64,000 nucleotides of DNA from Pelagomonas calceolata (taxonomy: Eukaryota; Sar; Pelagophyceae; Pelagomonadales; Pelagomonadaceae): assembly GCA_918797485.1 (NCBI GenBank), contig CAKKNE010000002.1, forward strand, positions 5,050,501 through 5,114,500. The letters run 5' to 3'. The notes beneath the pieces were generated by a model. That model did no database searches and was not told the DNA's origin. It saw only the letters and a program-made list of their open reading frames with translations. Positions within the stretch are counted from its first letter, which is position 1, and the number at the start of each line of letters is the position of its first letter. Shown one piece after another: positions 1 to 64,000 of the stretch. The position numbers were made by a program, and so were the translations under genes.

Positions 1-530
1 GGGGTAGTATGGGGTCCAACGAGACCGCTACGGCGACTACTGGGGGGCCTCGGGTAATTGACGTTTTTGACGGGAACGGGGCGCCATCGGGTCCAAATTG
101 CACACTTTTTTCGGGGGTAGATCGGCTCCTGGAGGCCTCTCGGGGTAGGTCTGGTGGTGGGTAGTCGGCTGTACCGCATAAGCCAGCGCTCGTGCCCTCC
201 GAGGGCTCTGGAAGCCATTGCCAAGTAATTCATGGTCAAATGAGCCGCAGTGATGAGAGAATCGGTCGATTATGCCCCGAGCCCGGGCGCATGCGCTGTA
301 GGCGCTTGCGCACGTCTACTACCGACCAAAAGCGACCCCCGAGAGACCTCCGGGCCACGCCTCGACAGGATTCCACCGACGCGGCCGTCATGGTGGGACC
401 GTCAATATCGCGAATTAAAAAAATTATTTTTTCCGCCCCCCAGTAAGTGTCCCACCGATCTCTTTGAACCATGAACGAACGGAACGATAGTCTAAACACG
501 AGCATGGCGTTTTTGCCCGAAGTTTCAAAA
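1..530. repeat. dispersed repeat, copy A (truncated by window edge)
   Basis: This stretch aligns by eye with 36224-36775, starting at base 1 here and base 36224 there, with only scattered mismatches over the first 60 bases. Both copies contain a T/A-rich core (370-440 here, 36600-36680 there) followed by similar GATCTCTTTG-containing sequence. The match starts at the first base, so the element probably extends left of the window. It ends close to the 3' end of the hAT-like gene, but the other copy has no transposase next to it, so this is not simply the end of the hAT element. The short open frames inside it (192-505) have no recognisable content and are not called as genes. Confidence 0.8.
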
Positions 531-588
531 GCGGTAAAACTTGAACGGGTTGTGTGGATCTAAAATTATGAATCACGTATAGTTACGC

Positions 589-3500
589 TTACGATTTCTG
601 GCGCTTCGCGTTTTCCTCATCCTTCACAAGCTGCTTGGCGACGGCCTGCACGTCGGCTCGGCATTCAGGGTTGCGGCGGAGCAGGGAGGCGCGCGCGATG
701 GTCTTGGGCTCCATTCTCTGCCTCAGCACGTTATTAATGAAGGACGTGTCCCGGAAAGTGCGCTCGTTGCGCGCGGCCGCGGCGACGCCGCCGAGGTAGG
801 CCATGGCGGTGACAGCTATATAAGGCATCGCCCGACACGCACCGTCCATTTTGGGCTTCTTCTGGAAGGTCGCTAAATCGAATTTACCCCTCATCCAACC
901 CACCAAGGGATCAGCTGCTTTCCGTTCACCATCAATCGCCATGAGTGGGAATTCTTGCATGTTCAAAACGGGCTGGTTCAAGTACCTGTGAGAGAACGCG
1001 TTCCAGCGGAGCGAAGCCCTCACTCTCTCAAAATCCCGTAAAATACCGCGCCGTGGCCGACGCATCGACATCATTAGCCGCCCTCGTAGTAGCACTAGGC
1101 TTCAGCGTTGTCGGCTGTTGGCCCGCGTCGTCACCAGGAGCACCTCGCTGCCGCATCCTTGCAGCAAAACCAGACCGCATAGACGTCTGGCGCGGCGGCT
1201 GCACGGTCGGTGCAACCGGTGGCGGCGCAGGAGCTGTGGCCGGAGCCGGAGCCGCCGGGGCCCGGGTCTGCTGAAAAAAGTTATTAGTGATAGGTCGTGC
1301 GTTGTGGAGGGCTTCATCATTTTCAATTGCCTTTGTCAGTCGAACCTTCAAAGCAGCAACCGCATCGTCGCAAACAGTTTGCCAGTTGGTCGTGTACTGC
1401 GGATCGTCTATTTTATTCTGAAGGATCTGGAGGTCGTCGAAGAATTGACGCTTCAACCGCGGATCTACAATGATCGTTGCCGCCTCGACGGGCGACATCT
1501 CACCAAATACAAATTGCTTGAGCTTCTCCACCGTCGTGCTCAACATTGGTTTTGCGATGGCGTCGTCCTCGTATGATTCCAGCGGAACGTCTTCCTGTTC
1601 AAAGGGATTCACTACTTTAGGGCAGCTGATGCTGCTGCTAATCAATTCCTCGAGCACATACATCATCAAGACGCGCGCGACGCTCTTCGTATTATACCTA
1701 AGCGGGAAACCTTCACCGAACGTCGCGTGCCCCCTGAAGCCGCACCAGGACCTCTCCGGACCGCGGGTCGGCGCAGTGGCGGCGTGCGGTCGCGGCGACG
1801 GGTCGAGGCGCCGCCCCACGACTAGCGACGTGCCCCGGGCTCCGACGGAGACGCGCCGACCGAAACGCGGCCCAAACGCGCGTATCGCGGGGCTCACGCG
1901 ACCCCACCGACGCGGTTCGATTGGTGAAAGCTCAGTTTCTGACTCCGAGAACTACTCCTCGCCCTCGAGATATTTTTGAACGTCCATAATAGGCATAGCA
2001 ACTCCCAATATCTTGGCCATGGACCGATACTCAGAAATGGTAAAGTCCAGTTCCTCACAGCCTTCGTTAGCGCAGTACTCGTGTATGATAGGTCTCTGCT
2101 GAAAAATGGTCATGAGCATCAACGTCAAGGACCAGCATCTAGTCTTTCCATCAGTAACAAGTTTTTTGGCGACCATGCCGGGGTAGGGGATCCGTAGCCC
2201 TTCTTCGACGGCTAATTCATCGCTTTCTGCCGCACCACCTGCCTCTGCAAGGGCCACGAAGTCGTCGACGCCATCATTAGCTAGGAGAGCATACAATGCA
2301 TCAGTAATAAGAGTATCATTTTCATCAGTTGTGGGTTGGGCGTCGATGATTTCTGGATTCAGGCCCTCGGACAATTTGATGAGATCGTCCGCGGCCTTCT
2401 TCCACGCTTCGTTTGCATGCGTTGAGTTGCAGAATTTATTGGCTAGTCTGCGAGCTTTCTGGATGAATCGGCGGACACGTAGCTGTTCTTCAGTAAGATG
2501 CTTTTGAGCAACACATAATCCATGACATTGGACCTACGTTTCAGTGAATACGACCTTCGCGGGAAATTAACACACAAACTAAGTCGCCATCGACCGAAGG
2601 AGGCACTCGCTCGACTTCGGCACCGGATAGGACGAGGTCGAGATCATGAAGACGGCATGACTCGTGCCACAGACCGAGGCGGCGGGCCGATGCATGTACG
2701 CCACCGCCCGAGTCAGAAGTAAAGCTGAGAAAAGTAGCGCTAATGTCGGTCGTGTTAGAGTAGTTGTCGGACGGGATCTCGATGTCCGCAATTGGTATAC
2801 TAAGAAGCTCGTCGAAGTGATCTGCTGTGGCAACGGCAATGTTATGCCCGTTGTGCGAGCCCGGCAGGTGCACCAAGCCAGCCGTACGTGCGCAACGAAG
2901 ATCCTTGGTCCTAGTTGGATCAAATATAGGCTTAGCGCAGTGGTAGTCGAGGCCGAGGAAGGGATATTTACTTCTGGAAGTCCAGCAATCGGCAACGAGA
3001 TGTAAAAACGGCTGATTTGAATAAAACTTTTTCAACAGAGACAATTCGTCCCGCATGTTCTTGATCATCAGCTGCTCTTCTAGCTCGGCGGTCGGAGAGC
3101 TTGCGCCAACAGTTCTCGAGCACGGGCATCCCATGCTTCCATCGGATAATTTCAAAAAAATAGCGTCGAGCAACGGGTGATCCGCGGTCGTGTCGGCCAA
3201 ACCCGCCGAAGTAATCCAACGAGAAGTCATCACTTGAACAATAGCCTTGTCGAGCGGGTCGGCGGCATCTGCCTCGAGCGCGCGGCGGCGGTCCCGCCCA
3301 CCGTCCTTTCTCGGTTGTGCTACCTGTGTGGAAATCGATCGTTGAGCCAGGTCATCGCGAGAGAGGACTACGGGTCCCCACAAAAATCGACGCGACGGCC
3401 CGTCGGCACGGGTAACCGACGCTCGTGCATGGAGACGTCTTGTCGAGGGCTACCTAGCCCCATGCTGTCGACGGCAGCCTTCGTGTCGGTGACGCGACGT

Positions 3501-3986
3501 TTAGCCTCTCGAAATTTGACTTCTACACAGGACGTCTACAGATGGCCCGGTAATACCCATGGCGGCAAGTCTTTCAGGAGTATATCCCTTACACGCTTTT
3601 ACGTGTGACAAGAGATTGGACTGGCCGGATTTTGGAGAGCGCAATAACTTCAAACATCCATAGCAAACAGTGTCCGGCTTCGTATTTGGCTTCGCATCAG
3701 GTTGCGAAGCGGTAGGCATGTACTCATTCCCCTCGAAGATGCCCATGGCGCCTTTCGTAAATACATCTGGGACAACGGTTACTTGTTTGCGGTCGTAACG
3801 CCGGAAGAAGCCCGGTTCCGGTACATAACCTCTGACGACGCCGAGGTCGCCGTAATGTGCGTACTGTTGTGGGAGCTGCACCATTTTGCTGCCATCTTCG
3901 TCGTTGGTACTAATTATACCAGGACGATGTCTAATGCGCACATCTCTGACTACATTCGCGCCGCCGTCCTCGGCGGGCTCGGCCAT
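589..3986 (-). CDS. hAT-family transposase-like protein, five exons
   Basis: The proposed exons on the minus strand are 3986-3540, 3323-2616, 2533-1956, 1697-1047 and 985-589. They total 2781 bases (926 codons plus stop) with consistent phase and no internal stop. Exon 1 ends in a BED-type zinc finger (CYGC followed by HVKAC). Exon 2 carries hAT signatures: DCWTSRSKY, TSDSGGGVHAS and the CRLHDLDL motif. Exon 3 has the TRCW segment typical of the middle region. The last exon matches the C-terminal dimerisation domain (YLGGVAAAARNERTF, then LLRRNPE). The start is the ATG at 3986 (MAEPAEDGG). Each downstream exon begins with GT. The 1698-1955 and 2534-2615 boundaries are the least certain. hAT enzymes cut and paste DNA using terminal inverted repeats; none could be matched here. 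The gene could be a live element or a domesticated host gene. Confidence 0.75.
3324..3539 (-). mobile_element. introner-like intron inside the hAT-like gene
   Basis: The plus strand reads CTGTGTGGAAATC at 3324 and GACTTCTACACAG ending at 3530, which is a nearly complete inverted repeat matching the ends of the Mpv17 intron at 17091. Read on the minus strand, removal of 3324-3539 joins CCATCT to GTAGCACAACC in phase 0. The putative target duplications (GTAGACGT and GTAGCACA) share only their first four bases, so the insertion looks old. Its orientation is ambiguous because both ends are nearly the same. Confidence 0.65.
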
Positions 3987-4276
3987 AAGTAGTGGTTTCA
4001 GGATGGGTAGTTGATGGCTAGTCTGGAGGCGGTGCACAGCGGTCGAGAACGTGCGCGCGGTGCCTGAACGAACGAATCTGGCAGCGCCTGGGACCCCACC
4101 TTTCCCGAAGCGCTGCAAATTCAATCCTAGCCGCGAGAGCAGCATATACGCGCGTACGCGTGCTGCACAGACCGGCACAGCGTGGCACACCCGCGCACAG
4201 CGCCGGCGCGACGCGTGCGCGACCTGCTAGCTTCAGACTTGGCGAGATCATGGTGAATTGGGCTCAGTCTGACAGA

Positions 4277-4307
4277 GTTGCCAACTCTGGGTTGCCGAGT
4301 TGGCAAC
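4277..4307. repeat. short inverted repeat
   Basis: GTTGCCAACT (4277-4286) and AGTTGGCAAC (4298-4307) are exact reverse complements with an 11-base loop. The position just upstream of the hAT-like gene raises the possibility of a transposon end, but no matching sequence was found at its other side. Confidence 0.7.
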
Positions 4308-4327
4308 TAAAAAGGCTAGTGGCGACA

Positions 4328-4404
4328 GTTAGTTGGGTTAGTTGCGACCCGTCGCATCGGTTGTCCGGTTGGGAGACTTGTCGGAGACAACTAACCCAAC
4401 CCAA
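4328..4404. repeat. inverted repeat with 43-base loop
   Basis: GTTAGTTGGGTTAGTTG at 4328-4344 pairs with CAACTAACCCAACCCAA at 4388-4404, with one or two mismatches. Together with the hairpin at 4277 this makes a compact palindromic cluster, as seen in miniature inverted-repeat elements. Confidence 0.65.
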
Positions 4405-4433
4405 CTCGAAACCGAGCAACTATGTTGCTCCTT

Positions 4434-4745
4434 ATTCAGCAACACCAAAAAGTGCCATTTTGACGGCGCGAACGTATTACAAGTCTTTGAACGTCCGTAG
4501 GACACATCTCGGACGTCATAGTACGTCGTGTGAATCGCCGCTCCGGTGAAACTCGCATATCAGAAGCAGTGAGAGCACTCAGAGCCAGCTGTGAGCCTGT
4601 GCTTCTAAGCGGTCCGCGCACGCTCACGCTCGACAGGGTTACCTAGAACGTCAAAGCGCACTCCAGCATGAAGTCGGTGGTGAAGTTGGTGATCGCGTGC
4701 CTGGCGGTCGCCGCGGCCGAGTGGCGGGACAACGACTACGATTGT
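4434..4745 (+). repeat. tandem segment, copy 1 (promoter plus signal-peptide exon)
   Basis: This segment aligns with 4892-5216. Shared blocks include AAGTGCCATTTTGACGGCGC, a GACACATCTCGGACGTCATA block, the GGTCCGCGCACGCTCACGCT block and the start of the coding region. Similarity stops after the codons for the acidic segment that follows the signal peptide. About 150 unrelated bases separate the copies. Confidence 0.85.
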
Positions 4746-4913
4746 CGGGACTACCAAGGTCACCGCGCGGGGTCCATAAAAAAGGGTAGAAGCCCGTTTT
4801 TGCGCGTCGATCCGAAAATTTCGGGGGACCGCTCGGAAAGGTGCTCGGGACACGTGCACGCGTCTGGGGGCGTTTACTCTCACGATGTTGCCGGCATTCA
4901 GCAGAGCCAATAA
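4668..4913 (+). pseudogene. truncated copy of the signal-peptide gene at 5134
   Basis: The first 25 residues (MKSVVKLVIACLAVAAAEWR, then DNDYD) are almost identical to the start of the Cys-rich membrane protein at 5134, including the hydrophobic signal peptide. After residue 25 the frame diverges into sequence with no counterpart downstream, runs about 55 residues and stops just at the start of the next repeat copy. The Cys-rich domain, Gly linker and C-terminal helix of the intact gene are missing. It still has a copy of the upstream segment, so it may be transcribed. I read it as the 5' remnant of a tandem duplication; a short secreted peptide of about 60 residues is the alternative. Confidence 0.65.
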
Positions 4914-5216
4914 AGTGCCATTTTGACGGCGCGAACGTATTAAAAGAGTCTCTGAAGAACCGTAGGACACATCTCGGACGTCATAGTACGTCGTGTGAGC
5001 CGCCGCTCCGGCGAAACTCGCATAGTAGAGCAGAACTTTAGAGCACTCAGAGCACATAGCACTTGTGCTTCTAAGCGGTCCGCGCACGCTCACGCTCGAC
5101 AGGGTTACCTAGGACGTCCAAGCGCAGTCCAGCATGATGAAGTCGGTGATGAAAGTGATCGTGGCATGCCTGGCGGTCGCCGCGGCCGAGTGGCGGGACG
5201 ACGACTACGAGTACGC
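4892..5216 (+). repeat. tandem segment, copy 2
   Basis: This is the second copy of the 4434-4745 segment and provides the promoter, start codon and signal peptide of the intact gene at 5134. Small insertions and substitutions distinguish the two (for example TTACAAGTC in copy 1 against TTAAAAGAGTC in copy 2). Confidence 0.85.
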
Positions 5217-5845
5217 TAAAGTAGAAGCCGAGCAGGTACTCTCTCCCGAGCAGGAGGCGGCGCGCGCGACGGCGCTCGCCGAGGCCACGGTCCAGCTCAA
5301 GGAGGCCCATGGTAGGGCGCCGTGAAATTTAATTCCACACAGGCTACAACCGCGACGGCCGCCACACGGTCGAGTGCGTCCACGGCTACGACGAGAAGTG
5401 CTGGGCCTGGTACGCGCCCTTCGAGTGTCCGAAGTCCGGGGGGTGCCAGGCCACGAACGACGACGAGTGGGGGCGGCCGTGCCTGGCCCCGGGCGTACTG
5501 GAGAACTGTTATGGAACAGAGGCGTGTGGCCCGGGGCCCAACGCGCCGGCGGGGGGCGGCGGCGGCGGCGGTTCCAAGAAAAAGAAGAAGTCGAAGCCCG
5601 CGCAGCCGAAGGCGTCACTCTTCTCACGGACCTACAAGGCAAGGGCGCGCCGCGAAAGGATCCGGGCGCGCGCGTCCAGGGTCGCGGTGTCGTTGTTCCC
5701 GACGGTCAATATCCTCTTCGCCGTCGCGGTAGTCTACGCGGTCGTCCACGTGCTCGCCGCGCGGCGCCGCCGCCGCGAGCACGTCGCCGCGACGGAGTTC
5801 AAGGCCAAGGTCGCGCCGTACCTCGTCGAAGCGCCGGAACTCTAG
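5134..5845 (+). CDS. Cys-rich single-pass membrane protein, two exons
   Basis: Exons 5134-5311 and 5343-5845 encode 226 residues. Residues 1-18 are a signal peptide (VMKVIVACLAVAAA), followed by an acidic segment and a Glu/Ala-rich helix. Exon 2 supplies a compact domain with about eight Cys (VECVHGYDEKCWAWYAPF, CPKSGGC, then CLAP and ENCYGTEACGP), a poly-Gly linker, a Lys/Arg-rich stretch, and a transmembrane helix (VNILFAVAVVYAVVHVLA) with a basic then acidic tail. The order suggests a type I surface or secretory protein. The splice is forced by phase: exon 1 ends in phase 1 and the Cys-rich frame opens only after the CACACAG acceptor. I recognise no named family. Its 5' part is duplicated just upstream. 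Confidence 0.75.
5312..5342 (+). mobile_element. 31-nt intron, remnant of an introner
   Basis: The intron begins GTAGGG and its last 26 bases (GCGCCGTGAAATTTAATTCC then ACACAG) closely match the last 27 bases of the 85-bp introner at 17091-17175 (GCGCCGTAAAATTTGATTTCC then ACACAG). The 5' half of the element, including the left inverted repeat, is gone. Confidence 0.7.
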
Positions 5846-5971
5846 GGCACCGCGTCGGTGCCAGATCCTCCCCCCCTCCCCCCCGCGAACGTATATAGCT
5901 CCCGACGGCGCTCCCCTCCGCCTCTCTAAAAACCTCTTGTCGGGACTCCACTGAATTGCAACATCATAATC

Positions 5972-7147
5972 TTACTCGGACCATCCGACGTAGTGCTCGA
6001 GACACAGGCACGCGTCGGAGAGGGACATGTCGGAGGTGTCCCCTTCCGTCATGAGTTTGAAACGCGCTTCAACCTTCGACTGCCTGTTCGCGAAGACGCC
6101 ACTTTCCTGGGCCCAGACGAGGTGAACTTGCGGGTCGACGTACAGGTCATAATCAACCATGTTGCGGTACTGCCAGAGGACCCCTCCGTTCTCGGGGTTC
6201 GGCGGAATTTCTTCCCAGTCGAATATGATCGTACCATCATCCCAATCCATCACACCGCCCTGAAATAGCTTGGCGAATTGCAAGCGCCCACTGACCCGAC
6301 GCGAAGCCATGACCTTCGCTCTCAAGCGCCAGGATCTACTCGTGAGGTCGTCTACACGTTCAAACACTCCTGCCGGTATCGGGAACTCGTAACATGGTAG
6401 AGAAGAGCTCTGCTCGCGTAGCACACCAGTCCCCGAGTAGACCGATTGTCGTTCCGCCATGGCGGACGCGGGGACATCGGCCCAGCGGGATTGCCTCCCA
6501 TCGACAGGCTTATATAGTTCGATCTCCAGCGACAGAGTGTACGCGTCGAGGGCGGCAGTCGGCTCTGGTCTCGTAGGGCGGCGGCGTGGGCCCTCGAAGA
6601 AACGCGTGTACGTGCTGAAGAGCTCGCCCGGCGCCGGCGCTCCCTCCGGCGATCTCACGACGGTCCCGAGCAACGGATAACGCTTCAACACCAGGGAATG
6701 CTCGAGCCGCGGCGACAGCTTCGCCGCGGCGTCGCGCAGCGCCCGGCACGTCGCGACGCAGGTGAGCGTCTTGATGTCCGAGAACGACGCGATGGCGCCG
6801 AGCGCGTCCTCCGGCAGATCGTCGAAGCAGGTGACGACGAAGGCGGCCGCGGGGACGCCGAAGACCGCGGGCTTCTTTTCGGGGGGCTCCGGGGCCTCCT
6901 CGCTCGCCGCCGCGGGCGCGTCGGTCGCGTCGGCCGTCGGCGGTGCCGCGGGCGCGCGCTCGTCGGCCGCGTCGGCCGTCAGCGGTGGCGGCGCGGGAGC
7001 GGTGAGCGCCGCGAGCAGCCGTCGCGCCTTTGGCGAGAGCAGGGCGCCGATCTGCTGGCGCGTCTCATCGTCCACCACGTCAAGAGCCGTCGCGGCGCCT
7101 TCGAGGCCGCGGATCAATGTAAGCATGAGTGCGTCGCGGTCGCTCAT
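5972..7147 (-). CDS. F-box-like protein with a lineage-specific C-terminal domain
   Basis: The 391-residue protein starts at the ATG at 7147. Residues about 1-50 are helical, 50-95 are an Ala/Pro/Asp-rich linker, and about 105-150 resemble an F-box (FDDLPEDALGAIASFSDIKT, then CVATCRALRDAA). The C-terminal 240 residues form a beta-rich domain ending MSLSDACLCLEHYVGW. The same F-box plus C-terminal domain occurs in the gene at 40878, which ends MSLEDACLMLEHWCKL. F-box proteins normally bring substrates to SCF ubiquitin ligases through Skp1; the C-terminal domain would be the substrate-binding part. That role is inferred from architecture. It is divergent from the RhoGDI gene across a 615-bp interval. 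Confidence 0.65.
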   Translation of the reverse strand: MSDRDALMLTLIRGLEGAATALDVVDDETRQQIGALLSPKARRLLAALTAPAPPPLTADAADERAPAAPPTADATDAPAAASEEAPEPPEKKPAVFGVPAAAFVVTCFDDLPEDALGAIASFSDIKTLTCVATCRALRDAAAKLSPRLEHSLVLKRYPLLGTVVRSPEGAPAPGELFSTYTRFFEGPRRRPTRPEPTAALDAYTLSLEIELYKPVDGRQSRWADVPASAMAERQSVYSGTGVLREQSSSLPCYEFPIPAGVFERVDDLTSRSWRLRAKVMASRRVSGRLQFAKLFQGGVMDWDDGTIIFDWEEIPPNPENGGVLWQYRNMVDYDLYVDPQVHLVWAQESGVFANRQSKVEARFKLMTEGDTSDMSLSDACLCLEHYVGWSE

Positions 7148-7762
7148 GGTATATACCTTGTGGCTGATTCGTGGCCGTGCCGCGGAGATGTGACTCGCGG
7201 GAGAGTGACCCGCAATTAGAGGAGATTATCCGCTGTGTGCAGGCAAAGGTGCGCGCAGGGTGGTGCGCGCAGCGCGTGGGATACCTAATGTGGATTCTGG
7301 CTACTACTTGAGCACAGATGCAGCCGGCAGGACAAGGCACAAGCTTTGTCGACGCAGGCTTTTCTAGTGTCTTACATGCCGCTAGCTGCTCGAGCCGCGG
7401 CCAAAGCACAGCCAAAACGCGTCGCTGCCGCCTAAAAAGATCGTTCTGGCACGGCCCGAAGACCTGCAAGGCTGCAGCAGCCGTAGCGTCGACGGCTGAC
7501 AGGTGCCCACGATCAAGAGGACTGCACAGACACAACGCGAGTTGCACGGCACAGCGTCCGACGCCTACAAAAAAAAGAAGCGCGTCCGATATGGCAGAGG
7601 CACCAGCCCTTTGGCGGCGCTGCAAAGCGCTGCCACACCGTGGGCTGGCGCCCGTGCGAACGCGCGAGAACGAGTGCTCGGAACGTTATGGAGGGGCCTG
7701 TCGATGTTACCGCCCGCGAGCCTCTATGAACTTCTGACCCATCTCTCTACACAGGCCGCCGC
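7148..7762. other. divergent intergenic interval
   Basis: This interval separates the F-box-like gene (minus) from RhoGDI (plus). It contains the dyad promoter element at 7364-7387 in the RhoGDI orientation. A CAG acceptor-like site about 10 bases before the RhoGDI start (CTACACAGGCCGCCGC) could mark a 5'-UTR intron. The small open frames here show no conserved content. Confidence 0.5.
7364..7387 (+). promoter_or_regulatory. dyad promoter element upstream of RhoGDI
   Basis: The site reads CTAGTGTCTTACATG then CCGCTAGCT. The two CTAG half-sites are 18 bases apart. It lies 377 bases before the ATG, the longest distance among the 14 copies, which fits a 5'-UTR intron. Confidence 0.65.
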
Positions 7763-8439
7763 ATGGCCGAGCTCGACGCCACGGCGGCGCGGAACCAGCC
7801 CTACGCGCCGCGGGGCACGAATGATGTGGATGCGATCCTGAAGCAGGACGACGCGGACGAGTCGCTGCAGCGGTACAAGGCGCAACTGCTCGGCGCGGCG
7901 GCGCAGGGCGACCGGGGCGACGCGTCGGACCCGCAGAAACCTGTGTGGAAATCAACGACGCGGTCACGGGGACAACGTCGCGTCGATGGCGTGGGGCGCC
8001 AGAAATGTTGTTTCCGCGCAGGCGGAAGCTAGTGGTCACAGAGTTCCGCGTCGTCTTCAACTCGCCCGCGCCGGACCAGGTCTTCCACCTCGACACGCGC
8101 GCCGGCAAGGACCACTTGAAAAAAACGGGCGTCGCCGTCAAGGAGGGCTCCGAGTACAAGTTCCGCCTGTCCTTCCGCGTGCAGCACGAGATCCTGCCGG
8201 GCCTGAAATACGTGAATCGATTGAAGCGCATGGGCATGAAGACGGCCGCCGACGAGCTCGTCATCGGGAGTTACGCGCCCCAGACCGAGCCGCACAGCTT
8301 CGAGTTCCCGCGGTACGACTGGCTCGAGGCGCCGAAAGGTATGATGTACCGCGGCGCGTACACCGCGAGCGACCGGTTCGTCGACGGCGACGGCCGGACG
8401 CACCTCGAGTACGACTACCCCGTCAAGGTGACGAAGTAA
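7763..8439 (+). CDS. Rho GDP-dissociation inhibitor (RhoGDI)
   Basis: Exons 7763-7932 and 8022-8439 give 195 residues, the usual RhoGDI length. RhoGDI extracts prenylated Rho/Rac GTPases from membranes and holds them GDP-bound in the cytosol. Residues 25-45 match the N-terminal regulatory arm (DESLQRYKAQLLG). After the splice the immunoglobulin-like domain follows in order: RKLVVTEFRVVF, VAVKEGSEYKFRLSFRVQHE, ILPGLKYV, KTAADELVIGSYAP, APKGMMYRGAY, and FVDGDGRTHLEYDYPVKV. The splice uses a GC donor: CC joined to GCGGAAG restores DPRKLVV exactly where family members read DPRK. It has the dyad promoter element upstream and the 3' motif at 8539 downstream. Confidence 0.93.
7933..8021 (+). mobile_element. 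introner-type GC-AG intron in RhoGDI
   Basis: The 89-bp intron is flanked by GCAGAAAC (start) and GCGGAAGC (first exon bases after it), a 6-of-8 direct repeat. Inside these, CTGTGTGGAAATC at the left and GTTTCCGCGCAG at the right form a partly decayed inverted repeat. The left end equals that of the Mpv17 intron. The interior contains GGTCACGGGG and GTCGCGTCGATGGCGT, shared with the intron at 14556. Confidence 0.8.
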
Positions 8440-8538
8440 TTTTGATTTTTGTTTATTGGTCGCGTCGATGGCGTCTCAGGCTCAGGCTAGTTACGTCGCA
8501 GGGTCCCCCGACCCCTCCCGCTCCCTGGAAGAATCGAT

Positions 8539-8553
8539 GTTACGGTGCTAGGA
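8539..8553 (+). promoter_or_regulatory. downstream motif after RhoGDI stop
   Basis: GTTACGGTGCTAGGA lies 100 bases after the stop codon. The same motif appears after the stops of the genes ending at 10866, 42179 and 48551, always in the gene's orientation, so it may be a 3'-end processing signal. Confidence 0.4.
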
Positions 8554-8878
8554 CTAGTGGGCGGAGCCCCTGCCCAGGGCTGGGGGGGAGACACCGCGCG
8601 TCGCCGATTCATCGGCGGCGGGCGCGGGCCGCTTCTCTCATAACAGCGTACCTCCTTCTAAGCAGAACCGCCTCGACAAACCCCCCCGAACAATGTGCAA
8701 CGTTCGCCCGTTCAATCAACTTGTCCCGCGACTTCCCGCAGGCGACCTTGGACCGCGGCGACGCGTTCGGCACCGTACACTCCAACAAAGCCAGTAGACA
8801 CTCGGCCCGACCCTTGACAATCGCCACGCCCCACTCCCGGTAGATCTGGGCCTGAATCACTCGCTCCCCCAGTCTGGT

Positions 8879-8902
8879 GCTAGTGTCTTACAGCAGCTAG
8901 CT
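8879..8902 (+). promoter_or_regulatory. dyad promoter element upstream of NSUN2-like gene
   Basis: GCTAGTGTCTTACA then GCAGCTAGCT, with half-sites 17 bases apart and 121 bases before the ATG. A CAGGCAACAG box follows about 75 bases later; similar boxes follow the copies at 19052 and 20663. Confidence 0.7.
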
Positions 8903-9021
8903 TTCGCACAGGCCTTGCATGCTCGCAAAAGTGCGAGCCTTTGGGCCGGCAGTGCTGCTCAGCTACACGCGTAGTGGGCTCCAGGCAACAGCATCTCTCG
9001 CGTAGCGATCGATTTTGAGCA

Positions 9022-10866
9022 ATGCCTGCGCCACAACCAAATGCAGAGCAGTGTGATGAGGCTGCCAGCAGCAGCGGCGAAAGCGTAGCCAGCGATGGTC
9101 GTGAGAACACTAGCGACAGTGTCACCACCAATAACAGCAAAGAGGACGCCACAGCTGCATTCAACAGCTACTACAAACACCAAGCCATCAGCGACGACGC
9201 GTCCGCACTTTTCGCGAAGCTTCTGCCGATAGCAGTGCGCGTCAATCGGTCCTCGCCGTGCGCCGCGCTGTGCACCGCCGCGCTGACCATGCGCCCAGCA
9301 CCCGTCGCCGGCACGTATTTCGTCGACGCGGCGAGCGAGCTGCTCGCGGCGTTTCAGGAGGTCGGCGCGCTGGCGCGGCAGGAACTGGTCTCGTGCGTCC
9401 CGCCGGCGCTGTTGGCCGCGCAGCCGGGCGACGTCGTCGCCGATCTGTGCGCCGCGCCGGGCATGAAGGCCCTGCAGCTGCTCGACGCCGTCGGTAGCGA
9501 CGGCCTCGTCGTGGCGTCGGAGGTCGATCGGAAACGGCTCGCCGTCCTCGTGCGTCGCGGGAGGCGGTCGACGGCGAAGGGCGCTTTTCTCGCGTTGTGC
9601 GCGGACGCGCGGCGCTTCCCCGGCATGCGGCGGCGGACGGGCTGGAAGCAGAAGTACGATAAAGTTCTGTGCGACGTGCCCTGCTCCGGCGACGGCACGG
9701 GACGGAAGAAGCGGAGCGTGGTCCGGACCTGGGACGTGCGGCACGGCTTGGGCCTGCACGCGCTGCAGCTGGCTATATTAAACCGGGGCCTCGAGCTGCT
9801 GGGCTACGGCGGGCGCCTCGTCTACTCGACGTGTAGTTTGAACCCCATCGAGTGCGAAGCCGTTGTTTCTGCCGCTCTAGCGAGGCATGCGGGACTGGTA
9901 CGACTCGTCGCGGCGCCGGCGTGGGCCCGCGACCTGTCGACGCCGGGCCTCGCGTCGTGGAGCGTGCCGGGCGCCGCCTACGGAGCGACGCGTGAGGTCT
10001 TTGCGCGGTTCGAGGACGTCTCGAACCCGAAGAAGGCCCGCGTCGCGGCGACGATGTTCCCTCCGGCGGACGGGGCCCCGTTGGCGCTCGCAAGGCGTTT
10101 TTTACCGTCGGAAAAATGCGACTCGGGCGGCTTCTTCGTGGCGATCTTCGAGCGGTCGGCCGAGCGGCGGCCGCCGGCCGCGCCGCGCGCTCCAGTGCCA
10201 TTGCCGCCGGAGGCGCCGCCCGCGCCGCCCGACAAGGAGGGCGACTGGCGCTGCGCCTGCGGCACGAACAACTTCGCGCGGCGGGGGCGCTGCTTCTCGT
10301 GCAAAAAAAGGCGGCCGCGCGTTGTTACGGGTACGTCGAGCCGGCCGCCGCCGCTGCTGGCGCGCTTCGGCGGCGACGCCTCGATCCTCGACGCGTTCTG
10401 CGACGCCTACGGGCTCTCTGCCGCTACGGGCTTCCCGGTGGAATCGGCGTTCCTCCTCAAGCGGCCGAAGCGGAGCTTGCTTGTGATCTCCTCGGCGGCG
10501 CTCGCGGACCTCGCCATCTCGGAGACCTGGGCCGCCGCCGCGGACGTCGGGTGCGCGCTCTGCGAGGTGTCGGAGGAGGACGCCTCGCGCTGGCCGCTCT
10601 TCGACGAGGGGCTGGATGTCTTGGCCCGCTGCGCCACGCGGCGGCGCGTGGCTTTGGGTCCGGACCGGCTCCTCGCGCTCCTGAACGGAGGCGTTCTGAG
10701 TGACTTCGGCGGCGATGGCTCGTACGTGGTGACGTCCAGTCTCGCGGTCGGCGCCGCCACGGGTCGGGTAGCCCTCGGCGCTTCGGTCGCGGACGGCGTC
10801 GCGTCGCTGTCGTCGTCCGCGCGGCTTTGTGAGGCGGTGCGTTGTGTTGTTGGTGCGTTTTTGTAG
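9022..10866 (+). CDS. NSUN2/TRM4-like RNA m5C methyltransferase with RanBP2-type zinc finger
   Basis: The 614-residue protein matches the NOL1/NOP2/Sun family, which methylates cytosine C5 in tRNA and other RNAs using S-adenosylmethionine. Motif I is at about residue 140 (DLCAAPGMKALQLLD). Motif IV is at about 218 (DVPCSGDGTGRKKR) and the catalytic motif VI at about 270 (YSTCSLNPIE). The GDGTGRKK form and the N-terminal FNSYYKHQAI are typical of the NSUN2/TRM4 branch. At about 406-430, where orthologues have only RNA-binding accessory sequence, lies a RanBP2-type finger (DWRCACGTNNFARRGRCFSC) between Pro-rich and Arg-rich linkers. This finger class binds single-stranded RNA or ubiquitin. The C-terminal 190 residues resemble the family's accessory domain. 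It is intronless, with the dyad element upstream and the 3' motif 45 bases after the stop. Confidence 0.88.
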   Translation: MPAPQPNAEQCDEAASSSGESVASDGRENTSDSVTTNNSKEDATAAFNSYYKHQAISDDASALFAKLLPIAVRVNRSSPCAALCTAALTMRPAPVAGTYFVDAASELLAAFQEVGALARQELVSCVPPALLAAQPGDVVADLCAAPGMKALQLLDAVGSDGLVVASEVDRKRLAVLVRRGRRSTAKGAFLALCADARRFPGMRRRTGWKQKYDKVLCDVPCSGDGTGRKKRSVVRTWDVRHGLGLHALQLAILNRGLELLGYGGRLVYSTCSLNPIECEAVVSAALARHAGLVRLVAAPAWARDLSTPGLASWSVPGAAYGATREVFARFEDVSNPKKARVAATMFPPADGAPLALARRFLPSEKCDSGGFFVAIFERSAERRPPAAPRAPVPLPPEAPPAPPDKEGDWRCACGTNNFARRGRCFSCKKRRPRVVTGTSSRPPPLLARFGGDASILDAFCDAYGLSAATGFPVESAFLLKRPKRSLLVISSAALADLAISETWAAAADVGCALCEVSEEDASRWPLFDEGLDVLARCATRRRVALGPDRLLALLNGGVLSDFGGDGSYVVTSSLAVGAATGRVALGASVADGVASLSSSARLCEAVRCVVGAFL

Positions 10867-10910
10867 CTTGTCTGTTTTCGTAGCTTGTTGCTATCATACT
10901 GTTACGGTGC

Positions 10911-10926
10911 TAGAACTTTCGTAGCT
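10911..10926 (+). promoter_or_regulatory. downstream motif after NSUN2-like stop
   Basis: GTTACGGTGCTAGAAC is almost identical to the copy at 8539 and lies 45 bases past the stop codon. Confidence 0.4.
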
Positions 10927-10937
10927 GTAAAATGTTT

Positions 10938-10962
10938 GCTAGTGTCTTTAAGGGGCGCTAGC
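10938..10962 (+). promoter_or_regulatory. dyad promoter element upstream of 2OG oxygenase gene
   Basis: GCTAGTGTCTTTA then AGGGGCGCTAGC. The half-sites are 19 bases apart and the site is 305 bases before the ATG. Confidence 0.65.
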
Positions 10963-11266
10963 CTCGCTTTTTTTAGTGCCACCGGGTATCATTTGCCAGA
11001 GCGCACTATCCGAGCCTCGTCGGCTTTTATCGACTGGTTGTGGTGCTGTCTAAGAGCACTCCGTGCTGCGAAGTTTGCAACGGACTACACGCGCCTGCCC
11101 AGGACGCCGCCGGCGTGCCGTCAGGGCTGTTGAAGCCATAACTGTTTTTGAGCGCTGTAGGACACACGGCGCCTCGTACCGTGGATATACACGCGGTCTA
11201 GCAGCGACTGCGAAATCCCGTCCCACGTGCCCATACTCTTGTTGAGGCACAACAGTTTTTTCAGCC

Positions 11267-11998
11267 ATGGCGGCACGCGGCACGATGTTGCTGGTACTGT
11301 TGCTCAGAGCAAACGCTCTCACGCCGCCGACGCTGCGACGGCCAAGCTTTTTCGCGCCGACCCAGCCGCCACCGGAGACACGACCGCAGAGCGAGTACGA
11401 GGATTCGGACGTCGAGGCGCGCCTCGCCTTTGCGCGCGACGGCCTCTGCGTCGTCGAGGACTTTTTTGATGAGGAGACGTTCGCGGCCTGCCAACGGTCC
11501 GCAAGGCGGCAAAGGGAGCTCAAGCCCGAGACCCTCGAAAGTGTCGCCGTCGGGAGACTCGGCTGCTTCCTCGAGCCGCGCGATCCCGTATGTGTCGCTC
11601 TGTCGAGGCCCGAGTCCGTGGAGCGCCTGCGACGAATCTGCGGGGACGATCGGTTGGAGCCGGCCGACTTTCCGGTCGAGTTAAGGAGGTATCCCGTCGG
11701 CTCGAGCATGGGCTGGCACAAGGACGAGGTCTTGTACGAGGAGCCCCAGCTCGAAGTGGTTCTGACGCTCGAGAACACGTCGGACTCGCAGACGCGCTGG
11801 GAGCGCGCCGACGGGTCCGTGCGCGGCGCGTGGCTCCCGCCCAATTCGCTACTGCTCGTGAAGGCGGAAGGCGCGACGCACGGCGTCACGACGGTCCGGC
11901 GCGGGGATCGATTGATAGCGAAGTTCGTCCTCACGGCGTCGCCCATCAAGCTGCAGGCGTGGTACGACAACATCCTGTCGTACCAGGCGCAGCCGTGA
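11267..11998 (+). CDS. 2-oxoglutarate/Fe(II)-dependent oxygenase, secretory or plastid targeted
   Basis: The 243-residue protein starts with a signal-like segment (TMLLVLLLRANA) followed by a basic, Pro-rich stretch, consistent with a secretory or bipartite plastid presequence. The core carries the double-stranded beta-helix iron-binding triad: GWHKDE gives the HxD pair near residue 150, and ATHGV gives the distal His near 205. RRGDRLIAKF supplies the 2-oxoglutarate-binding Arg. Spacing resembles the prolyl-4-hydroxylase/AlkB-like enzymes. The substrate cannot be told from sequence; protein hydroxylation or small-molecule oxidation are both open. Intronless, with the dyad element upstream and an AGCCATGG start context. 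Confidence 0.75.
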   Translation: MAARGTMLLVLLLRANALTPPTLRRPSFFAPTQPPPETRPQSEYEDSDVEARLAFARDGLCVVEDFFDEETFAACQRSARRQRELKPETLESVAVGRLGCFLEPRDPVCVALSRPESVERLRRICGDDRLEPADFPVELRRYPVGSSMGWHKDEVLYEEPQLEVVLTLENTSDSQTRWERADGSVRGAWLPPNSLLLVKAEGATHGVTTVRRGDRLIAKFVLTASPIKLQAWYDNILSYQAQP

Positions 11999-12033
11999 TG
12001 CTAGCTATCGCACTAATCGTTTGTCTGATCTTC

Positions 12034-12080
12034 GGGCGCCCCCCGCCATCGACGCGACGTTTTCCCCGAGGCGTCGCGTC
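12034..12080 (-). mobile_element. fragment of the second introner family, reverse orientation
   Basis: The segment GGGCGCCCCCCGCCATCGAC followed by GCGACGTTTTCCCCG is the reverse complement of the interior of the introns at 7933 and 14556 (CACGGGGAAGACGTCGCGTC then GATGGCGTGGGGCGCC). It sits between two plus-strand genes, so it is either in a 5'-UTR or an intergenic insertion. Confidence 0.55.
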
Positions 12081-12261
12081 GGCTCGATGCGTCCGTACGT
12101 GACGGGTTTTCCCCGCCAATCGCGCTTTTGGCCTGCCTGCTCTGATCCTGCTCAAGCTCACAGGCTTCGTAGGACGACTCGGACACAGGGCCCACTTGGA
12201 CGTCGAGAAATCGCTCAAACTCGCGGCGAGACATACAAAAAATCCATATTGGCTGGGTTGG

Positions 12262-12919
12262 ATGAGAGGCCTTATTTTGGCTCTCTGCGTCGCAGCCGCG
12301 GCCGCCGCCTCGGCCGCGCCGGCCGCGCCGACTACGTCATACGGCTCATGCGAGAAGAAGGGCGCGCACGACGATGGTGCGCCTCCGGCGCGAAAGCCGG
12401 CCGCGATCATAAACTCACTGTTCGCCCCCGCAGGCCAAGCACAACTACTGCAACCCGCACATGCGCGGTATGGAGTGGGGGCTCGTCGTGCTCGTCTTCG
12501 TGCTGCTGTGGGGCCTCGGCCCCTACACGCTTTACTATGCGAACATCATGCTGCGCATTCCGCCATTCGTGGACGACGACGACTACGACGTGATCACGCA
12601 GATCGTCGTGATGTCGGCGCTGCGGTCGTTCGACAAGGATGGCAACAAATTCCTAGATGCGGATGAGGTCAAGGCGATTGTGCAGAAGATCGAACCGGGG
12701 CTCGCGGACGACGAGATCGACACGTTGATCAGGAGAGCCGACACGGACGGCGACGGCCACATCGACTACGAGGAGTTCTCGACGATCTTGCTCAACCAGG
12801 ACGCGGGCGACCACGAGCGAGTGCAAGTGACCAAGGTCAAGCGCAAGATCGCTACGCACGCGAAGAAGGACGTCCGGCTGGGCGCGTCCGCGGACGAGAG
12901 CAAGGACTCGGCGCACTGA
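12262..12919 (+). CDS. EF-hand calcium-binding membrane protein, 5' exon uncertain
   Basis: The solid part is 12434-12919. It contains a hydrophobic anchor (WGLVVLVFVLLWGLGPYTLY) and two EF-hands: FDKDGNKFLDADEV at about 70 and ADTDGDGHIDYEEF at about 105 of that exon, followed by a basic tail. Both loops have the expected Asp/Asn ligands and final Glu or Asp, so Ca2+ binding is likely. Upstream, 12262 begins a plausible signal peptide (MRGLILALCVAAAAAASAA). Joining 12262-12378 to 12434-12919 with a GC-AG intron keeps the frame and gives 200 residues. A GT donor one base away does not keep it. The same upstream frame also has an ATG at 12196. An internal start at 12461 or 12470 is the alternative. 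Confidence 0.65.
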
Positions 12920-13310
12920 GCTCCTCTGCCCGCGCGTCGCCAGTCCCAGCGATGCGCGTGCTAGTATCCCCCTCCTGACATAACGCATTCAGACTCGAAT
13001 TTATCTACCCAGACACGACACACGGCGCTGGCGCCACAGATAAGAAAAGTAAGGAAAGGATTGCTAGTGTCTTACATGCCGCTAGCTGCGCCTAGCTCGC
13101 GGTTTAGTTTCACACATTAGGCAAGCGCTGCCGTAGATTTGTTGGCTCACGCGAGCGCATCTGTACCGTTGCACGACCTCCTCAACGTGTGTGCTGCAAC
13201 TTACCGCATTTCGGCAGCAGCAGAGCTATAAAACAGGCAGCGACTACGCGCGCCGACGCCGCGGTACCGAGCGACGCCGCGCTCAATATAAATAGCCGCC
13301 ATAAACAACC
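12920..13310. other. intergenic interval
   Basis: Carries the dyad promoter element at 13063 for the HMG-box gene and a TTAGGCAAGCG box about 30 bases beyond it. Nothing else is recognised. Confidence 0.5.
13063..13087 (+). promoter_or_regulatory. dyad promoter element upstream of HMG-box gene
   Basis: GCTAGTGTCTTACATG then CCGCTAGCT, identical in its core to the copy at 7364. Half-sites are 18 bases apart; the site is 225 bases before the ATG. Confidence 0.7.
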
Positions 13311-15559
13311 ATGGCCGGCGACACCAAGAAAAAGGCCCAGCAAAAAGTCAAAGACTCGGCGACGGGCGTCGAGGTCGCGGTCCCGCAGCCCCCAAAAAGA
13401 CTCAGCGCGTACCAGATCTTCGTCCAGCAGCAGCGCGACGCCACGAAGGCCGCGAATCCCGCGGCGAATTCCCAGGAAATTCTCGGCATCCTGGCCAAGG
13501 CCTGGAACGGCACCGGTGCCGATGAGCGCGCCAAACTTGAGAAGGATGCCGACGAAGACCTCGAAACTAAGAAAAAGATGTGGGCCGTGGGCGAGGATAT
13601 CCGCGAGGCCGAAAGATTACGGGTCTGCAAGGCCTTGGATATGAGTGATAAGACGACCTGGGCGTCGCTCTACGAGAAGGTCGTCGAACGGAACGAAAAA
13701 CTCGGAAGGCCCGCGTCGCCTCGAAGTTCAAAATCCACGTATAAACCGCCCCCAAAGCCTGATGCGGCCTCGATCAAGAAGTCGCGGCAGTGGGCCACGG
13801 CGTTTCAAGGCCAAACGAGAAGGAAAGCCGTGTTATCCGGTTTAGATGCCATCGCAGCACTATCCTCGGATCAAGCGAACTTCGACCAGTTCGGCAACGA
13901 CGCGATCCAGTGTTTTTACGATGTTGCTAGAGCCACGGAGGACCCCGTGCGGGCGAACGCGCTGATGTTCGTCGAACAATTAGCTCATAAATGGCGCCAC
14001 CGCATCTTGAGCAGGGGCTGGCGGTCGTCGGGTCGGCCGACGCCCCAGCAAATCCTGGAGACCATTGTGGGGTTGTACTGTCTGGAACGAGTGGGTGTTT
14101 CTGCCCCGAAGCTCAAAGAGGACGTCGTTCATGCTGTCACATTAACTGGACCTGACGCCGATGATTCTCTCAAACCTTATAGTTGTAAGGACTATTTTGG
14201 GTGGGACCCTGTCCATGACGCGACCGTTCCGGAAGGCGTTGCTGAGGTGTTGTCCGGCGAGGCGGTTACGGTGTACCGGACGCTATGTAACTCCTTGATA
14301 CACGCCTTCTATGCCGAAAGAGCCTCGATAAATATAGGGTGCGGCTACGCCGATGTCCTTGCGAAAGTAGCGACGTTACGACCATATAAATCGCACGGCG
14401 AGCTGCCCTGGGAGTCGTATGTGGATCAAGCCTACCTGATCACGCACGTCGTTTTTACGTTAAACAACTGGGGCGAGCTCGCTCTGGAGCCGGAGTTGCT
14501 GCCGCACGAGCATTTGTTTATCCGGGAGAATTTGGGAGTGGCGGTCCGAGGCTCTGTGCGGAGATCAACGAGTGAGTGAGTTACTTCCACGCCATCGAGC
14601 CGACGCCGTCACGGGGAAGACGTCGCGTCGATGGCGTAGACCCTCCACGCCATCGAGCAGACGCAGTCACAGAGACACCATCGCGTCGATGGCTGGGGCG
14701 TCGATGGCGTGGGGCGCCCGAACTGACGCGCGCGGCGACGCCGTCGACGCGGCAGTTTCGCGACGGCGTCCGTCCCACGCAGGTGCGCGAGCGCGACGCC
14801 CACCTCGTCGGCGAGTACGTGGAGTGTCTAAGGGCGTTTGGTTCTGACGACTCGGACCCTCTCATTCAGCTGGGCATGACGTTTTTGCTGCGGGCGCAGG
14901 ATCCAAACACGCACCGCTGGGACGTCGGTGGCGACGCGTACACGTCGTACCACGCGACGATGGTCGCCTGCCAAGCGTTACTTGTGCATACGCATCGGGG
15001 CTACGGGCCCGGTCTCCCTTCGTGCGTCGCGGTCCTGGAGAAGTGGCACGCGGCCGAACGACCGGACGACGTGCGAGAAAACCCTGATATAGCATTACGG
15101 AAGCGCGTCGACGATAAAGCAAGGAAACCCCCGAAGAAGGAATCGAATGAAGAGAAGCCGGCGTCGCCGCGGCCCCAGAAGCCGGCCGCGGAGCCGAAGA
15201 AGCGGCCCGCGGCGCCCTCTGACCAGAAGAAGCGTCCCGCCTCGCCCGACAAAAGTGCGAAGCCCCCGCCACAAAAGAAGAAGAAGAAGGTCCCCCAGAA
15301 GCTCAGCAAGGAGGATATTGCTGCCGTCGAGGCCAAGATCCAGGAGGCGGTCGCGGGCCAGGCCTGGCCCGTCGCGTCGAAGCTTCTGAAAAATCTCGCG
15401 GAGAGCGACGTCTCCGTGGACCTGCTGAAGACGACGACGGTCGGCAAGACGGTCGCTGCCTTAAAAAAGGCCGCGGACGCGAAATTGGTGATGGCGGCCA
15501 AAGGCTTGGTGGCGCGGTGGAAGCAGATGGTGCGCGACGCGGACGCGGCGTCGTCGTAA
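13311..15559 (+). CDS. HMG-box protein with C-terminal TFIIS-N (LW) domain, two exons
   Basis: Exons 13311-14555 and 14783-15559 give about 673 residues. An HMG box lies at about 25-90 (PPKRLSAYQIFVQQQRDATK followed by the helix ending LETKKKMW). A 280-residue helical middle region has no recognisable family. The C-terminal third starts with a Lys/Pro-rich disordered stretch (PQKKKKKVPQKL) and ends in a TFIIS N-terminal-type helical bundle (LLKNLAESDVSVDLLKTTTV, then GKTVAALKK and LVARWKQMV). HMG boxes bend DNA and TFIIS-N domains bind elongation or Mediator partners, so a chromatin-linked transcription role is inferred. The donor is set by phase; GTGCGG at 14556 matches the GTGCGC at the acceptor, but GTCCGA at 14544 or GTGGCG at 14538 also keep the frame. 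Confidence 0.75.
14556..14782 (+). mobile_element. hairpin-rich introner-type intron in the HMG-box gene
   Basis: The 227-bp intron contains two inverted-repeat units: CCACGCCATCGAGC then GACGTCGCGTCGATGGCGT, and CCACGCCATCGAGC then ATCGCGTCGATGGC, followed by a third TCGATGGCGTGGGGCGCC. The latter block also occurs in the RhoGDI intron and, reversed, at 12034. Flanks GTGCGGAG and GTGCGCGA are a weak direct repeat (5 of 8). Confidence 0.65.
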
Positions 15560-16098
15560 GTTTAGAACTAAATTGACGGACGTCGGCGTGGGCGTGCGGT
15601 CACGCAGGGAGGCATCGGCCCCGCGGCTGGCTAGGCTGCCTAGCTCTAAGCAAAGCAAGTTAATACTTATTCGACTCGCGGGTGCCCGACGCCGCGCTCG
15701 GCGGAGATCGGCCTTCCCCTGGCCACCACCTTGTTGTAGCGTCGTCTCGCAGGCTTGAAGTTCGCCCTCGTGCGAGCTTTCGCACACCTGTACGCGGGGA
15801 CCCGCACTCAGTCATCACACTCACATCGAGCTCAGCTTCGTGATCGGACACGCTGGCGACAGCCGAAGGTGTCTGACGCTCGGCTGCGGCAGGCGCTCAA
15901 CGCAGTTGTACAATTTGACTGCGCGCGGTCTTGTTGGCTGGCGACATTCGTACAGCTCTCACACAAACTGCTCTCTCAGGATATCAAATTGGATTCCACG
16001 CAGCTAGGCGCAGTTTCATTCGCGCAGCTGTTCAACATCGGTCTAGAACTGTTGGAAGTCAGTCTTGCAAGTGTCAAAACGCCGGTCACTAGCCTACG
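15560..16098. other. intergenic interval, no motif recognised
   Basis: No dyad promoter element, hairpin or convincing coding frame is seen between the HMG-box gene and the Mpv17-family gene. The following gene therefore lacks the promoter element found at many neighbours. Confidence 0.5.
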
Positions 16099-17362
16099 AT
16101 GGCAGTCCTGCGCCACCTCGTGGCCGCGGCGGCCGTAACCAGCGCCCTCGTGACGCCGGTAGCCAGGCCGCGGCCGCGCACGCGACGGCGCGTCATCGAG
16201 GAGCCGCGCGTTGACGACGAGCCGCGCGTCGAGTACGACAACGAAGACGGGCTAGTGTGCGTGATCGACGAGAACGGCTTCAAGAGCTGCGCGCCCGCCG
16301 GGCCGGGCCTGGAATGGTACGAGGACGAGCTCGTGAGCAACGAGAAGAAACTAGAAGCCGTAGAGGCGAAATTGGAAACGCTCAAAGCCGAGAAGAAATT
16401 ACTCGTGGCGAAACAGAAGGAGCTCACGAGCGTCTACGACGAGCTCCGGTTCGAGGTACGGAATGCGGGGTTAAATGGGCCCATACTGGCCTTCGTCCTT
16501 TGTGCCGCGCTCGTCGCCCTGCTCTGGAAGGACTTGTTCATCGTGATATCCCTCTACGAGAACGACGCTTACATGGAGGCCGACTGGCTGCCCGAGAGTC
16601 TCCAATTGTTCGGTCGCCTACCGATGGATTTCCTCCGCGACTACACGGCTGCCGCCGTTGCGATGCCCGTATTGACCAAGGCGGCCACCTCCTGCGTGTC
16701 TTATCTAGGAGGAGATCTGACGGCGCAAGCAGTGGAAGGGCGTCGAAGGGTCGGCTTGCTCGACCTACCGCGCGCGGCGAGGAACGGTTTACTGGGATTC
16801 TTCCTGCACGGGCCGCTCCTGCACTTCTGGATCTTATTCCTAGAGGGCCCATTTGCAAAACTTTTGATGGGGAGCGGCCTGACTGAAGGGCCATTGCTGC
16901 TCGTAGCTAAAGTTGCCCTTGATCAGACGTTGTTTGCGGTCACGATCAACCTCGCGTACGCCTTCATCGACGGGATCCTGTCGGACCAGAGCCCGTCGGA
17001 CGCGTGGCGGCGGTCGAGGCAGGTCTTGGTGCCCAGCGTAGTGCAGTCCTGGCGCTTCTGGCCCCTCGTGCACCTGATATCGTACTCACCGTTGATACCT
17101 GTGTGGAAAGCAACCAGTGCGTCGGGAGCACGACGATTCAGCACGAACGCGCCGTAAAATTTGATTTCCACACAGGTTGATACCCGTCGACCTCAAGGTG
17201 CTGTGGATAGACGTCATGGAAATCGTCTGGGTCGCGATCCTCTCCGCCACGGTCAATTCGGCTGGAGGAGACGACGATGATGGCGAGGGCCCGCGGGTGC
17301 CCTGGGGCGAGGGTCGGTGGGCGGAGCCGCTCGTCGACGAGGGGGGAGCAGTAAGTCGATAA
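16099..17362 (+). CDS. Mpv17/PMP22-family membrane protein with coiled-coil N-terminus, two exons
   Basis: Exons 16099-17090 and 17176-17362 encode 392 residues. The C-terminal 200 residues match the Mpv17/PMP22 family of organelle inner-membrane channels: LGGDLTAQAVEG, the helical pairs after FFLHGPLLHFWI, VALDQTLFAVTINLAY, and, after the splice, WRFWPLVHLISYSPLIPVDL and the final W helix ending AILSATVNS. The N-terminus has a signal-like segment, an acidic stretch, a coiled coil (about 75-125, rich in KLEAVEAKLETLKAEKK) and an extra helix, making it about twice the usual length. It may be plastid or mitochondrial. The splice restores the family motif exactly. The stop lies only four bases from the stop of the convergent gene at 17367. 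Confidence 0.85.
17091..17175 (+). mobile_element. introner with intact target duplication and inverted repeats
   Basis: The intron starts at the first GTTGATAC and ends before the second GTTGATAC, a perfect 8-base direct repeat. Between them is a 77-base element with ends CTGTGTGGAAA and TTTCCACACAG, an exact 11-base inverted repeat that extends to about 15 of 16 bases. The donor GT is in the duplicated target; the acceptor AG is the end of the element. Removing the intron restores the uninterrupted target and reading frame. Confidence 0.92.
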
Positions 17363-17366
17363 CATA

Positions 17367-18866
17367 TTAAGTGAAGAGCCCCACGAGCCAGTTCCACACC
17401 GCTCCGACGGCCGTGAGCACGATGAAGGCCACGACCGACAAATAGCCGACGGCGAGGAGGCAATCGGGAAACTTCGGGCTCGCGCCCTGCGACGCGACCA
17501 TGGCCAGACCGGCTATGATCGCGACGATGCCGCCGGCATGCGCATCGGCGCACCCTCTGCCGCACTCGTCGTCGTTCCCGAGCCCGTCGCCCGGGAACCG
17601 CCGCTTGTTCTCGTGGACGAAGTTGCTGGCCGTGCCCAGGGCGACGACGCCGCCGGCGAAGAGCGCCCAGCCGCAGGCCATGAAGTTCCTTTCCAAAGTC
17701 CACCACCGGCCCGGGCACACGCGCCGATTCAGGTTCAGCAACACGATAACGGCGGCGGCCGCCGCGAGGCACAGGGCGGCGCCCGCGCGCGCGGCAACCA
17801 TATAAGTGCACGCCTCCTGCCCCAGCGTGCAGTCGCCCTCGGGGCTACACCTCTGATAACTGAAGTCCGTGCCGGGCGGGCACGCGCCCTTGGACACGCT
17901 TCGGCACGGCGTGCAGCCGCGGCCCTCGGCCTCGTATTCCACACTCCCTTCATAGTCACCGCACCACACCCCCGGCTCGCAGCACGGCCCGGCGCTCGAG
18001 ACGAGGCGCACCGGGTTGCCCGTCTTGCACTGGCAGGCGCAGCCGCACGTCCCGTCCGTGTACGTGCCGCCCGCGCAGCCGCCGCCGCACTCCCACCAGT
18101 TTGCGTCCCCGCCCGTCACGTCTTCGTGTGTGTCAGGACAGGTCACGCTCCAGAGGCTTCGTCTGCGGGTCGCGTTCGTTTCCGCTGGCGCGTGCTCCAG
18201 CTCACGCCCCAAAACTTTGAAGTCGTCGCCGACGGTCAACCGGCGCGTCAAGTCGTCGAGGTGCTGCTTCGGCGGCCGCGTCGGCGCGGGCGTCGGCGCC
18301 GCAGCCGTGTGGTGGCCCGCCGCCGTCCAGCCGTGCAGGTCGAACGAAAGCTCGACGTCGTCGCCGGCCTCGCGGAGCGTGGCCACGGCCCAGTGGCGAT
18401 TGTCGAGCAGCGCGAAGAGCTCGAGCAGCACGACGAGCAAAGCCGTGCCCATGGCCCAGCCGTGGCGGTCCGCCTGCAGCTTTTTCTGCGCAGCTCTCGC
18501 CTCCGCCGCGGCCTCCGGCGGCCGCGCGGCCTCGACGTCGTCGCCCTCGCTACGGATTGGGCGGAGCGAGTCGGCCCGCGCCAGCATGTCCGCCGGCGCG
18601 AGGACCGAGTGGGCCCGCTCGAGCGCCCGCGCCGGGTCCTGTCGCGCCTGATTGCCGCGGACGGCGGCCTGCACGTGCGTGATCGTCGCGAGCGGCGCCG
18701 TGGAGTGGCCCACGACGGGCGACGCGATCACCGGCCGCGCGAGGGCGACCGCCTCCGGCATTTGACGATCCCGCGCCTCCGCCGCCGCGAGCCGCCGCCG
18801 CAGCGCGGCCAGCTCCTCGCGCAAGGCATCGGCCTCGGTCCGCCGCGGCGCGCTCGGCCGTCCCAT
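17367..18866 (-). CDS. multipass membrane protein with Cys-rich extracytoplasmic domain
   Basis: The 499-residue protein starts at 18866. Residues about 8-36 form a short coiled coil (ALREELAALRRRLAAAEAR). A first transmembrane helix follows at about 137-155 (GTALLVVLLELFALL). Residues about 225-345 hold some 20 Cys in repeated CxC, CCxxG and CxxC patterns (WWECGGGCAGGTYTDGTCGC and following), likely disulphide-bonded and outside the cytosol. At least four more helices follow (ALCLAAAAAVIVLL, ACGWALFAGGVVAL, GGIVAIIAGLAMVA, YLSVVAFIVLTAVGAVW). I recognise no family. It could be a receptor-like or cell-surface protein. It converges with the Mpv17-family gene with virtually no spacer. Confidence 0.7.
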   Translation of the reverse strand: MGRPSAPRRTEADALREELAALRRRLAAAEARDRQMPEAVALARPVIASPVVGHSTAPLATITHVQAAVRGNQARQDPARALERAHSVLAPADMLARADSLRPIRSEGDDVEAARPPEAAAEARAAQKKLQADRHGWAMGTALLVVLLELFALLDNRHWAVATLREAGDDVELSFDLHGWTAAGHHTAAAPTPAPTRPPKQHLDDLTRRLTVGDDFKVLGRELEHAPAETNATRRRSLWSVTCPDTHEDVTGGDANWWECGGGCAGGTYTDGTCGCACQCKTGNPVRLVSSAGPCCEPGVWCGDYEGSVEYEAEGRGCTPCRSVSKGACPPGTDFSYQRCSPEGDCTLGQEACTYMVAARAGAALCLAAAAAVIVLLNLNRRVCPGRWWTLERNFMACGWALFAGGVVALGTASNFVHENKRRFPGDGLGNDDECGRGCADAHAGGIVAIIAGLAMVASQGASPKFPDCLLAVGYLSVVAFIVLTAVGAVWNWLVGLFT

Positions 18867-19271
18867 AGTGATGATGTCGCACCGCTAATGGACAGCTTGC
18901 TGTAACACCAGAATGGTACCCAGGCTTTGAGGCAGCAGAGGACTTGGGAGCACGCACGCGTCGACGAAAACGTTCGTTCGCGTCTCTATTGCCAATTTGT
19001 TGCAGCGTGGGCAGCGATTAGAGCCTGGGCTGCCCAGATCCAAAGTGCTTCCTAGTGTCTTTACGTGCCGCTAGCTCCGCGGCCGACGATTTGGGCAAAC
19101 TCCCCGCGTTTCACGCAGGAAAGCCACGTTAATTGTTTCTGGCATACTCTAGGCAACAGCGCTTGGCTAGCCGCCCTTCGCGCAGCCGACGGGTTGGCTG
19201 GTAATTAAGGGCTCACTACCCCAGCACTGCGAGGTTGCAAGCCGTCGACGCGGCAGCCTAAAAAAGCAACC
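18867..19271. other. divergent intergenic interval
   Basis: It lies between the minus-strand Cys-rich membrane protein gene and the plus-strand transporter gene. It holds a dyad element oriented toward the transporter (19052) and a CTAGGCAACAGCGC box 95 bases later. No copy faces the minus-strand gene. Confidence 0.5.
19051..19076 (+). promoter_or_regulatory. dyad promoter element upstream of AAAP transporter
   Basis: CCTAGTGTCTTTACG then TGCCGCTAGCT. The half-sites are 19 bases apart and the site is 197 bases before the ATG. Confidence 0.7.
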
Positions 19272-20621
19272 ATGGCCCCACTCAGCAACCGCCGCGACTC
19301 GTTATTGGGCCCGAAGCCGGACCCGGGAGTAAAAGCGAGCTACGCGCAGATGCTCTCGTTAGCATTGATGCTCTCGTTGGGCGTGGGTCTCATGGCGCTC
19401 CCGAACGAGATATCGAACACGGGGACGGTGCCCTATGCCATTTTATTTGTTTGTGTAGTCTCAGGAATGAATTGGTCCATGCTCGCCCTACTAAGAGCAA
19501 AAGCGGCTGTGGAAGAACGTGGCATAAAAGTACAAAGCTACAGGGATTTGGGGTATGATTTCCTGGGAGGGGACCACGGGTCGCGAGCGGTGGACTGGTG
19601 CGTGGTGGGTTTCCAGTTCGGCGTCTGCGCGTCCTACTTTTCCTTTATGACGAGTACCTTACATACGTTGTGGCCCCATGGACCTTCCGAAACTTCATTT
19701 ACCGTTGTTTTAGTACCGATCGTCGGCGTGCCCTGCGCGCTCAAACATCTAAAAGATCTAGGAACAGTGGCCCAGGTCGCCACTGTGACATATGCGTTCT
19801 CATTATGTACCGTTGGTTTTTATGCTATACACCGGTTAGTCGTAAAAGGCCACGTCTACAACACGCAGCCCTTCTCGGGCAGTCCTTGGGGTCTCATAGG
19901 ACTACTGGGAAGTTTATGCTATGCCTTCGAGGGGATCCCGTCGACGCTCTGCCAGATGAGCAACGCATTAGCCGAACCGGAACGCGCACCGGAGCTAGTC
20001 ACGACATCATTAGTCGGTCTCGCAATAATCTTCACGGCGACGGGCTACGTCTGCAACTTTGCGTATCAAGATCCTGCCAATCCGATTACGGTCTCGTTAA
20101 TTGACGAGTTCGGGATTAGCGGTTTGCCGGCAGCAGCGAACTGGCTCGTCGTCATCTCGGTAGCTCTCAAGTTTCCCATGCAGTTCTTCCCCATGGCGCA
20201 ACAGTTAGAGCATGCTTTAGAGATCGATCGGTACGTTTGTAAACGTGATGATGAGGAGTCGACGAGGTTGTTACCGTCGGAACAGACATTTATTGGCGAG
20301 CGAGATGGAGATAGGTGGTCGGTAGCGTTCCGGGCCATGTTGGTCGTGCTGGCGGCGTTGACAGCGTTGGTCGTAAATGATTTGACCACCATAATCAACG
20401 TGGTGGGGATCGTCTTCGGCCCGTCGCTGGGCTTCATCTTCCCCTGCTACTTCGACCTGATCTGTGTTAGGAGAAGGGCCTACGATCGCACGAAGCTGGA
20501 AGTGGCCATATCGATCGTCGTCCTATGCGTGGCGGTCGCGGCGACGTTCCTCGGTTTCGGGCAGCAGGTCGTGGGCCTCGTGCGAGCTTATATTAATGGG
20601 TCGGACGACGACCGGCGATAG
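19272..20621 (+). CDS. amino acid/auxin permease (AAAP) family transporter
   Basis: The 449-residue protein has about eleven hydrophobic helices and the family's first-helix signature (MLSLGVGLMALPNEISNTGT), in which the unwound GxG segment binds the amino acid and ion. Later landmarks are YAFEGIPSTLCQMSNALAEP in the sixth helix and the final pair of helices. A cytoplasmic loop with DDEESTRLLPSEQ contains an acidic dileucine-type motif that often directs proteins to vacuoles or lysosomes. It probably symports neutral amino acids across the plasma or vacuolar membrane; the substrate is not determinable. Intronless, with an AACCATGG start context. Confidence 0.85.
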   Translation: MAPLSNRRDSLLGPKPDPGVKASYAQMLSLALMLSLGVGLMALPNEISNTGTVPYAILFVCVVSGMNWSMLALLRAKAAVEERGIKVQSYRDLGYDFLGGDHGSRAVDWCVVGFQFGVCASYFSFMTSTLHTLWPHGPSETSFTVVLVPIVGVPCALKHLKDLGTVAQVATVTYAFSLCTVGFYAIHRLVVKGHVYNTQPFSGSPWGLIGLLGSLCYAFEGIPSTLCQMSNALAEPERAPELVTTSLVGLAIIFTATGYVCNFAYQDPANPITVSLIDEFGISGLPAAANWLVVISVALKFPMQFFPMAQQLEHALEIDRYVCKRDDEESTRLLPSEQTFIGERDGDRWSVAFRAMLVVLAALTALVVNDLTTIINVVGIVFGPSLGFIFPCYFDLICVRRRAYDRTKLEVAISIVVLCVAVAATFLGFGQQVVGLVRAYINGSDDDRR

Positions 20622-20661
20622 CTCTAGTGTTTTCTCGTAATCAATCGTTTTGTGAATTACG

Positions 20662-20684
20662 GCTAGTATCTTACGATCGCTAGC
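20662..20684 (+). promoter_or_regulatory. dyad promoter element upstream of F-box-like gene
   Basis: GCTAGTATCTTACG then ATCGCTAGCT. Half-sites are 17 bases apart; 164 bases before the ATG at 20848. A CTAGGCAACAAAGG box follows 25 bases later. Confidence 0.65.
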
Positions 20685-20847
20685 TGCAGCTCGCAGCTGA
20701 GGCAAAAAACTAGGCAACAAAGGCCTACTCGTGCGCGCAGCGCTCCTCACAGACTGCTGTCGCACCACACTTTCAGAATATCCAGCGAATCGCGAGCGCT
20801 ACGCCCCTCATTGTCCGCAGCAGCCCTGTTCCGCATCAGGGTCAATC

Positions 20848-22722
20848 ATGAGCATCGGCCTTGATGCTATCCCCCTCGACGTCCTACGCGGTGTCGTGGC
20901 CTTCGCGACGGGCCGCTTCACCGTCGGCCGCCTCGACGGCGGCGTGAAGGTCTGTGGTCCAGAGTTCCAAGCGTGGTCGGGACACGAGGAGCGGCAGACC
21001 ACGGCGCGCGACCTCCGCGCGCTCGTCAGCGCCATCGGCTTCCACCAGCTGCGCTGTGTGTCGCGGAGCTGGCGCTCGATCGCGGACGATCATCTGCGAG
21101 GCACGCACGAGCGGATCTTCGGGGTCCGGCCGCTCGACATCTTGCCCGTCGACGGCCGCGTGGCGCGCGAGCCGAGCTCCTGGCTCGGGCGGCTCCGGCG
21201 ACTGGTCGGACGCGCGAGCCCAGACGGGGACGACGACGAATATCTCTTCAGCGAGCCGCCGTCGGAAGCGCTCACCGTGCCCTGGAACCTGGCGCGCTAC
21301 GACGCGGGCACCGGCGACCTCGACGGCTCGGCGCCCGTGCTCGCGGCGGTGCGACGCGCCCGCGCCTGCCTGGCGTGGCGCACGTCGCTTACTAGCTACG
21401 CGCGCTTCGGCTGCTGCGGCCACGATACTCGCTTCCGCGAGTCCCTGGCGTGGACTGGCTTCTTCGGCAACGCCGCGGGCCTGCCCTGGCGCCTCGACGC
21501 GCACCACGTCTACATCGACCGGGAGGCCGAGACTGCGTTCGAGCGGGAAGGCGACCTCACAAGAGATGCCCCCGATCCGCCCTTCTCATTTAATGCGGAC
21601 CACGAGCACGTCACGGCGCTGAAGGCCTTCGCCGTGGCGCTCCTACCTACGAACGTCCAGGCTTCCGCTAGCAGCGGCGAGACCACGCGCGTCGACCTCG
21701 TGGGCGGGCCCACTCATTTCATGCACAAGTACGACGAGGCGACGCGCTCGACGGAGGCGGTGCTCTTCGACACGGAAGTGGAGTATAAGGACGCCTACGC
21801 TTGCTGCCCGGAGGCCCCGTCGACCGTGGTGCCGGGGGCGTGCCTCTTCAGCTTTCGAGCAGACCCGAGCGACGTGTGCACTCCCGAGCAATGGGGTGAA
21901 TGGCACAACTATGACGACCGGGAGTTCGGGACCCTCCGCCGGCGTGGCGGTCGCGCGTGGCGGGTTGCTGGTTGCGCTGCGCCCGGGCCTGTGATGAACA
22001 ACGCTGACGTCGTTCTCGACGAGGTTCTTTTTGAGAAGCCTGACGACAGCGCCTACACCGCGTGCGAGGCATGTTTCGAGCAGGACGGCTTTGATTACTA
22101 TGCGGCCACGTCGACGCGCCCCGCGCCCGCCGGCGTCACGGTCCGCCTCGTGTTCCGTGTACTGAAGCACGAGGCCGGCGGGCGCCTCGCGTCGGAGATC
22201 TCCCGCAGTCGCGACAGATACAGCGCCGACACCACCTCTTCTGCGTGGTCTCCCTACCGCCTCGTCATGTCGGGCACCGTGCGCGGGCTCCCTATTCTGA
22301 CGCCCGTGAGAGAACCTGCCAGCGAGGCCGAAGAACTGGCAGAGCGGGAGCGCCTGCGCGAGTGGAAGGCGGCGGACAAAGAACTCCAAGCGCAGCTGCC
22401 GCCCTGTGAGCAGTACGATATCATGCATGCTGAAAAGTATCTACGCGACGGGACCTGGCCCACTCCCTTAAATCCGATTTATAAAGACCGCAAAACCGAT
22501 CCCTGGTGGTCGGAGCCCCAGTGCGAGTGCGAGCGTTGCCAGTTCGAGGCCGACCGCGGCCGAGACAAAGAGTTCGTACGTCTCTCGTACTACTGCACCT
22601 CCTACGGCCTCGACATCCCGATATACCGTCTGGGCCTCGCGTGCGACAAGGTGCTTGCTCAATTGCCGTTGAACAAGCACGGGCGGAATCCGAGCAACTA
22701 CGGCGAAACGAAGGTCCACTGA
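20848..22722 (+). CDS. large F-box-like protein, function unknown
   Basis: The 624-residue protein begins at the ATG at 20848; the upstream in-frame part has no ATG. The N-terminus resembles an F-box interrupted by an insertion: IPLDVLRGVVAFATGR, about 40 variable residues, then LRCVSRSWRSIADDHL. The rest is hydrophilic, with many Asp/Glu/Arg, several Trp, and a late Cys pair (CECERCQF at about 575). No domain beyond the F-box is recognised and it does not share the C-terminal domain of the genes at 5972 and 40878. A substrate-adaptor role in ubiquitination is possible but unproven. The stop is followed by two strong hairpins in the convergent spacer. Confidence 0.6.
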   Translation: MSIGLDAIPLDVLRGVVAFATGRFTVGRLDGGVKVCGPEFQAWSGHEERQTTARDLRALVSAIGFHQLRCVSRSWRSIADDHLRGTHERIFGVRPLDILPVDGRVAREPSSWLGRLRRLVGRASPDGDDDEYLFSEPPSEALTVPWNLARYDAGTGDLDGSAPVLAAVRRARACLAWRTSLTSYARFGCCGHDTRFRESLAWTGFFGNAAGLPWRLDAHHVYIDREAETAFEREGDLTRDAPDPPFSFNADHEHVTALKAFAVALLPTNVQASASSGETTRVDLVGGPTHFMHKYDEATRSTEAVLFDTEVEYKDAYACCPEAPSTVVPGACLFSFRADPSDVCTPEQWGEWHNYDDREFGTLRRRGGRAWRVAGCAAPGPVMNNADVVLDEVLFEKPDDSAYTACEACFEQDGFDYYAATSTRPAPAGVTVRLVFRVLKHEAGGRLASEISRSRDRYSADTTSSAWSPYRLVMSGTVRGLPILTPVREPASEAEELAERERLREWKAADKELQAQLPPCEQYDIMHAEKYLRDGTWPTPLNPIYKDRKTDPWWSEPQCECERCQFEADRGRDKEFVRLSYYCTSYGLDIPIYRLGLACDKVLAQLPLNKHGRNPSNYGETKVH

Positions 22723-22728
22723 GGCTAA

Positions 22729-22751
22729 GCGCGCGCCCGCCGGGCGCGCGC
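22729..22751. terminator. GC-rich hairpin just after the stop codon
   Basis: GCGCGCGCCC and GGGCGCGCGC form a perfect 10-base stem with a 3-base loop, seven bases after the stop of the F-box-like gene. It may help end or process the transcript. Confidence 0.4.
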
Positions 22752-22801
22752 ATGACATGATCGGTCGAAGCCGGACACGGCAAATCCCCTACATCTATGA
22801 C

Positions 22802-22835
22802 GGCGCCGTCGTTCATACACTGCAACGACGGCGCC
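22802..22835. repeat. perfect 12-base stem-loop in convergent spacer
   Basis: GGCGCCGTCGTT (22802-22813) and AACGACGGCGCC (22824-22835) are exact reverse complements with a 10-base loop. It lies between two convergent genes and could serve both strands. Confidence 0.6.
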
Positions 22836-22902
22836 CGACGCGCCGATGTCCGTTCGACTTGTGAGTAAGATACTTATAGAAAAAGAATTTGGAAAGAAGT
22901 GA

Positions 22903-24153
22903 TCAATTTGGGTGCGGCGCGAGCGGCCCCGACGAATCCGACGCGACGGTGGCGGCGGACGAGCCCTTCTTGAACTCGGGCTGCTCGCGGAGGTACTCGG
23001 CGAAGAGGTATCCCAGCCGCACGAAGAGCCGGTTAATACCCTGTAGCTGGTCCATGGCCAGCTGAGATGACGGGTCGACTACCAACCACATTGGATGTTC
23101 GACGCCGTGGTCTTTGCGGACATTGACCTCGACGTATCCGGCGAGTTGGTAGAAGGGATTCCAGGCTTGCAGCCGCACGACGATCAGCCCCCACGACGCG
23201 TCCTCGGACCGCGGCACGTGGCCGGGCACGTCGTACGGATGCGTCGTGTGCGAGATGAGCGTGCACTTGCCGCCGCAACCCATCTGCAGGCCCGCGACTG
23301 TCATCGACGGGCGCTTTTCGGGCGGCAGCTGGTGGTGGCCCACGAACGGCCACGCGTCCGTGATCGCGCGGTTCCGTTCGCGGAGCAGGGACGACGTGAT
23401 ACAGTTCTTGATCGCTCCGCGCGCGAGCTCCTGGTCGACGGCGTCCGCGTCCCCGTCGCCGTCCGCGTCCAGCGGATCGCTCCACTGGTTAATAAACACG
23501 TCCTCCAGCGCGAAGAGCATGGGATTGATGTACGTGACCTTCATGGCCGGAATGAGCGCGATCATGAGCGGGATAGCGACGACGAGCTCGCAGCACCCCT
23601 GCCGGTGCGCGCCGCCGATGACGGCGACCACCAGGTCGGCGAACGGCCACACGAGGCCGAACTTCCGCGCGAGCGCGGCCTCCGCGATCGGCTCCTTGCC
23701 CGTGTTCCAGGAGGGCGCGTCGGCGCCGGGCCGTCCCATGAAGGGGCCGAGCTTCCGCAACGACGCGACGGTGCGCGACGGGTGCGACGCGCCCACCGGG
23801 AGCGAGAGCGCGAGCGTCACGAGAAATACGACGAGGGCCCAGTTGATCGCAAGAAGAATCAAGGGCAGCGAGAGCGGCAGCAGTACCACGTACGAGAAGA
23901 CGTAGAAGCCTGCGTCGCGTGGGACGCGCGCGAGCGGTCGCGGCCGCGGCAGGCGCGCGCTCGTGTAGCCGACGACGAGGAGCAACGGCGTGCTAAAGAG
24001 CGCCACGCCCAGCAGAAACACGGCCACAATGCCGGGCGTGAGCACCAGGAAGATGAACATGGCCATCCAATCCCCAAAGCTCTTGCGTTTCGGCACGTCG
24101 ATAGGTGTCATGTGCTGTGCGAATTGCTCAGGCGTCACCTTCATGGTCGGCAT
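22903..24153 (-). CDS. multipass membrane protein, paralogue of the gene at 24411
   Basis: The 416-residue protein starts at the ATG at 24153. It has hydrophobic helices at about 30-60, 90-130 and 180-205. A loop near 230 (LDADGDGDADAVDQE) resembles an EF-hand calcium loop. The C-terminal soluble part contains TLISHTTHPYDVPGHV, WNPFYQLAGYVEVNV and HGVEHPMWLVVDPSSQL. The divergent neighbour at 24411 has the same layout with FTLLTHVTHG, SNPYHFLSGWVEASI and GGEHPMWLVTAPSPLL. No named family is recognised. The pair is head to head about 257 bp apart, so they probably share a promoter region and arose by inverted duplication followed by strong divergence. Confidence 0.65.
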   Translation of the reverse strand: MPTMKVTPEQFAQHMTPIDVPKRKSFGDWMAMFIFLVLTPGIVAVFLLGVALFSTPLLLVVGYTSARLPRPRPLARVPRDAGFYVFSYVVLLPLSLPLILLAINWALVVFLVTLALSLPVGASHPSRTVASLRKLGPFMGRPGADAPSWNTGKEPIAEAALARKFGLVWPFADLVVAVIGGAHRQGCCELVVAIPLMIALIPAMKVTYINPMLFALEDVFINQWSDPLDADGDGDADAVDQELARGAIKNCITSSLLRERNRAITDAWPFVGHHQLPPEKRPSMTVAGLQMGCGGKCTLISHTTHPYDVPGHVPRSEDASWGLIVVRLQAWNPFYQLAGYVEVNVRKDHGVEHPMWLVVDPSSQLAMDQLQGINRLFVRLGYLFAEYLREQPEFKKGSSAATVASDSSGPLAPHPN

Positions 24154-24410
24154 CGCTGCGCCGTTCAATCCGCCGTCGCAAGGGTTAATCTAGCGTCCGT
24201 GACCGCTTAACTACTCTCTCAATCCATCGCAGTGGGGCTGCCCAGCAATTGCCCAGAGCAGCACGCAGCGCCGACTGCCAGATGACTGCCTGCAAATCTC
24301 TACAAAGCCCCTGTAGCGCTTGCAGCCCCTGTCAAGCCCGCAGCATCCCAGCGCTCGAAATAGCTGCCCTGAGCCGTCAAATTGCTTGCACGGGCAGCCC
24401 ACGGCCAATC

Positions 24411-25871
24411 ATGGCGGCGCAAGTGGCGCCTGATGGTCAGGTGCCTGAGGCTGTGGTGCGACGCGTGAACGGTGAACACAAGCACACCAATGCACATGCA
24501 AGGGACATCAAATCCCGCGGCGACGACACGTCCATCGATGAACCCTGGGAGGTAGATCCAAAGCTAGCGTTCAACGACTCGTACGTTATGTTCACGACGA
24601 AGATGTATCTCTACCCGAAGCTCGCGCTGCTCTGGCTGCCGACGTTCCTGCTGACACTACCGTACGCGTCGCTTGCACATACGTACGGCTCATGTTTACC
24701 CGTGCCGACGGACCACGTCCGCCGCGGCGCGGGGTTCCATGCTAGCCTGCTCGTCGCCCGCCTTCTACTTATTCCCACCTTCGTCCTGGGCCTCGTGAGC
24801 CTCGTCCTCGACTACGTGTTCTACTACCTCTTCGGCGGGCTCTTCTTCCTGCTCTTCGTCCGGGACTTGAAGCAGTACCGCGCCTCTCAAAAGGTTATCG
24901 CGCCGTACCGAGGCGGCACGATCCTAGTCGAGGACATCTTCGTCGCGTCGATCGGGCAATGCCTCCGCAATGGGACAATGGAGCATGCCTTATCCTTTAC
25001 CACAATGCTGACGGTGATGCCCTGGGTCAAATATTACATCAACGCGAATCCGCTGATCTATCCGCTCAAGGAGCGCTTCGTGCAGCAAATTTCGACCTCG
25101 TGGCACGACCTCGGCCCCGACGTTGCCCACGAGAAAGTGCGCGAGATCATCTCGCGGAGCCGGCAGGAGGGGCGCCTGGCCAAGCGGATGGACATGTGGC
25201 GGTTCTGTCCGCACTACCCGTATCCTCCGCCGGGCCGGCGCTGGGCGAACGGCCTGCAAGCCGGAAATATTTTCACGCTCCTGACGCACGTGACCCACGG
25301 CGTCGCGGAGGCGCGGGGCGTCACCGAGAAGGATCAGTTCGTCCTGTCGAACTGCACCGAACGACCGGTCTGGAGGGTCATGCTCTGGTACTCGAATCCG
25401 TACCATTTTCTTAGCGGGTGGGTGGAGGCCTCGATCACGAACGGAGAACCGTCCCAGAAGGACAAGGTGTTTGGCGGGGAACACCCCATGTGGCTCGTCA
25501 CGGCTCCGAGCCCGTTGCTCAGCAACCGAGACAGTCTCACGGGCCCGGGCGTCATCGACGCCTTTTTCGACTCGTGGCTGCCAGTCATTGCCAACGAAGT
25601 CCGCCGCCTCGCGAGGGGCGCGGAATACGCGGCGTCGATGCACCAGGAGGTAGTCTCGAAGGACGGACTGTCGCGGCCCGCGGCAAGCGTTGGCATGGAT
25701 AAGCTCAGCGAAGACGCCGAAAAGATTGACGCGCATCGCGAGCTGCGGGCGGCGGCGAAGAAATCCAAAACGGCACGCATCCTGAAGAAAGCTGGCCGTC
25801 ATCGCGTTCTCCGCCGATCAGACCTCCTGCCGGCGCGGATGAAAATCGGACGCCGCGCCGCATCCCAGTGA
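24411..25871 (+). CDS. multipass membrane protein, paralogue of the gene at 22903
   Basis: I chose the ATG at 24411 because of its CAATCATGG context; an in-frame ATG at 24282 would add 43 residues of no clear content. The 486-residue protein has helices at about 65-85 and 110-150, a paired-helix core, and a soluble C-terminal domain with His-rich motifs shared with its divergent neighbour (THVTHG, HPMWLV). The C-terminal 60 residues are Lys/Arg-rich. The last 167 bases overlap, in antisense, the end of the nucleotide-sugar transporter gene. The function is unknown; the conserved motifs suggest a shared binding or catalytic site on the soluble side. Confidence 0.65.
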   Translation: MAAQVAPDGQVPEAVVRRVNGEHKHTNAHARDIKSRGDDTSIDEPWEVDPKLAFNDSYVMFTTKMYLYPKLALLWLPTFLLTLPYASLAHTYGSCLPVPTDHVRRGAGFHASLLVARLLLIPTFVLGLVSLVLDYVFYYLFGGLFFLLFVRDLKQYRASQKVIAPYRGGTILVEDIFVASIGQCLRNGTMEHALSFTTMLTVMPWVKYYINANPLIYPLKERFVQQISTSWHDLGPDVAHEKVREIISRSRQEGRLAKRMDMWRFCPHYPYPPPGRRWANGLQAGNIFTLLTHVTHGVAEARGVTEKDQFVLSNCTERPVWRVMLWYSNPYHFLSGWVEASITNGEPSQKDKVFGGEHPMWLVTAPSPLLSNRDSLTGPGVIDAFFDSWLPVIANEVRRLARGAEYAASMHQEVVSKDGLSRPAASVGMDKLSEDAEKIDAHRELRAAAKKSKTARILKKAGRHRVLRRSDLLPARMKIGRRAASQ

Positions 25872-26823
25872 CGCAATGTTGGGTGCCGGCCTCCGCCTCG
25901 CGCGTCTCCACGACGACTTTCGGCGCCGTGCCGTACACGTAGATCGCGCCGACCACCACCAGGCCCCCTATCATAAATCTAGATGAAGGCGCCGGCGCGC
26001 TCAGAAAGATGGTTGCCGCGATTGTAGAGACGACGATCGATAAAGACGCCGCTAGAGTTTTGAGGACGTTATCCGCGTAGCGCATCGCCGCCGCAACTAA
26101 CAAGCCGCCGGCCGCATTCAACGCGACGACGAGCCACGCCGAGAAGACGAAGCCGTCCAAATTTGACCGCGACGCCGGCCCCGCGGCTATCAAACACCCG
26201 TTCGCGGCCATCTGCGCCGCGCGCTTCCACAAGACACCATCACCAGAACCGCGTTGGAGCGTCGCCTCTATATAAGTACCGGCCGCCGCACCCAATAACG
26301 ACGTCGTCATCACGGTAGCCACACCTAATAAGTCCGGCGGCTCCAGCGTGTCGACGCCTATGTCTGCCAGTTGGCAGATCGCAATGCCACAAGCGATCGC
26401 GCAGAGGCAGAACCACTGCCTGCCTGAATAGTCCCGTCCCCGGAACACCTTGCCGAACAATGCGGCTGTGAGAACTTTGGACTGTGACAGAACTTGAAAA
26501 GCAGCAACATCCAATCGTCGTGTCGACACGTGGTGCAGGCGATCCGCTAATAAGTATAAAGCTGCCGGTACGAGCATCGGCAATAACTCGCGGTAGTTCA
26601 AAACCTCCACTAAAGCCGTGATAAGGGAGCGCCTCACGCGCGCGAGCACGGCGATCGCTGTTGTAAATTTCAGAATTTCACAAGCGAAGACGGCCGCCGT
26701 CGCCGAAAAGTTGGGAGAGACGGTCCGCGCGTGCTTCATGACTAGTCGCAGCGACGTGTTCTGGAGCACCAGTAAAGCGAGCACGCCGATTCGCAGGAGC
26801 GGCGGCGTCGCGGCGCCGGCCAT
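25705..26823 (-). CDS. nucleotide-sugar transporter (SLC35A-like, DMT superfamily)
   Basis: The 372-residue protein from the ATG at 26823 has about ten helices and matches UDP-galactose/CMP-sialic-acid-type Golgi transporters: LLVLQNTSLRLVMKHAR at the start, ACEILKFTTAIAVL, VPAALYLLADRLHHVSTRRL, and AAFQVLSQSKVLTAALFGKV. Later blocks are NAAGGLLVAAAMRYADNVLK and TLAASLSIVVSTIAATIF, the family's conserved pair. Such proteins exchange nucleotide sugars for nucleoside monophosphates in the Golgi. The last 55 residues lie opposite the coding end of the gene at 24411 and look non-conserved, so the true stop or an unseen intron may shorten it. It is divergent from the gene at 27259. Confidence 0.85.
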   Translation of the reverse strand: MAGAATPPLLRIGVLALLVLQNTSLRLVMKHARTVSPNFSATAAVFACEILKFTTAIAVLARVRRSLITALVEVLNYRELLPMLVPAALYLLADRLHHVSTRRLDVAAFQVLSQSKVLTAALFGKVFRGRDYSGRQWFCLCAIACGIAICQLADIGVDTLEPPDLLGVATVMTTSLLGAAAGTYIEATLQRGSGDGVLWKRAAQMAANGCLIAAGPASRSNLDGFVFSAWLVVALNAAGGLLVAAAMRYADNVLKTLAASLSIVVSTIAATIFLSAPAPSSRFMIGGLVVVGAIYVYGTAPKVVVETREAEAGTQHCVTGMRRGVRFSSAPAGGLIGGERDDGQLSSGCVPFWISSPPPAARDARQSFRRLR

Positions 26824-27258
26824 GGTCTTTTTGCCTATGGGTCTTTTTGCCTATGTGCTGTTTTGGCTGCCCAATGCCCACACGGCGCAACCTCGGGCCG
26901 GGGCAGCGAGAGCTTGATAATACGTGTGGATTCGGGCGTTTGCCTGCCCTCGCGCGTGTCTTTCGCGCGCGCCTCGCACAGTGCCTCGGTCTGGGCCAAG
27001 CCCGTTGGCGTATGCTCGGGACCGCTCCCCGAGGGTTCGCGACGGCCAGGGACGACTCCAATGAGTCCCATGGGCCGTGCATAGGCCCAACCCGATGAGG
27101 TGTGGGTAATGAACGGGCATAGGACCGGAGCAACGCCCGTCTGAGAGGCTGGGAGCCGCCGCGGAGCAGCCCCGCAGCCTAAGGAATCGCGCACCTGCAG
27201 CCCGCGCCGCACCGAAGCACGCCCTACCACCGGAGGCCACCACACCCATCACTGAATC
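26824..27258. other. divergent intergenic interval
   Basis: It separates the nucleotide-sugar transporter (minus) from the EF-hand-like gene (plus). A short direct repeat, TTTTTGCCTATGG against TTTTTGCCTATGT, lies next to the transporter start at 26828-26855. No dyad promoter element is present. Confidence 0.5.
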
Positions 27259-29346
27259 ATGGGCCGCGGCGGCCTACGCCTAGGCAAGCAGGCGAGAGCT
27301 GTACCGCCGACGCGGAAGCCCAGAGCGGCGGATAAAGTCGACCGATTGATCCAGGAGGGTTTGCGGAGGGCCTCGCGCCTCGCCGACGACGCCGTCGGCA
27401 CGCGCGCGAAAACAAGAGGCACGCGGAAATTGTGGAGGCCCTACGATCCCGGGAACAAGCGCGTCGTGACGACGCAGGACGCGCGCAAGGCACTGAGGAG
27501 CGTCGGCGTCGATGTGTCGCTCGAAGAGTTGAAAAGTGTCACTGGTGGTGGGGAATTGGTGAAATACGATGCTCTTCGAAGGGCGCCGTCGCCCCAGAAG
27601 CAACGGAGGGGGCGGACCACGCAGCGTACTTACGGGAGGAGGCACGCGGAAGACGCGGAGCGAAGGCTTGTGTCTAGGATGGCGTCGTCGTCGGAGGTGG
27701 CGCCGCTCAGGGTAGCTTTACGTAGGAGAGACATGCACCGGTCGGGGCACCTCGCGCCCAGGGACTTCGTCCGAGCTATCCAAGCCCACTACGGCGCGGA
27801 AACGTTGGAGCAAGACGAGGCGAACGCGCTGTGTGCCGAGTACGGCCCCTCTTCACAAACAGAGGGCGTCGCCGATGCCCCGGGCAAGAACCACACGGAG
27901 GACTCGGACGCCGTGAAGGCGACGCTCCACCATAATGACGAGCGCGTGTCGTCGCAGCACTTCCGGGCGACGCACGCGGCCGTGGACTACGAGCGCTTCC
28001 TTGATCGGATTGAGAGCCAGGCCGACTCGAAGAATGCGGTCCAGGCCGCCCAGCGGGCGATGATCACGCCCGCGCCGCCGGACCACCCGCCTCCAGTCGA
28101 CGAGCCGCCCTACGCGCGGCCCGACGACCACTCGGCCATTTCCCTGCGGGAGCCGCCGTCACCTTCTGGTCCAGACGTCATGGAGACGGCCGCCGGGCGC
28201 CGGGCGGTCCGCGAGGTCGCTAGGGTGCTTGATGACGAGACGGTGCGCGAGCGGTGGTTGCGGGACTGCAAGGGGCCCGTGGAGACGGTCGACGCGGCTC
28301 GTGTTATGTTGCAGTCGTGCGGCGCGCGCTTGACGGCGACGGAGGCCGACGCCGCGGTCGCTTTGGGAGTTATTGATGGAGAGTTCTGCGGGAGAAGATT
28401 AGCGAGGCGGTGCATGGCCGCGGCCGACCGCGTCCAACCGAGCCGAAGTGATGCGCCCCGGTCGCGGGCGGAGCGACATGAAAGACTTGCCCTTGAAAGG
28501 GCGGCCCAGGCCGTCGCGCGCGCGTCGGGCTGCTTGGACGCAAGGGCTAGAAGGGAGGCGTCGGAGCGCATCGCGCGGGCGTCCGGGTCGAGCGATCTTC
28601 CCGTGCCGTCTCCCAAAAAAGTCGCCTTCGCGCTGCGCCAGCACCACGTCCTGAGTGATGCGGACGCCGACGCTCTGGCTCTTGCCGCGGCGAAGCGCGC
28701 GCAGACGGTGCCGCTCGCCGAAGCTTTGCACGCCGTGCTTTTTAGAGGAAAGGACGCGGCCGTGTCCGAGGCGGATCCGAAACCCCAAGGGCCGCGCGCG
28801 GTCCTGCCTCTGAATGCGGACGACGCCGCCCCCACCACCATCATCTCGCTGGCGCGGGCGCCCGCGGCCAGCGCTCTGACCGTGCGGCCCGAGCACCGCG
28901 CCGCCGAGGCGAACATCGCCGCGGCTTTAGAACGGCTCGCGAACGCCCCCTGCCCGACGTTTTTCAGTAGGACGGAGCCGTGTCCCAGAGCGATCAGGAA
29001 GGGCTTTGGGCAGTGCCGCCAGCGCGATTCCGTCATCTGGTGCCTCGACGCGCCGTCTGTGGAAACGTACGTCGAGCCGCTCTACCCGGCCGGGTTAGAT
29101 GTTAGCGGCCAGGTGCGTTTCAATAGAGGCTTGGGGCGCAAGCGCCGCTCGCGGTCCGAGCCGCCGCGCCGCTTCTCGACGACGTACGGCGACATGGTGG
29201 CGCCTCCACAACCTCTTGACGCGCCCGCGGGCCAGGTTCAGGCCTTGCCGCCGCCGCCGCCGGCCCGGCCGCCGCGGCCGCCGCGCCGCCGGAGCAAGTC
29301 CTGCGCGCCTCCCAAGCCGATCGGGGTGGTGCTCGGGCTCTGTTGA
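27259..29346 (+). CDS. large basic protein with divergent EF-hand-like repeats
   Basis: The 695-residue protein begins at an AATCATGGGC start. The first 290 residues contain weak EF-hand-like helix-loop-helix units (for example RDMHRSGHLAPRDFVRAIQA and, later, VDYERFLDRI), as in calmodulin-like proteins of the axoneme and cytoskeleton, but the loops lack full sets of calcium ligands. The middle is Ala/Arg-rich and helical. The C-terminal 150 residues have Cys and Trp (CPTFFSRTEPCPRAIRKGFG, then CRQRDSVIWCLD) and a Pro-rich, Arg-rich tail. With BBS4 nearby a ciliary role is conceivable but is only a guess. No family is firmly recognised. Confidence 0.6.
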   Translation: MGRGGLRLGKQARAVPPTRKPRAADKVDRLIQEGLRRASRLADDAVGTRAKTRGTRKLWRPYDPGNKRVVTTQDARKALRSVGVDVSLEELKSVTGGGELVKYDALRRAPSPQKQRRGRTTQRTYGRRHAEDAERRLVSRMASSSEVAPLRVALRRRDMHRSGHLAPRDFVRAIQAHYGAETLEQDEANALCAEYGPSSQTEGVADAPGKNHTEDSDAVKATLHHNDERVSSQHFRATHAAVDYERFLDRIESQADSKNAVQAAQRAMITPAPPDHPPPVDEPPYARPDDHSAISLREPPSPSGPDVMETAAGRRAVREVARVLDDETVRERWLRDCKGPVETVDAARVMLQSCGARLTATEADAAVALGVIDGEFCGRRLARRCMAAADRVQPSRSDAPRSRAERHERLALERAAQAVARASGCLDARARREASERIARASGSSDLPVPSPKKVAFALRQHHVLSDADADALALAAAKRAQTVPLAEALHAVLFRGKDAAVSEADPKPQGPRAVLPLNADDAAPTTIISLARAPAASALTVRPEHRAAEANIAAALERLANAPCPTFFSRTEPCPRAIRKGFGQCRQRDSVIWCLDAPSVETYVEPLYPAGLDVSGQVRFNRGLGRKRRSRSEPPRRFSTTYGDMVAPPQPLDAPAGQVQALPPPPPARPPRPPRRRSKSCAPPKPIGVVLGLC

Positions 29347-29639
29347 CGTCCTTTTCCCCCTTTCCCCCGATCTAATCTTCCGGTCTACTGGCTCTCTACG
29401 AACGGCGACGTATTGCCACTGTCTGATGAGTTCAACGGCCCAGGGTCCTGTAGAGCGTCTTCTCGCACTGAACCGGGCCTTAGAACGGTCTGAGACTCGC
29501 TCAGACACCTCTGGTTTGCCCTAGACACAGCAAGTCTCTAGCATCGGCAGCGCTGCCGATTTGCCCGGAATTCGCGCTCGCCAAGGCGCCACGCCGGGTC
29601 AGCGCCTAAGCAGAGCCCGGCAAAGTCTTCTATTTTCCA

Positions 29640-30833
29640 ATGGCTTTCAGAATTTTAGCGCTCGCGCTGGCTGCAAGGAGCGCCTGCGCATTGAAACCGC
29701 CACGAGGGCTCAAATTGAAGTTGCCGACGACTCCCAGAAGAGTTGCGACCCTCGAACCACCGCCTGCAGTCGACACTGAGCCGCGCATCGACCTGCGCGA
29801 GGCCTCGCCGCTGACAGTTGACGCGGCGTGGTTGACGACGACGCGGCAACTAGGAACCACCGATGCCACGCCGACGATGCGCCAGCTCGACGAAAGCAAC
29901 GAGACGCCAACCCACTGGCGCCGCGCCGCCCGCGTCCAGCGCTCAATGATGCGCTTCGCACCCTTAGCGCTCGTCGGCGCATTGCTCACAATCCCGAAGA
30001 CGCTGGACGCCGGCGTATCCACTCTATGGTCCAAGCTTTATGGGAGCTGGTGGGCGCACGCCCCCATGTTCGAGGCCTGGACCGCTACCTTAGGTTTCGT
30101 CGGCGCCATCGCGTTCTGGAGTTCCATCCACGTCTTATTTTTCAGAGACAGGAGGCGAGCCTCGGAGTTCCGCTTCGACAAGCAACCCCCGGTCGCGCCC
30201 TTTGAATGGTTGGGCCAGCTCGGCGGGAAACGGCTCTGGGGCGCGTACTTACCCCTCGTGGCTTACGTCGGCTCTATAAAATTATTCCACTGCGTCGTGA
30301 CGAAGGCGCCTTTACCCATAGCGCCGCCGACGGCATTACGGGTGCTCCTCGAAGTTACTTGTGGCGTGTACTTGTATGACGCGCTCTTCGCCCCCATCCA
30401 CGCGTCGATGCACCGCCGGGGCTCGCCGGCCTGGTGGCGTAGACTGCACAGGACGCACCACGAAGCTAGGCCGACTCAGAGAAGAGGCAAGGCCCTCGTG
30501 CCTTTGGAAACAGTGCAGCATTCGTACGCGGACGGCGCGTTACAAGTGGCCTGCAACGTCCTCGTGCAGCGGGCGCCGTCGATCATATGGGTCGGCTCTG
30601 GCTTCGCGCTCGCACCGAAGCACCCGCTGTCGCGCGTGCTCCACAATTTGGTCGTCACCTATTTGTTGGCTGAGGCTCATTCCGGCTACGACCTGCCCTG
30701 GATGACGCACCGGGCCTGGCCGCGCGTCTTCGGGGGCGCGAAGGCCCACGACGCGCACCACGTCCAGGGCGACCGCCACTTCCACCAGTTCTTCCACTCG
30801 TCCCGGCCATGGGCTCGGGCGCCGGCCTACTAA
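29640..30833 (+). CDS. fatty-acid-hydroxylase/sterol-desaturase superfamily enzyme, plastid-type presequence
   Basis: The 397-residue protein starts with a signal-like segment (MAFRILALALAARSACAL) then a basic, Thr/Pro-rich stretch, as in bipartite plastid targeting of algae with complex plastids. The membrane-bound di-iron centre is marked by HASMHR, HRTHH and, near the C-terminus, HDAHH plus HFHQFFH, the usual His-box order. Helices flank the boxes (FVGAIAFWSSIHVLFF; VTYLLAEAHSG). Members hydroxylate or desaturate sterols, fatty acids or carotenoids using O2. The substrate is open; beta-carotene or alkane/sterol substrates would fit a plastid enzyme. Intronless. Confidence 0.8.
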   Translation: MAFRILALALAARSACALKPPRGLKLKLPTTPRRVATLEPPPAVDTEPRIDLREASPLTVDAAWLTTTRQLGTTDATPTMRQLDESNETPTHWRRAARVQRSMMRFAPLALVGALLTIPKTLDAGVSTLWSKLYGSWWAHAPMFEAWTATLGFVGAIAFWSSIHVLFFRDRRRASEFRFDKQPPVAPFEWLGQLGGKRLWGAYLPLVAYVGSIKLFHCVVTKAPLPIAPPTALRVLLEVTCGVYLYDALFAPIHASMHRRGSPAWWRRLHRTHHEARPTQRRGKALVPLETVQHSYADGALQVACNVLVQRAPSIIWVGSGFALAPKHPLSRVLHNLVVTYLLAEAHSGYDLPWMTHRAWPRVFGGAKAHDAHHVQGDRHFHQFFHSSRPWARAPAY

Positions 30834-31134
30834 CTCTCCTGTTTTAACTACTCACGAAGCGCTGGCGGATTTCTGTTGTTACCGTGTGCGCAGAGTTGTG
30901 TCCGCACGTGCGTGCGGGGCGATCTGGAAATTGCCAGGATTAAATTTTGGTGAAAAAAGCATTGCTGCCCCTGCGTCTCCCGCGCTCACCAAGCAACACA
31001 CGCGTCGCCAGTAAGCCACCTGCCAGCTGTCCTCGCGTTTTCACGCGCGGCTGCCACATAAATTCCACAAGGAGCCCGTTTGCCGCTGCCCCTGCCCACG
31101 GACTGCCCCATCGACCTCACGATCAATAGCAACC
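30834..31134. other. intergenic interval
   Basis: No coding frame, dyad element or strong repeat is seen. The following gene starts in an AACCATGGG context. Confidence 0.4.
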
Positions 31135-31815
31135 ATGGGAGGCCCATCATTCGGTACAAACAAGCACATGAACCTGGCCGTGCCCCTGGCCGAGGCCCAG
31201 TTCCAGCCCTTCGCGCCGGCGCCGAACAGCTGCACGTTCTGTTTTTGTCCTGATGCGGCGCGCGAACGCATGTACATCCACGCGCACGACAACCGACTGC
31301 AGTACAACCTGCCGTGCGCGCCGCTGCTCTGCTTCACTCAAGAAATCTGCGTCCAGGACGACGCGCGCGTCCTGTACTACGACAAGCCGCCCTTCCGCTC
31401 GGGCCCGGCGCCCTTCCCGTGCTGCTGCCTGCCGTTCACGTGCTGCGGCCCGCCCGTGATCTACTCGAAGACGCCGAAGTGTCTTTGTATTGACTGTTCG
31501 CCGTGGTTCGGCGAAACTCTCAACATCGCGCCCTGCAACTGCTACCGCCTGCGGACGTGCCTCTGCTTCGGCGCGCCGTGCTACGACTCCTGCGGCGTGC
31601 CCTACTTCGTCGGCCTCAAGAACGCCGCGGAGTTCTCGAAGGGCCTCAAGGCGGCCTACGACGACAACTTCCGCACCGGCGTCGGCTTCGACATCAACCA
31701 GAAGGAACTCGCCACGTTCGAGCACATGGACGACGAGATCATGCTCGGCGTGCTGGCGGACAAGAACCGGAAGGCCGACGGCGCTCCATCAAATGTCGAG
31801 CTCATGGCGCGCTAG
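31135..31815 (+). CDS. small Cys-rich protein, unknown family
   Basis: The 226-residue protein has about 25 Cys concentrated between residues 33 and 155, in clusters such as CTFCFC, CCCLPFTCCGPP, CLCIDC, CNCYRLRTCLCFGAPC. After these comes the block GVPYFVGLKNAAEFSKGLKA and an acidic C-terminal segment. There is no signal peptide; the Gly at position 2 leaves N-myristoylation possible. The order RVLYYDKPPFR followed by paired Cys and GPPV loosely recalls scramblase-like or palmitoylated membrane-associated proteins, but I cannot assign it. Heavy S-acylation or metal binding are the obvious possibilities. Confidence 0.6.
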   Translation: MGGPSFGTNKHMNLAVPLAEAQFQPFAPAPNSCTFCFCPDAARERMYIHAHDNRLQYNLPCAPLLCFTQEICVQDDARVLYYDKPPFRSGPAPFPCCCLPFTCCGPPVIYSKTPKCLCIDCSPWFGETLNIAPCNCYRLRTCLCFGAPCYDSCGVPYFVGLKNAAEFSKGLKAAYDDNFRTGVGFDINQKELATFEHMDDEIMLGVLADKNRKADGAPSNVELMAR

Positions 31816-31880
31816 AAAGACGCCCTACCTCGGTAAGATACCAGATATTCAATTTATTCCCGCAGGCTCGTCGCGAGGAC

Positions 31881-32507
31881 CTACGCGTTATTGCCGCGCC
31901 CGCGGGGCTTGCCCTTTCGGGGCCGCCCCGGCGCGCGGCCCGCCGGCGCCGCGCCGCCGCCCCGCGCCGCGAGCCGCGGCGAGCAGAAGCAGAAGAGGCA
32001 GCAGAGAATAATCACCAGCGCGGTCCCGGGCGCGAACCAGATCCAGTGGTCCTCGATATAATGGACGGGATCCGCGACCAAAAACTCGAGCGACCCCATC
32101 CAGCCGAAGCCGGCCAGCGTCGACTCGTCGTCGTCGTCGTTGTCGTACTCCTCGTAATCGTCGTCGTCATCATCATTACTCCCGTGGTCGTTGTCGTCGT
32201 CGTCATCATCATCGTCGTCGTTGCTCTCGTAGAGCCCCTGCTGCGCCTTGAACGAGTGCGGCGTCTTGAGGAAGGGGTCGACGAGCGACTGACGGTTCAA
32301 GGTCGGCGCGGCGCCCGACGCGGCGAGGGGCCGCCGCATCTTCTTAATATCTAAAGCAGGCGCGGCGACCATGAGCGCCGCGGCGGCCGCCGTCGCGAGG
32401 ACGCCGGTCCTTAATCTCCGCCGCCGCCTGCCGCCCGCCAGCGGTGTCGCTTCGTCAGGTACGGCCATCAGCGGCGTCGTGGCCTCCTCGTCGTCCTGCT
32501 CGATCAT
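31881..32507 (-). CDS. Asp-rich two-helix membrane protein
   Basis: The 208-residue protein starts at 32507. An N-terminal cytosolic stretch carries a basic RRRRRLR patch, then a first helix (TGVLATAAAAALMVAAPAL). The loop between helices contains about 40 residues that are nearly all Asp/Glu/Asn (poly-Asp at about 95-130). A second helix (WFAPGTALVIILCCLFCFC) precedes a Gly/Arg/Pro-rich tail. Such acidic loops bind calcium weakly and in bulk, as in calsequestrin-type or biomineralisation proteins. No family is recognised. The poly-Asp is encoded by GAC and GAT repeats that may vary in length between strains. Confidence 0.6.
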   Translation of the reverse strand: MIEQDDEEATTPLMAVPDEATPLAGGRRRRRLRTGVLATAAAAALMVAAPALDIKKMRRPLAASGAAPTLNRQSLVDPFLKTPHSFKAQQGLYESNDDDDDDDDDNDHGSNDDDDDDYEEYDNDDDDESTLAGFGWMGSLEFLVADPVHYIEDHWIWFAPGTALVIILCCLFCFCSPRLAARGGGAAPAGRAPGRPRKGKPRGRGNNA

Positions 32508-32776
32508 TTTTGTTGTGGGTGCTGCCCGGGTAGCCCTGCGCGCGTTTTGCGGCAGCCCTTTTTGCTTGGTCTCGCGAGGCTCGTCCTTGGAATATATCTA
32601 TTTCTACCGGCTCGCTGCGGATGGACGCGCTCCGTTTCGCCGCAGGGACAGCTCACCGGACTGGTCTGGGTGCGTTGCCCGGCGCGCCCGCTCGAAAATC
32701 TACGACGCGCGCGACCGCGGTCCTCGGGGCTCACTCCACGAGCGGTCCGGTGGGGCTTATGTACAAGTCTTAACTA

Positions 32777-33886
32777 CTACAGAGCTCCCGCCCGCAAGAA
32801 GACGCTTGCGACGGCGAGCGCCACGACCGCTGCGACGGCCGCCGAGAGCGCCGCGACGGCTGCAACGGGTCCGAAGGGCACACCCGATGAGCTCGGCGCG
32901 GCCGCGTCCTCCCAGACGACCCGCCACTTGATGCCGCGCTTGTCCAGGGCAATGGCCTGCGTCCTCCTCATGAGCTCGTGGACCGCGTCGATCTCCTTCC
33001 GGAAGATCGACACCGACTCGACGCTCACGCCAAGAGGCACGCCGCAGTCCTGCGTCTCATCTAAAATCTTCTCGAGCGTCTCGCAGAGCAGCGCCACGGA
33101 CTCGTCGACGGGCGACTCCGCGTCGAGGATGCGCCGCTCGGCCTCTTCCGGCACGCGTATCCCCAACCATTTGAGGAAGGTCATCGTTTTTGCGCGGCCA
33201 CAGGGAGCAAACGTCAATACGACCTTGCAAGGCGTCAGGCCAGCCGCGCGGCAGGCATCCCCATAATCCCGCAGGAGGCGGATCGTCGGCGCCGGATCAT
33301 ATACTGCTTGCGACACGAACCACTCGGCACCGGCCTGCTGCTTGCGCAGCATGTTGAGGTGCTCGCCCGGCGCGGCCTTGCCCCTTTGTGAAGCGTACTC
33401 GTCCGTATGGCGTTCCGGGATGCACACGCAACCAAACGACACGCCGGACGTCTTCTCCACCAGAGCCATGGCCTCTTTGGTGGTCGGCCCCTTCGCCGGG
33501 CCGTCGGCCGACGGCCTCCCGACCACATTGAGGCACCGGTGGCCGTGGACGGCTCGAGCTTTTCTTATCCAATTCTCGAACTCCGCGTCGTTGACGCACT
33601 TGTAGACGAGGCACTCCTTGCCGCTCGCCGCGCGGACCTCGGCCGCGTACGACGCGCTGTCCATGAGCTGGCGGAACGGGTACGGCCGCTCGGCGCCGCT
33701 GCGCGACGGCTCGTCCTGGATGTCATACACAATAAAACCGTCCGACGCTAACACTCTAGATCGCGCCACGAATTTCGCAGCGATCGTCCGCGCGGCGTCC
33801 GGCGTCGTGCTGTCCAGGGGCGGCGTGAGGCCGTGCAGGAAGGTCGGCCGCGAGGGGTCCTTGAGGGAGGCCTCCAACGAAGACAT
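32777..33886 (-). CDS. MTHFR-like TIM-barrel protein with C-terminal membrane anchor
   Basis: The 369-residue protein resembles the catalytic barrel of methylenetetrahydrofolate reductase: GFIVYDIQDEP near 50, LNVVGRPS near 120, GVSFGCVCIPERH near 148, and KQQAGAEWFVSQAVYD near 188, in which the late Gln is part of the folate/FAD site. Family enzymes reduce methylene-THF using FAD. The match is patchy, so it could be a non-canonical paralogue with a different substrate. The C-terminal 25 residues (VAAVAALSAAVAAVVALAVA) are a hydrophobic tail anchor, which is unusual for this family. It is divergent from the OTU gene, 234 bp apart. Confidence 0.6.
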   Translation of the reverse strand: MSSLEASLKDPSRPTFLHGLTPPLDSTTPDAARTIAAKFVARSRVLASDGFIVYDIQDEPSRSGAERPYPFRQLMDSASYAAEVRAASGKECLVYKCVNDAEFENWIRKARAVHGHRCLNVVGRPSADGPAKGPTTKEAMALVEKTSGVSFGCVCIPERHTDEYASQRGKAAPGEHLNMLRKQQAGAEWFVSQAVYDPAPTIRLLRDYGDACRAAGLTPCKVVLTFAPCGRAKTMTFLKWLGIRVPEEAERRILDAESPVDESVALLCETLEKILDETQDCGVPLGVSVESVSIFRKEIDAVHELMRRTQAIALDKRGIKWRVVWEDAAAPSSSGVPFGPVAAVAALSAAVAAVVALAVASVFLRAGAL

Positions 33887-33964
33887 GCTGAGAGCTTCCG
33901 AAACGTCTCTTCGATGGCAAAAGCACCGCTGCGACTGCTTGCAGCGTGTTGGCTTGCTTTTGTT

Positions 33965-33986
33965 GCTAGTATGTCGATACGCTAGC
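33965..33986 (+). promoter_or_regulatory. dyad promoter element upstream of OTU gene
   Basis: GCTAGTATGTCGAT then ACGCTAGC, a diverged copy with half-sites 16 bases apart, 135 bases before the OTU ATG in a divergent interval. Confidence 0.55.
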
Positions 33987-34120
33987 TCCTCTGCTCTCAG
34001 TCCCTCAACGCCGCCAGCGCCGCCTCAGAGCCGAAGCAGAGTAAGCGAAGCATACCGGAAACACCACTGCCGTCCACCGCACGCTGCCGTCCACCGCACG
34101 CCGGCGGGCAGCCCTCAGAC

Positions 34121-35203
34121 ATGGGCAGCCTCCAGCGCTCCAGCAGCCTCGGGAGAGCAGGCGAGAGCAGCCTCCAGACGGCGGCCCGGAAATATCTTGA
34201 GCGAGAGCAGAAGCTCAAGAACTCGCCCTACGGGCGGCCCCTGGTCAAGAGCCGGTCGGACCCCGCTGCCATACGAAAACAGCGCTACTCGACCAGCAGC
34301 TCCGAGATCGGCAGCGGCGTCGCGCGGCAGCAGCAGTCGAAGGCGAAGAAGCACCGGCAGCGCATGGAGGACGAGGCCTTCGCGCGGCAACTCTTGCTGC
34401 GCGAGGGCCTCGAGGAGGACGCAGCTATAAAACGCGACGAGGCGCTCGCGCGCGAGCTCGCGAAGCGCGACATGACGCCGCCCGTATCAAGCGAAGGGCG
34501 CGAGCTGACGCCGCTCGCGCGCGAGCTGGCGAAGCGCGACGGACTGACGCCGCCCCAGGACGCCGGGCGCGAGCTGGCCAAGCGCGACGCGGCTCGGGCC
34601 CTGACGCCGCCCGGGTCCCGGGAGCTGACGCCGCCCCGAGCTTCAGACAAAGCGCTGAGCCTCGCGCGACGAGCAGATGTATTAAGGCCCAAGTCGGCGC
34701 GGCGGCGGACGCGGACGCCGTCGCCGCCGCCGGAAAAACTCAGAGACAAGCTTGTGGAGAGATTGCGCGATTTCGGATTACAAGAATTTGATGTCGCCGG
34801 CGACGGCAACTGCCAGTATCGCGCCCTCGCGCACCAGCTCTTTGATAATGTCGAGCTCCACGCGGACGTGCGGCGGACGGTCTGCCGGCAGCTCGCCGCG
34901 GAGGCGGACCGCTACCGCGGCTTCGTCGCGACGGAAGACGACGTGGACTACGAAGCGTGGGTGGCCCGCATGGCGTGCGCGGGCGAGTGGGGCGACCACG
35001 TTACCTTACAAGCTGCCGCCGACGCCTACGGCACGCGCATCTGTCTGGTGACGTCGTATGAGGACCGGGGAATTTTGCGCGTGGAGCCGGCGGAACCAAT
35101 TGAGGGGGAGGAGCCGCGGACGGCGTGGCTCGCCTTCTGGGCCGAGATCCACTACTCGTCCATCGTGCCCATGTGCGAGGCCGTCGCGGAGGCGCCCGGG
35201 TAA
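34121..35203 (+). CDS. OTU-family deubiquitinating protease
   Basis: The 360-residue protein ends in an OTU cysteine protease domain (about 215-350). The catalytic block VAGDGNCQYRALAHQLF supplies Asp and the nucleophile Cys, and EIHYSSIVP supplies the His. OTU enzymes remove ubiquitin chains. The N-terminal half is basic and helical, with several imperfect copies of a unit built on RELAKRD and LTPP (about 120-180), including LARELAKRDMTPPVS, ELTPLARELAKRDGLTPP and AGRELAKRDAARALTPP. These Thr-Pro sites could be phosphorylated. The LARELAKRD helices could bind ubiquitin or a partner. Intronless, with a dyad element upstream. Confidence 0.9.
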   Translation: MGSLQRSSSLGRAGESSLQTAARKYLEREQKLKNSPYGRPLVKSRSDPAAIRKQRYSTSSSEIGSGVARQQQSKAKKHRQRMEDEAFARQLLLREGLEEDAAIKRDEALARELAKRDMTPPVSSEGRELTPLARELAKRDGLTPPQDAGRELAKRDAARALTPPGSRELTPPRASDKALSLARRADVLRPKSARRRTRTPSPPPEKLRDKLVERLRDFGLQEFDVAGDGNCQYRALAHQLFDNVELHADVRRTVCRQLAAEADRYRGFVATEDDVDYEAWVARMACAGEWGDHVTLQAAADAYGTRICLVTSYEDRGILRVEPAEPIEGEEPRTAWLAFWAEIHYSSIVPMCEAVAEAPG

Positions 35204-35764
35204 GTACTGGTCGTTGTTATTCTTTCGTCTTCGCGTCGCGTCGACGGCGTCCTACTCCTGCAAGAAAACTCGGAGCTAGCGTAATCGACATACTAGCAAA
35301 TTCAAAGATACGCCTCAATGGCGTCAAACGAATGACCCAAATTCAGAATACATCCTAGTCGTTCGCCGAGACCAAATATTTGAGAGTAGCGGTCCGGGAA
35401 CATACCCTCGCGCCTCCCGGAAGGCACCGCCCGTGACATTCGCGGATGAGTCTTACGAGTTTCCAAAGTACACCAGCGCTTGGCGCCGCCATCTACCATC
35501 CGAATAGTACATTATATCAACTCCAGCTCAGTTTTCATCCACAATCGACGGAACCGGAGCCGACGGCCCGCGCTCGGAGGACGGGAGAAGAGTTCTACTA
35601 GACAACTCCCGAGTTTATGTTCGTTTCCTTCCGTTTGTTAGTGGTAGAGTCCATCTAACCCGCATCAGCGCCCACTGAGCTATTTTAGATGACCCGTTAG
35701 AGCCGCGCGATTCGTCATCTTCGCGACCACGCGTTTGTACACAGAGTGGCTCAGAACCTGGACC

Positions 35765-36131
35765 CGCGGGTATCAGCGACGACACCATCCAGATGGACCA
35801 TAACGCCGTTGTTCTATTCACAATCGACCGACTTGCCCGTTCTCCGCGGACGACGGTGCGTACACGGGGCACTGAATTGGCCCCAGACCGGTGGGTTATA
35901 TAATAAATTCGCGTTTCAGGCGCTTCGGTTATGGGATGGGCCAGATAACCGGCCTGAGCGTGTACTACATTGCTCCGAGACCCAAAGATGCTCGGCGCGG
36001 GTCGTCGGTCTCCCGGGCCCACGATCTATCAAAGACGAGCATCATACTTGAACCTGCGACCATCAGCCCGTGTACCATCACCATGGACCATGACGCGATC
36101 ATTTGTTCCATGATCGACCGACTTGCGCGAG
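35765..36131 (+). repeat. two diverged direct repeats, period about 290 bp
   Basis: ATGGACCATAACGCC...AATCGACCGACTTGC at 35793-35840 matches ATGGACCATGACGCG...GATCGACCGACTTGC at 36083-36130, and the 25 bases before each are also similar (TATCAGCG...CACCATCC against CATCAGCC...ACCATCA). Confidence 0.65.
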
Positions 36132-36223
36132 GTCCAGATCAAGATGTTCACGTCCCGAGCGTGGTCGGCCCAAAGTACCCTTCTCGTGGTGTAGATGTCA
36201 TATACTTGTAATTGACTATCGCT

Positions 36224-36775
36224 GGGGTAGTATGGGGTCCGACGAGACCGCTACGGCGACTACTGGGGCCCCTCGGGTAATTGGCGTTTTTGACGGGAAC
36301 GGGGCGCCATCGGGTCCAAATAAAACAATTTTTGTGCGGGCAGATCGGCTCCTGGAGGTCTCTCGGGGTAGGTCTAGTGGTGGGTAGTCGCCTACGCTGC
36401 ATGCGCCAGCGCTGGGGCTCCCCAGAGAGCTCTGGATCCAAAACTTGGGGGAATTGGGCTCTGGCCCGATGTCTGGCTGAGAGAGTTGCCCACATGTATC
36501 TATCGATGGAAGCCGCCGCGCATGCGGCGTATGCGGTTGCGTACGTCTTGTACCATCCCTCAGCGGCCCCAGGGAGACCTCGGGGCCACGAATCGACAGG
36601 ATTCCATCGACGCGCCCGCCATGGCGGCGTCGTCAATATCGCGAATTAAAAAAAATATTTTTTTCGCCCCCCAGGAAGTGTACCATTGATCTCTTTGGAC
36701 CACTAGCGAACTGAACGACACTCAAACACTTGCGTGGCGTGTTTTCTAAAATTCAAATTAAACGGCGGGTTGGTC
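36224..36775. repeat. dispersed repeat, copy B
   Basis: This copy aligns with 1-530: it starts GGGGTAGTATGGGGTCC, continues GACGAGACCGCTACGGCGAC and ends through the TCAATATCGCGAATTAAAAA block. Similarity fades after about 36740. The short frames inside are not called as genes. Confidence 0.8.
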
Positions 36776-36818
36776 CCGCCATCGAGCTCTAGATACGCCA
36801 TCGCGCAGAAACCAACAA

Positions 36819-38093
36819 CTATGTTTTTAGCCTACTCCGCAGCTGCTCCGCGAGGTCCAGCATGCCGTCCTCCGGGTCCGCGTCCGCGCCGAGGTCCCCC
36901 AACAGCGCTTCATACCTCAGAAAGTGCGTTCGAGCGTCCTCCACTTTACCTTGATTGAACAGAGTGGCGGCGTAGTTCAAGCGACACGTGTGGTCGTCTT
37001 TCAGTTTGAGCGACTTCTCAAACGCCAAATACGCGTTCTCCAGGTCATCCATCGCGGACAAAGCCACGCCCATGTACATGTAGCAGGGCGCATAATCCTT
37101 CTTCCGATTCACGGCCGCATTGAAGAAGTGAAACGCCGACGCGTGCTGCTTCGTATGTAAATGTACCAAGCCTAGGTTGAACGCCACGATCCACTCGAAC
37201 GGATCGAGGTAGTGCGCCTTCTTCAGACAAGAGATCGCGGCGATGTTCTTGCCTTTCCCGAACAGGGCCATGCCCACGTTGTTCCATAATTGGGGAGAGT
37301 CTGGTGTTTGGGCCGCGGCGACCCTATACTTATGCAGGGCCACGTCCATGTCGCGATTATCCTGTATGATACTACCGACCGCCAGTATAGCTTTGACATT
37401 CCTAGGATCATGGGTCAGCGCATTACCCAAATAGTCGAAGGCTCTTTGATGATCATCCAATCGCAAATATGCCAATCCTATGGTAGTGAGTAACTCGGGG
37501 CTCTCCGGCGAGAAGTCCAGCGCGTCCTGGTAGACTTTGAGAGCGGCGGTGGGGTCGCCCCGCTCCTCGTGGACCTTGCCTAGCTGCAGGAAGGTGGCGT
37601 CGTGCCGTTGGTTGGCGTTGGCTCGTTCGAACGCATTGATGGCTTCATCGAACTGCTTCAAATACGCATGGCATAATCCAGAATTGTGCCAGAGCTCCCA
37701 GTCGTCGCCGCCCTTACTTCTTCTAGAGGACTTCTCCTCGCCCTTGGCCTCCTCGCGCGTCTTGCGCAGCTCCGCGCTCAACGACCGCGCCTGCTCGTAG
37801 ACGCCGAGCGCCGCTTTGTGCTTCCCCAGCAAGTACAGCGAGTGGCCGACCTGCTTGAGATTCCTCACGTTGGAGGGATTCAAACAAGTTGCGGCCTGGA
37901 AGAGCTCGAGCGCCTGCTGGATCTCGCCGCGCTGTCTTGTTATGAGTGCTTTCACATATAAAGGGTACTCGTTCAACCCGTTCGACGCCGTCAGAGCTTT
38001 CTCCACCACCGCTAAGCACTCGTCGAACTCGTTGCGCGCGTAGAGCTGCGCGATGCGCCAGTTGTGCTGCTCCGGTGGGGCGGCGCCGGCCAT
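36819..38093 (-). CDS. BBS4: BBS4, BBSome TPR subunit
   Basis: The 424-residue protein from the ATG at 38093 is almost entirely tetratricopeptide repeats and is collinear with BBS4. Diagnostic blocks are HNWRIAQLYARNEFDECLAV, NEYPLYVKALITRQRGEIQQ, DWELWHNSGLCHAYLKQF, SPELLTTIGLAYLRLDDHQR, YLGNALTHDPRNVKAILAVG and SPQLWNNVGMALFGKGKNIA. A short Lys/Glu-rich insertion near 105-125 (KTREEAKGEEKSSRRSK) is not typical. BBS4 is a structural part of the BBSome, the coat that moves membrane proteins in and out of cilia with IFT. It implies that the organism makes a flagellum at some stage. It is divergent from the MFS carrier gene across 418 bp. Confidence 0.93.
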   Translation of the reverse strand: MAGAAPPEQHNWRIAQLYARNEFDECLAVVEKALTASNGLNEYPLYVKALITRQRGEIQQALELFQAATCLNPSNVRNLKQVGHSLYLLGKHKAALGVYEQARSLSAELRKTREEAKGEEKSSRRSKGGDDWELWHNSGLCHAYLKQFDEAINAFERANANQRHDATFLQLGKVHEERGDPTAALKVYQDALDFSPESPELLTTIGLAYLRLDDHQRAFDYLGNALTHDPRNVKAILAVGSIIQDNRDMDVALHKYRVAAAQTPDSPQLWNNVGMALFGKGKNIAAISCLKKAHYLDPFEWIVAFNLGLVHLHTKQHASAFHFFNAAVNRKKDYAPCYMYMGVALSAMDDLENAYLAFEKSLKLKDDHTCRLNYAATLFNQGKVEDARTHFLRYEALLGDLGADADPEDGMLDLAEQLRSRLKT

Positions 38094-38511
38094 CCGTACT
38101 GGTGGGGCAGCCTCGGTCGTCGAGTGCTGTCGTCGACGGCGTGCGGAATTGACCACTGGCTGCCCGCGTGCGCGTGCTGCGTGTGCTTTTAACAACACAC
38201 TGGCAGCTTGTCTTGGAGATGTTTTTGGCTCGTACGCGCTGCTAGCGAGGAGTCCTCGCCGAGCTATGGATTGCTTCGAGCAACTTATATGTGTCCGCGC
38301 TGTTTGCTAGTATCTTACAGCCGCTACATAGTCCGAACTTTCAGGCGCGGGACGCGGCATAGCGCATTCCTCGCGCTTAAAACGGTGTTTCCCGTGCACA
38401 CGCATGCTGCTGCTGCTGCCCTGCGAGCGCTGCCTGCATCTAGCAGCGCAACCGTAACGTTGGCGATTACAGCACCAGTGAACAGCAGCACCAGTGAATC
38501 TGTCCGCAGCC
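38094..38511. other. divergent intergenic interval, BBS4 and MFS carrier
   Basis: Holds one dyad element facing the MFS carrier (38306). No copy faces BBS4. Nothing else is recognised. Confidence 0.45.
38306..38328 (+). promoter_or_regulatory. dyad promoter element upstream of MFS carrier
   Basis: GCTAGTATCTTACA then GCCGCTACA; the second half-site is CTAC instead of CTAG. Spacing 17 bases; 184 bases before the ATG. Confidence 0.55.
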
Positions 38512-40575
38512 ATGGCCGACGAGAAGAAGGACGACATCACAGCCTTCGCGAAAGCACGGCTGCAGGACCCGTCGCCCAGGAAAGCGCGACGGCAAGGCCG
38601 CCACCGGAACTCGCACAGCACGACGGCCGTCCCCGAGCTCTGGCTTAGAGTGAGCGAGCGGCGCGCGGACCACTTCGAGGAGGACTGCGAGGTGGAAGGC
38701 GACGACTGGTACTTCTCCGGCCCCTATTCGGCCGAAAGCTCTTCCCTCCGAGCGGAGGCGGAACGTAGTCCTCGATTGGATTTTGGGGGAAGACCCTCAC
38801 CGGGCTACCACGCTTTATTGTATGGCGCTTTGAGGGACGGCTCGGCGTCGCCGATGACGCCCCATACCATCGTAAGAGTATCAAGAAGACGATGGTTGAT
38901 GTTGGCTTATCTATCGTTACTAGCTCTACTCTCAGATTGGATCTGCTTCTCGGCGGCACCCATAGCGCCTCTGGTGAGGCGGAACTTCCGGGTCCACGAC
39001 GCGCATTTGGTGACGTGTTTTCTCGCCACAAATGTCATTTTCTGTCTACTGGAACCGTCGGTGGTCAAAGTGTGCGGTTTGAGAGTAGCGGTCGTCGGCG
39101 GCGCCCTCGCGATGGCTCTTGGTTGTTTACTACGAAGCGCGGCGGCGGAGGTCGCGGTCTACGAGCAGGCTTACCTGTCGGACGACGACGACTCGTTATC
39201 CCTAGATATGGCTCCTGGGTATTTAGTAGTAGCAGGCACCATGCTCGTCGGCGCGGCGCAGCCCTTCTTCCAGTGCACGCCTTCCTTACTAGCTGCCAAC
39301 TGGTTCGGCGAGTCGGAAACAACTCTAGCCGCTACGTTAGCACTAAACAGCAATCAGTTGGGCATCGCTCTAGCGTATGCGGTCGGTGCGGGTCTAGTCC
39401 GGACGGACGCGGATCTAGCTTTATATTTTAGAGGATTGGCTGTGTTTGGCTGTCTGTTGTTTATTGGGTGCGCGGCTCATTTCCGGTCCTTACCAAAGAA
39501 AGCACCGTCACTCGCGCAGATGGCGGCCTTGAAGCGCGCCAAGGATCTAGAAGAACGGAGACGATGCTTCGACGCGCTGCGACGGGCCGAATTGGGAGGA
39601 ACGCCCAAGGTCGTTCCCGAGAAGACGTCGTCGTCGAACCTATCACTCCTCGAGAGGCGAGTCTACGGCAAGCCCATCACGCACTGGTTGGTCCATGGGC
39701 GGCAGCTGGGGCACGGTGCCTTGGACCTCGGGACGGATTTGTTACGGTCTTCATTACGGTTGTGGTCGTCGTCGGGGTTCCGAGGATGTCTGATAGCGTT
39801 TGTTTCTTCCATAGCGTCTACGAACTTGTTTTCCGCCTTCTTGCCTCATCTCGTGTATGAGGGAGAAGGGAGCGCGGTCGATTTAGGATTGGTGGCGCCG
39901 CAGAAGTCGCGGCACCAAGCCACACGAGTCGCGGCGCTGGGGTCGGCGTTCCAGGTCGCTATTCTACTAGGTTCACTAACTTTCGGCGGCTACGTCGACT
40001 GGTCCAAGCGCTACAAGACGGCTACTGGATTGGCTATGATTGGTACCGTAGTAGCGCTGTTATTCATCGGGGACGGCGCGGTCGTGCGCCAGCGCCTAGA
40101 TTGTACTGTCCTACTATTAGGCTGTCTCGCGGGCCCCGTCCAGCCGTTAGCGGCGGAGTTAGCGGTAGAAGTGACCTATCCGGAGGGAGACGAGAACACG
40201 ATCGTCGCCCTGATGCAAACGGCTGGCAATGGCATCAGCGCGCTGGCGGTGCCGGCGTTCCTTGCGTTGCAGCGCTTCTACCGCGCGCGGACGACGGATT
40301 ACCAGTTGCGGGTGGAGTATTTGGTGCTGGCGTTGTTGAATGCTCTTGCGACGGGCTACTTCCTCTGCCGCGTCTACGGAGAACCCCTGAAACGGTGCGC
40401 GGCCAACCAGTCGCGACCGGCGTCGCGCGCCACGACGCCGGTCGAGAACGGCGCCGAGGACACGCCGACGGCGGAGCTGCGTGGTCGGAGGCCTTCGGTG
40501 GACTTCCTGCCGATCGCTTCGAATCAACGGGGCGTCTCGGACGGGTACGGGTCCACGCAAAAGATGTCGCTGTGA
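38512..40575 (+). CDS. major facilitator superfamily carrier (SLC49/FLVCR-like)
   Basis: The 687-residue protein starts at the CAGCCATGG at 38512. About 120 cytosolic residues come first, then twelve predicted helices in two bundles. The first helix (WLMLAYLSLLALLSDWICFS, followed by AAPIAPLVRRNF) resembles the FLVCR/DIRC2 (SLC49) group, whose members move haem, choline or ethanolamine. A long central loop (residues about 330-420) is rich in charged residues, and a 60-residue tail follows the last helix (RPASRATTPVE). Family placement within MFS is tentative, and no substrate can be inferred. Intronless. Confidence 0.75.
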   Translation: MADEKKDDITAFAKARLQDPSPRKARRQGRHRNSHSTTAVPELWLRVSERRADHFEEDCEVEGDDWYFSGPYSAESSSLRAEAERSPRLDFGGRPSPGYHALLYGALRDGSASPMTPHTIVRVSRRRWLMLAYLSLLALLSDWICFSAAPIAPLVRRNFRVHDAHLVTCFLATNVIFCLLEPSVVKVCGLRVAVVGGALAMALGCLLRSAAAEVAVYEQAYLSDDDDSLSLDMAPGYLVVAGTMLVGAAQPFFQCTPSLLAANWFGESETTLAATLALNSNQLGIALAYAVGAGLVRTDADLALYFRGLAVFGCLLFIGCAAHFRSLPKKAPSLAQMAALKRAKDLEERRRCFDALRRAELGGTPKVVPEKTSSSNLSLLERRVYGKPITHWLVHGRQLGHGALDLGTDLLRSSLRLWSSSGFRGCLIAFVSSIASTNLFSAFLPHLVYEGEGSAVDLGLVAPQKSRHQATRVAALGSAFQVAILLGSLTFGGYVDWSKRYKTATGLAMIGTVVALLFIGDGAVVRQRLDCTVLLLGCLAGPVQPLAAELAVEVTYPEGDENTIVALMQTAGNGISALAVPAFLALQRFYRARTTDYQLRVEYLVLALLNALATGYFLCRVYGEPLKRCAANQSRPASRATTPVENGAEDTPTAELRGRRPSVDFLPIASNQRGVSDGYGSTQKMSL

Positions 40576-40877
40576 CTGATGTGGTATCTGATATGTAAAT
40601 TATGTATATTGCAAACTCCTTGCTTACATCACCCGGAAAAGTGCTGAGGCTAGAGTCTTACATGCCGCTGGCACATTATTGGCAGCCGCAGTGGAGACCG
40701 TGCGTCCTATACGGCGCACTGATTGACTGGCGCTTCGGAACGCCAACACATCGATCGCTGCGTGCCGCGCGCCCAGCGAAATCCAGCTTGTTCCATCCCT
40801 GCGGTGCAAAAAACGCTCAGTGACCCTGCAGACCGACTGCACCAAAATACGGCATCAGAGAGCGGCGCAGCAGAAAG
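40576..40877. other. intergenic interval
   Basis: Contains a diverged dyad promoter element at 40649. Nothing else is recognised. Confidence 0.4.
40649..40672 (+). promoter_or_regulatory. dyad promoter element upstream of ubiquitin-like/F-box gene
   Basis: GCTAGAGTCTTACATG then CCGCTGGC; both half-sites carry one change. Spacing 18 bases; 206 bases before the ATG. Confidence 0.55.
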
Positions 40878-42179
40878 ATGCAGATATTCGTCAAGCCGTA
40901 CGACCGCACGCTGACCCTCGACGTCCGGCCGTCCGACACCGTCGCTATCGTGAAAGGCATGATCCAACACCGGACCGCAGATATGATTATACTCGACGAG
41001 GCTATTCCAGCCCACAAGATGTGCCTCGCCTACGCGGCCAAACCGCTCGCCGAGGACTATCGGACGCTAGCGGATTACGGCGTCCGGAATCTAGCCACGC
41101 TCACCTTTGGAATCAACGTGTCCGCAAAGCCGCCGCAAGCTCGTCACGTGCTGTACCTCGATTATCCCACCGACCGGAAGGCGTTCTCGTCGGATTGCTT
41201 CTACGATGTCGAGCTTGACACGAGTGTCCGGGACCTGAAGCGGATGGTCCTGCTCAAGGATAATATCGTTATTACTCGCATGTTCGATATATTTAGGGAT
41301 GGTAGCAATCGCACGGAGCTGAAGATTGGCGGCGTTATACTGGAAGCCATACTTTCGGATCACGCGCGCGAGAACACGCTGCCAACGCTTAAGGTAACTC
41401 ACTTCTCGCGGCGCGCGCGCGCCTCAAGAAATGTGACTCGACTCGCCACGGACCTCTTGCGCGAGGTGCTCTCGTACAGCGACTTGCGGATGCTTGCTGC
41501 GAGCGCCTCGACGTGTCGCACGCTCCGCGAGGCCATCCCGCCGAAGTTCGCGCACGAGCTGGTCCTGGCGCGGTTCCCGATCCTGTCGACGATCGTCGAC
41601 GTGTCCACACCGATGCCGCCGGCGCGGGAGCTGTTCGAGTCGCAGACGCGCCTCTTCGACGGTGTTCGGCGCGTCTCGCCGATGCGCGGCCTGGACGAAT
41701 ATGTCTTCTCGCTCGAGCTCACGGTCTATGCTCGACGGGAGGCCTTGTGCCACGTGGGCACCGGCGTGGTGGTCGAAGACTCGTCGGAGCCGCGGATTCG
41801 CTTTGACGTGCCAACGGCTCTGTGGATAGGAGCTGTTGACGAGTCAGGACCTGAACTCATGGTGAAAATCATGGCGACGCGGCGGGGGACATTCCGACGA
41901 GCAGGAATCTACGAGGGCGGTCTGGACGATGTAGTGGAGAATGAAATTGATTTTGCTTGGAATCACGCCCCGACCCAAACTGCGTCTCAGACGTGGATCA
42001 CACTCGGCGTCAATAATAACATAGTCTACAGCCCGATGATGGATGTCAAATGGCATTACTCGCCCGAGGCTGGAACGTGCGAGCTCATCGCTAAGTTTAG
42101 GTGGGACGCGGAAGACGACGTTATTGACATGAGCCTCGAGGACGCGTGCCTCATGCTCGAGCACTGGTGTAAGTTGTGA
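40878..42179 (+). CDS. ubiquitin-like domain / F-box fusion protein
   Basis: The 433-residue protein opens with a clear ubiquitin-like domain (1-80): MQIFVKPYDRTLTLDVRPSD, the IPAHKMCLAYAAKPLAEDYR hairpin and TLADYGVRNLATLTFG. No terminal GlyGly follows, so it is not processed like ubiquitin. Residues about 95-175 look like a second, degenerate beta-grasp unit. An F-box-like helix set follows (LATDLLREVLSYSDLRMLAA, then CRTLREAI). The rest is the beta-rich C-terminal domain shared with the gene at 5972 (GTGVVVEDSS; VKIMATRR; MSLEDACLMLEHW). A built-in ubiquitin-like domain could dock the protein on the proteasome or on an E3 partner. This is inference from architecture. Confidence 0.8.
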   Translation: MQIFVKPYDRTLTLDVRPSDTVAIVKGMIQHRTADMIILDEAIPAHKMCLAYAAKPLAEDYRTLADYGVRNLATLTFGINVSAKPPQARHVLYLDYPTDRKAFSSDCFYDVELDTSVRDLKRMVLLKDNIVITRMFDIFRDGSNRTELKIGGVILEAILSDHARENTLPTLKVTHFSRRARASRNVTRLATDLLREVLSYSDLRMLAASASTCRTLREAIPPKFAHELVLARFPILSTIVDVSTPMPPARELFESQTRLFDGVRRVSPMRGLDEYVFSLELTVYARREALCHVGTGVVVEDSSEPRIRFDVPTALWIGAVDESGPELMVKIMATRRGTFRRAGIYEGGLDDVVENEIDFAWNHAPTQTASQTWITLGVNNNIVYSPMMDVKWHYSPEAGTCELIAKFRWDAEDDVIDMSLEDACLMLEHWCKL

Positions 42180-42247
42180 TCTTGTATAGGCTTTTGTTTG
42201 TTGGGTTGTTTCTGTTACGGTTACCATATTCCGTCGACGACGGGGTA

Positions 42248-42264
42248 TTTACGGTGCTGGGACC
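42248..42264 (+). promoter_or_regulatory. downstream motif after ubiquitin-like/F-box stop
   Basis: TTTACGGTGCTGGGACC lies 69 bases past the stop and resembles the copies at 8539 and 10911. Confidence 0.35.
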
Positions 42265-42287
42265 AGTGGCACAAGTCTTGTATTTTT

Positions 42288-42311
42288 GCTAGTGTCTTAC
42301 AGGACGCTAGA
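42288..42311 (+). promoter_or_regulatory. dyad promoter element upstream of YrdC/Sua5 gene
   Basis: GCTAGTGTCTTACAG then GACGCTAGA. Spacing 18 bases; 113 bases before the ATG and only 24 bases after the 3' motif of the preceding gene. Confidence 0.65.
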
Positions 42312-42423
42312 TAACTCGGTGATGCAAACGTGATGCACATACGTCCGACAGCTTTAAAACGTTTATCAATAGCTGAAACACACTAATACCTCGCCCGACG
42401 CTCGCGCGGAAGGCTCGGCAGCA

Positions 42424-43188
42424 ATGCCACGCCTCTCCGCTCTCGTCCTGCTGCTTTCCACGCCAACCACGCATGCGCTCGCGGCTGCCAAGCGGCGCAA
42501 GCCCTCGAAGCCCAAGACGAGCGAGCCGGACTACATTGACATCCAGGACGGCGACGTCGCGTGGCAGTGCGAGTCCGTCGTTGAAACGCTGAAGAGCGGC
42601 GGCGTCGGCGTGATTCCCACGGACACGGGCTACGCCTTCTGCGCGCGCGTGAATGAGAAGGACGCGGTGCGACGCCTGCTGGATATCAAAGGAGCCGACT
42701 CGGGGAAGAAGCCTCTGGCACTGCTGTGCCGCGACCTGGCGGCAATCGACCAGTACACGCGCTACCAGTCGCGGACCATCTTCAAGGTCTTGAAAAAGGC
42801 GCTGCCCGGGCCCTACACGTTCGTGCTGCCCGCGTCGGAACATCTGCCGCGGGTCCTCCTGAAGAACGGCAAGCGCCAGTGGAAGCGGAACACGGTCGGC
42901 GTGCGCGTGCCGGCCGACGCCGTCTGCGCGGCGATCCTGGAGGCGCTGGACGGCGAGCCGCTCTTCTGCTCGTCCGTGCCGGTGTCCGAGGACGGCGACC
43001 AGCTCGTCTGCCACGGGCCGCTTGATGAGGACGGGAGCTGGTGCTCGCTCGTGGATTTCGTGGTGGACGCCGGGCCGCGGCCAATCGAAGGGTCGACGAT
43101 CTACGACCTGGCGGCGGACGACGGACCGGTTTTAGTGCGCGAGCGCCTCGGGCCGCCGATCCCGGAGCTGGATCTGGTCGTCGCGTGA
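42424..43188 (+). CDS. YrdC/Sua5-type threonylcarbamoyl-AMP synthase, organelle targeted
   Basis: The 254-residue protein belongs to the Sua5/YciO/YrdC family, which makes threonylcarbamoyl-AMP for the t6A37 modification of tRNA. Core motifs are VIPTDTGYAFCARV, the KxR-type site in KGADSGKKPLALLC, ALPGPYTFVLPASEHLP and the family block VGVRVPADAVCAAIL. Late in the protein comes VDAGPRPIEGSTIYDLA, as expected. The N-terminus (LSALVLLLSTPTTHALA, then KRRKPSKPK) is a secretory signal with a basic transit-like stretch, suggesting the plastid copy of the enzyme. The YciO subgroup, of unknown activity, is an alternative. Confidence 0.85.
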   Translation: MPRLSALVLLLSTPTTHALAAAKRRKPSKPKTSEPDYIDIQDGDVAWQCESVVETLKSGGVGVIPTDTGYAFCARVNEKDAVRRLLDIKGADSGKKPLALLCRDLAAIDQYTRYQSRTIFKVLKKALPGPYTFVLPASEHLPRVLLKNGKRQWKRNTVGVRVPADAVCAAILEALDGEPLFCSSVPVSEDGDQLVCHGPLDEDGSWCSLVDFVVDAGPRPIEGSTIYDLAADDGPVLVRERLGPPIPELDLVVA

Positions 43189-43284
43189 ATCATTGTGTAG
43201 ATAGTTGTAATTTAGTCGTATTCGACTCATGCGGCGACGGCGTTGGGCGGCTAGCATCATTCTAGTTTACTAGTAGACTTCTAC

Positions 43285-44208
43285 TTACGCCGGCGGTTCC
43301 GGGTCCGAGTCGCTGACCTTGGACCGCCTCCGGCGGCGCGCGACCCAGACGACGCGTGCGGTGCAGCAATAGGCCCCAGTGATCGAGACGGTGGTAATGT
43401 AGAATAGGCGCACGATTGCCCTGCGATCCGGTTGAGACCGCTCAGAGAGGAAGTAGGCGCCGAACCCTGCGAGCACGAGTACACCCGTAAAAAATAACGC
43501 AGCCCCCTCCACAAGGCTAAGACTGAGTTTGGTCACCGCGAGGTGAGGATCTATTCCTCCGACGTCGAAGACTCCCAGTGAGAACAGCCATGCCATGATC
43601 AGCGAAAGCTGAAAAAGATAAGTCGCGGCGAGTCGGAAAAATTCATCCGGTCCGATCCCCTGCGAGACTGCGATGAGCGACAGCGCGGCCTGCAGGCCTA
43701 TGATTTCGGTAAGCCTCCCCGTGATCCGGGTCGTCACGGTATCCAGCGAGCCGAGCGCGCGCAGCTCCGAGCGAATGACTGCTATGAGCCAAGCGAATGT
43801 GGCGGCGACAAACACGTTCCACAAGAAATACATGAATGTTGCGAGGATAGTATTTCCATCCGACAACGAATAAACAACCGAAAATACGCCCTGATACAGC
43901 CAGAAGATGAACCAGATAAGGATCGCACGCCTACCGACGGCCGACGAGTTCATCGTGCCGAAGGCATATAACAAGCACAGACTCATGCTAATCGAAAAAA
44001 CCATAATCTCCAAATGCGAAGCGTGAGTGCGAAGGCTCCCTTTACTCAGAGCGGCGAGCGTGAATATAGCATTGTTGCCCACGAGCCATGCGACGACGAA
44101 CCGTTCCAGCCGCGCGTACTCTGAAGCGGGAACGTCCTGCTCGTCCCCTGCGGCAGCCTCAGCACCAGGCTTGGGCTGCTGATGGCTGCTTCCAAATATG
44201 GCATCCAT
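43285..44208 (-). CDS. seven-helix membrane protein, tandem paralogue 1
   Basis: The 307-residue protein starts at the ATG at 44208. After a polar N-terminus (HQQPKPGAEAAAGDEQ) come about seven helices, and it ends in a basic-acidic tail (RRRRRSKVSDSDPEPPA). It is collinear with the neighbour at 44535: shared blocks are ASEYARLERFVVAWLVG, SSAVGRRA, LIAVIRSELRALGSLDT, IAVSQGIGP, GGIDPHLAVTKLSLSLVEGA and the tail. I recognise no family; the topology could be a receptor or transporter. Both gene and upstream region are duplicated. Confidence 0.7.
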   Translation of the reverse strand: MDAIFGSSHQQPKPGAEAAAGDEQDVPASEYARLERFVVAWLVGNNAIFTLAALSKGSLRTHASHLEIMVFSISMSLCLLYAFGTMNSSAVGRRAILIWFIFWLYQGVFSVVYSLSDGNTILATFMYFLWNVFVAATFAWLIAVIRSELRALGSLDTVTTRITGRLTEIIGLQAALSLIAVSQGIGPDEFFRLAATYLFQLSLIMAWLFSLGVFDVGGIDPHLAVTKLSLSLVEGAALFFTGVLVLAGFGAYFLSERSQPDRRAIVRLFYITTVSITGAYCCTARVVWVARRRRRSKVSDSDPEPPA

Positions 44209-44349
44209 GGCCGCTGTAGTTCTGTTCAGTCAGATGGAGTGTGTCCCCAAGCTGGCAGCTGCTCACAGGCCAGCAATGCAGTGCAGCAGGCTATCAGACG
44301 TCAAATGCCTGGGGCAGCGTTGCACAGGAGACAAATCGCGGCACGGCGT

Positions 44350-44398
44350 CGTGTGAGGCTGTGGCGATGCGTGCGCAGCTGTGGCGATGCGTGCGCAG
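44350..44398 (-). repeat. 20-bp tandem repeat in the promoter of tandem paralogue 1
   Basis: GCTGTGGCGATGCGTGCGCA occurs twice in direct succession. A single similar unit (GGCTGTGGCGATGCGTGCGT) occurs at the matching place upstream of tandem paralogue 2 (about 45526), so it may be a regulatory site. Confidence 0.65.
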
Positions 44399-44534
44399 CT
44401 ACTTGGGCAGCCTTTTATAACGCGAGCTCCGACTCTGAGCAAAAAGACCCAGCCAAGAGGCACTAGCTTTTGAAACCCCGCGACCAAAGGACTAGTACTG
44501 CGAGTAGTAGCAAGGGTATTTTCGTCGTTCTTAG

Positions 44535-45440
44535 TTATGCTGGCGGTTCCGGGTCCGAGTCGCCGACCTTGGACCGCCTTCGCCGGCGTGCGACCCACAC
44601 GACGCGGGCGGTGCAGCAGAAGCCTCCGAAGATCGCGATGGCAAAAACGCCCCACACGCCTTCCACCGCGCGCTGCTTCGGTCGCGACTGCTCGGAAAGC
44701 ACGTAGGCCGAAAAACCGCAGAGGACCATGAGACCGGTGAAGAATAAAGCGGAGCCCTCCACGAGGCCGAGGCGGAGTTTGGTCACCGCGAGGTGAGGAT
44801 CGATGCCCGAGACGTCGAAGATAGCTATCGAGAACAGCCAGGCCATACACAGCGAAAGCTGAAACAACCCGGTCGCAGCCAGTCTATCCCCTGCCTTCGG
44901 TCCGATCCCTTGTGTGACGGCGATTACACCCACAGCTGTCTGAAGACCCATGATTTCTAGGAGTCTTGTCGTGCGGGTCGTGTCCAGTGAGTCGAGCGCG
45001 CGCAACTCCGAGCGAATGAGGTTCATCAGCCAAGCGAATGCGGCGCCGAGAAACGCGTGCCACAAGAAAGCACCGAAGAGTTGATAAGTTGGCGAGCCCT
45101 CCGACCAGAAGAGAACAGTCACAAATACAGCCTGATGAGCCCAGAACCCCGCCCAAATTCCAACCGCGCGTCTGCCGACGGCCGACGAGTCGAGTGTACA
45201 AAAAAAATATAAACAGCACATGCTCATGCAAATCGGCCACGTAAGCATCTCCAGGTGCGTAGCGTGCGTTTTCCCGCGGCCATTTTTACTCAGACTGGCG
45301 ATCGTGAGCAGAATACTGTCGCCCACGAGCCACGCCACGACGAGCCGCTCCAGGCGCGCGTACTCCGAGGCCGGCTCGTCGACTTTTTCATCCCCTGCTG
45401 CACTAGGCTTGGGTTGCTGATGGCTTCTGGACGGCAGCAT
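44535..45440 (-). CDS. seven-helix membrane protein, tandem paralogue 2
   Basis: The 301-residue protein starts at 45440 and is paralogue 1's upstream twin, about 1.25 kb away in the same orientation. It keeps the N-terminal HQQPKP box, the seven helices and an identical C-terminal tail (RRRRRSKVGDSDPEPPA). Differences lie mainly in the second and third helices and the loop after LRSELRALDSLDT, where a few residues are missing. The upstream region also matches paralogue 1's (GCAATGCA..TGCAG.AGGCT blocks and the GGCGATGCGTGCG site). The function is unknown. Confidence 0.7.
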   Translation of the reverse strand: MLPSRSHQQPKPSAAGDEKVDEPASEYARLERLVVAWLVGDSILLTIASLSKNGRGKTHATHLEMLTWPICMSMCCLYFFCTLDSSAVGRRAVGIWAGFWAHQAVFVTVLFWSEGSPTYQLFGAFLWHAFLGAAFAWLMNLIRSELRALDSLDTTRTTRLLEIMGLQTAVGVIAVTQGIGPKAGDRLAATGLFQLSLCMAWLFSIAIFDVSGIDPHLAVTKLRLGLVEGSALFFTGLMVLCGFSAYVLSEQSRPKQRAVEGVWGVFAIAIFGGFCCTARVVWVARRRRRSKVGDSDPEPPA

Positions 45441-45691
45441 CGATGCTGCCCAGGTCAGAGCAATGCAAGTGCAGAAGGCTGTCAGGCGTCAAATGCTTGC
45501 AGACGGCGGCGACGGCGTCGCGGGCGGCTGTGGCGATGCGTGCGTAGTTTTAGGCACAATCGGGCAGCACTGCTTCCAACGCAATCGCAGCGCGCTCGAC
45601 AGACTGTGTGGACCCGCACGCGGCACGCCGCCGCCGCGCCCGCGCGCCCAGAGGTCGTAAGTAAACGCACTTAGGCGGGAAAAAGAAGCAG

Positions 45692-46591
45692 TCAGGCGTA
45701 CGTCGGCGGCTTGACGAGCAAATGGCGCGCGCACGGCGCCGCGCAGTCGGCCGCCAGGACCTCGGACTCCGGAATGTCCCCCCAGAGCATCGCGTCCGTT
45801 TCACTATCGTCATCACTTTCCTTCTCGAAGACGACGGGGCACACTCTAGTTCTCAACCACACGACGATGCAGTCTCTAGATAAAGGCCACCTCGGTAACG
45901 CAGCAACTAACACCGGATGGAAAGATTGGGCTAATTCCACTTGAAACAGCGAGTCGCAGGACCGGCCCCAGGGCGCCTGGGCTAACGACAAAGTCCCTCC
46001 GGAGCAGACGGACTCGCCCACGACAATAATTGCTTCTCCCTCGTACGCGCGTAAGCATGCCAGAGCTAATGATCCTGGATCTTCTTCTGAGTCACTCTTT
46101 GATGAGTCCTCCTTATCATCGAGGTCCGCTCGGCACGCGTCGTCGGGGTAGCAGAGGAACAAACTCCGATCCGACAGATGTTCGCACACTTCTGGCCCTC
46201 CGACCTTGACGTCGAAATAACATTTGGGAGGAGGCTTCGCATCAAACGCCACGACGTCGACGCCTCGCGCGTGCAACAGCGACGCCCAGTAGCCCTTGCC
46301 CGCGCCGACTTCCACGAGCGGCGCGTACGCTTCCAGCACCCGCAAAGCCCGCTCATCCGGCAGCGCCCAGGCGTACTCCCTCCTCAGTCGATCGCCAGAT
46401 TCCGCCATGAGCTCCCAGAGCTCGGCGCGCCGCTCGGCATCTAGCGTCGATGACAGGAGTCGGTTCATGTCCGGGGGCCACGACGCCGCGACCGCTTTAT
46501 AGGTCTCGAGCATGGCGATGCGGGCCTTGCCGGGCGCGGGCTGGGGGCGGGAGCTGCGGTTCTTCTTGCGCGGGGGCTGGCGGGTCTCCAT
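45692..46591 (-). CDS. SAM-dependent methyltransferase-like protein
   Basis: I take the ATG near 46591 (METRQPPRKK), giving 299 residues; an in-frame Met at MLETYKAVAA is an alternative. A basic N-terminus leads to YAWALPDERALRVL, then a Rossmann motif I (APLVEVGAGKGYWASLLHAR) with the acidic residue after strand 2 (VVAFDAKPPP). An acidic insert follows, then EAIIVVGES as strand 4 or 5 and a C-terminal strand (DCIVVWLR). This order fits a class I methyltransferase seen in many protists and oomycetes with an unknown substrate. The final part ends VLAADCAAPC. It is divergent from the GT61-like gene at 47037. Confidence 0.65.
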   Translation of the reverse strand: METRQPPRKKNRSSRPQPAPGKARIAMLETYKAVAASWPPDMNRLLSSTLDAERRAELWELMAESGDRLRREYAWALPDERALRVLEAYAPLVEVGAGKGYWASLLHARGVDVVAFDAKPPPKCYFDVKVGGPEVCEHLSDRSLFLCYPDDACRADLDDKEDSSKSDSEEDPGSLALACLRAYEGEAIIVVGESVCSGGTLSLAQAPWGRSCDSLFQVELAQSFHPVLVAALPRWPLSRDCIVVWLRTRVCPVVFEKESDDDSETDAMLWGDIPESEVLAADCAAPCARHLLVKPPTYA

Positions 46592-47036
46592 CCTTCGTCG
46601 GCGCGTTGGTCTTGCAGTGTCCGACTGTCTGGTTTCGCCTTGCTGCTCGCGTCGACGGGCGTTTGAGGAGCTGTAAGCGTCGGGATCTGCGAGGACTATC
46701 AACGCTGCGCCGCTGGGCAAGCTGCGTATGTCAGAGGTTGTCTGCGCGGTGAGTTTGAGCCGTGCAAAAAGCGCCTCGTCGACAAGCTCTGGATGTGTGG
46801 GCTGAAAGTGCAGGCAAGGGATTCGCCGACGTACAAGATTTCAGCGTAGGAAGACGTATTCCTACATGTCTAGGTCAAATCGGACCGCAAGACTTTCGGG
46901 CTGTGGGATTTCGAGCTGAGAGAGCAGCGCAAAAATGCGCCCTGGCGCTCCATGCCTTCCGCCAATGCAAAACGGTGAGCGCTGGCGCATGGTGATGCCA
47001 AACTCCCGCTGAAGGGGGCAGCCCCACCGACGAGCC
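46592..47036. other. divergent intergenic interval
   Basis: No dyad element or other motif is recognised between the methyltransferase-like gene (minus) and the GT61-like gene (plus). Confidence 0.4.
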
Positions 47037-48551
47037 ATGCGCGCCGCAATAGCATGGCTCACCGTAGCAGCAGCAAATGCCCAGCAGGCCTCGGTAGCCC
47101 GCGTCCCGACGCAGGGCTCCTTCGGCGCGGAACTCCAAGCGAGAGACCAAGCCTACCTCGACCTGTCCTACGTGCGAACGAAGAAGCGTAAAGTATTGCT
47201 GCACGGTACCGTAGACGAACAAACCCAACAAGCTTTAAAAACGTACGGCACGACCCTGAAGAGCGACCAGCTCGCGGCCCACTCCCACAACAAGTTCGCC
47301 ATACCTATCACGACAGATGGGACGGACCCTTGCCCTCCAAACGTCACAAGGCACTTCACCGTCAAGCCGTGGTTCTGGGACAACGCGTGGCACGCGCGCG
47401 GCGTCCTGCGGTGCCTTCACGCCGTCGACGCGACTCTTTGAGGCCATTCGGACCGCTTTGACGGAAATGCTCCGCGCAGGCACTTCTGGAACGACCTCAC
47501 GGCGCTGGGGCATCGTCTTGCAGAGGCTTCTCATCGCCACGAGCGGCTGGCGTTGGACGTATTTCCAGATATTCCTAATGATCGCATCAAGCTCATTGAT
47601 TTGATTCTGAAGCCGGCCTTCGCGGGCGGCATCCGGGGCGCCTCCACATTATTCTCGTCCTCGGAGACGTGTTTGCATTTACACTGGGCCGTGGGGCCGC
47701 GCGTGATTGGCCCTGTTGATGGTGGGGGCTTTTCTGGGGAGCGACGGGCGGCGGCGGACTTCTGGCGTCATAAGCTGCTAGAGGACGGTTCTATAAAGGA
47801 TGAAGATCGAGATAGTGACAACTACAAGCCGTCGGTCATCTTCGTGGGGCGGTCTTGTGCCGGGAGGGGCGCAGCGAGGTGCATCCGCAACGACGGCCTC
47901 GCAAACCTAAAAAAAGCGTTCGAAAACCGAGGCTGGCGCGTCGACGCGAACTGCTGCGCGTGGTCTGATGCAAGAAAAACACTAAGGAGCTTCGCGGGCG
48001 CCGACATCGTCCTGGGGCCACATGGGGCCGGTCTCGCGAACGCGCTGCTGGCGCGGCGGGGCCTCGTGCTCGTCGAGGTGCACGGCGACTTCGGTGCCGA
48101 GCTCGACCTGTTCAGGAAGGTCGCGGACGGCCGCGCGGGCGGCTACGTTTCCGTAAAGGGGCGCTTCTCCGGTCTTGGGGGCATGAGGTTTACTCCTGAA
48201 GACGCGTCTCAAATAGCCGCCTGCGCCGTCAACGTGTGGCTGGACGGTCGCAACGCGCGCGTGGCGAACGCCACGGTGACGACATCTTCAGGAACGCTCG
48301 CGGCCTGCGGCCGCGTCGGCCCGGACCCGTCCTCTCCAAAGCTCTTCGTCGGGTCGCGGAAGCGCCTCGGCAGCGGCGGCGCGCTGATCGAGGGCGCCGC
48401 GGTGGTCGGCCACGACGTCGACTGCTCGAGCCCGGGAAAGCCCGCGCCGAACAAGTACGTCTGCCCCGAGGCGGTTGATAGGACCGTCCAGGGGCGACCC
48501 GGCGTCCCGGGGCCGCCGCAGCAGCCCGGGCGGCGGCGTCCTCCGGGGTGA
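47037..48551 (+). CDS. GT61-like glycosyltransferase, interrupted frame best explained by a 69-bp intron
   Basis: The frame is open from 47037 to 48551 except for one TGA at 47439. Removing 47411-47479 (donor GTGCCT, acceptor CGCGCAG) deletes the TGA, keeps phase 2 and gives 481 residues. The N-terminus is a signal peptide (AAIAWLTVAAANAQQ). The C-terminal half has the GT61 signature ADIVLGPHGAGLANALLARR and the preceding SVIFVGRSC and ENRGWRVD strands. GT61 enzymes (xylosyl-, arabinosyl-, O-GlcNAc-type) act in the ER/Golgi. The tail (GRPGVPGPPQQPGRRRPPG) is Pro/Gly-rich. A convergent neighbour at 48658 has the same fold. Alternatives for the TGA are a null allele, sequence error or, less likely, selenocysteine. 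Confidence 0.7.
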
Positions 48552-48609
48552 GTTAAAGGTATGTCATGTAGAGACTCGTGACCCCGACGCCTAAATTCGA
48601 ACGACGATA

Positions 48610-48625
48610 CTTACAGTGCTAGATT
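48610..48625 (+). promoter_or_regulatory. downstream motif after GT61-like stop
   Basis: CTTACAGTGCTAGATT lies 59 bases past the stop codon; it resembles the copies at 8539 and 10911 but with one change in the core. Confidence 0.3.
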
Positions 48626-48657
48626 CGATTGGCAGAGAAGCGTTTTGAAACAGCAGC

Positions 48658-49833
48658 CTATTTCAGATGCGAGTGGATATCCTCCGATCGCCGGATAAAA
48701 CTCAGCGCGGCGAGCGCGCCGACGACGAGGACAAAAACAGCGACCCAGAGAGGCCACGCCGCCGCGGGGTTCCGGTGCGCCTCGATGGCCGCGACGATGG
48801 ATTGAATGCCCGCCTCCGACAACCGGAACCGGCCGTCCCGCCAGTACTTTGTTCTGAGGTGCAGGAAGCCCCGACGGTCGGTCTGCTCGAGGCGGTCGGC
48901 GTGGACCGTCTTATAGCCAGCACCCACGTGGCCGAAGATCGTGCCCCAGGGGCTGAACCACCTTGATTTCACTTCGATTAACAGAGACGGCCGGCGCAGC
49001 CAGACGCCGTTCGCGCAGCCCGCCCCGTGAAAACAAACTAACGCATCAGCGCACGACAACGCCTGCCGCTGGAGGTCCCAGGACCAGCTCGCGTCCGGCT
49101 CGATGACGTGGGTCTTGACGCCGACGCGCGTCAAGGCGGCCGCCACGGCGTCCCAGTTGTCAAGCGATCGCCGCGTTCCAGAGGCGCGCTTCACGATGAC
49201 GGCGTGGTAGTGGTGAGGGCATTTATCGACGCTGCGCGGTCGATCTCGCAGCCACCGGCCCATCTGGCGCCGCGCGAGCGCCTCGTGGAAGAACTTGCCG
49301 ACGGGGCCGTACGCCATGGGCGGCGGATGCTTCGCGGCTCTGCTGAAGGTGAGGCTGATGTTCGTACCGAGCTCGCGCTCGATCGCCCCTCTCTGGTTCG
49401 CCAGCGACGCCGGGAGCGTCAGCGACGCCTCCGCGGCCGCGATGCCGCCGCGCTCGAGACACATGCGGTTGTATAAGACCGTATTGTACAATGCATGGGC
49501 GTAGTTTCTCGTAGCATGCCGCTCGACGTACAAGGACGTGCGCGTCCCGTTGCGCACGACGAGTCTACAAATGAAGCGCCACCACGCGTCGTCGTTGAGC
49601 TCGTTTAACATTTCCGCCCAGTAGACGCTGAACGGGTCCTGGGGCGACGGCGTCAGTGTCGGCGCGCCGAGCCCGCCGGCCGTCGCCTCGTCGCGACGGC
49701 GGACCGTCGGCGCGGGGAAGGGTGGATGCGTGTGGCCGATCACGGCTACTGAGAAAACGCACGCGCTCGCAAGAGCGAGAGCGAGGCCCGCCCGCCTGGG
49801 CTGTGGCATTTTGGGAATTTCAACCCCATCCAT
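48658..49833 (-). CDS. GT61-like type II membrane glycosyltransferase with C-terminal helix
   Basis: The 391-residue protein from the ATG at 49833 has a short basic N-terminus and a signal anchor (AGLALALASACVFSVAVIG). The catalytic half contains YHAVIVKRASGTRRSLDNWD, the strand VKTHVIEPDASWSWD and the GT61 block ADALVCFHGAGCANGVWLRR, equivalent to ADIVLGPHGAGLAN in the convergent neighbour at 47037. A C-terminal helix (WPLWVAVFVLVVGALAALSF) with a basic end is unusual for this family. The two genes are tail to tail 106 bp apart and are probably old paralogues acting on Golgi glycans. The upstream region contains a 22-base direct repeat. Confidence 0.75.
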   Translation of the reverse strand: MDGVEIPKMPQPRRAGLALALASACVFSVAVIGHTHPPFPAPTVRRRDEATAGGLGAPTLTPSPQDPFSVYWAEMLNELNDDAWWRFICRLVVRNGTRTSLYVERHATRNYAHALYNTVLYNRMCLERGGIAAAEASLTLPASLANQRGAIERELGTNISLTFSRAAKHPPPMAYGPVGKFFHEALARRQMGRWLRDRPRSVDKCPHHYHAVIVKRASGTRRSLDNWDAVAAALTRVGVKTHVIEPDASWSWDLQRQALSCADALVCFHGAGCANGVWLRRPSLLIEVKSRWFSPWGTIFGHVGAGYKTVHADRLEQTDRRGFLHLRTKYWRDGRFRLSEAGIQSIVAAIEAHRNPAAAWPLWVAVFVLVVGALAALSFIRRSEDIHSHLK

Positions 49834-49993
49834 GATCTCGCAACGTAGGCCCCTTGTGATGCTTAGGAATCGTGCAGGCACAGCGGTTCTTAAATGCCCG
49901 AGAAAGCCGAGGCGCCGCGTTGGCTGAAACCGCCGCCCGGCCACAAAGATAATGCTATGCTGCTTCCCCCTAGTGCGTCTATGCACTATCCTA

Positions 49994-50044
49994 CGCCATC
50001 GCCGCGATGAATATGATACAGGCGCCATCGCCGCGATGAATATG
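49994..50044. repeat. 22-bp direct repeat, period 29
   Basis: CGCCATCGCCGCGATGAATA followed by TG occurs at 49994-50015 and again at 50023-50044 without mismatch. It lies between the GPI stop and the upstream side of the GT61-like gene on the minus strand. Confidence 0.8.
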
Positions 50045-50070
50045 GACAGACCCTTACCCGCCGAACCGAG

Positions 50071-52027
50071 CTACTGCTCCATATAAGCCGCGATGAGCAC
50101 CGCCGTGCTCGCGTTGAAGCCTTGCGTCGACTTCGCCACCAACCCTTTGCCGACCTCCTTTGCGAGCACCTTGCCGAGCTGCACGCCCCACTGGTCGAAA
50201 GAGTTGATGCCCCAGACCCAGCCCTGGACGGCGACGCGGTGCTCGTACAAGGCCAGCAACAGACCCATCGACCGCGGCGTCACCGCGTCAAACAATAATG
50301 AAAGCGACGGTCGATCCCCCGGGAAGGCCTTGTGCGGGTCCTCGGAAACCTTCCCGACCGCGAGCGCGTCGGGCTGCGCGAAGAAGTTGCACATGAGCTC
50401 GTCGTGGTTTGATAGAGCATTGCCAGCCAAAGTCACGGGCGCCTGCGACTTCTTGAACCCAATAAATTCCGCCGGAACAACTCTCCCTTGGTGCATCAAC
50501 TGGTAGAAGGAGTGCTGGCCGTTCGTCCCCGGTTCCCCGAAGCAGATCTCCCCAGCTTCGAAGGACAACGTACTCCCGTCCATCGCCACCCTCTTCCCGT
50601 TCGACTCCATGTCGAGCTGTTGGACGTGGGCCGCGAACCTTAGTAGAGCCTGGGCGTACGGCAATATCGCTTTACAATTGTACCCGAGGAACGTCGAGTT
50701 GTAGAGGCCGAGCAAACCGAGCAATACGGGTAGGTTCTTTTCTAACGGTGCAGACTTAAAATGCAGGTCCATCGCATGTGCGCCAGCCAAAAACTCACGT
50801 AACGGCGCCATGCCGTACTGCAGCGCCAAAGGCAATACCCCAACAGGCGAATGCACGGAAAAGCGTCCCCCCACGTAATCGCCGAACGCGAAGACGTTCT
50901 CCGGCGCGATGCCGAAGTCCGCCGTCAATTGCATCTGCGTCGACACCGCGGCGACGTGCTGTCTCACCACTTTTGTGGCATCGGCCTTGATCGACGACGT
51001 GAGCCAGTCCTTCACCGTTTTCGCATTCATAATTGTTTCAGCAGTAGTAAAGGACTTCGACACCACCACCACCAACGTCGAGGACGCGTCGACGCCGTCG
51101 ACCTGCGAGAGACGTCTCAAAATGAAAAAAAAGACCAGCCTCCACAATCTCTGACGGAGACGCATTCATGAAGATGGCGCGAGACGCCGGTTACCGCACC
51201 TGCCGCGCGAAGTCCACGGGGTCCACGTTCGCGACGAACTTGAGCGTCCGCCCTTCCGCCGCTTTTTTACATGAAGCGTCCGCTCTTAACGCTTCGTAGA
51301 GGAACTCCGGGCCGAGGTAGGAGCCGCCGATGCCGATCGCGAGGACCGTCGTGAGTTTTTTGCCCGTCGCGCCGACCCATTTACCTGAACGTACTCTTTG
51401 CGTGAAGTCCTCGATCTTATCCAATACTGAATTGACGAATTTGACCTGGTCCTCGCCGTTGGCGATCATCGGGGCTGCAGTTTTAGGTGCTCGGAGCGCG
51501 GCGTGGAAGACACTTCGTTTCTCGGTCTCGTTGATGACATCTCCTCTAAACATGGCATCTCTTTTACCTTCCACATTGGCCTTGCGCGCTAGCGCTACGA
51601 GCTTGCTCATCGTCTCCTGGTCGACTTTTTGTCTCGCGAAATCCATTAAAACGCCCTCCGCTTCTACTCGTAACGAAGCGCACCTCTCGGCGTCCTCGAG
51701 CTGATCTCTTAGATGTTTGGCCTTTTGCTGGGTCGCTGCTTGAGCCACAGCTTTCCACTCGGCTGTGCCGGCGATGCCGCTCGGGCCGTTCAGGAGCTTG
51801 GCGGTCTCGGGGAAGGAGGCTTCTAGAGTTTCACTCGAATAAGTAGCGGCGTCCTTGAGCGAGTTGCCCAGGGCCGTGGTGTCCAGCGACGGCGCGAGGG
51901 GCGTGGCCTCGGGCACGGCGTCGCTGACAGCCTCTATCGCGGCGCCTGCTGCGTCGCTGACGGACTTGACCGCCTCTCCTATCGCCTTGACGGCGTCGTC
52001 GGTGATGGAGCCATTGCGCGCGGCCAT
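50071..52027 (-). CDS. glucose-6-phosphate isomerase, two exons
   Basis: Exons 52027-51200 and 51102-50071 give 619 residues. GPI interconverts glucose-6-P and fructose-6-P in glycolysis, gluconeogenesis and starch or glucan metabolism. Signatures are [32 protein letters not shown], the family pattern [37 protein letters not shown] with its His and Gln, and the second family pattern [15 protein letters not shown]. The 97-bp intron (51103-51199) joins RQ to VDGVD in phase 0, exactly between the two halves of the sugar-phosphate domain. The N-terminus is about 80 residues longer than usual and Ala/Asp-rich, without an obvious signal peptide, so cytosol or a non-standard target are both possible. 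A dyad promoter element lies just upstream. Confidence 0.93.
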
Positions 52028-52074
52028 CGTCTCGCCAAAGGACTGGATGCGGCCTTGTACTATTGACAGAAAAC

Positions 52075-52099
52075 GCTAGCGTGCCTGTAGACACACTAG
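52075..52099 (-). promoter_or_regulatory. dyad promoter element upstream of GPI
   Basis: On the minus strand: CTAGTGTGTCTACA then GGCACGCTAGCG. Spacing 20 bases; 48 bases before the ATG, the closest of all copies. Confidence 0.6.
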
Positions 52100-52194
52100 G
52101 AATCCGCCCTGGGAGGATGTATCGCAGGCGGAGGACGCTTGCGTCTGCCCGAGAGTAATGTGTGCATATGAACAAACTTGGATGGATTACACAC

Positions 52195-53328
52195 TCAACC
52201 CCAGGGGCCCCGGCCCTCGGCCTCGTTGCGGCGTCGTATATTTTCACACATTCGCTCATGGTCTTCAAATGAAACTTCGCCGTGCTCGTCCCGCGGCAAC
52301 GCCCTGAGATCATCAATGTGAACCATGGGGCACTCCCGGAAGCGACGGTCCCGCAACTTCTCCAGGCTGCCGGCGCGCGGCCATCGCGCCTTGAAAATGC
52401 TGTTCACGACGAACTGCGTCCGCGGGCCGTCCAAATTCCAGCCCTCGGTCCGCCAGCAGAACTCCTCCGCCGAGGCCGGCACCTTAATGCCGTCGCGCCG
52501 TTCGGACGAACCGGTCTCCATCCACCGCGCAAAGTCGTTCCCGTTCGACTCGCGCCACGGTTTGAACCGGGCCGGGTCGAACACGGACGGGTCGTCTTCG
52601 GGGTACCGCGCCAGCGACGGGTTCAGCCGCGCGTGCTCCGGAGGAACCGGGTTCAGCGAGAACGCGTGCTCGCGGCACGAGTGCTTCACGCCCGCGCGGA
52701 AGCACTTCTCGCAGAGGTCGTAGCCGGGGTCGGGGACGCACCGGGTGCACCGATAGACCAGGCCGACGAGCGAGCCCTCGCTCCGTGTCGCGGCGCCGGC
52801 TCTTCCAGTTCTCATTGATGCGAGAGCATCATGGAGCATGTGGTCGCGAGCGGTCATGGTGGAGCAATTGTCGCACCAGACGTTCTCATGGATTTCGTCC
52901 GGCTCGCCCGTCTCGTGCGGGCCGCGCTCGAGCCGCACGTTGGCCCGGGGCACGCTCTTGGGCTTCAGTTCCCCGTCCAAGCGCACGCCGACGCGGTCCT
53001 CTGCGGTCTGGCTCTTCACGATGGTGCCGCGACGCAGGTTCAGAATGTCCGCTTTCAGACCGTGGAGCACGACGCGCGTGCCGACGGTGAACAACGCCGC
53101 CCAGACCTCCGACCGCGCTTCGGCGGCCGCGCGGTGGCAGCACGCCATTCGCTTGACCAGCGAACCGCTGTCGCCCGCGAACTGGCAGCACAGCGCGAGC
53201 ACGGGGGGCGGGAGGCCACCGATGAGCTCTCCAGTGGTGGGCGGCACAGTGCTGGTGCCTTCAGGCTCGGTGCCTTCCGCCAGCCGCGTCGCCGAGATCG
53301 CGTGTGCGAGATCATCGGCCGAATCCAT
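52195..53328 (-). CDS. ZZ-type zinc finger protein with F-box-like N-terminus
   Basis: The 377-residue protein starts at 53328. A helix set near 33-70 (LIGGLPPPVLALCCQFAGDS, then CCHRAAAEARSEVW) resembles an F-box. Residues about 75-135 form a small beta domain (GTRVVLHGLKADILNLRRGT). A ZZ zinc finger follows at about 148-215: ENVWCDNCSTM, VYRCTRC, YDLCEKCFRAGVKH and CREHAF supply the Cys/His ligands for two zincs. ZZ fingers bind N-degrons, histone tails or SUMO. The rest is charged and unassigned. The mix of F-box-like and ZZ modules suggests a ubiquitin-linked adaptor, which remains inference. Confidence 0.7.
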   Translation of the reverse strand: MDSADDLAHAISATRLAEGTEPEGTSTVPPTTGELIGGLPPPVLALCCQFAGDSGSLVKRMACCHRAAAEARSEVWAALFTVGTRVVLHGLKADILNLRRGTIVKSQTAEDRVGVRLDGELKPKSVPRANVRLERGPHETGEPDEIHENVWCDNCSTMTARDHMLHDALASMRTGRAGAATRSEGSLVGLVYRCTRCVPDPGYDLCEKCFRAGVKHSCREHAFSLNPVPPEHARLNPSLARYPEDDPSVFDPARFKPWRESNGNDFARWMETGSSERRDGIKVPASAEEFCWRTEGWNLDGPRTQFVVNSIFKARWPRAGSLEKLRDRRFRECPMVHIDDLRALPRDEHGEVSFEDHERMCENIRRRNEAEGRGPWG

Positions 53329-53402
53329 GAGGTCAATAATGTGTCCAGAGTCGCGCGCCGCGGCCGGTTTAGGAGGGTCAAGGCAACTTTGCCAAAAGTT
53401 TA

Positions 53403-53426
53403 GCTAGCGTATGTGGACACACTAGG
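53403..53426 (-). promoter_or_regulatory. dyad promoter element upstream of ZZ-finger gene
   Basis: On the minus strand: CTAGTGTGTCCACA then TACGCTAGC. Spacing 18 bases; 75 bases before the ATG. Confidence 0.65.
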
Positions 53427-53486
53427 ATTCCTACGGAAATGTGTCGCACGAGACGAAAGAACAAAAAGGATACAATTAGAAGGGCG

Positions 53487-53825
53487 TCACCGACTCCCGC
53501 GCATGGCCGGCGAGCTCTCCTCCGTCATCGCGGGCACCTCGCCGACGGCCTCCTTCTCGAACCCAAAACCCATCGGCGTTGCTCGCGAAGCTTTCATCTT
53601 CGAGTTCTGATTGTATATGTAAGCGGCGGCGCCCGCGGTCACTGCGGCGGCCGGCAGCACGAAGTTTCGCAAGACGTCGATCTTCGACGTCACCACGGCA
53701 TGCTGCCGGTTCGTCTCCGTGACGACCCAGCGCAGGTCGCCCGTCGTGCGGTTCGGCGCGCGCATGAGGAAGCCGTAACGCATTGTGGAGCGCAGGAGGC
53801 CCTGCCGCCAGGCGTTGCTTGCCAT
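53487..53825 (-). CDS. small single-helix protein, probably mitochondrial
   Basis: The 112-residue protein from the ATG at 53825 has a basic, acid-free N-terminus typical of a mitochondrial presequence (MASNAWRQGLLRSTMRYGFL, then MRAPNRTT). Next comes an amphipathic segment (DLRWVVTETNRQHAVVTSKI) and one helix (VLRNFVLPAAAVTAGAAAYIY). The C-terminus is polar. It resembles accessory subunits of inner-membrane complexes in size and layout, but no family is recognised. Confidence 0.55.
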   Translation of the reverse strand: MASNAWRQGLLRSTMRYGFLMRAPNRTTGDLRWVVTETNRQHAVVTSKIDVLRNFVLPAAAVTAGAAAYIYNQNSKMKASRATPMGFGFEKEAVGEVPAMTEESSPAMRGSR

Positions 53826-54114
53826 GGCTCAGGGTGGGCTGCCCCTGAGATGTTACCTCGACCGCGCCAAGAGCTGCAAAGCCTGGACGCAGAGGTTCGG
53901 GAGAGATGAGGCAGTGCCGTGCAGACGCGACGTTGTGATCGGCAGCTTGCGCGCGGCCAGAGAAAGAAAGGCGGCCACTCGTGATCGAGCAAAGCTGCCA
54001 CGAGGCCGGCTCCCAATCTGCCAGGCTGTCGCTTGATCTCTCGACGAGGGCGATCATCCCTTCATTAAACGCGGTCGAAGACAAGGTTGATCGGCAAAAT
54101 AAGACTAAATAGAG

Positions 54115-54960
54115 TTATGACGCCACGGCCACGCCCGACACGACGACGCGTTTCAGGGGCTTGAACTGCGCGCACGTCGCGTCCGGGTTCGCGTACTCGC
54201 AGGCCCGCGCGATCTTCGACCCCAAGGGAGGCACGTCGCCCAGCGACACCAAATCTTTTTTCGCGGGGATGGCGTTGAGGGCGTCGAGCACCGGCAGGTC
54301 CTCGTCCAGGACCCGCCCTATTACAACAAGCTCCTCCTTGTCCAGGCCCGGATTGGTTTTGGGGGTGATCGTGAATTCAAACGCCCCGCCGCCGCGTTTG
54401 ACGCTCACGGCGCCGCGCTGCGACGGCCGCAGGTCGCCGCCGGCCTCTGCTGTGAAGGAAGGCGGTTCGCGCGCCGCGAAGCTCGAGTCGATGCGCCCAA
54501 AATCCACACGTTTATCTGGTACTAAACGCCACATCTGCGAGTTCACGAGGTTCACATCAATGCCCTGCTGGTCCAAGCAGATGCGCTCCTGCGCGCGCGC
54601 GGAGGCGGCGGCTCGCGCGAGGCCCGGCTCGTCCACATCGGCGCACCGCGCCCGCAGCGTGCCCCGGCAGAGCGCGAGAAAATATTCCGCCGACTTCGGC
54701 GCGTTTTCCGGCAGGATTTCGATGCGTAAAGGTGCCGACGGTGCCCGCGCCACGTTGAGCTCGAGCGTGACGAGCGTGCCGGCTGCTTTGGCCGGCAGTA
54801 CGACGCTGTTGGCAGCGGCTGCCGCGGCGGCGCCGAGGAGCGCGCGTCGCGTCGGCAGCGTGGGAGCAGCAGCAATCCCAGGTGCAGCAATGCGATGCCT
54901 GACATTGTCGAGGGATGCGGCACGACTGGAAATCGCTGCCGCAAGGATGAATGCTCGCAT
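54115..54960 (-). CDS. thylakoid-lumen cyclophilin-like protein (Tat-type transit)
   Basis: The 281-residue protein has three targeting layers: a signal peptide (MRAFILAAAISSRAASL), a transit-like stretch, and a twin-arginine lumenal signal (TRRALLGAAAAAAANSVVLP followed by AKA). The mature part is cyclophilin-like: VTLELNV, LRIEILPENAPKSAEYFLAL, the GGDLRPSQRGAVSV segment, FEFTITPKTNPGLDKEELVV and IGRVLDEDLPVLDALNAIP. Cyclophilins isomerise prolyl bonds. Here the catalytic Arg of the FHR motif and the usual GTGGxS block are not preserved, so enzymatic activity is doubtful and a chaperone or scaffold role is possible. It shows the organism has a plastid with thylakoids. Dyad promoter element upstream. 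Confidence 0.8.
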   Translation of the reverse strand: MRAFILAAAISSRAASLDNVRHRIAAPGIAAAPTLPTRRALLGAAAAAAANSVVLPAKAAGTLVTLELNVARAPSAPLRIEILPENAPKSAEYFLALCRGTLRARCADVDEPGLARAAASARAQERICLDQQGIDVNLVNSQMWRLVPDKRVDFGRIDSSFAAREPPSFTAEAGGDLRPSQRGAVSVKRGGGAFEFTITPKTNPGLDKEELVVIGRVLDEDLPVLDALNAIPAKKDLVSLGDVPPLGSKIARACEYANPDATCAQFKPLKRVVVSGVAVAS

Positions 54961-55030
54961 GTTTGCGACGCTCGTCCAGTCCTGCTGCAGCAGCGGCAGC
55001 TAACGAGCTAGGATCGAGCAGCCAAGCGGA

Positions 55031-55054
55031 GCTAGCGGGCGTGTAAGACACTAG
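55031..55054 (-). promoter_or_regulatory. dyad promoter element upstream of cyclophilin-like gene
   Basis: On the minus strand: CTAGTGTCTTACACG then CCCGCTAGC. Spacing 19 bases; 71 bases before the ATG. It lies in a divergent interval shared with the gene at 55356. Confidence 0.7.
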
Positions 55055-55355
55055 GGATAAAAGAACACCGATTCCAAACGTCCTTCGACGCCTCCGAGCG
55101 CTCATCGACGGGTGAGCGGAGCCATAGGAGGAGAATCGGTGGCAATTTTGCTCGTCGGTTGGCAGCAGTGCGACGAGCAATAACGTGCTGTTGCTCTGCT
55201 GCCGACGAAACGCAGGCTGCAGACACCTCGCAACGCGGCTCCAGTCGCGCGCGAGCACCGTGGCACGAGGGAACACCCCACGAAGACTGCTCGCAGTTAG
55301 TTTGTAGGGGCAGCCCCAAACAAGAAGCCCCGCAACCGCAGCCGTAAGCAAGACC

Positions 55356-58300
55356 ATGGCCCGTAAAAAGGACCGCAGCCGCAGCCGCAGCAGAGAACCA
55401 GAAGGCGAGAGCCTCATGGACCGCGCGGCGCGTTTAGCTGGAGGCGGCTCGCGGCCGGGCACGGCGTCGAGCGTCGGTTCCGACGACGACTGGCGCGGCG
55501 GCGACCGCGAAGCTTTAGATGCGGCGAGGCAAGCGCGGCGGGAACGGAGCCGGTCAGCTCGGAAAAAGCAGAAGGAGCGGGACGACAAGCATGCGCCCGT
55601 CGAGGAGGCCAAAGAAGAGCCTCCATCGTCAGAACTGATGGACAAGCTCCACGCGCCGCTCAAACGATGCTTGAAGCAACTGAAAGAGGGCGCGGAGAAG
55701 GCCGTGGGCAAGCCCGTGCCGTTCGCCGTGGAGACGCAGCTAAACGATGCCGTTCAATCGCTGCGAGACATCTGTTCGTCCTACGATGGAGTGTGGCGCT
55801 CTTGCATCGCACCTCCATTACGGGGCAATGCTTTCGAGGGGCCCTACGAGCAGTTGTTCGGCCATTTGCAGGAAGAACCTGGGTCGAGTAAATCGCAGCC
55901 GAGGGACCTCGGGTCTACTTACAGGTGGCTATGTGCCGTGACTGAGTTAACCATCGGTGCGGAACTACGAGCTTTAAGCAAATCCTCGGACGCCAAAAAA
56001 TATTTGCTGTGGGACCGCATCAAGAAGGGCTGTCGAGCTTTATGTGAAAACGCGCCCAAAAATTTAGATATTTTTGCGAGTCAGGCGGGCCGGAAACTAG
56101 AGGACCTAGGCGGTCACCGAGGCATGACGCGACTCGTGGTGGAGAATGCTGGGAAAATACCTCTCATCGCCGCCAAGTGCCTCGAAGCGTCGCTCATTGA
56201 CCCGCCCAAGCTCACAGTAGGAACAAGTGTGGAGTTTGCTAAAGGTGCTGATGAGATCTTAAGTAAGGGCTCGGTCGTCGGTGTGTCTGGGAGGACCTGT
56301 GATATTGAGTGTGACGGCACGACAGTTAAAAACGTCCTCATCGATAAAGTGAGAAGGTTTATATCTATACCGGAGAGTAAGGCGGTGGGCGCGCTCCAGA
56401 AGTGCGACATTGTTTTGAGGGTTCTGAAACCAGCATTAGAAGGTGTGGACGTCGGAGCGTTCGCTTCATTCGTAAACGGCAAGGCGTCGATCCCCGAACG
56501 ACTCATAGCAGGCACTTCCACACTCGTGACGCGTCTTCACACATCTTCCGTAAAGGATGCGCTGACTCTGTTGAGATTAGTTGACGAGGACTTAGACACC
56601 GCCGCCAAAACCTTCGACGCCGCGTCGACAGCTCTGAGTGCCGGCGTCGAGGCCGACGTCCGGCCGGGGACACTGTCAGTTCTACTGGAGTTGGTGAGAG
56701 CGGCCAAAACTGCTTCCGACATCGAAGAGAAGCCTGCTGAGGAAGCTCCGGTGGAAGGTGATGAAGAGCGGCGCTCCCAGGCCATCTGTAGTCTGGTGCG
56801 GGGGCCGCCTCTGTTAAAACCGCTCGTCGCCGACATCGTGAATGGTAAGCTCCAAGCGACGCGCCTCAAACAGCGACTGGAAGCTGCCAAGTCCGAAGCG
56901 GCGGCGTTGGGGAACGACGATTCGAGTTGGGATACGGTAGAATTAGCGAAGAAGGTCGAACGAGCTTTAGCTTTGGAATTGTGGTGCTCGCGGCAACCAC
57001 CTCTCACCACTTTCTTGAAGGAGGACCCGGCCCACCTACTAAGAGCTCTATCCTCATCAAAACACGGTTTGCTAGATGTCGCTCAAGATCTGACATCACC
57101 AGGCGCGCCTCTGTGGGCGCCGATGCGGTGCGCGCGTCTCAGTAGTGCAATCATGAACGGTGACGAAGACGACTTCGGGGACCGGGACCTGAAAGTGGGA
57201 CAGGCTTTGATGACCGTGACGTGGCCGTTGCCCTCTTCACCTACAACTTCTGGGGAAGAAGCTCGCGCCGCGATGCTCAAGGCGGATTCGATAGTGCGGG
57301 GCTGGGCTTTAAGAGCCGTGGAAAACGGAGGCGCGAGAGCGGGTGATGATGTGGCGGACCAACTCCAAGAGACGGCGTCACGCTTTGAATCACGAAGCGG
57401 CTCGACAGCCAAAACGGCCGAAAAATCACATGCTATCAAACGAGGCGCGAAGACCGGCACCGAGAAGGCTACTTCAGAATCGGACTTCTGGAAACTCGTG
57501 AGAGTCGCCAAGGCGTCGGTGGCCGTCCGCACGGTCGTGGTCGAGGACGACGAAGAGGCACCGTCTCCAGCAGCGTGGAAGGGCGGGAGCATGCCCATCA
57601 GTGACGAGGGCGACGCGGCCACGTGCATGAGTGAACAAGGCGGTCACGTCGTCGGCTCGCAGCCTCTATCATCGTCCGTGGAGTTTGAGGTGCTCATGTG
57701 GGGCGGCGGGAGATTAGGTGTTTTTGAAGGCAGTGAACCTACGACCCTGGAAGCGGGCTACTTCGACGACCAGGGATGGGGGTTAGGAGAGGGCGGTGTT
57801 CATAGGAAGGGCAAGGTGTTGCGAGGGGTAGAAGGCTTCGAGCTCAAGTCGGGAGACAAGGTCACGGTGACCCACGAGGCTTCTCAAAAAATCCTGACGT
57901 GGAAGGTGAACGGCGAGGACATGTTGAAGTTGGCGTGTCGGAAGGTCAACGGGCCTGTCGTACCGTGTGCTGCTCTACTCCAAGGTTCTGTGGTGCGCCT
58001 GACGTACCCTACTCCTGCTCAAGTTCAGAAACCTACAGATCTGGAGGGAGCCGCCAAGGCCGCGTATGCGTTAGATCAGAAAACATCCCAGGTGCTGCTA
58101 GCTTTGGAAGCGCAGAGCGAGAGAAATGAGGCGATGGAGCAACTGTGTCGGAGCGTCAAGGAGGCGGTGGCCAAGACCGACTACGATAGTGCTATATCTT
58201 TCAGTCGTAAGGTCGACGGTTTGGAAGCATGTTGTCATTGGCTCGAGGACGAGCTCGAGGGCGAAGCGAACGGGCCGCAGTTCGCGCTCTGTAAAAGGGC

Positions 58301-60791
58301 AGCCCCGGAGCCCGCGTTCCGCGGCTACGCGATTCGCAGCGCGCGGTGCCGCGAGAACAGTGTGGTAACTGAAGAGGGAGATGACTCACCGACGAAAGTC
58401 GAGCTGCGGTGGCGAGCGCTATGTCGGGCCCAGGTCCGCGTGGCGCGCTTGGAGACGTTGATCCAAGAAAAGTTTTCCGAGGAAGCCACTGAGAGAGAAT
58501 TGGAGGGCGTCGAGGAGGAACAAGAAGAGGAAGAAGAGCAAGCCACGCCGCGCGTCGACGCCTACGTCGAATTCAGTCGGGAGTGCGGCCTGCCGCGGCC
58601 CTCCGTGAACGAGGCCGCGGCGCTAGCGGCGCGGTTCGGAAGAGGCTGGCTCCGCCTGAAGAAGGCGTGTGGGAGCGTCCGAAACGCCGAGACGGCGCTC
58701 CTGTTCCCGAAGGACCCCATCCAATTGCCCCGTAAAGAGGTAGAGGACGAGGAAGAAGAGGAGTCAGAACAGCCGCTCGAGGCCTCGACGGACCCGGACC
58801 ACGTCTGGGGCCCGCCCGAAGCCCAAGTCATCAAAGCGCCGAAGAGCGCGCGCAAACAGACTGCTTCGTTAACAGCGGTCTGGGCCGACCTCGCGCCCTT
58901 GCTATGTTGTCGCAGCGACGAGCCGCTCGACACCGAGGCCATCGCCTCTGTCGTGGATGAGGCCCTCCAAACTACACAATGTGCGGCCTTCGACGTCATG
59001 AACGCTCTGTCTGCCGTCACTGGCGACGTGCAAGCGACGACTAACTCAAAGCCAGGCTGGCGGCCAAACGGGAAATTGGATTTACACAGAGACTCGTCGG
59101 CGGCGGCGAGGAGCCGGGGCGAAGGCACTCGTCATGACGAGGAGGAGACGAGACAGCAGACGCCCTGCGAGCGGATTGCGGAGCTGGGTCTGGCGAAGGC
59201 GATCCGACAACACTCGCGCTTCGCTCTGAGTGGAGACGCCTTCGCGGCGCACGTTTCGAAAGTGATGGGTTGTGAGAGTGAAGATGCTGATTCTCTACAG
59301 CAATTAGCCGACGACTGGGACTATGGGAATGTGCCCGATCCTTTGGTGAGGGCATTACGGAGGGCCGGTTTTGTGGACGCTGATGACAGCTCAGAGCCAT
59401 CGTCCGGGAACGCTTTGGAAGCGCCCTTGGTGAACGGTGAAATGAATAAAGTGTTGTCCTTTGATGATTTCCATGCTGCTTTGGCCTCGGAGCGCTTCGG
59501 ATGTGTACAAGCGCCCGATTCACTCAAGAAGTTAATTGAAGCGCGGTTCCGGCCTTCTAGCAAGGCCCAGGGGATCGTCGTCGGTGCTTTTTTGGACTGG
59601 ATTCTGCCGAGGGGTACGGGCTTGCCGCTGCAAGTCAACGACGAAGTCGTGACAGTGGACGCGCGCGGCACGGTGGGAGACGCTCGTTTAAGGATCTCCC
59701 GCAACGAAGGCACGCTGAAATGCGACGGGAGTATTGTACCGAAATCAGGAGACCACCGGGCGGCGTTCCTCGTCTTCACGTCCGATGATATCGAGTTTGT
59801 AGAGCGCACGAAGACGACGACGAGGTCACACGGCTTCATCCGGAGACCGCCCCCGCGCACGAAGGAGGCCATGGACCACGCCTGGAATAATAGAGATCTG
59901 AAAAAACCTCATCATTGGTCGAAGCTGTGCATCGCCGCATTTCTGAAGCGCAAGGGGTATGATGATGAGCTCATTGAGGCCTTTGAAGAGAGAGCCGTGG
60001 ATGGTTATATGTTATTTGGGAGAGGCAAGGAGTCGGTCGCTTCTTTAGCATCATTGGAGGCGTGGGGTGCTGACGACCCGGAGCCGTTGCGAACTGACCT
60101 GATCAAGGTAAGATTATTAGCGGAAGGGCACAACGACCCGACGGAACGAGCGAAAGTGCTCCAAGAGTGCGGCTACGACCTAAGTAGGCGGAACGGCGAC
60201 GTCGTCGAGCAAGCTCATAGTGGCGTGTCTGAGAAAGTACAGGAGCGGCGGGCTGTCCAGAGAGCCGTGGACAAGCTGAAGATCGCGTCGCGCGAGACGC
60301 CTTTAGAACCGACGTTCAAGAACACGGCCATGGCGCGCGTGAAGGAAATTGTTGATGGGGAAGATGCGGAGACCGTCGGCGCGCTGCGCGAACTCGCCGA
60401 GGACTGGCTGAAGTCGAGGATGCCCAAGCCCAAGAAGGTCGCGCGGCGATTGCCGAGGCGGCCGAAGCGCGGCGTGCTCGTTTCTGCGGCGCCGGTGAAG
60501 CCTCAGCCTCCAGCGCCGGCGCCGCGGCCGCCCGACGAGGCGCAACGCGGCGTCGCCGGATTATTTTCGTTTGCGGCAGCTAGACAGGCCTTCCGCCAGT
60601 ACTCCGGTGATGGTTTGACGGGTGTTCACGACGCGACGTGGCGCGACGCCTGTAGAGCTGTCTCCGAATTAGTGGACGAGTCCGGCGACGCGACGCCCGT
60701 CTTCCTCGCCGAGTTCACCAGTCAGTTGGAGCTTGATTTGGGTGCGGACGTGCGGCGGCCGGTCGTGGACATGGATGAGCCGATCTGGTAA
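55356..60791 (+). CDS. 1811-residue SR-rich/SPRY-containing protein, intronless
   Basis: The start is an AGACCATGG at 55356. Residues 1-90 are an SR-type region (KKDRSRSRSREPEGE; RRERSRSARKKQKERDDK), as in splicing and RNA-processing factors. A central part at about 770-890 looks like a SPRY/B30.2 fold (VEFEVLMWGGGRLGVFEG, GYFDDQGWGLGEGGVHRKGK, SGDKVTVTHEASQKILTWKV). Long helical and acidic stretches follow (EGVEEEQEEEEEQ). Around 1350 is a helix-loop-helix segment (VLSFDDFHAALASERFG). Near 1590 is a UBA-like helical set. Large adaptor or RNA-processing function is inferred; no overall orthologue is recognised. A continuous 5.4-kb frame without an introner is notable here. Confidence 0.75.
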   Translation: MARKKDRSRSRSREPEGESLMDRAARLAGGGSRPGTASSVGSDDDWRGGDREALDAARQARRERSRSARKKQKERDDKHAPVEEAKEEPPSSELMDKLHAPLKRCLKQLKEGAEKAVGKPVPFAVETQLNDAVQSLRDICSSYDGVWRSCIAPPLRGNAFEGPYEQLFGHLQEEPGSSKSQPRDLGSTYRWLCAVTELTIGAELRALSKSSDAKKYLLWDRIKKGCRALCENAPKNLDIFASQAGRKLEDLGGHRGMTRLVVENAGKIPLIAAKCLEASLIDPPKLTVGTSVEFAKGADEILSKGSVVGVSGRTCDIECDGTTVKNVLIDKVRRFISIPESKAVGALQKCDIVLRVLKPALEGVDVGAFASFVNGKASIPERLIAGTSTLVTRLHTSSVKDALTLLRLVDEDLDTAAKTFDAASTALSAGVEADVRPGTLSVLLELVRAAKTASDIEEKPAEEAPVEGDEERRSQAICSLVRGPPLLKPLVADIVNGKLQATRLKQRLEAAKSEAAALGNDDSSWDTVELAKKVERALALELWCSRQPPLTTFLKEDPAHLLRALSSSKHGLLDVAQDLTSPGAPLWAPMRCARLSSAIMNGDEDDFGDRDLKVGQALMTVTWPLPSSPTTSGEEARAAMLKADSIVRGWALRAVENGGARAGDDVADQLQETASRFESRSGSTAKTAEKSHAIKRGAKTGTEKATSESDFWKLVRVAKASVAVRTVVVEDDEEAPSPAAWKGGSMPISDEGDAATCMSEQGGHVVGSQPLSSSVEFEVLMWGGGRLGVFEGSEPTTLEAGYFDDQGWGLGEGGVHRKGKVLRGVEGFELKSGDKVTVTHEASQKILTWKVNGEDMLKLACRKVNGPVVPCAALLQGSVVRLTYPTPAQVQKPTDLEGAAKAAYALDQKTSQVLLALEAQSERNEAMEQLCRSVKEAVAKTDYDSAISFSRKVDGLEACCHWLEDELEGEANGPQFALCKRAAPEPAFRGYAIRSARCRENSVVTEEGDDSPTKVELRWRALCRAQVRVARLETLIQEKFSEEATERELEGVEEEQEEEEEQATPRVDAYVEFSRECGLPRPSVNEAAALAARFGRGWLRLKKACGSVRNAETALLFPKDPIQLPRKEVEDEEEEESEQPLEASTDPDHVWGPPEAQVIKAPKSARKQTASLTAVWADLAPLLCCRSDEPLDTEAIASVVDEALQTTQCAAFDVMNALSAVTGDVQATTNSKPGWRPNGKLDLHRDSSAAARSRGEGTRHDEEETRQQTPCERIAELGLAKAIRQHSRFALSGDAFAAHVSKVMGCESEDADSLQQLADDWDYGNVPDPLVRALRRAGFVDADDSSEPSSGNALEAPLVNGEMNKVLSFDDFHAALASERFGCVQAPDSLKKLIEARFRPSSKAQGIVVGAFLDWILPRGTGLPLQVNDEVVTVDARGTVGDARLRISRNEGTLKCDGSIVPKSGDHRAAFLVFTSDDIEFVERTKTTTRSHGFIRRPPPRTKEAMDHAWNNRDLKKPHHWSKLCIAAFLKRKGYDDELIEAFEERAVDGYMLFGRGKESVASLASLEAWGADDPEPLRTDLIKVRLLAEGHNDPTERAKVLQECGYDLSRRNGDVVEQAHSGVSEKVQERRAVQRAVDKLKIASRETPLEPTFKNTAMARVKEIVDGEDAETVGALRELAEDWLKSRMPKPKKVARRLPRRPKRGVLVSAAPVKPQPPAPAPRPPDEAQRGVAGLFSFAAARQAFRQYSGDGLTGVHDATWRDACRAVSELVDESGDATPVFLAEFTSQLELDLGADVRRPVVDMDEPIW

Positions 60792-60822
60792 GTACTAGTA
60801 CAAAAATAGAATTACTATCCCT

Positions 60823-62269
60823 CTAGTAGTGATCGAGGTCAATTTCGATTCGCCCCACGACCGTGGCGAAGTTTGGGGGGAGGTCGAGCAAACGAATGCC
60901 TCGCGCCTTGTATTTCTCCTGCCGGAGGAATAGTTTGGCGAACCAGTTGTGGTGCATCCTCGGCGGGGGTAAATAGCCACTTGGCTCATATGTAAATTCC
61001 GCGCTCCACTTCGGCTGCCCTTCCCGCGGCGTCTCGAAGACATGGCATATCGCATCCCACGTTTCCTTCAAAGTATATAAATTTCGTGGGTTGTCAAAAT
61101 GTATTCTCGTAGGTGGGTTCTCCAGCAACTTGTCCGCGAACGCGCTCATCAGCTCGAGCCGCCGTGGGTCCATGCGCGTCTCGCTTCGGAACGAGCGGTG
61201 CGGATCCGGGATGCGAAAAACGCGGCCGTCCCAACTTGCTTTTGAGATGTTGAGGTCACATGATGCGAGCAGGGTCCGGGCATCCGCCACGTTGGTGTTC
61301 GCGATCACGAGGTCGATGATCTTTTCTTCATCAAGCCGCCGGTCGTAAGAGAAGGCGTCCGTGTCCGCCGCGGCTCGGATGCGGTACTCCGGCGCGTTCC
61401 AATCTTCAATGAACCCATAGGCCCCTTCTGATTGAAGGCCATCAAAGGATGCGTTGCGTGTGTCCATGTCGCGAGTCGCGCCCGAGGCCCACGCGGTCGC
61501 GTCGGCTAGCGAAAATTCTTCACGGTCAGAGTCATCAGAGTCATATTCGTCGAAACAATAGCCTTCTTCAGGCGTCAGCGAGTAGCCCTCCGTGTGATGG
61601 ACGCGACCTGTGCGCAAATCAATCAGTGAGTCGCGTGCACCGATAATTCTTCACAATGCGACGCGATGCGACAATTTGATTTATGCACAGGACGTGACAC
61701 TCCATCGCTTTTCCCATGAGGTCTGCGCCGAGGTCGAGATACATGCAATTGGGACCGCATTGCACCGTCGACAGCGTCAGGCCCCTGCCGCAGAGTCGCG
61801 AGCGCACCCCGGGCGCCGCCGCGGCAGTCGTGAAGATATCAACGTCTATCTTGTCCTTGTAATACTCAGAGTCAGGGTCCATTTCGACACGGCGTCTCGC
61901 GCCTGGGTACTCATCACCCGTCCACACCGTACCCAGCACGCACTGCGCCATCGTCGACCCGGCGATCAGCGCGCCTGGCCGCCCGTCCGCGTCCACCAGC
62001 GCCTTGAAATCGACGGCCTCCGGCGAGACGCCGCGTGCCTTGAGTACGCGTGCGAGACTGCTTTCCAGCGACACGCGCAGCGCCCGCGTCGCGCGCGGGA
62101 CGTCGTTTTCCTTGACGTGGAATGACTTCGCCGTCAGACAGAGCGCGTACGTCTGCGGCGGCCTCAGAAACCCTGCCAGTGTGCGGAGGCAGTGCGCCAT
62201 GGTGCCGGCGGGGGCGGAGTGGTACTTTTGGGCATAGCTGGCACAGGTGCGCCTCGGACGGCGCGCCAT
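60823..62269 (-). CDS. nucleotidyltransferase-fold-like protein of a giant-virus/protist family, two exons
   Basis: Exons 62269-61663 and 61607-60823 encode 463 residues. The N-terminus has a short helical F-box-like stretch (LRTLAGFLRPPQTYALCLTA). Then GALIAGSTMAQCVLG followed by KIDVDIF gives the G-S ... D-x-D pattern of minimal nucleotidyltransferases. After an acidic insert come KIIDLVIANTNVADARTLLA, SCDLNISKASWDG and a late basic helix region. Proteins with this order (GS/GG, DxD, then an IDLI strand and FDLxI motif) are common in nucleocytoplasmic large DNA viruses and some protists; the function is not known. The 55-bp intron (61608-61662) has donor GTCGCATT and first exon bases GTCGCGTC, a 6-of-8 direct repeat. 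Family placement is from motif memory. Confidence 0.6.
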
Positions 62270-62348
62270 GATGGAGCAAGGCTGCCCGAATTGAACTCCT
62301 GGAGTCCTGCTCTTCCTGATGATCGATTTGGTTGGGCTTGCTATGCTT

Positions 62349-62372
62349 GCTAGTGTGTTACAGGCCGCTAGT
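62349..62372 (+). promoter_or_regulatory. dyad promoter element upstream of the signal-peptide ORF at 62550
   Basis: GCTAGTGTGTTACAG then GCCGCTAG. Spacing 18 bases; 178 bases before the ATG. Confidence 0.6.
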
Positions 62373-62547
62373 TATTGTTATCCACCAATTTTTCGACGCC
62401 CAGCCGCCAGCCGCGCGAGTTTGTGAGGGCGGTAGAATTCGACGTATTAGCACACGAGTCAACGCCGACAATTATTAGTTAGCCCGCGGAGACGCGACGC
62501 GCTCGCGAGAAAAACAAGAGCCTGCAGCAGTTTCAGTAATCAGTGGA

Positions 62548-64000
62548 TTATGAGGCTCGCCTGCGCGATACTCTTGCTCGTCGGAGCCCGCGGGGCCGGC
62601 GTCGCGCCCGCCGAGACGCTCGCCAGCGCCGTGCCGGCGGAGAAGAAGAACCCGATCGACGCCGTCGAGGCGACGTACGGCCGCGTAGTAGCAATCGCGT
62701 CACTTCGAGATGACCTTCTCTGGCGGCGGAGTAAATAGGCGAATTTCCTAGGCGACCGCTGCGTCTGTTAATATCTACCTTCCCCTCATCGAGTAGCACT
62801 TCGACGACTCTCCGATGACCCTTAGAGGCAGCGACGTGCAACGGTTCCCGGTCACGCACTGTACCGTTTAAGCTTCCTAGCGTAGCGTTTGCATTTTCGC
62901 GCAGAAGAAGCTGGACGGCCTCCGTCTTCCCGGAGTCCGCGGCGATAATAAGTGCTGTGTACGCACCTTCCCCCATCCGCCGTCCCGCCAAGTTCACGGC
63001 CGCGCCTGCCCTCAGGAGCATCTCCATCATCTGCGTATCTCCTCTGCTCGACGCAGTGCAAAGAGCGGTCTCCGTCCAACTTTTGGACCGTCCAAATACT
63101 AGGCACGGGTAGTCGACGTCGACACCCTGGCTGATCGAGAGCTGCGCCGCTTCAATATCGCCGTCTGCAACCGCGTCGCAAAACGCTTCGGAGGCGGGAA
63201 CGCGGCCCTCCAATAAGGCGACGACCTCGTGATGGCCATTTTCCGACGCGATGTCGGCTGGAGTCCAGCTATCCGGGCCCCACGCGATCGACGCGTCGGC
63301 GCCGTGGCGCAGGAGGGATTTTACAGCCCGAAGCGCCCCAAATTGAGCGGCATAAAATAATGGCGTACAACCTTCGTCCGAGAGGCCATTTATGGCAAGC
63401 CGTCCGTCGTCGAGCAACACACTCAACGCTGCAGTACTGTTTACTTGCGCTGCTGCGTGGAGACAAGAGAAGCCGCCTTTCGCAATCGAATGACGGGGAT
63501 CGACTAACTCTAGTAGAAGCCGCACGATGTCGCTGTGGTTACGCTCGGCTGCTGCGTATAGGGCGTCGCGACCATCAGTCGTCTCGATTGACACGTCCGC
63601 GCCGCGTTCTACTAATGCCACGACCGCCCCGAGCTGACCATTTTGTGCAGCAAAATGTAGTGGAGTTCTGCCTGCATCGTCAAGACCGTCCATAGGAAGC
63701 CTACCGTCCTCCAGCACAACTTCTAAAACTGCAACATTGCCTCTTTCGGCTGCTATGTGGAGCACGGTAAAGCCACCCGGATTATACGTCGCGTCGAATG
63801 GATTGACTTCGGAATCCTCCAACAGGAGCTGCACGATCTCGCCGTGGCCACGTTCGGCTGCTATGTAAAGAAGATGGAGGCCCTGGCTGTCCACGACGTT
63901 CGCATCGGCGCCCCAAGAGAGTACCACCTTGAGGACTTCCGTGTGCCCATGGAACGACGCGATATGTACAGCGGCAAACGTCCCTGTTGTTGTCAGGCAT
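62548..64000 (-). CDS. ankyrin-repeat protein, 5' end beyond the window
   Basis: The frame is open to the window's right edge, so the start is not seen. At least twelve ankyrin repeats are recognisable, with consensus TPLHFAAQNGQLGAVVALVE and related units such as LHLLYIAAERGHGEIVQLLL, CLHAAAQVNSTAALSVLL, TALIIAADSGKTEAVQLLLR and PIYSAAREGHLEVTRLLLRG. Ankyrin repeats bind other proteins. After the last repeat (about 62690) the frame runs into an Arg/Ser-rich tail that is the antisense of a plus-strand signal-peptide ORF, so the natural C-terminus may be missing. Such arrays are typical of protists and their large DNA viruses. Confidence 0.8.
   Translation of the reverse strand, partial: CLTTTGTFAAVHIASFHGHTEVLKVVLSWGADANVVDSQGLHLLYIAAERGHGEIVQLLLEDSEVNPFDATYNPGGFTVLHIAAERGNVAVLEVVLEDGRLPMDGLDDAGRTPLHFAAQNGQLGAVVALVERGADVSIETTDGRDALYAAAERNHSDIVRLLLELVDPRHSIAKGGFSCLHAAAQVNSTAALSVLLDDGRLAINGLSDEGCTPLFYAAQFGALRAVKSLLRHGADASIAWGPDSWTPADIASENGHHEVVALLEGRVPASEAFCDAVADGDIEAAQLSISQGVDVDYPCLVFGRSKSWTETALCTASSRGDTQMMEMLLRAGAAVNLAGRRMGEGAYTALIIAADSGKTEAVQLLLRENANATLGSLNGTVRDREPLHVAASKGHRRVVEVLLDEGKVDINRRSGRLGNSPIYSAAREGHLEVTRLLLRGRTSPRRRRSGSSSPPARRWRASRRARRRPRGLRRARVSRRRAS
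62550..62738 (+). pseudogene. 5' fragment of a secreted-protein gene, possibly cut by a rearrangement
   Basis: The frame begins with a good signal peptide (MRLACAILLLVGARGAGVAP) and a dyad promoter element lies upstream, so a real promoter and start are likely. About 48 residues in (…AVEATYGR) the sequence becomes the antisense of the ankyrin-repeat gene and the frame stops soon after. A donor-like GTAGTA follows TACGGCCGC, so exon 1 of a gene with a far downstream exon is possible. I favour a truncated gene fused tail-to-tail with the ankyrin gene near 62690. Confidence 0.5.

What the first reader, a model, noticed from the sequence alone, without database searches (positions are those of the whole stretch)
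7364..62372. A recurrent dyad promoter element: 14 sense-oriented copies upstream of 14 unrelated genes
CTAGTGTCTTACA, a short spacer, then CGCTAGC occurs at 7364, 8879, 10938, 13063, 19051, 20662, 33965, 38306, 40649, 42288 and 62349 on plus, and at 52075, 53403 and 55031 on minus. All precede a start codon by 48-377 bases, all in the gene's direction, with half-site spacing of 16-20. Genes range from GPI to NSUN2 and OTU. Several copies are followed by a GGCAACA box. This looks like a core promoter module or a zinc-finger/Myb-type dyad site that replaces a TATA box. I know of no description of it.
Basis: seen in the sequence. Interest (0 to 1): 0.85.

Follow-up and report, generated by a model that had tools for sequence, protein, structure and literature searches.

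The report
Two-way promoter element in picoalga
A roughly 24-letter DNA sign, GCTAGTGTCTTACA-NNN-CGCTAGC, occurs thousands of times in the genome of a very common ocean alga (Pelagomonas calceolata), almost always about 200 letters before genes and often midway between two genes that run apart, so it is probably the landing site of an unknown protein that opens promoters in both directions.

Summary
The motif is real. Every listed site is present, far beyond chance. The genome (32,445,274 bp, 8 contigs; matches Pelagomonas calceolata RCC100) holds 1,510 exact copies (reversed control 0) and 3,817 of the looser dyad (control 66). Unbiased sampling of 224 kb gives 46 copies, so about 6,600 by extrapolation, upstream of about a third of genes.

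The key interpretive claim, sense orientation, fails. Outside the window, copies between tandem genes are 12 sense and 10 antisense. Most copies sit midway in divergent intergenic regions, about 190-200 bp from both coding starts; copies are rare in convergent regions.

ATG triplets are depleted outward from the element towards flanking starts on both sides, but not towards gene ends, so transcription probably starts just outside it in both directions. A/T tracts flank it. In relatives 82-94% identical it stays as an island in diverged promoters. TATAAA and GGCAACA are not enriched.

Best reading: an orientation-independent dyad site for a general regulatory factor (like yeast Reb1/Abf1 or animal NRF1/ZNF143) that opens shared, bidirectional promoters. 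The binding protein is unknown. I found no description in the papers searched.

The parts
7363..7386 (+). element, divergent gap; right gene RhoGDI (+), left gene on minus (ATG 7147)
8879..8901 (+). element, tandem gap, sense; before RsmB/F (NSUN-type) methyltransferase, ATG 9022
10938..10962 (+). element, tandem gap, sense; before ORF with ATG 11267
13063..13086 (+). element (perfect consensus), tandem gap, sense; before HMG-box gene, ATG 13311
19051..19075 (+). element, divergent gap between minus gene (ATG 18866) and amino-acid transporter (ATG 19272)
20662..20684 (+). element, tandem gap, sense; before ORF with ATG 20848
33965..33986 (+). element, form B (CTAGTATGTCGATACGCTAGC), divergent gap; right gene OTU protease, left gene on minus (ATG 33886)
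38306..38328 (+). element, divergent gap between TPR gene (minus, ATG 38093) and MFS transporter (ATG 38512)
40649..40672 (+). element, tandem gap, sense; before ubiquitin-domain gene, ATG 40878
42288..42311 (+). element, tandem gap, sense; before Sua5/YrdC gene, ATG 42424
52075..52100 (-). element, long-spacer variant, tandem gap, sense; before phosphoglucose isomerase, ATG 52027
53403..53426 (-). element variant, tandem gap, sense; before ZZ-finger gene, ATG 53328
55031..55055 (-). element, divergent gap between cyclophilin-type gene (minus, ATG 54960) and an 1811-aa ORF (plus, ATG 55356)
62349..62372 (+). element, antisense copy: upstream of a minus-strand ORF (61619-62269), next to the minus-strand ankyrin gene

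Best explanation
The element (consensus cTTGCTAGTGTCTTACA-N1-4-CGCTAGCt: an imperfect inverted repeat of GCTAGYG with a conserved, flexibly spaced centre) is the binding site of one abundant sequence-specific factor, probably a dimer or multi-domain protein, acting as a general regulatory factor. Bound in either orientation, with adjacent A/T tracts, it keeps a nucleosome-free region open, and RNA polymerase II starts just outside the site towards whichever gene start or starts flank it, about 190-200 bp from the coding start. One element can serve both genes of a divergent pair. Shown by computation: abundance, placement, freedom of orientation, centring, ATG asymmetry, A/T tracts, conservation. 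Inferred: protein binding, nucleosome depletion, position of transcription starts.
For: 1,510 exact and 3,817 looser copies against 0 and 66 in controls; 94% of left boxes carry the right box. Weight matrix: 42 sites in 224 unbiased kb, 0 in reversed DNA. Gaps holding elements: 21 divergent, 18 tandem, 2 convergent, of 37, 52 and 41 available (p=4e-6); independent loci 31, 12, 1. Central in divergent gaps, about 190 and 200 bp from the two starts. Tandem orientation 12:10 outside the window. ATG depleted outward on start-facing sides (95 against 239 CAT, p=2e-15), not on end-facing sides. A/T tracts within 25 bp on both sides. Conserved islands at four promoters in relatives.
Against: No binding, chromatin or transcript data. 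Gene models are approximate. Window tandem copies are 8:1 sense, and all tandem copies together about 2:1, so a mild orientation preference is not excluded. Three copies lie in apparently convergent gaps (35297, L046 4808, L024). ATG depletion marks the boundary of the transcribed leader only indirectly.
Confidence: 0.72

Rival explanations
1. Directional core promoter element: it takes the TATA position and fixes one transcription start in its own 5'-to-3' direction; antisense copies would drive upstream non-coding transcripts.
For: Window tandem copies are nearly all sense; ATG depletion is strongest from about 30-40 bp outside the element, a TATA-like distance; the motif itself is asymmetric in its centre.
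Against: 12 sense to 10 antisense outside the window; ATG depletion equally on the motif's 5' side; distance to the start does not depend on motif direction in divergent gaps (198 and 187 bp, p=0.09). Known stramenopile core elements show forward bias of 1.8-5.9 (PMC3599244).
Confidence: 0.15
2. Insulator or nucleosome-phasing boundary site that separates neighbouring promoters but does not itself promote initiation.
For: Central position between divergent genes; orientation freedom; A/T tracts.
Against: Nearly absent between convergent genes; ATG asymmetry begins at the element, which ties it to transcription starts.
Confidence: 0.08
3. 3'-end signal: terminator or RNA hairpin of the upstream gene.
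For: In tandem gaps it also lies downstream of a gene; the boxes could pair as GCUAGUG/CGCUAGC.
Against: 2 of 41 convergent gaps hold one, against 21 of 37 divergent gaps; no covariation at the outer pair (58 of 91 paired, 58.8 expected); orientation free.
Confidence: 0.01
4. Short mobile element or terminal-repeat relic spread by transposition.
For: The genome has introner-like dispersed repeats; one sub-type of the element shares about 37-42 bp at 88-95% among some 20 loci.
Against: No conservation beyond about 4 bp outside the element; strict promoter placement; island conservation at orthologous promoters in relatives.
Confidence: 0.03

Closest known systems
Yeast general regulatory factor sites (Reb1, Abf1, Cbf1, Rap1) with poly(dA:dT) tracts (PMC2897762)
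   Same: Site upstream of many unrelated genes, A/T tracts close by, bipartite or dyad architecture (Abf1), orientation freedom; new GRF sites arise by lineage
   Different: Sequence unrelated; about twice as long; much more strictly conserved; factor unknown; nucleosome depletion not measured here
Animal promoter factors of bidirectional promoters (NRF1, ZNF143/SBS, Drosophila M1BP and DREF; from own knowledge)
   Same: Long or palindromic sites at TATA-less housekeeping and divergent promoters
   Different: Different sequence; flexible spacing between boxes; here about a third of all genes; no homologous factor identified
Oomycete core promoter elements INR, FPR, DPEP (PMC3599244)
   Same: Stramenopile, TATA-less promoters, common among genes
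   Different: Those are short, lie at the start site and are forward-biased 1.8-5.9 fold; this is 24 bp, orientation-free and about 190-200 bp from the coding start
TATA box
   Same: ATG depletion becomes strong about 30-40 bp outside the element, a TATA-like spacing (inference)
   Different: Not AT-rich; acts on both sides; TBP is encoded but TATAAA is not enriched upstream

Membership tests
General regulatory factor (GRF) binding site | Enriched upstream of many functionally unrelated genes | tested here: met
   34 of 39 loose matches in non-coding 300 bp upstream, 5.6 expected, p=7e-24; varied genes
General regulatory factor (GRF) binding site | Works in either orientation | tested here: met
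   12 sense, 10 antisense in tandem gaps outside the window; placement only, not activity
General regulatory factor (GRF) binding site | Nucleosome-depleted region with adjacent poly(dA:dT) | tested here: inconclusive
   A/T tracts met; nucleosome occupancy not testable
General regulatory factor (GRF) binding site | Bound by an abundant Myb-type, zinc-finger or similar protein | not testable with these tools
   no binding data; factor unknown
Directional core promoter element (TATA, INR type) | Forward orientation bias relative to the gene | tested here: not met
   12:10 outside the window, p=0.83
Directional core promoter element (TATA, INR type) | Fixed distance to the transcription start | not testable with these tools
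   no CAGE or RACE data; ATG depletion only suggests nearby starts
Transcription terminator / RNA hairpin | Located at gene 3' ends, including convergent gaps; paired stem kept by covariation | tested here: not met
   2 of 41 convergent gaps; no covariation
Mobile element (MITE, introner) | Conserved repeat body or termini beyond the motif | tested here: not met
   information falls to near zero about 5 bp outside

The most novel reading that the evidence does not exclude
Pelagophytes have a lineage-specific, non-TATA, non-INR initiation platform: one dyad-binding factor sets transcription starts symmetrically on both sides of a roughly 24-bp site, so gene pairs share a truly bidirectional core promoter, and this serves about a third of all genes.
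Probability: 0.25. Interest if true: 0.78.

Novelty: new variant of a known kind. Interest (0 to 1): 0.56.

Why it matters
[quoted passage not shown] A strongly conserved 24-bp element at about a third of its genes gives a handle on transcription in this group: it helps place gene starts, gives a design rule for reporters, and is a ready bait for the binding protein. If confirmed, it is another independent invention of the Reb1/NRF1-like way of building bidirectional promoters.

Tried and rejected
Long same-strand runs in the place lists first looked like polycistronic arrays; the lists are truncated unevenly by strand (whole counts are balanced, 738 and 772), so this is a listing artefact. 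GGCAACA as companion box: 26 in 224 kb, mostly in coding sequence, p=0.53. RNA hairpin: no covariation. Terminator: contradicted by convergent gaps. Non-coding RNA promoters: no Rfam or tRNA hits in window or loci. Two other over-represented long words (ACGCCATCGACGCGAC and CCTGTGTGGAAATCAA) look like parts of introner-like dispersed repeats. The Aureococcus virus early promoter AAAAATGA is unrelated (PMC5917014). No exact copy in viral contigs.

Full report
WHAT WAS CHECKED. The left box alone, with up to two mismatches, occurs 10 times against 0.34 expected from shuffles. A 15th copy on the minus strand at 35275-35297 was missed.

WHICH GENOME. The window lies in contig C2 of a 32,445,274-bp, 8-contig genome. 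Contigs 7 and 8 are 90,574 and 39,373 bp. This matches Pelagomonas calceolata RCC100: six nuclear contigs of 32.4 Mb, a 90-kb plastid, a 39-kb mitochondrion, 63% GC, 16,667 genes, 0.45 introns per gene (PMC9481584). The identity is an inference from these figures.

HOW COMMON. CTAGTGTCTTACA-N1-8-GCTAG occurs 1,510 times, 0 in the backward control. CTAGTGTCTTACA alone occurs 1,599 times, so 94% carry the second box: the unit is bipartite. CTAGT-N6-16-CGCTAGC occurs 3,817 times against 66 in the control. A sister form, CTAGTRTGTCGAT-N0-2-ACGCTAG, occurs 108 times, control 0. In 224 kb chosen without regard to the motif (the window plus sixteen 10-kb pieces), a two-block weight matrix finds 42 sites of 10 bits or more and none in reversed DNA; with weaker variants I count 46, and at least three more variants were seen by eye. 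Extrapolation gives roughly 6,600-7,000 copies. Of 147 predicted genes, 53 (36%) have one within about 300 bp upstream.

ANATOMY. From 87 unique sites the consensus is cTT-GCTAGTGTCTTACA-KKM-CGCTAGC-t, with information falling to near zero about five bases outside. The left GCTAGTG and the right CGCTAGC form an inverted repeat of GCTAGYG. The distance between the boxes varies by single bases: CTAGT-to-CGCTAGC spans 19-25 bp, 53% at 23.

PLACEMENT. I predicted genes with a codon-score model. No element of the placement table lies inside a predicted gene; one loose-pattern match does. The flanking gaps are divergent for 21 elements, tandem for 18 and convergent for 2, against 37, 52 and 41 gaps of each kind (Fisher p=4e-6). 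Motif-centred loci give 31 divergent, 12 tandem, 1 convergent. In divergent gaps the element lies centrally (quartiles 0.39-0.56 of the gap), with medians of 190 and 200 bp to the two coding starts. The downstream genes are unrelated: phosphoglucose isomerase, RsmB/F methyltransferase, HMG-box, amino-acid transporter, MFS, ubiquitin-domain, OTU, Sua5, ZZ finger, cyclophilin, RhoGDI.

ORIENTATION. Only tandem gaps can test orientation, because between divergent genes either direction is sense for one of them. In the window, tandem copies are 8 sense, plus 62349, which is antisense. Outside the window they are 12 sense and 10 antisense, p=0.83. The median distance to the start is 191 bp (sense) and 234 bp (antisense). 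So 'all in the gene's direction' is a local coincidence plus the divergent-gap effect.

WHERE TRANSCRIPTION PROBABLY STARTS. Without RNA data I used upstream ATGs, which message leaders tend to avoid. Reading outward from the element towards a gene start, ATG is depleted against its strand control CAT (95 against 239 in the first 150 bp, p=2e-15). Reading outward towards a gene end it is not (32 against 43). The asymmetry is present on both sides of the motif, is already visible next to the element, and is strongest from about 30-40 bp. This suggests starts just outside the element in both directions. It is an inference.

CONTEXT. T and A tracts cluster within 25 bp of the element on both sides. 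TATAAA is not enriched upstream of genes (p=0.5), a looser TATAWAW mildly so (p=0.005), GGCAACA not (p=0.53). TBP is encoded.

CONSERVATION. Exact copies turned up in five contigs filed under bacterial metagenome-assembled genomes. L034, L033 and part of L035 are DNA of Pelagomonas relatives: 82-90% identical (L034, L033) and 94% identical (L035) to this genome over coding stretches, largely collinear. At four orthologous promoters (L034 2221, L034 4311, L033, L035) the element survives. In L033, GGGATGCCTAGTGTCTTACAGG(A/C)CGCTAGC is kept while the surrounding promoter is about 70% identical. A fifth copy (L034 5374) had no aligned counterpart in the piece I took.

MECHANISM. The best model is a site for an abundant dyad-binding general regulatory factor that opens a shared promoter region from which polymerase II starts outward in either or both directions. 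Shown by computation: abundance, placement, freedom of orientation, centring, ATG boundary, A/T tracts, conservation. Inferred: the protein, nucleosome depletion, exact starts. A directional core element is disfavoured: stramenopile core elements described so far show forward bias of 1.8-5.9 (PMC3599244), this one about 1.2 outside the window.

KNOWN OR NEW. Four pelagophyte papers contain no matching mention of promoters or motifs in their main text, and literal searches for the sequence found only unrelated papers. Most subscription papers and all supplements were out of reach, so a description may exist. As a kind it stands with yeast GRFs (PMC2897762) and animal NRF1/ZNF143-like factors (own knowledge): it works like these; membership is unproven because factor and chromatin data are missing.

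LIMITS. Gene models are approximate and ignore small exons. Genome letters were limited to 300,000, so placement and orientation rest on 98 elements, 52 of them chosen by the exact motif. No transcription, chromatin or binding data were available.

Noticed in passing
L031, L033, L034, L035 (genome contigs): Contigs filed under marine Spirochaeta and Desulfobacteraceae metagenome-assembled genomes carry Pelagomonas-like nuclear DNA; L033 and L034 come from a relative only 82-90% identical, perhaps an undescribed species.
   Followed up: partly
L032 1-8000: A 77-kb 'Spirochaeta' contig carries a perfect element at 2169 (minus) but bacterial genes (MgtE, sigma-70, NicO) from about 3 kb on; probably a chimeric assembly.
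   Followed up: partly
window 24235, 24392, 34106, 47016, 53836, 55308; L041 3610, 3643: A second promoter-enriched word, the palindrome GGGCWGCCC: 13 of 23 sites in 300-bp upstream regions, 3.3 expected, p=3e-6. Possibly a second factor's site.
   Followed up: partly
window 7941, 14589-14710, 17099, 17175; L039 8130-8621; L047 6084, 8577, 8915: Dispersed repeats with CCTGTGTGGAAATCAA and inverted ACGCCATCGACGCGACGC pieces, probably the introner elements reported for this genome (PMC9481584).
   Followed up: partly
window 35275-35297; L046 4808; L024 1501: Elements in apparently convergent gaps, two of them form B; they may mark unpredicted short genes or non-coding transcripts.
   Followed up: partly
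L026/L027 (G000:C1:575888-575946); L046 8223 and 8280: Paired elements: two direct copies 37 bp apart, and two facing copies about 57 bp apart within one divergent gap.
   Followed up: no
L033 1045-1099: A sub-type with an extended 5' flank (TTGCT-N-GGGATGC before CTAGTG) matches some 20 other loci over 30-42 bp at 88-100% identity.
   Followed up: no
L034 2050-2173 (G000 repeat hits): A repeat of about 120 bp with some 40 copies in the own genome sits next to the element in L034 but is absent from the orthologous site in this genome: a recent insertion.
   Followed up: no

Follow-up and report, generated by a model that had tools for sequence, protein, structure and literature searches.

A short introner, probably removed by splicing, in an Mpv17-family gene of Pelagomonas calceolata

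The origin of introns is a long-standing question. Huff, Zilberman and Roy reportedly showed in 2016 that the introners of Aureococcus anophagefferens are MITE-like; the element described here shares with them a pelagophyte host, the two being likened by description and not by sequence. The Pelagomonas calceolata genome consists of 32.4 Mb in six nuclear contigs plus the plastid and the mitochondrion, its introners are already in print in one sentence, and its intron lengths peak at ~210 bp, the length typical of A. anophagefferens introners (PMC9481584). A TSD (target-site duplication) of 8 bp and the 203-bp long class reported below add up to 211 bp, which fits this peak, and the published introners very likely belong to the same family as our element. 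However, the consulted parts of that paper give no terminal inverted repeat (TIR), TSD, donor rule, short class or allele comparison, and our 85-bp intron represents a short class absent from their account of ~210-bp introners. Introners with the donor in the TSD and the acceptor in the element have already been published from other species (Gozashti et al. 2022, PMC9860276). The TSD/TIR families in the consulted parts of that work have a 4-bp TSD, in contrast to 8 bp here, and its main text contains no mention of Pelagomonas (search string 'pelago'). For Micromonas introner elements, presence and absence were followed in marine metagenomes, with 511 unique novel insertions (PMC3879977, as far as consulted), and presence and absence in metagenomic sequences are likewise visible for the present family. 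Micromonas is, however, a green alga with different elements, for which the same parts of that paper lean towards a mechanism linked with transcription and splicing.

The window, that is, the whole stretch analysed, comprised 64 kb (C2:5050501-5114500; positions below are counted within it), and the genome searched comprised 32,445,274 bp in 8 contigs. According to translation and Pfam (PF04117), exon 1 of an Mpv17/PMP22-family gene occupies 16099-17090 on the forward strand, and exon 2, including the stop codon TAA at 17360-17362, was placed by translation at 17176-17362 on the same strand. The predicted 85-bp intron between them (17091-17175) consists of one TSD copy plus an element. The 8-bp direct repeat GTTGATAC is located at 17091-17098, with its first two bases (17091-17092) as the putative GT donor by the rule over copies given below, and again at 17176-17183, the start of exon 2. 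The two copies enclose a 77-bp element (17099-17175), delimited by its structure, by family counts and by alignment to a long copy, whose inverted ends are perfect over 11 bp. The perfect 8-base repeat on both sides of a 77-base element, as described in an earlier note on this DNA, proved correct base for base. The 11-base inverted ends of that note are present at their positions, but comparison within the family gives a TIR of 15 bp (CTGTGTGGAAATCAA / TTGATTTCCACACAG) with one mismatch here, a substitution at position 12 of the 5′ end. The 5′ TIR thus spans 17099-17113 and the 3′ TIR, TTGATTTCCACACAG, spans 17161-17175. The latter reads TTGAT (17161-17165), then pyrimidines, then a CACAG acceptor; TTGAT is branch-point-like and may act as the branch point. 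When the window was searched for 8-bp direct repeats separated by 50-600 bp and enclosing inverted ends of at least 6 exact bases or at least 10 of 12 matching, three structures were found, and the two besides this one had just 6 and 3 exact terminal bases.

Removal of 17091-17175 joins SYSP to LIPVDLKVLW in frame and gives a predicted Mpv17-family product of 392 amino acids, whereas retention of the 85 bases leads to a stop codon at 17155-17157. The exon junction sits within the Mpv17_PMP22 domain, which scores 44.7 bits (full match) in the spliced form and 24.8 bits in the unspliced form, against a cut-off of 27. Splicing would therefore rebuild the ancestral exon and the Mpv17-family motif, as the earlier note had it, at the level of reading frame and domain. 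The 85 bp are most probably (about 0.93) an introner, a MITE-like non-autonomous DNA transposon which entered the Mpv17-family gene, duplicated an 8-bp target and is removed by the spliceosome. The earlier note had read them in the same way, and this reading now draws on a multi-copy family, a donor rule followed by 42/42 copies, the restored Pfam domain, empty and filled alleles, and the repetition of the allele pattern in a third gene.

A genome search for further copies of the 77-base element, suggested with the earlier reading, uncovered a family of hundreds. Exact pairs of the 10-base TIR matched 93 times at a spacing of 45-75 bp and 229 times at 160-190 bp, and the exact 15-mer TIR was found at 790+772 sites; all reversed controls gave 0 matches. 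The best alignment of the element among the studied copies of 195-206 bp was to a 202-bp copy (L032), with a single 125-bp internal gap and 3 mismatches in 77 bases, and the element is therefore most plausibly a copy shortened by an internal deletion, in a family with a ~203-bp long class. The internal deletion and the 15-bp TIR with its one mismatch correct the earlier note. TIR pairings were drawn from 59 sequences, namely the window and 58 loci, every locus having been picked via the element itself. Among 72 distinct pairings, a few of them due to chance or overlap, 35 had a perfect 8-bp TSD and 13 had a TSD with one mismatch. Many similar introns thus occur at non-homologous positions, their intron status being judged from coding flanks.

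The window contains further traces of the family. An 81-bp copy at 7941-8021, flanked by GCAGAAAC and GCGGAAGC with 2 mismatches, appears to be an older introner whose TSD has slightly decayed. A diverged TIR pair of the family spans 207 bp at 3324-3530, without a matching 8-bp repeat; together with fragments of the same family at 12031-12092, 14554-14725 and 61608-61654 it seems to represent decaying copies.

Splice sites were compared across 47 copies having a TSD with at most one mismatch and enough flanking sequence. The coding strand was picked from the codon usage of the joined flanks, blind to the letters of the TSD, and a score of at least 5 was taken as coding (42/47). In all 42 copies with coding flanks the TSD on the coding strand began with GT (28) or GC (14), the background for GY being 0.166. 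At the opposite TSD end GY was present in 14/42, which is above the 0.166 background (p 0.006). The five copies scoring below 5 each had GY at one end; in two of these five it lay on the strand that had not been chosen. Among the copies listed, GY was found at one end at least in 46/46 long copies (contig C1; 229 overall) and 49/50 short copies (93 overall), and at both ends in 11/46 long and 13/50 short copies, near the 0.166 background. Over the whole genome the two ends counted 144+149 GY in 229 long pairs and 59+63 in 93 short pairs. GC donors account for ~1% in most eukaryotes, and the 14/42 introner copies that have them here represent a far higher share.

Elements point in either direction with respect to the gene, one end being 3′ in 25 copies and the other end in 12, with 5 unsorted. 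Read outwards, either TIR gives TTGAT, pyrimidines and CACAG, and TTGATTTCCACACAG was unchanged at the acceptor in 29/42 copies. Excision left 38 of the 42 copies with coding flanks free of stop codons, and 3/42 would, if retained, keep the frame and add no stop. These results bear on the first alternative, an unspliced MITE which truncates the Mpv17 protein at the stop codon of 17155-17157 and makes the gene a partial loss-of-function allele. The truncated frame does fall just short of the Pfam cut-off, at the 24.8 bits given above, but an element left unspliced should follow no such strand rule as GT or GC in 42/42 TSDs against a background of 0.166, and 38/42 excisions leave no stop. The donors also speak for it. 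Scored against the general U1-pairing consensus, donors matched 1.90 of 9 positions beyond GY (n=42), compared with 1.78 at GY sites of the same exons (p 0.25). Such a lack of U1 complementarity beyond GY is unusual for an efficiently spliced intron and counts against the introner reading. Two U1 snRNA matches were found, at G000:C1:553941-554112 and C1:5464782-5464959, both under the Rfam cut-off, and the former has a canonical 5′ end, ATACTTACCTG (84 bases examined). Taking both sides together, we consider the unspliced MITE improbable. A 125-base piece with the intron folds with its TIRs paired, at an unexceptional energy (z −1.54; 14/200 shuffles folded at least as well).

Alleles of the Mpv17-family gene were sought in public protein records, from which alone they are known here. 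The search found 39 relatives of the spliced protein; 13 were examined singly and 14 were aligned with the query. Record P0004 carries an introner at the site of the window's element (SPLMPVWKSTS, where the unspliced frame of the window reads SPLIPVWKATS). Record P0002 passes this site uninterrupted and enters an introner 28 residues further on (TVNS followed by CVEIN); its flanks, back-translated with degenerate codes, jointly fit one 8-bp TSD, GTTAATTC, starting with GT. In P0003 the site is empty and an introner of the long class follows a few codons later (E 1.7e-30), and P0007 has an upstream introner after RNGLL (E 4.6e-8). Introner matches in the tails are weak for P0002 (E 8e-6) and P0004 (E 3e-4), given that a reversed-introner control matched 4/8 tails, with its best E of 0.002 on P0002, and for these two records the argument depends on the TIR itself, as it is read out in the protein. 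P0006 and P0017 end early from causes that are different or unclear, the introner match of P0017 (0.010) being no better than its control (0.005).

P0001 and P0005 are uninterrupted at the site and may be spliced; part of P0005 is also out of frame. Since read-through records (P0001, P0005, P0040, P0064-P0070, P0072, P0088) may stem from spliced transcripts or spliced gene models, only records that enter an introner were counted as unspliced. Among five sequences, the window, P0002, P0003, P0004 and P0007, introners occupy four different positions, with empty sites alongside. The same intron in distant relatives, which the earlier note had named as an observation that would refute its reading, was not seen in the 9 distant rows among the 14 aligned, all of which read through the site; this is a weak test, because some rows come from transcripts or unknown gene callers. 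Related wild sequences are thus without the introner or have a copy elsewhere, so that intron birth looks recent or ongoing. The earlier suggestion of recent or ongoing intron gain is supported by a focal site both empty and filled and by introners at three other positions in these protein records, and the family would have been mobile recently enough for introner positions to differ between wild alleles.

Two further genes were compared in the same way. In a phosphomannomutase-like gene (by Pfam; locus L014), 4 of 24 listed records were examined. P0040 reads through the introner site and P0043 begins at the first Met past it, as a gene caller would have it if the intron were present; this gene indirectly fits a pattern of introner presence and absence. 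In a third gene (locus L035), 23 of 38 listed records were examined. Introner sequence at the reference site was found in eight of the 23 (P0074, P0076, P0079, P0081, P0082, P0084, P0086 and P0100), the longest contigs behind P0086 and P0100 being 431 and 147 kb. Nine of the 23 read through the reference site, and P0101 reads through it with an introner at another site. P0091, P0092, P0098 and P0099 break off, with the cause unexplained. Among 27 protein ends tested, 9 matched introners at E ≤0.01 and 1 matched the reversed control; for P0084 the introner match was 1.6e-5 and the control match 3.6e-4. To judge from these records, the third gene appears to repeat the allele pattern of the Mpv17-family gene. 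P0071 has a short in-frame introner at the reference site, roughly 52 bp long as estimated from 20 extra residues, which would keep the frame if retained and may show how an intron could turn into a coding insertion.

The introner reading implies the following course of events. A transposase acting in trans would make a staggered cut at an 8-bp target, consistent with the observed TSD. The upstream target copy would provide the 5′ splice site wherever its first two bases on the coding strand are GT or GC, as the rule over copies shows. The 3′ splice site would come from the end of the element, where the 15-bp TIR read outwards, TTGATTTCCACACAG, offers a branch-point-like YTRAY, a pyrimidine run and CAG; because each TIR read outwards resembles such a 3′ splice-site module, either orientation should work. 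Splicing would then take out one target copy and the element and restore the ancestral coding sequence, as seen at the level of frame and domain. Selection would probably remove insertions that lack a sense-strand donor.

Spread by reverse splicing of RNA in place of DNA transposition is less probable still than an unspliced MITE. It would agree with the position of 42/47 tested copies, which have coding flanks and a sense-strand donor, and it has a parallel in Micromonas, whose introner elements are described in the consulted parts of one paper as confined to transcribed regions, in sense, with mobility tied to transcription and splicing (PMC3879977). The 8-bp TSDs, the 15-bp TIRs, both orientations and a deleted form keeping both ends are, however, marks of DNA transposition. 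An ordinary old intron with repeat-like ends by chance or convergence would share the GT-AG borders and the plausible length but is the least credible alternative, in view of hundreds of related genome copies (controls 0), the perfect TSD and alleles without the element.

Returning to the introner reading, its new aspects are an unusually complete series of alleles with and without the introner, a class of short copies with a deletion, and donors without a U1 signal. Also new would be GY-only donors in the presence of a canonical U1, and two TIRs that each seem to hold a complete 3′ splice-site-like module. A literature search joining introners with splice donor and snRNA found nothing. GY-only donors beside a canonical U1 5′ end raise a testable question, how the spliceosome recognizes new introns. 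One wider model is offered tentatively, at rather less than even odds. An introner might demand almost nothing of its target, so that any 8-bp sense-strand site starting with GT or GC could serve as a working donor, U1 complementarity beyond these two bases being dispensable; the palindromic TIRs might provide a 3′ module in both directions and may pair as a hairpin that puts a weak donor beside the acceptor; and the family would then be blind to orientation and segregating in wild populations. With four introner positions among five sequences and empty sites alongside, a gene of ~1.2 kb, very likely from an abundant ocean alga, could make it possible to measure what brand-new introns cost, how efficiently they are spliced and what becomes of them.

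In viral sequences the long TIR pair and two internal family patterns gave 0 matches each. The short TIR pair matched one viral contig (L060); this match is AT-rich inside and unlike the family over 140 bases examined, and was taken as chance. Searches of the genome for hAT, KDZ, P-element-like and MULE transposases revealed no transposase gene with the family TIRs. MULE gave 0 genome matches with 3 controls matched; KDZ and P-element-like families gave no genome match, which decides nothing since the same searches matched no control genome. The hAT C-terminal domain had one genome match, in an open frame of 721 amino acids at C4:4499982 (L059 and L061). No TIR with fewer than 2 mismatches in 10 was found in the surrounding 6.1 kb, which on one side reach only ~1.4 kb past the frame, and the frame is possibly domesticated or a remnant of another element.

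A hAT origin was considered from the look of GTTGATAC (GT....AC). hAT elements show a symmetric target preference such as nTnnnnAn, and their TIR consensus starts with YARNG. The family has an 8-bp TSD, as expected of hAT, but its TIR starts with CTGTG, with T as the second base. The idea was not kept, since the copies listed had GY at both ends about as often as the background and the TIR departs from the hAT consensus. In the smaller count, however, 14/42 opposite ends had GY, which is above background (p 0.006). The TIR of a variant copy (L007) starts with CAGTG, and a literature search on introners and hAT yielded a fungal genome paper.
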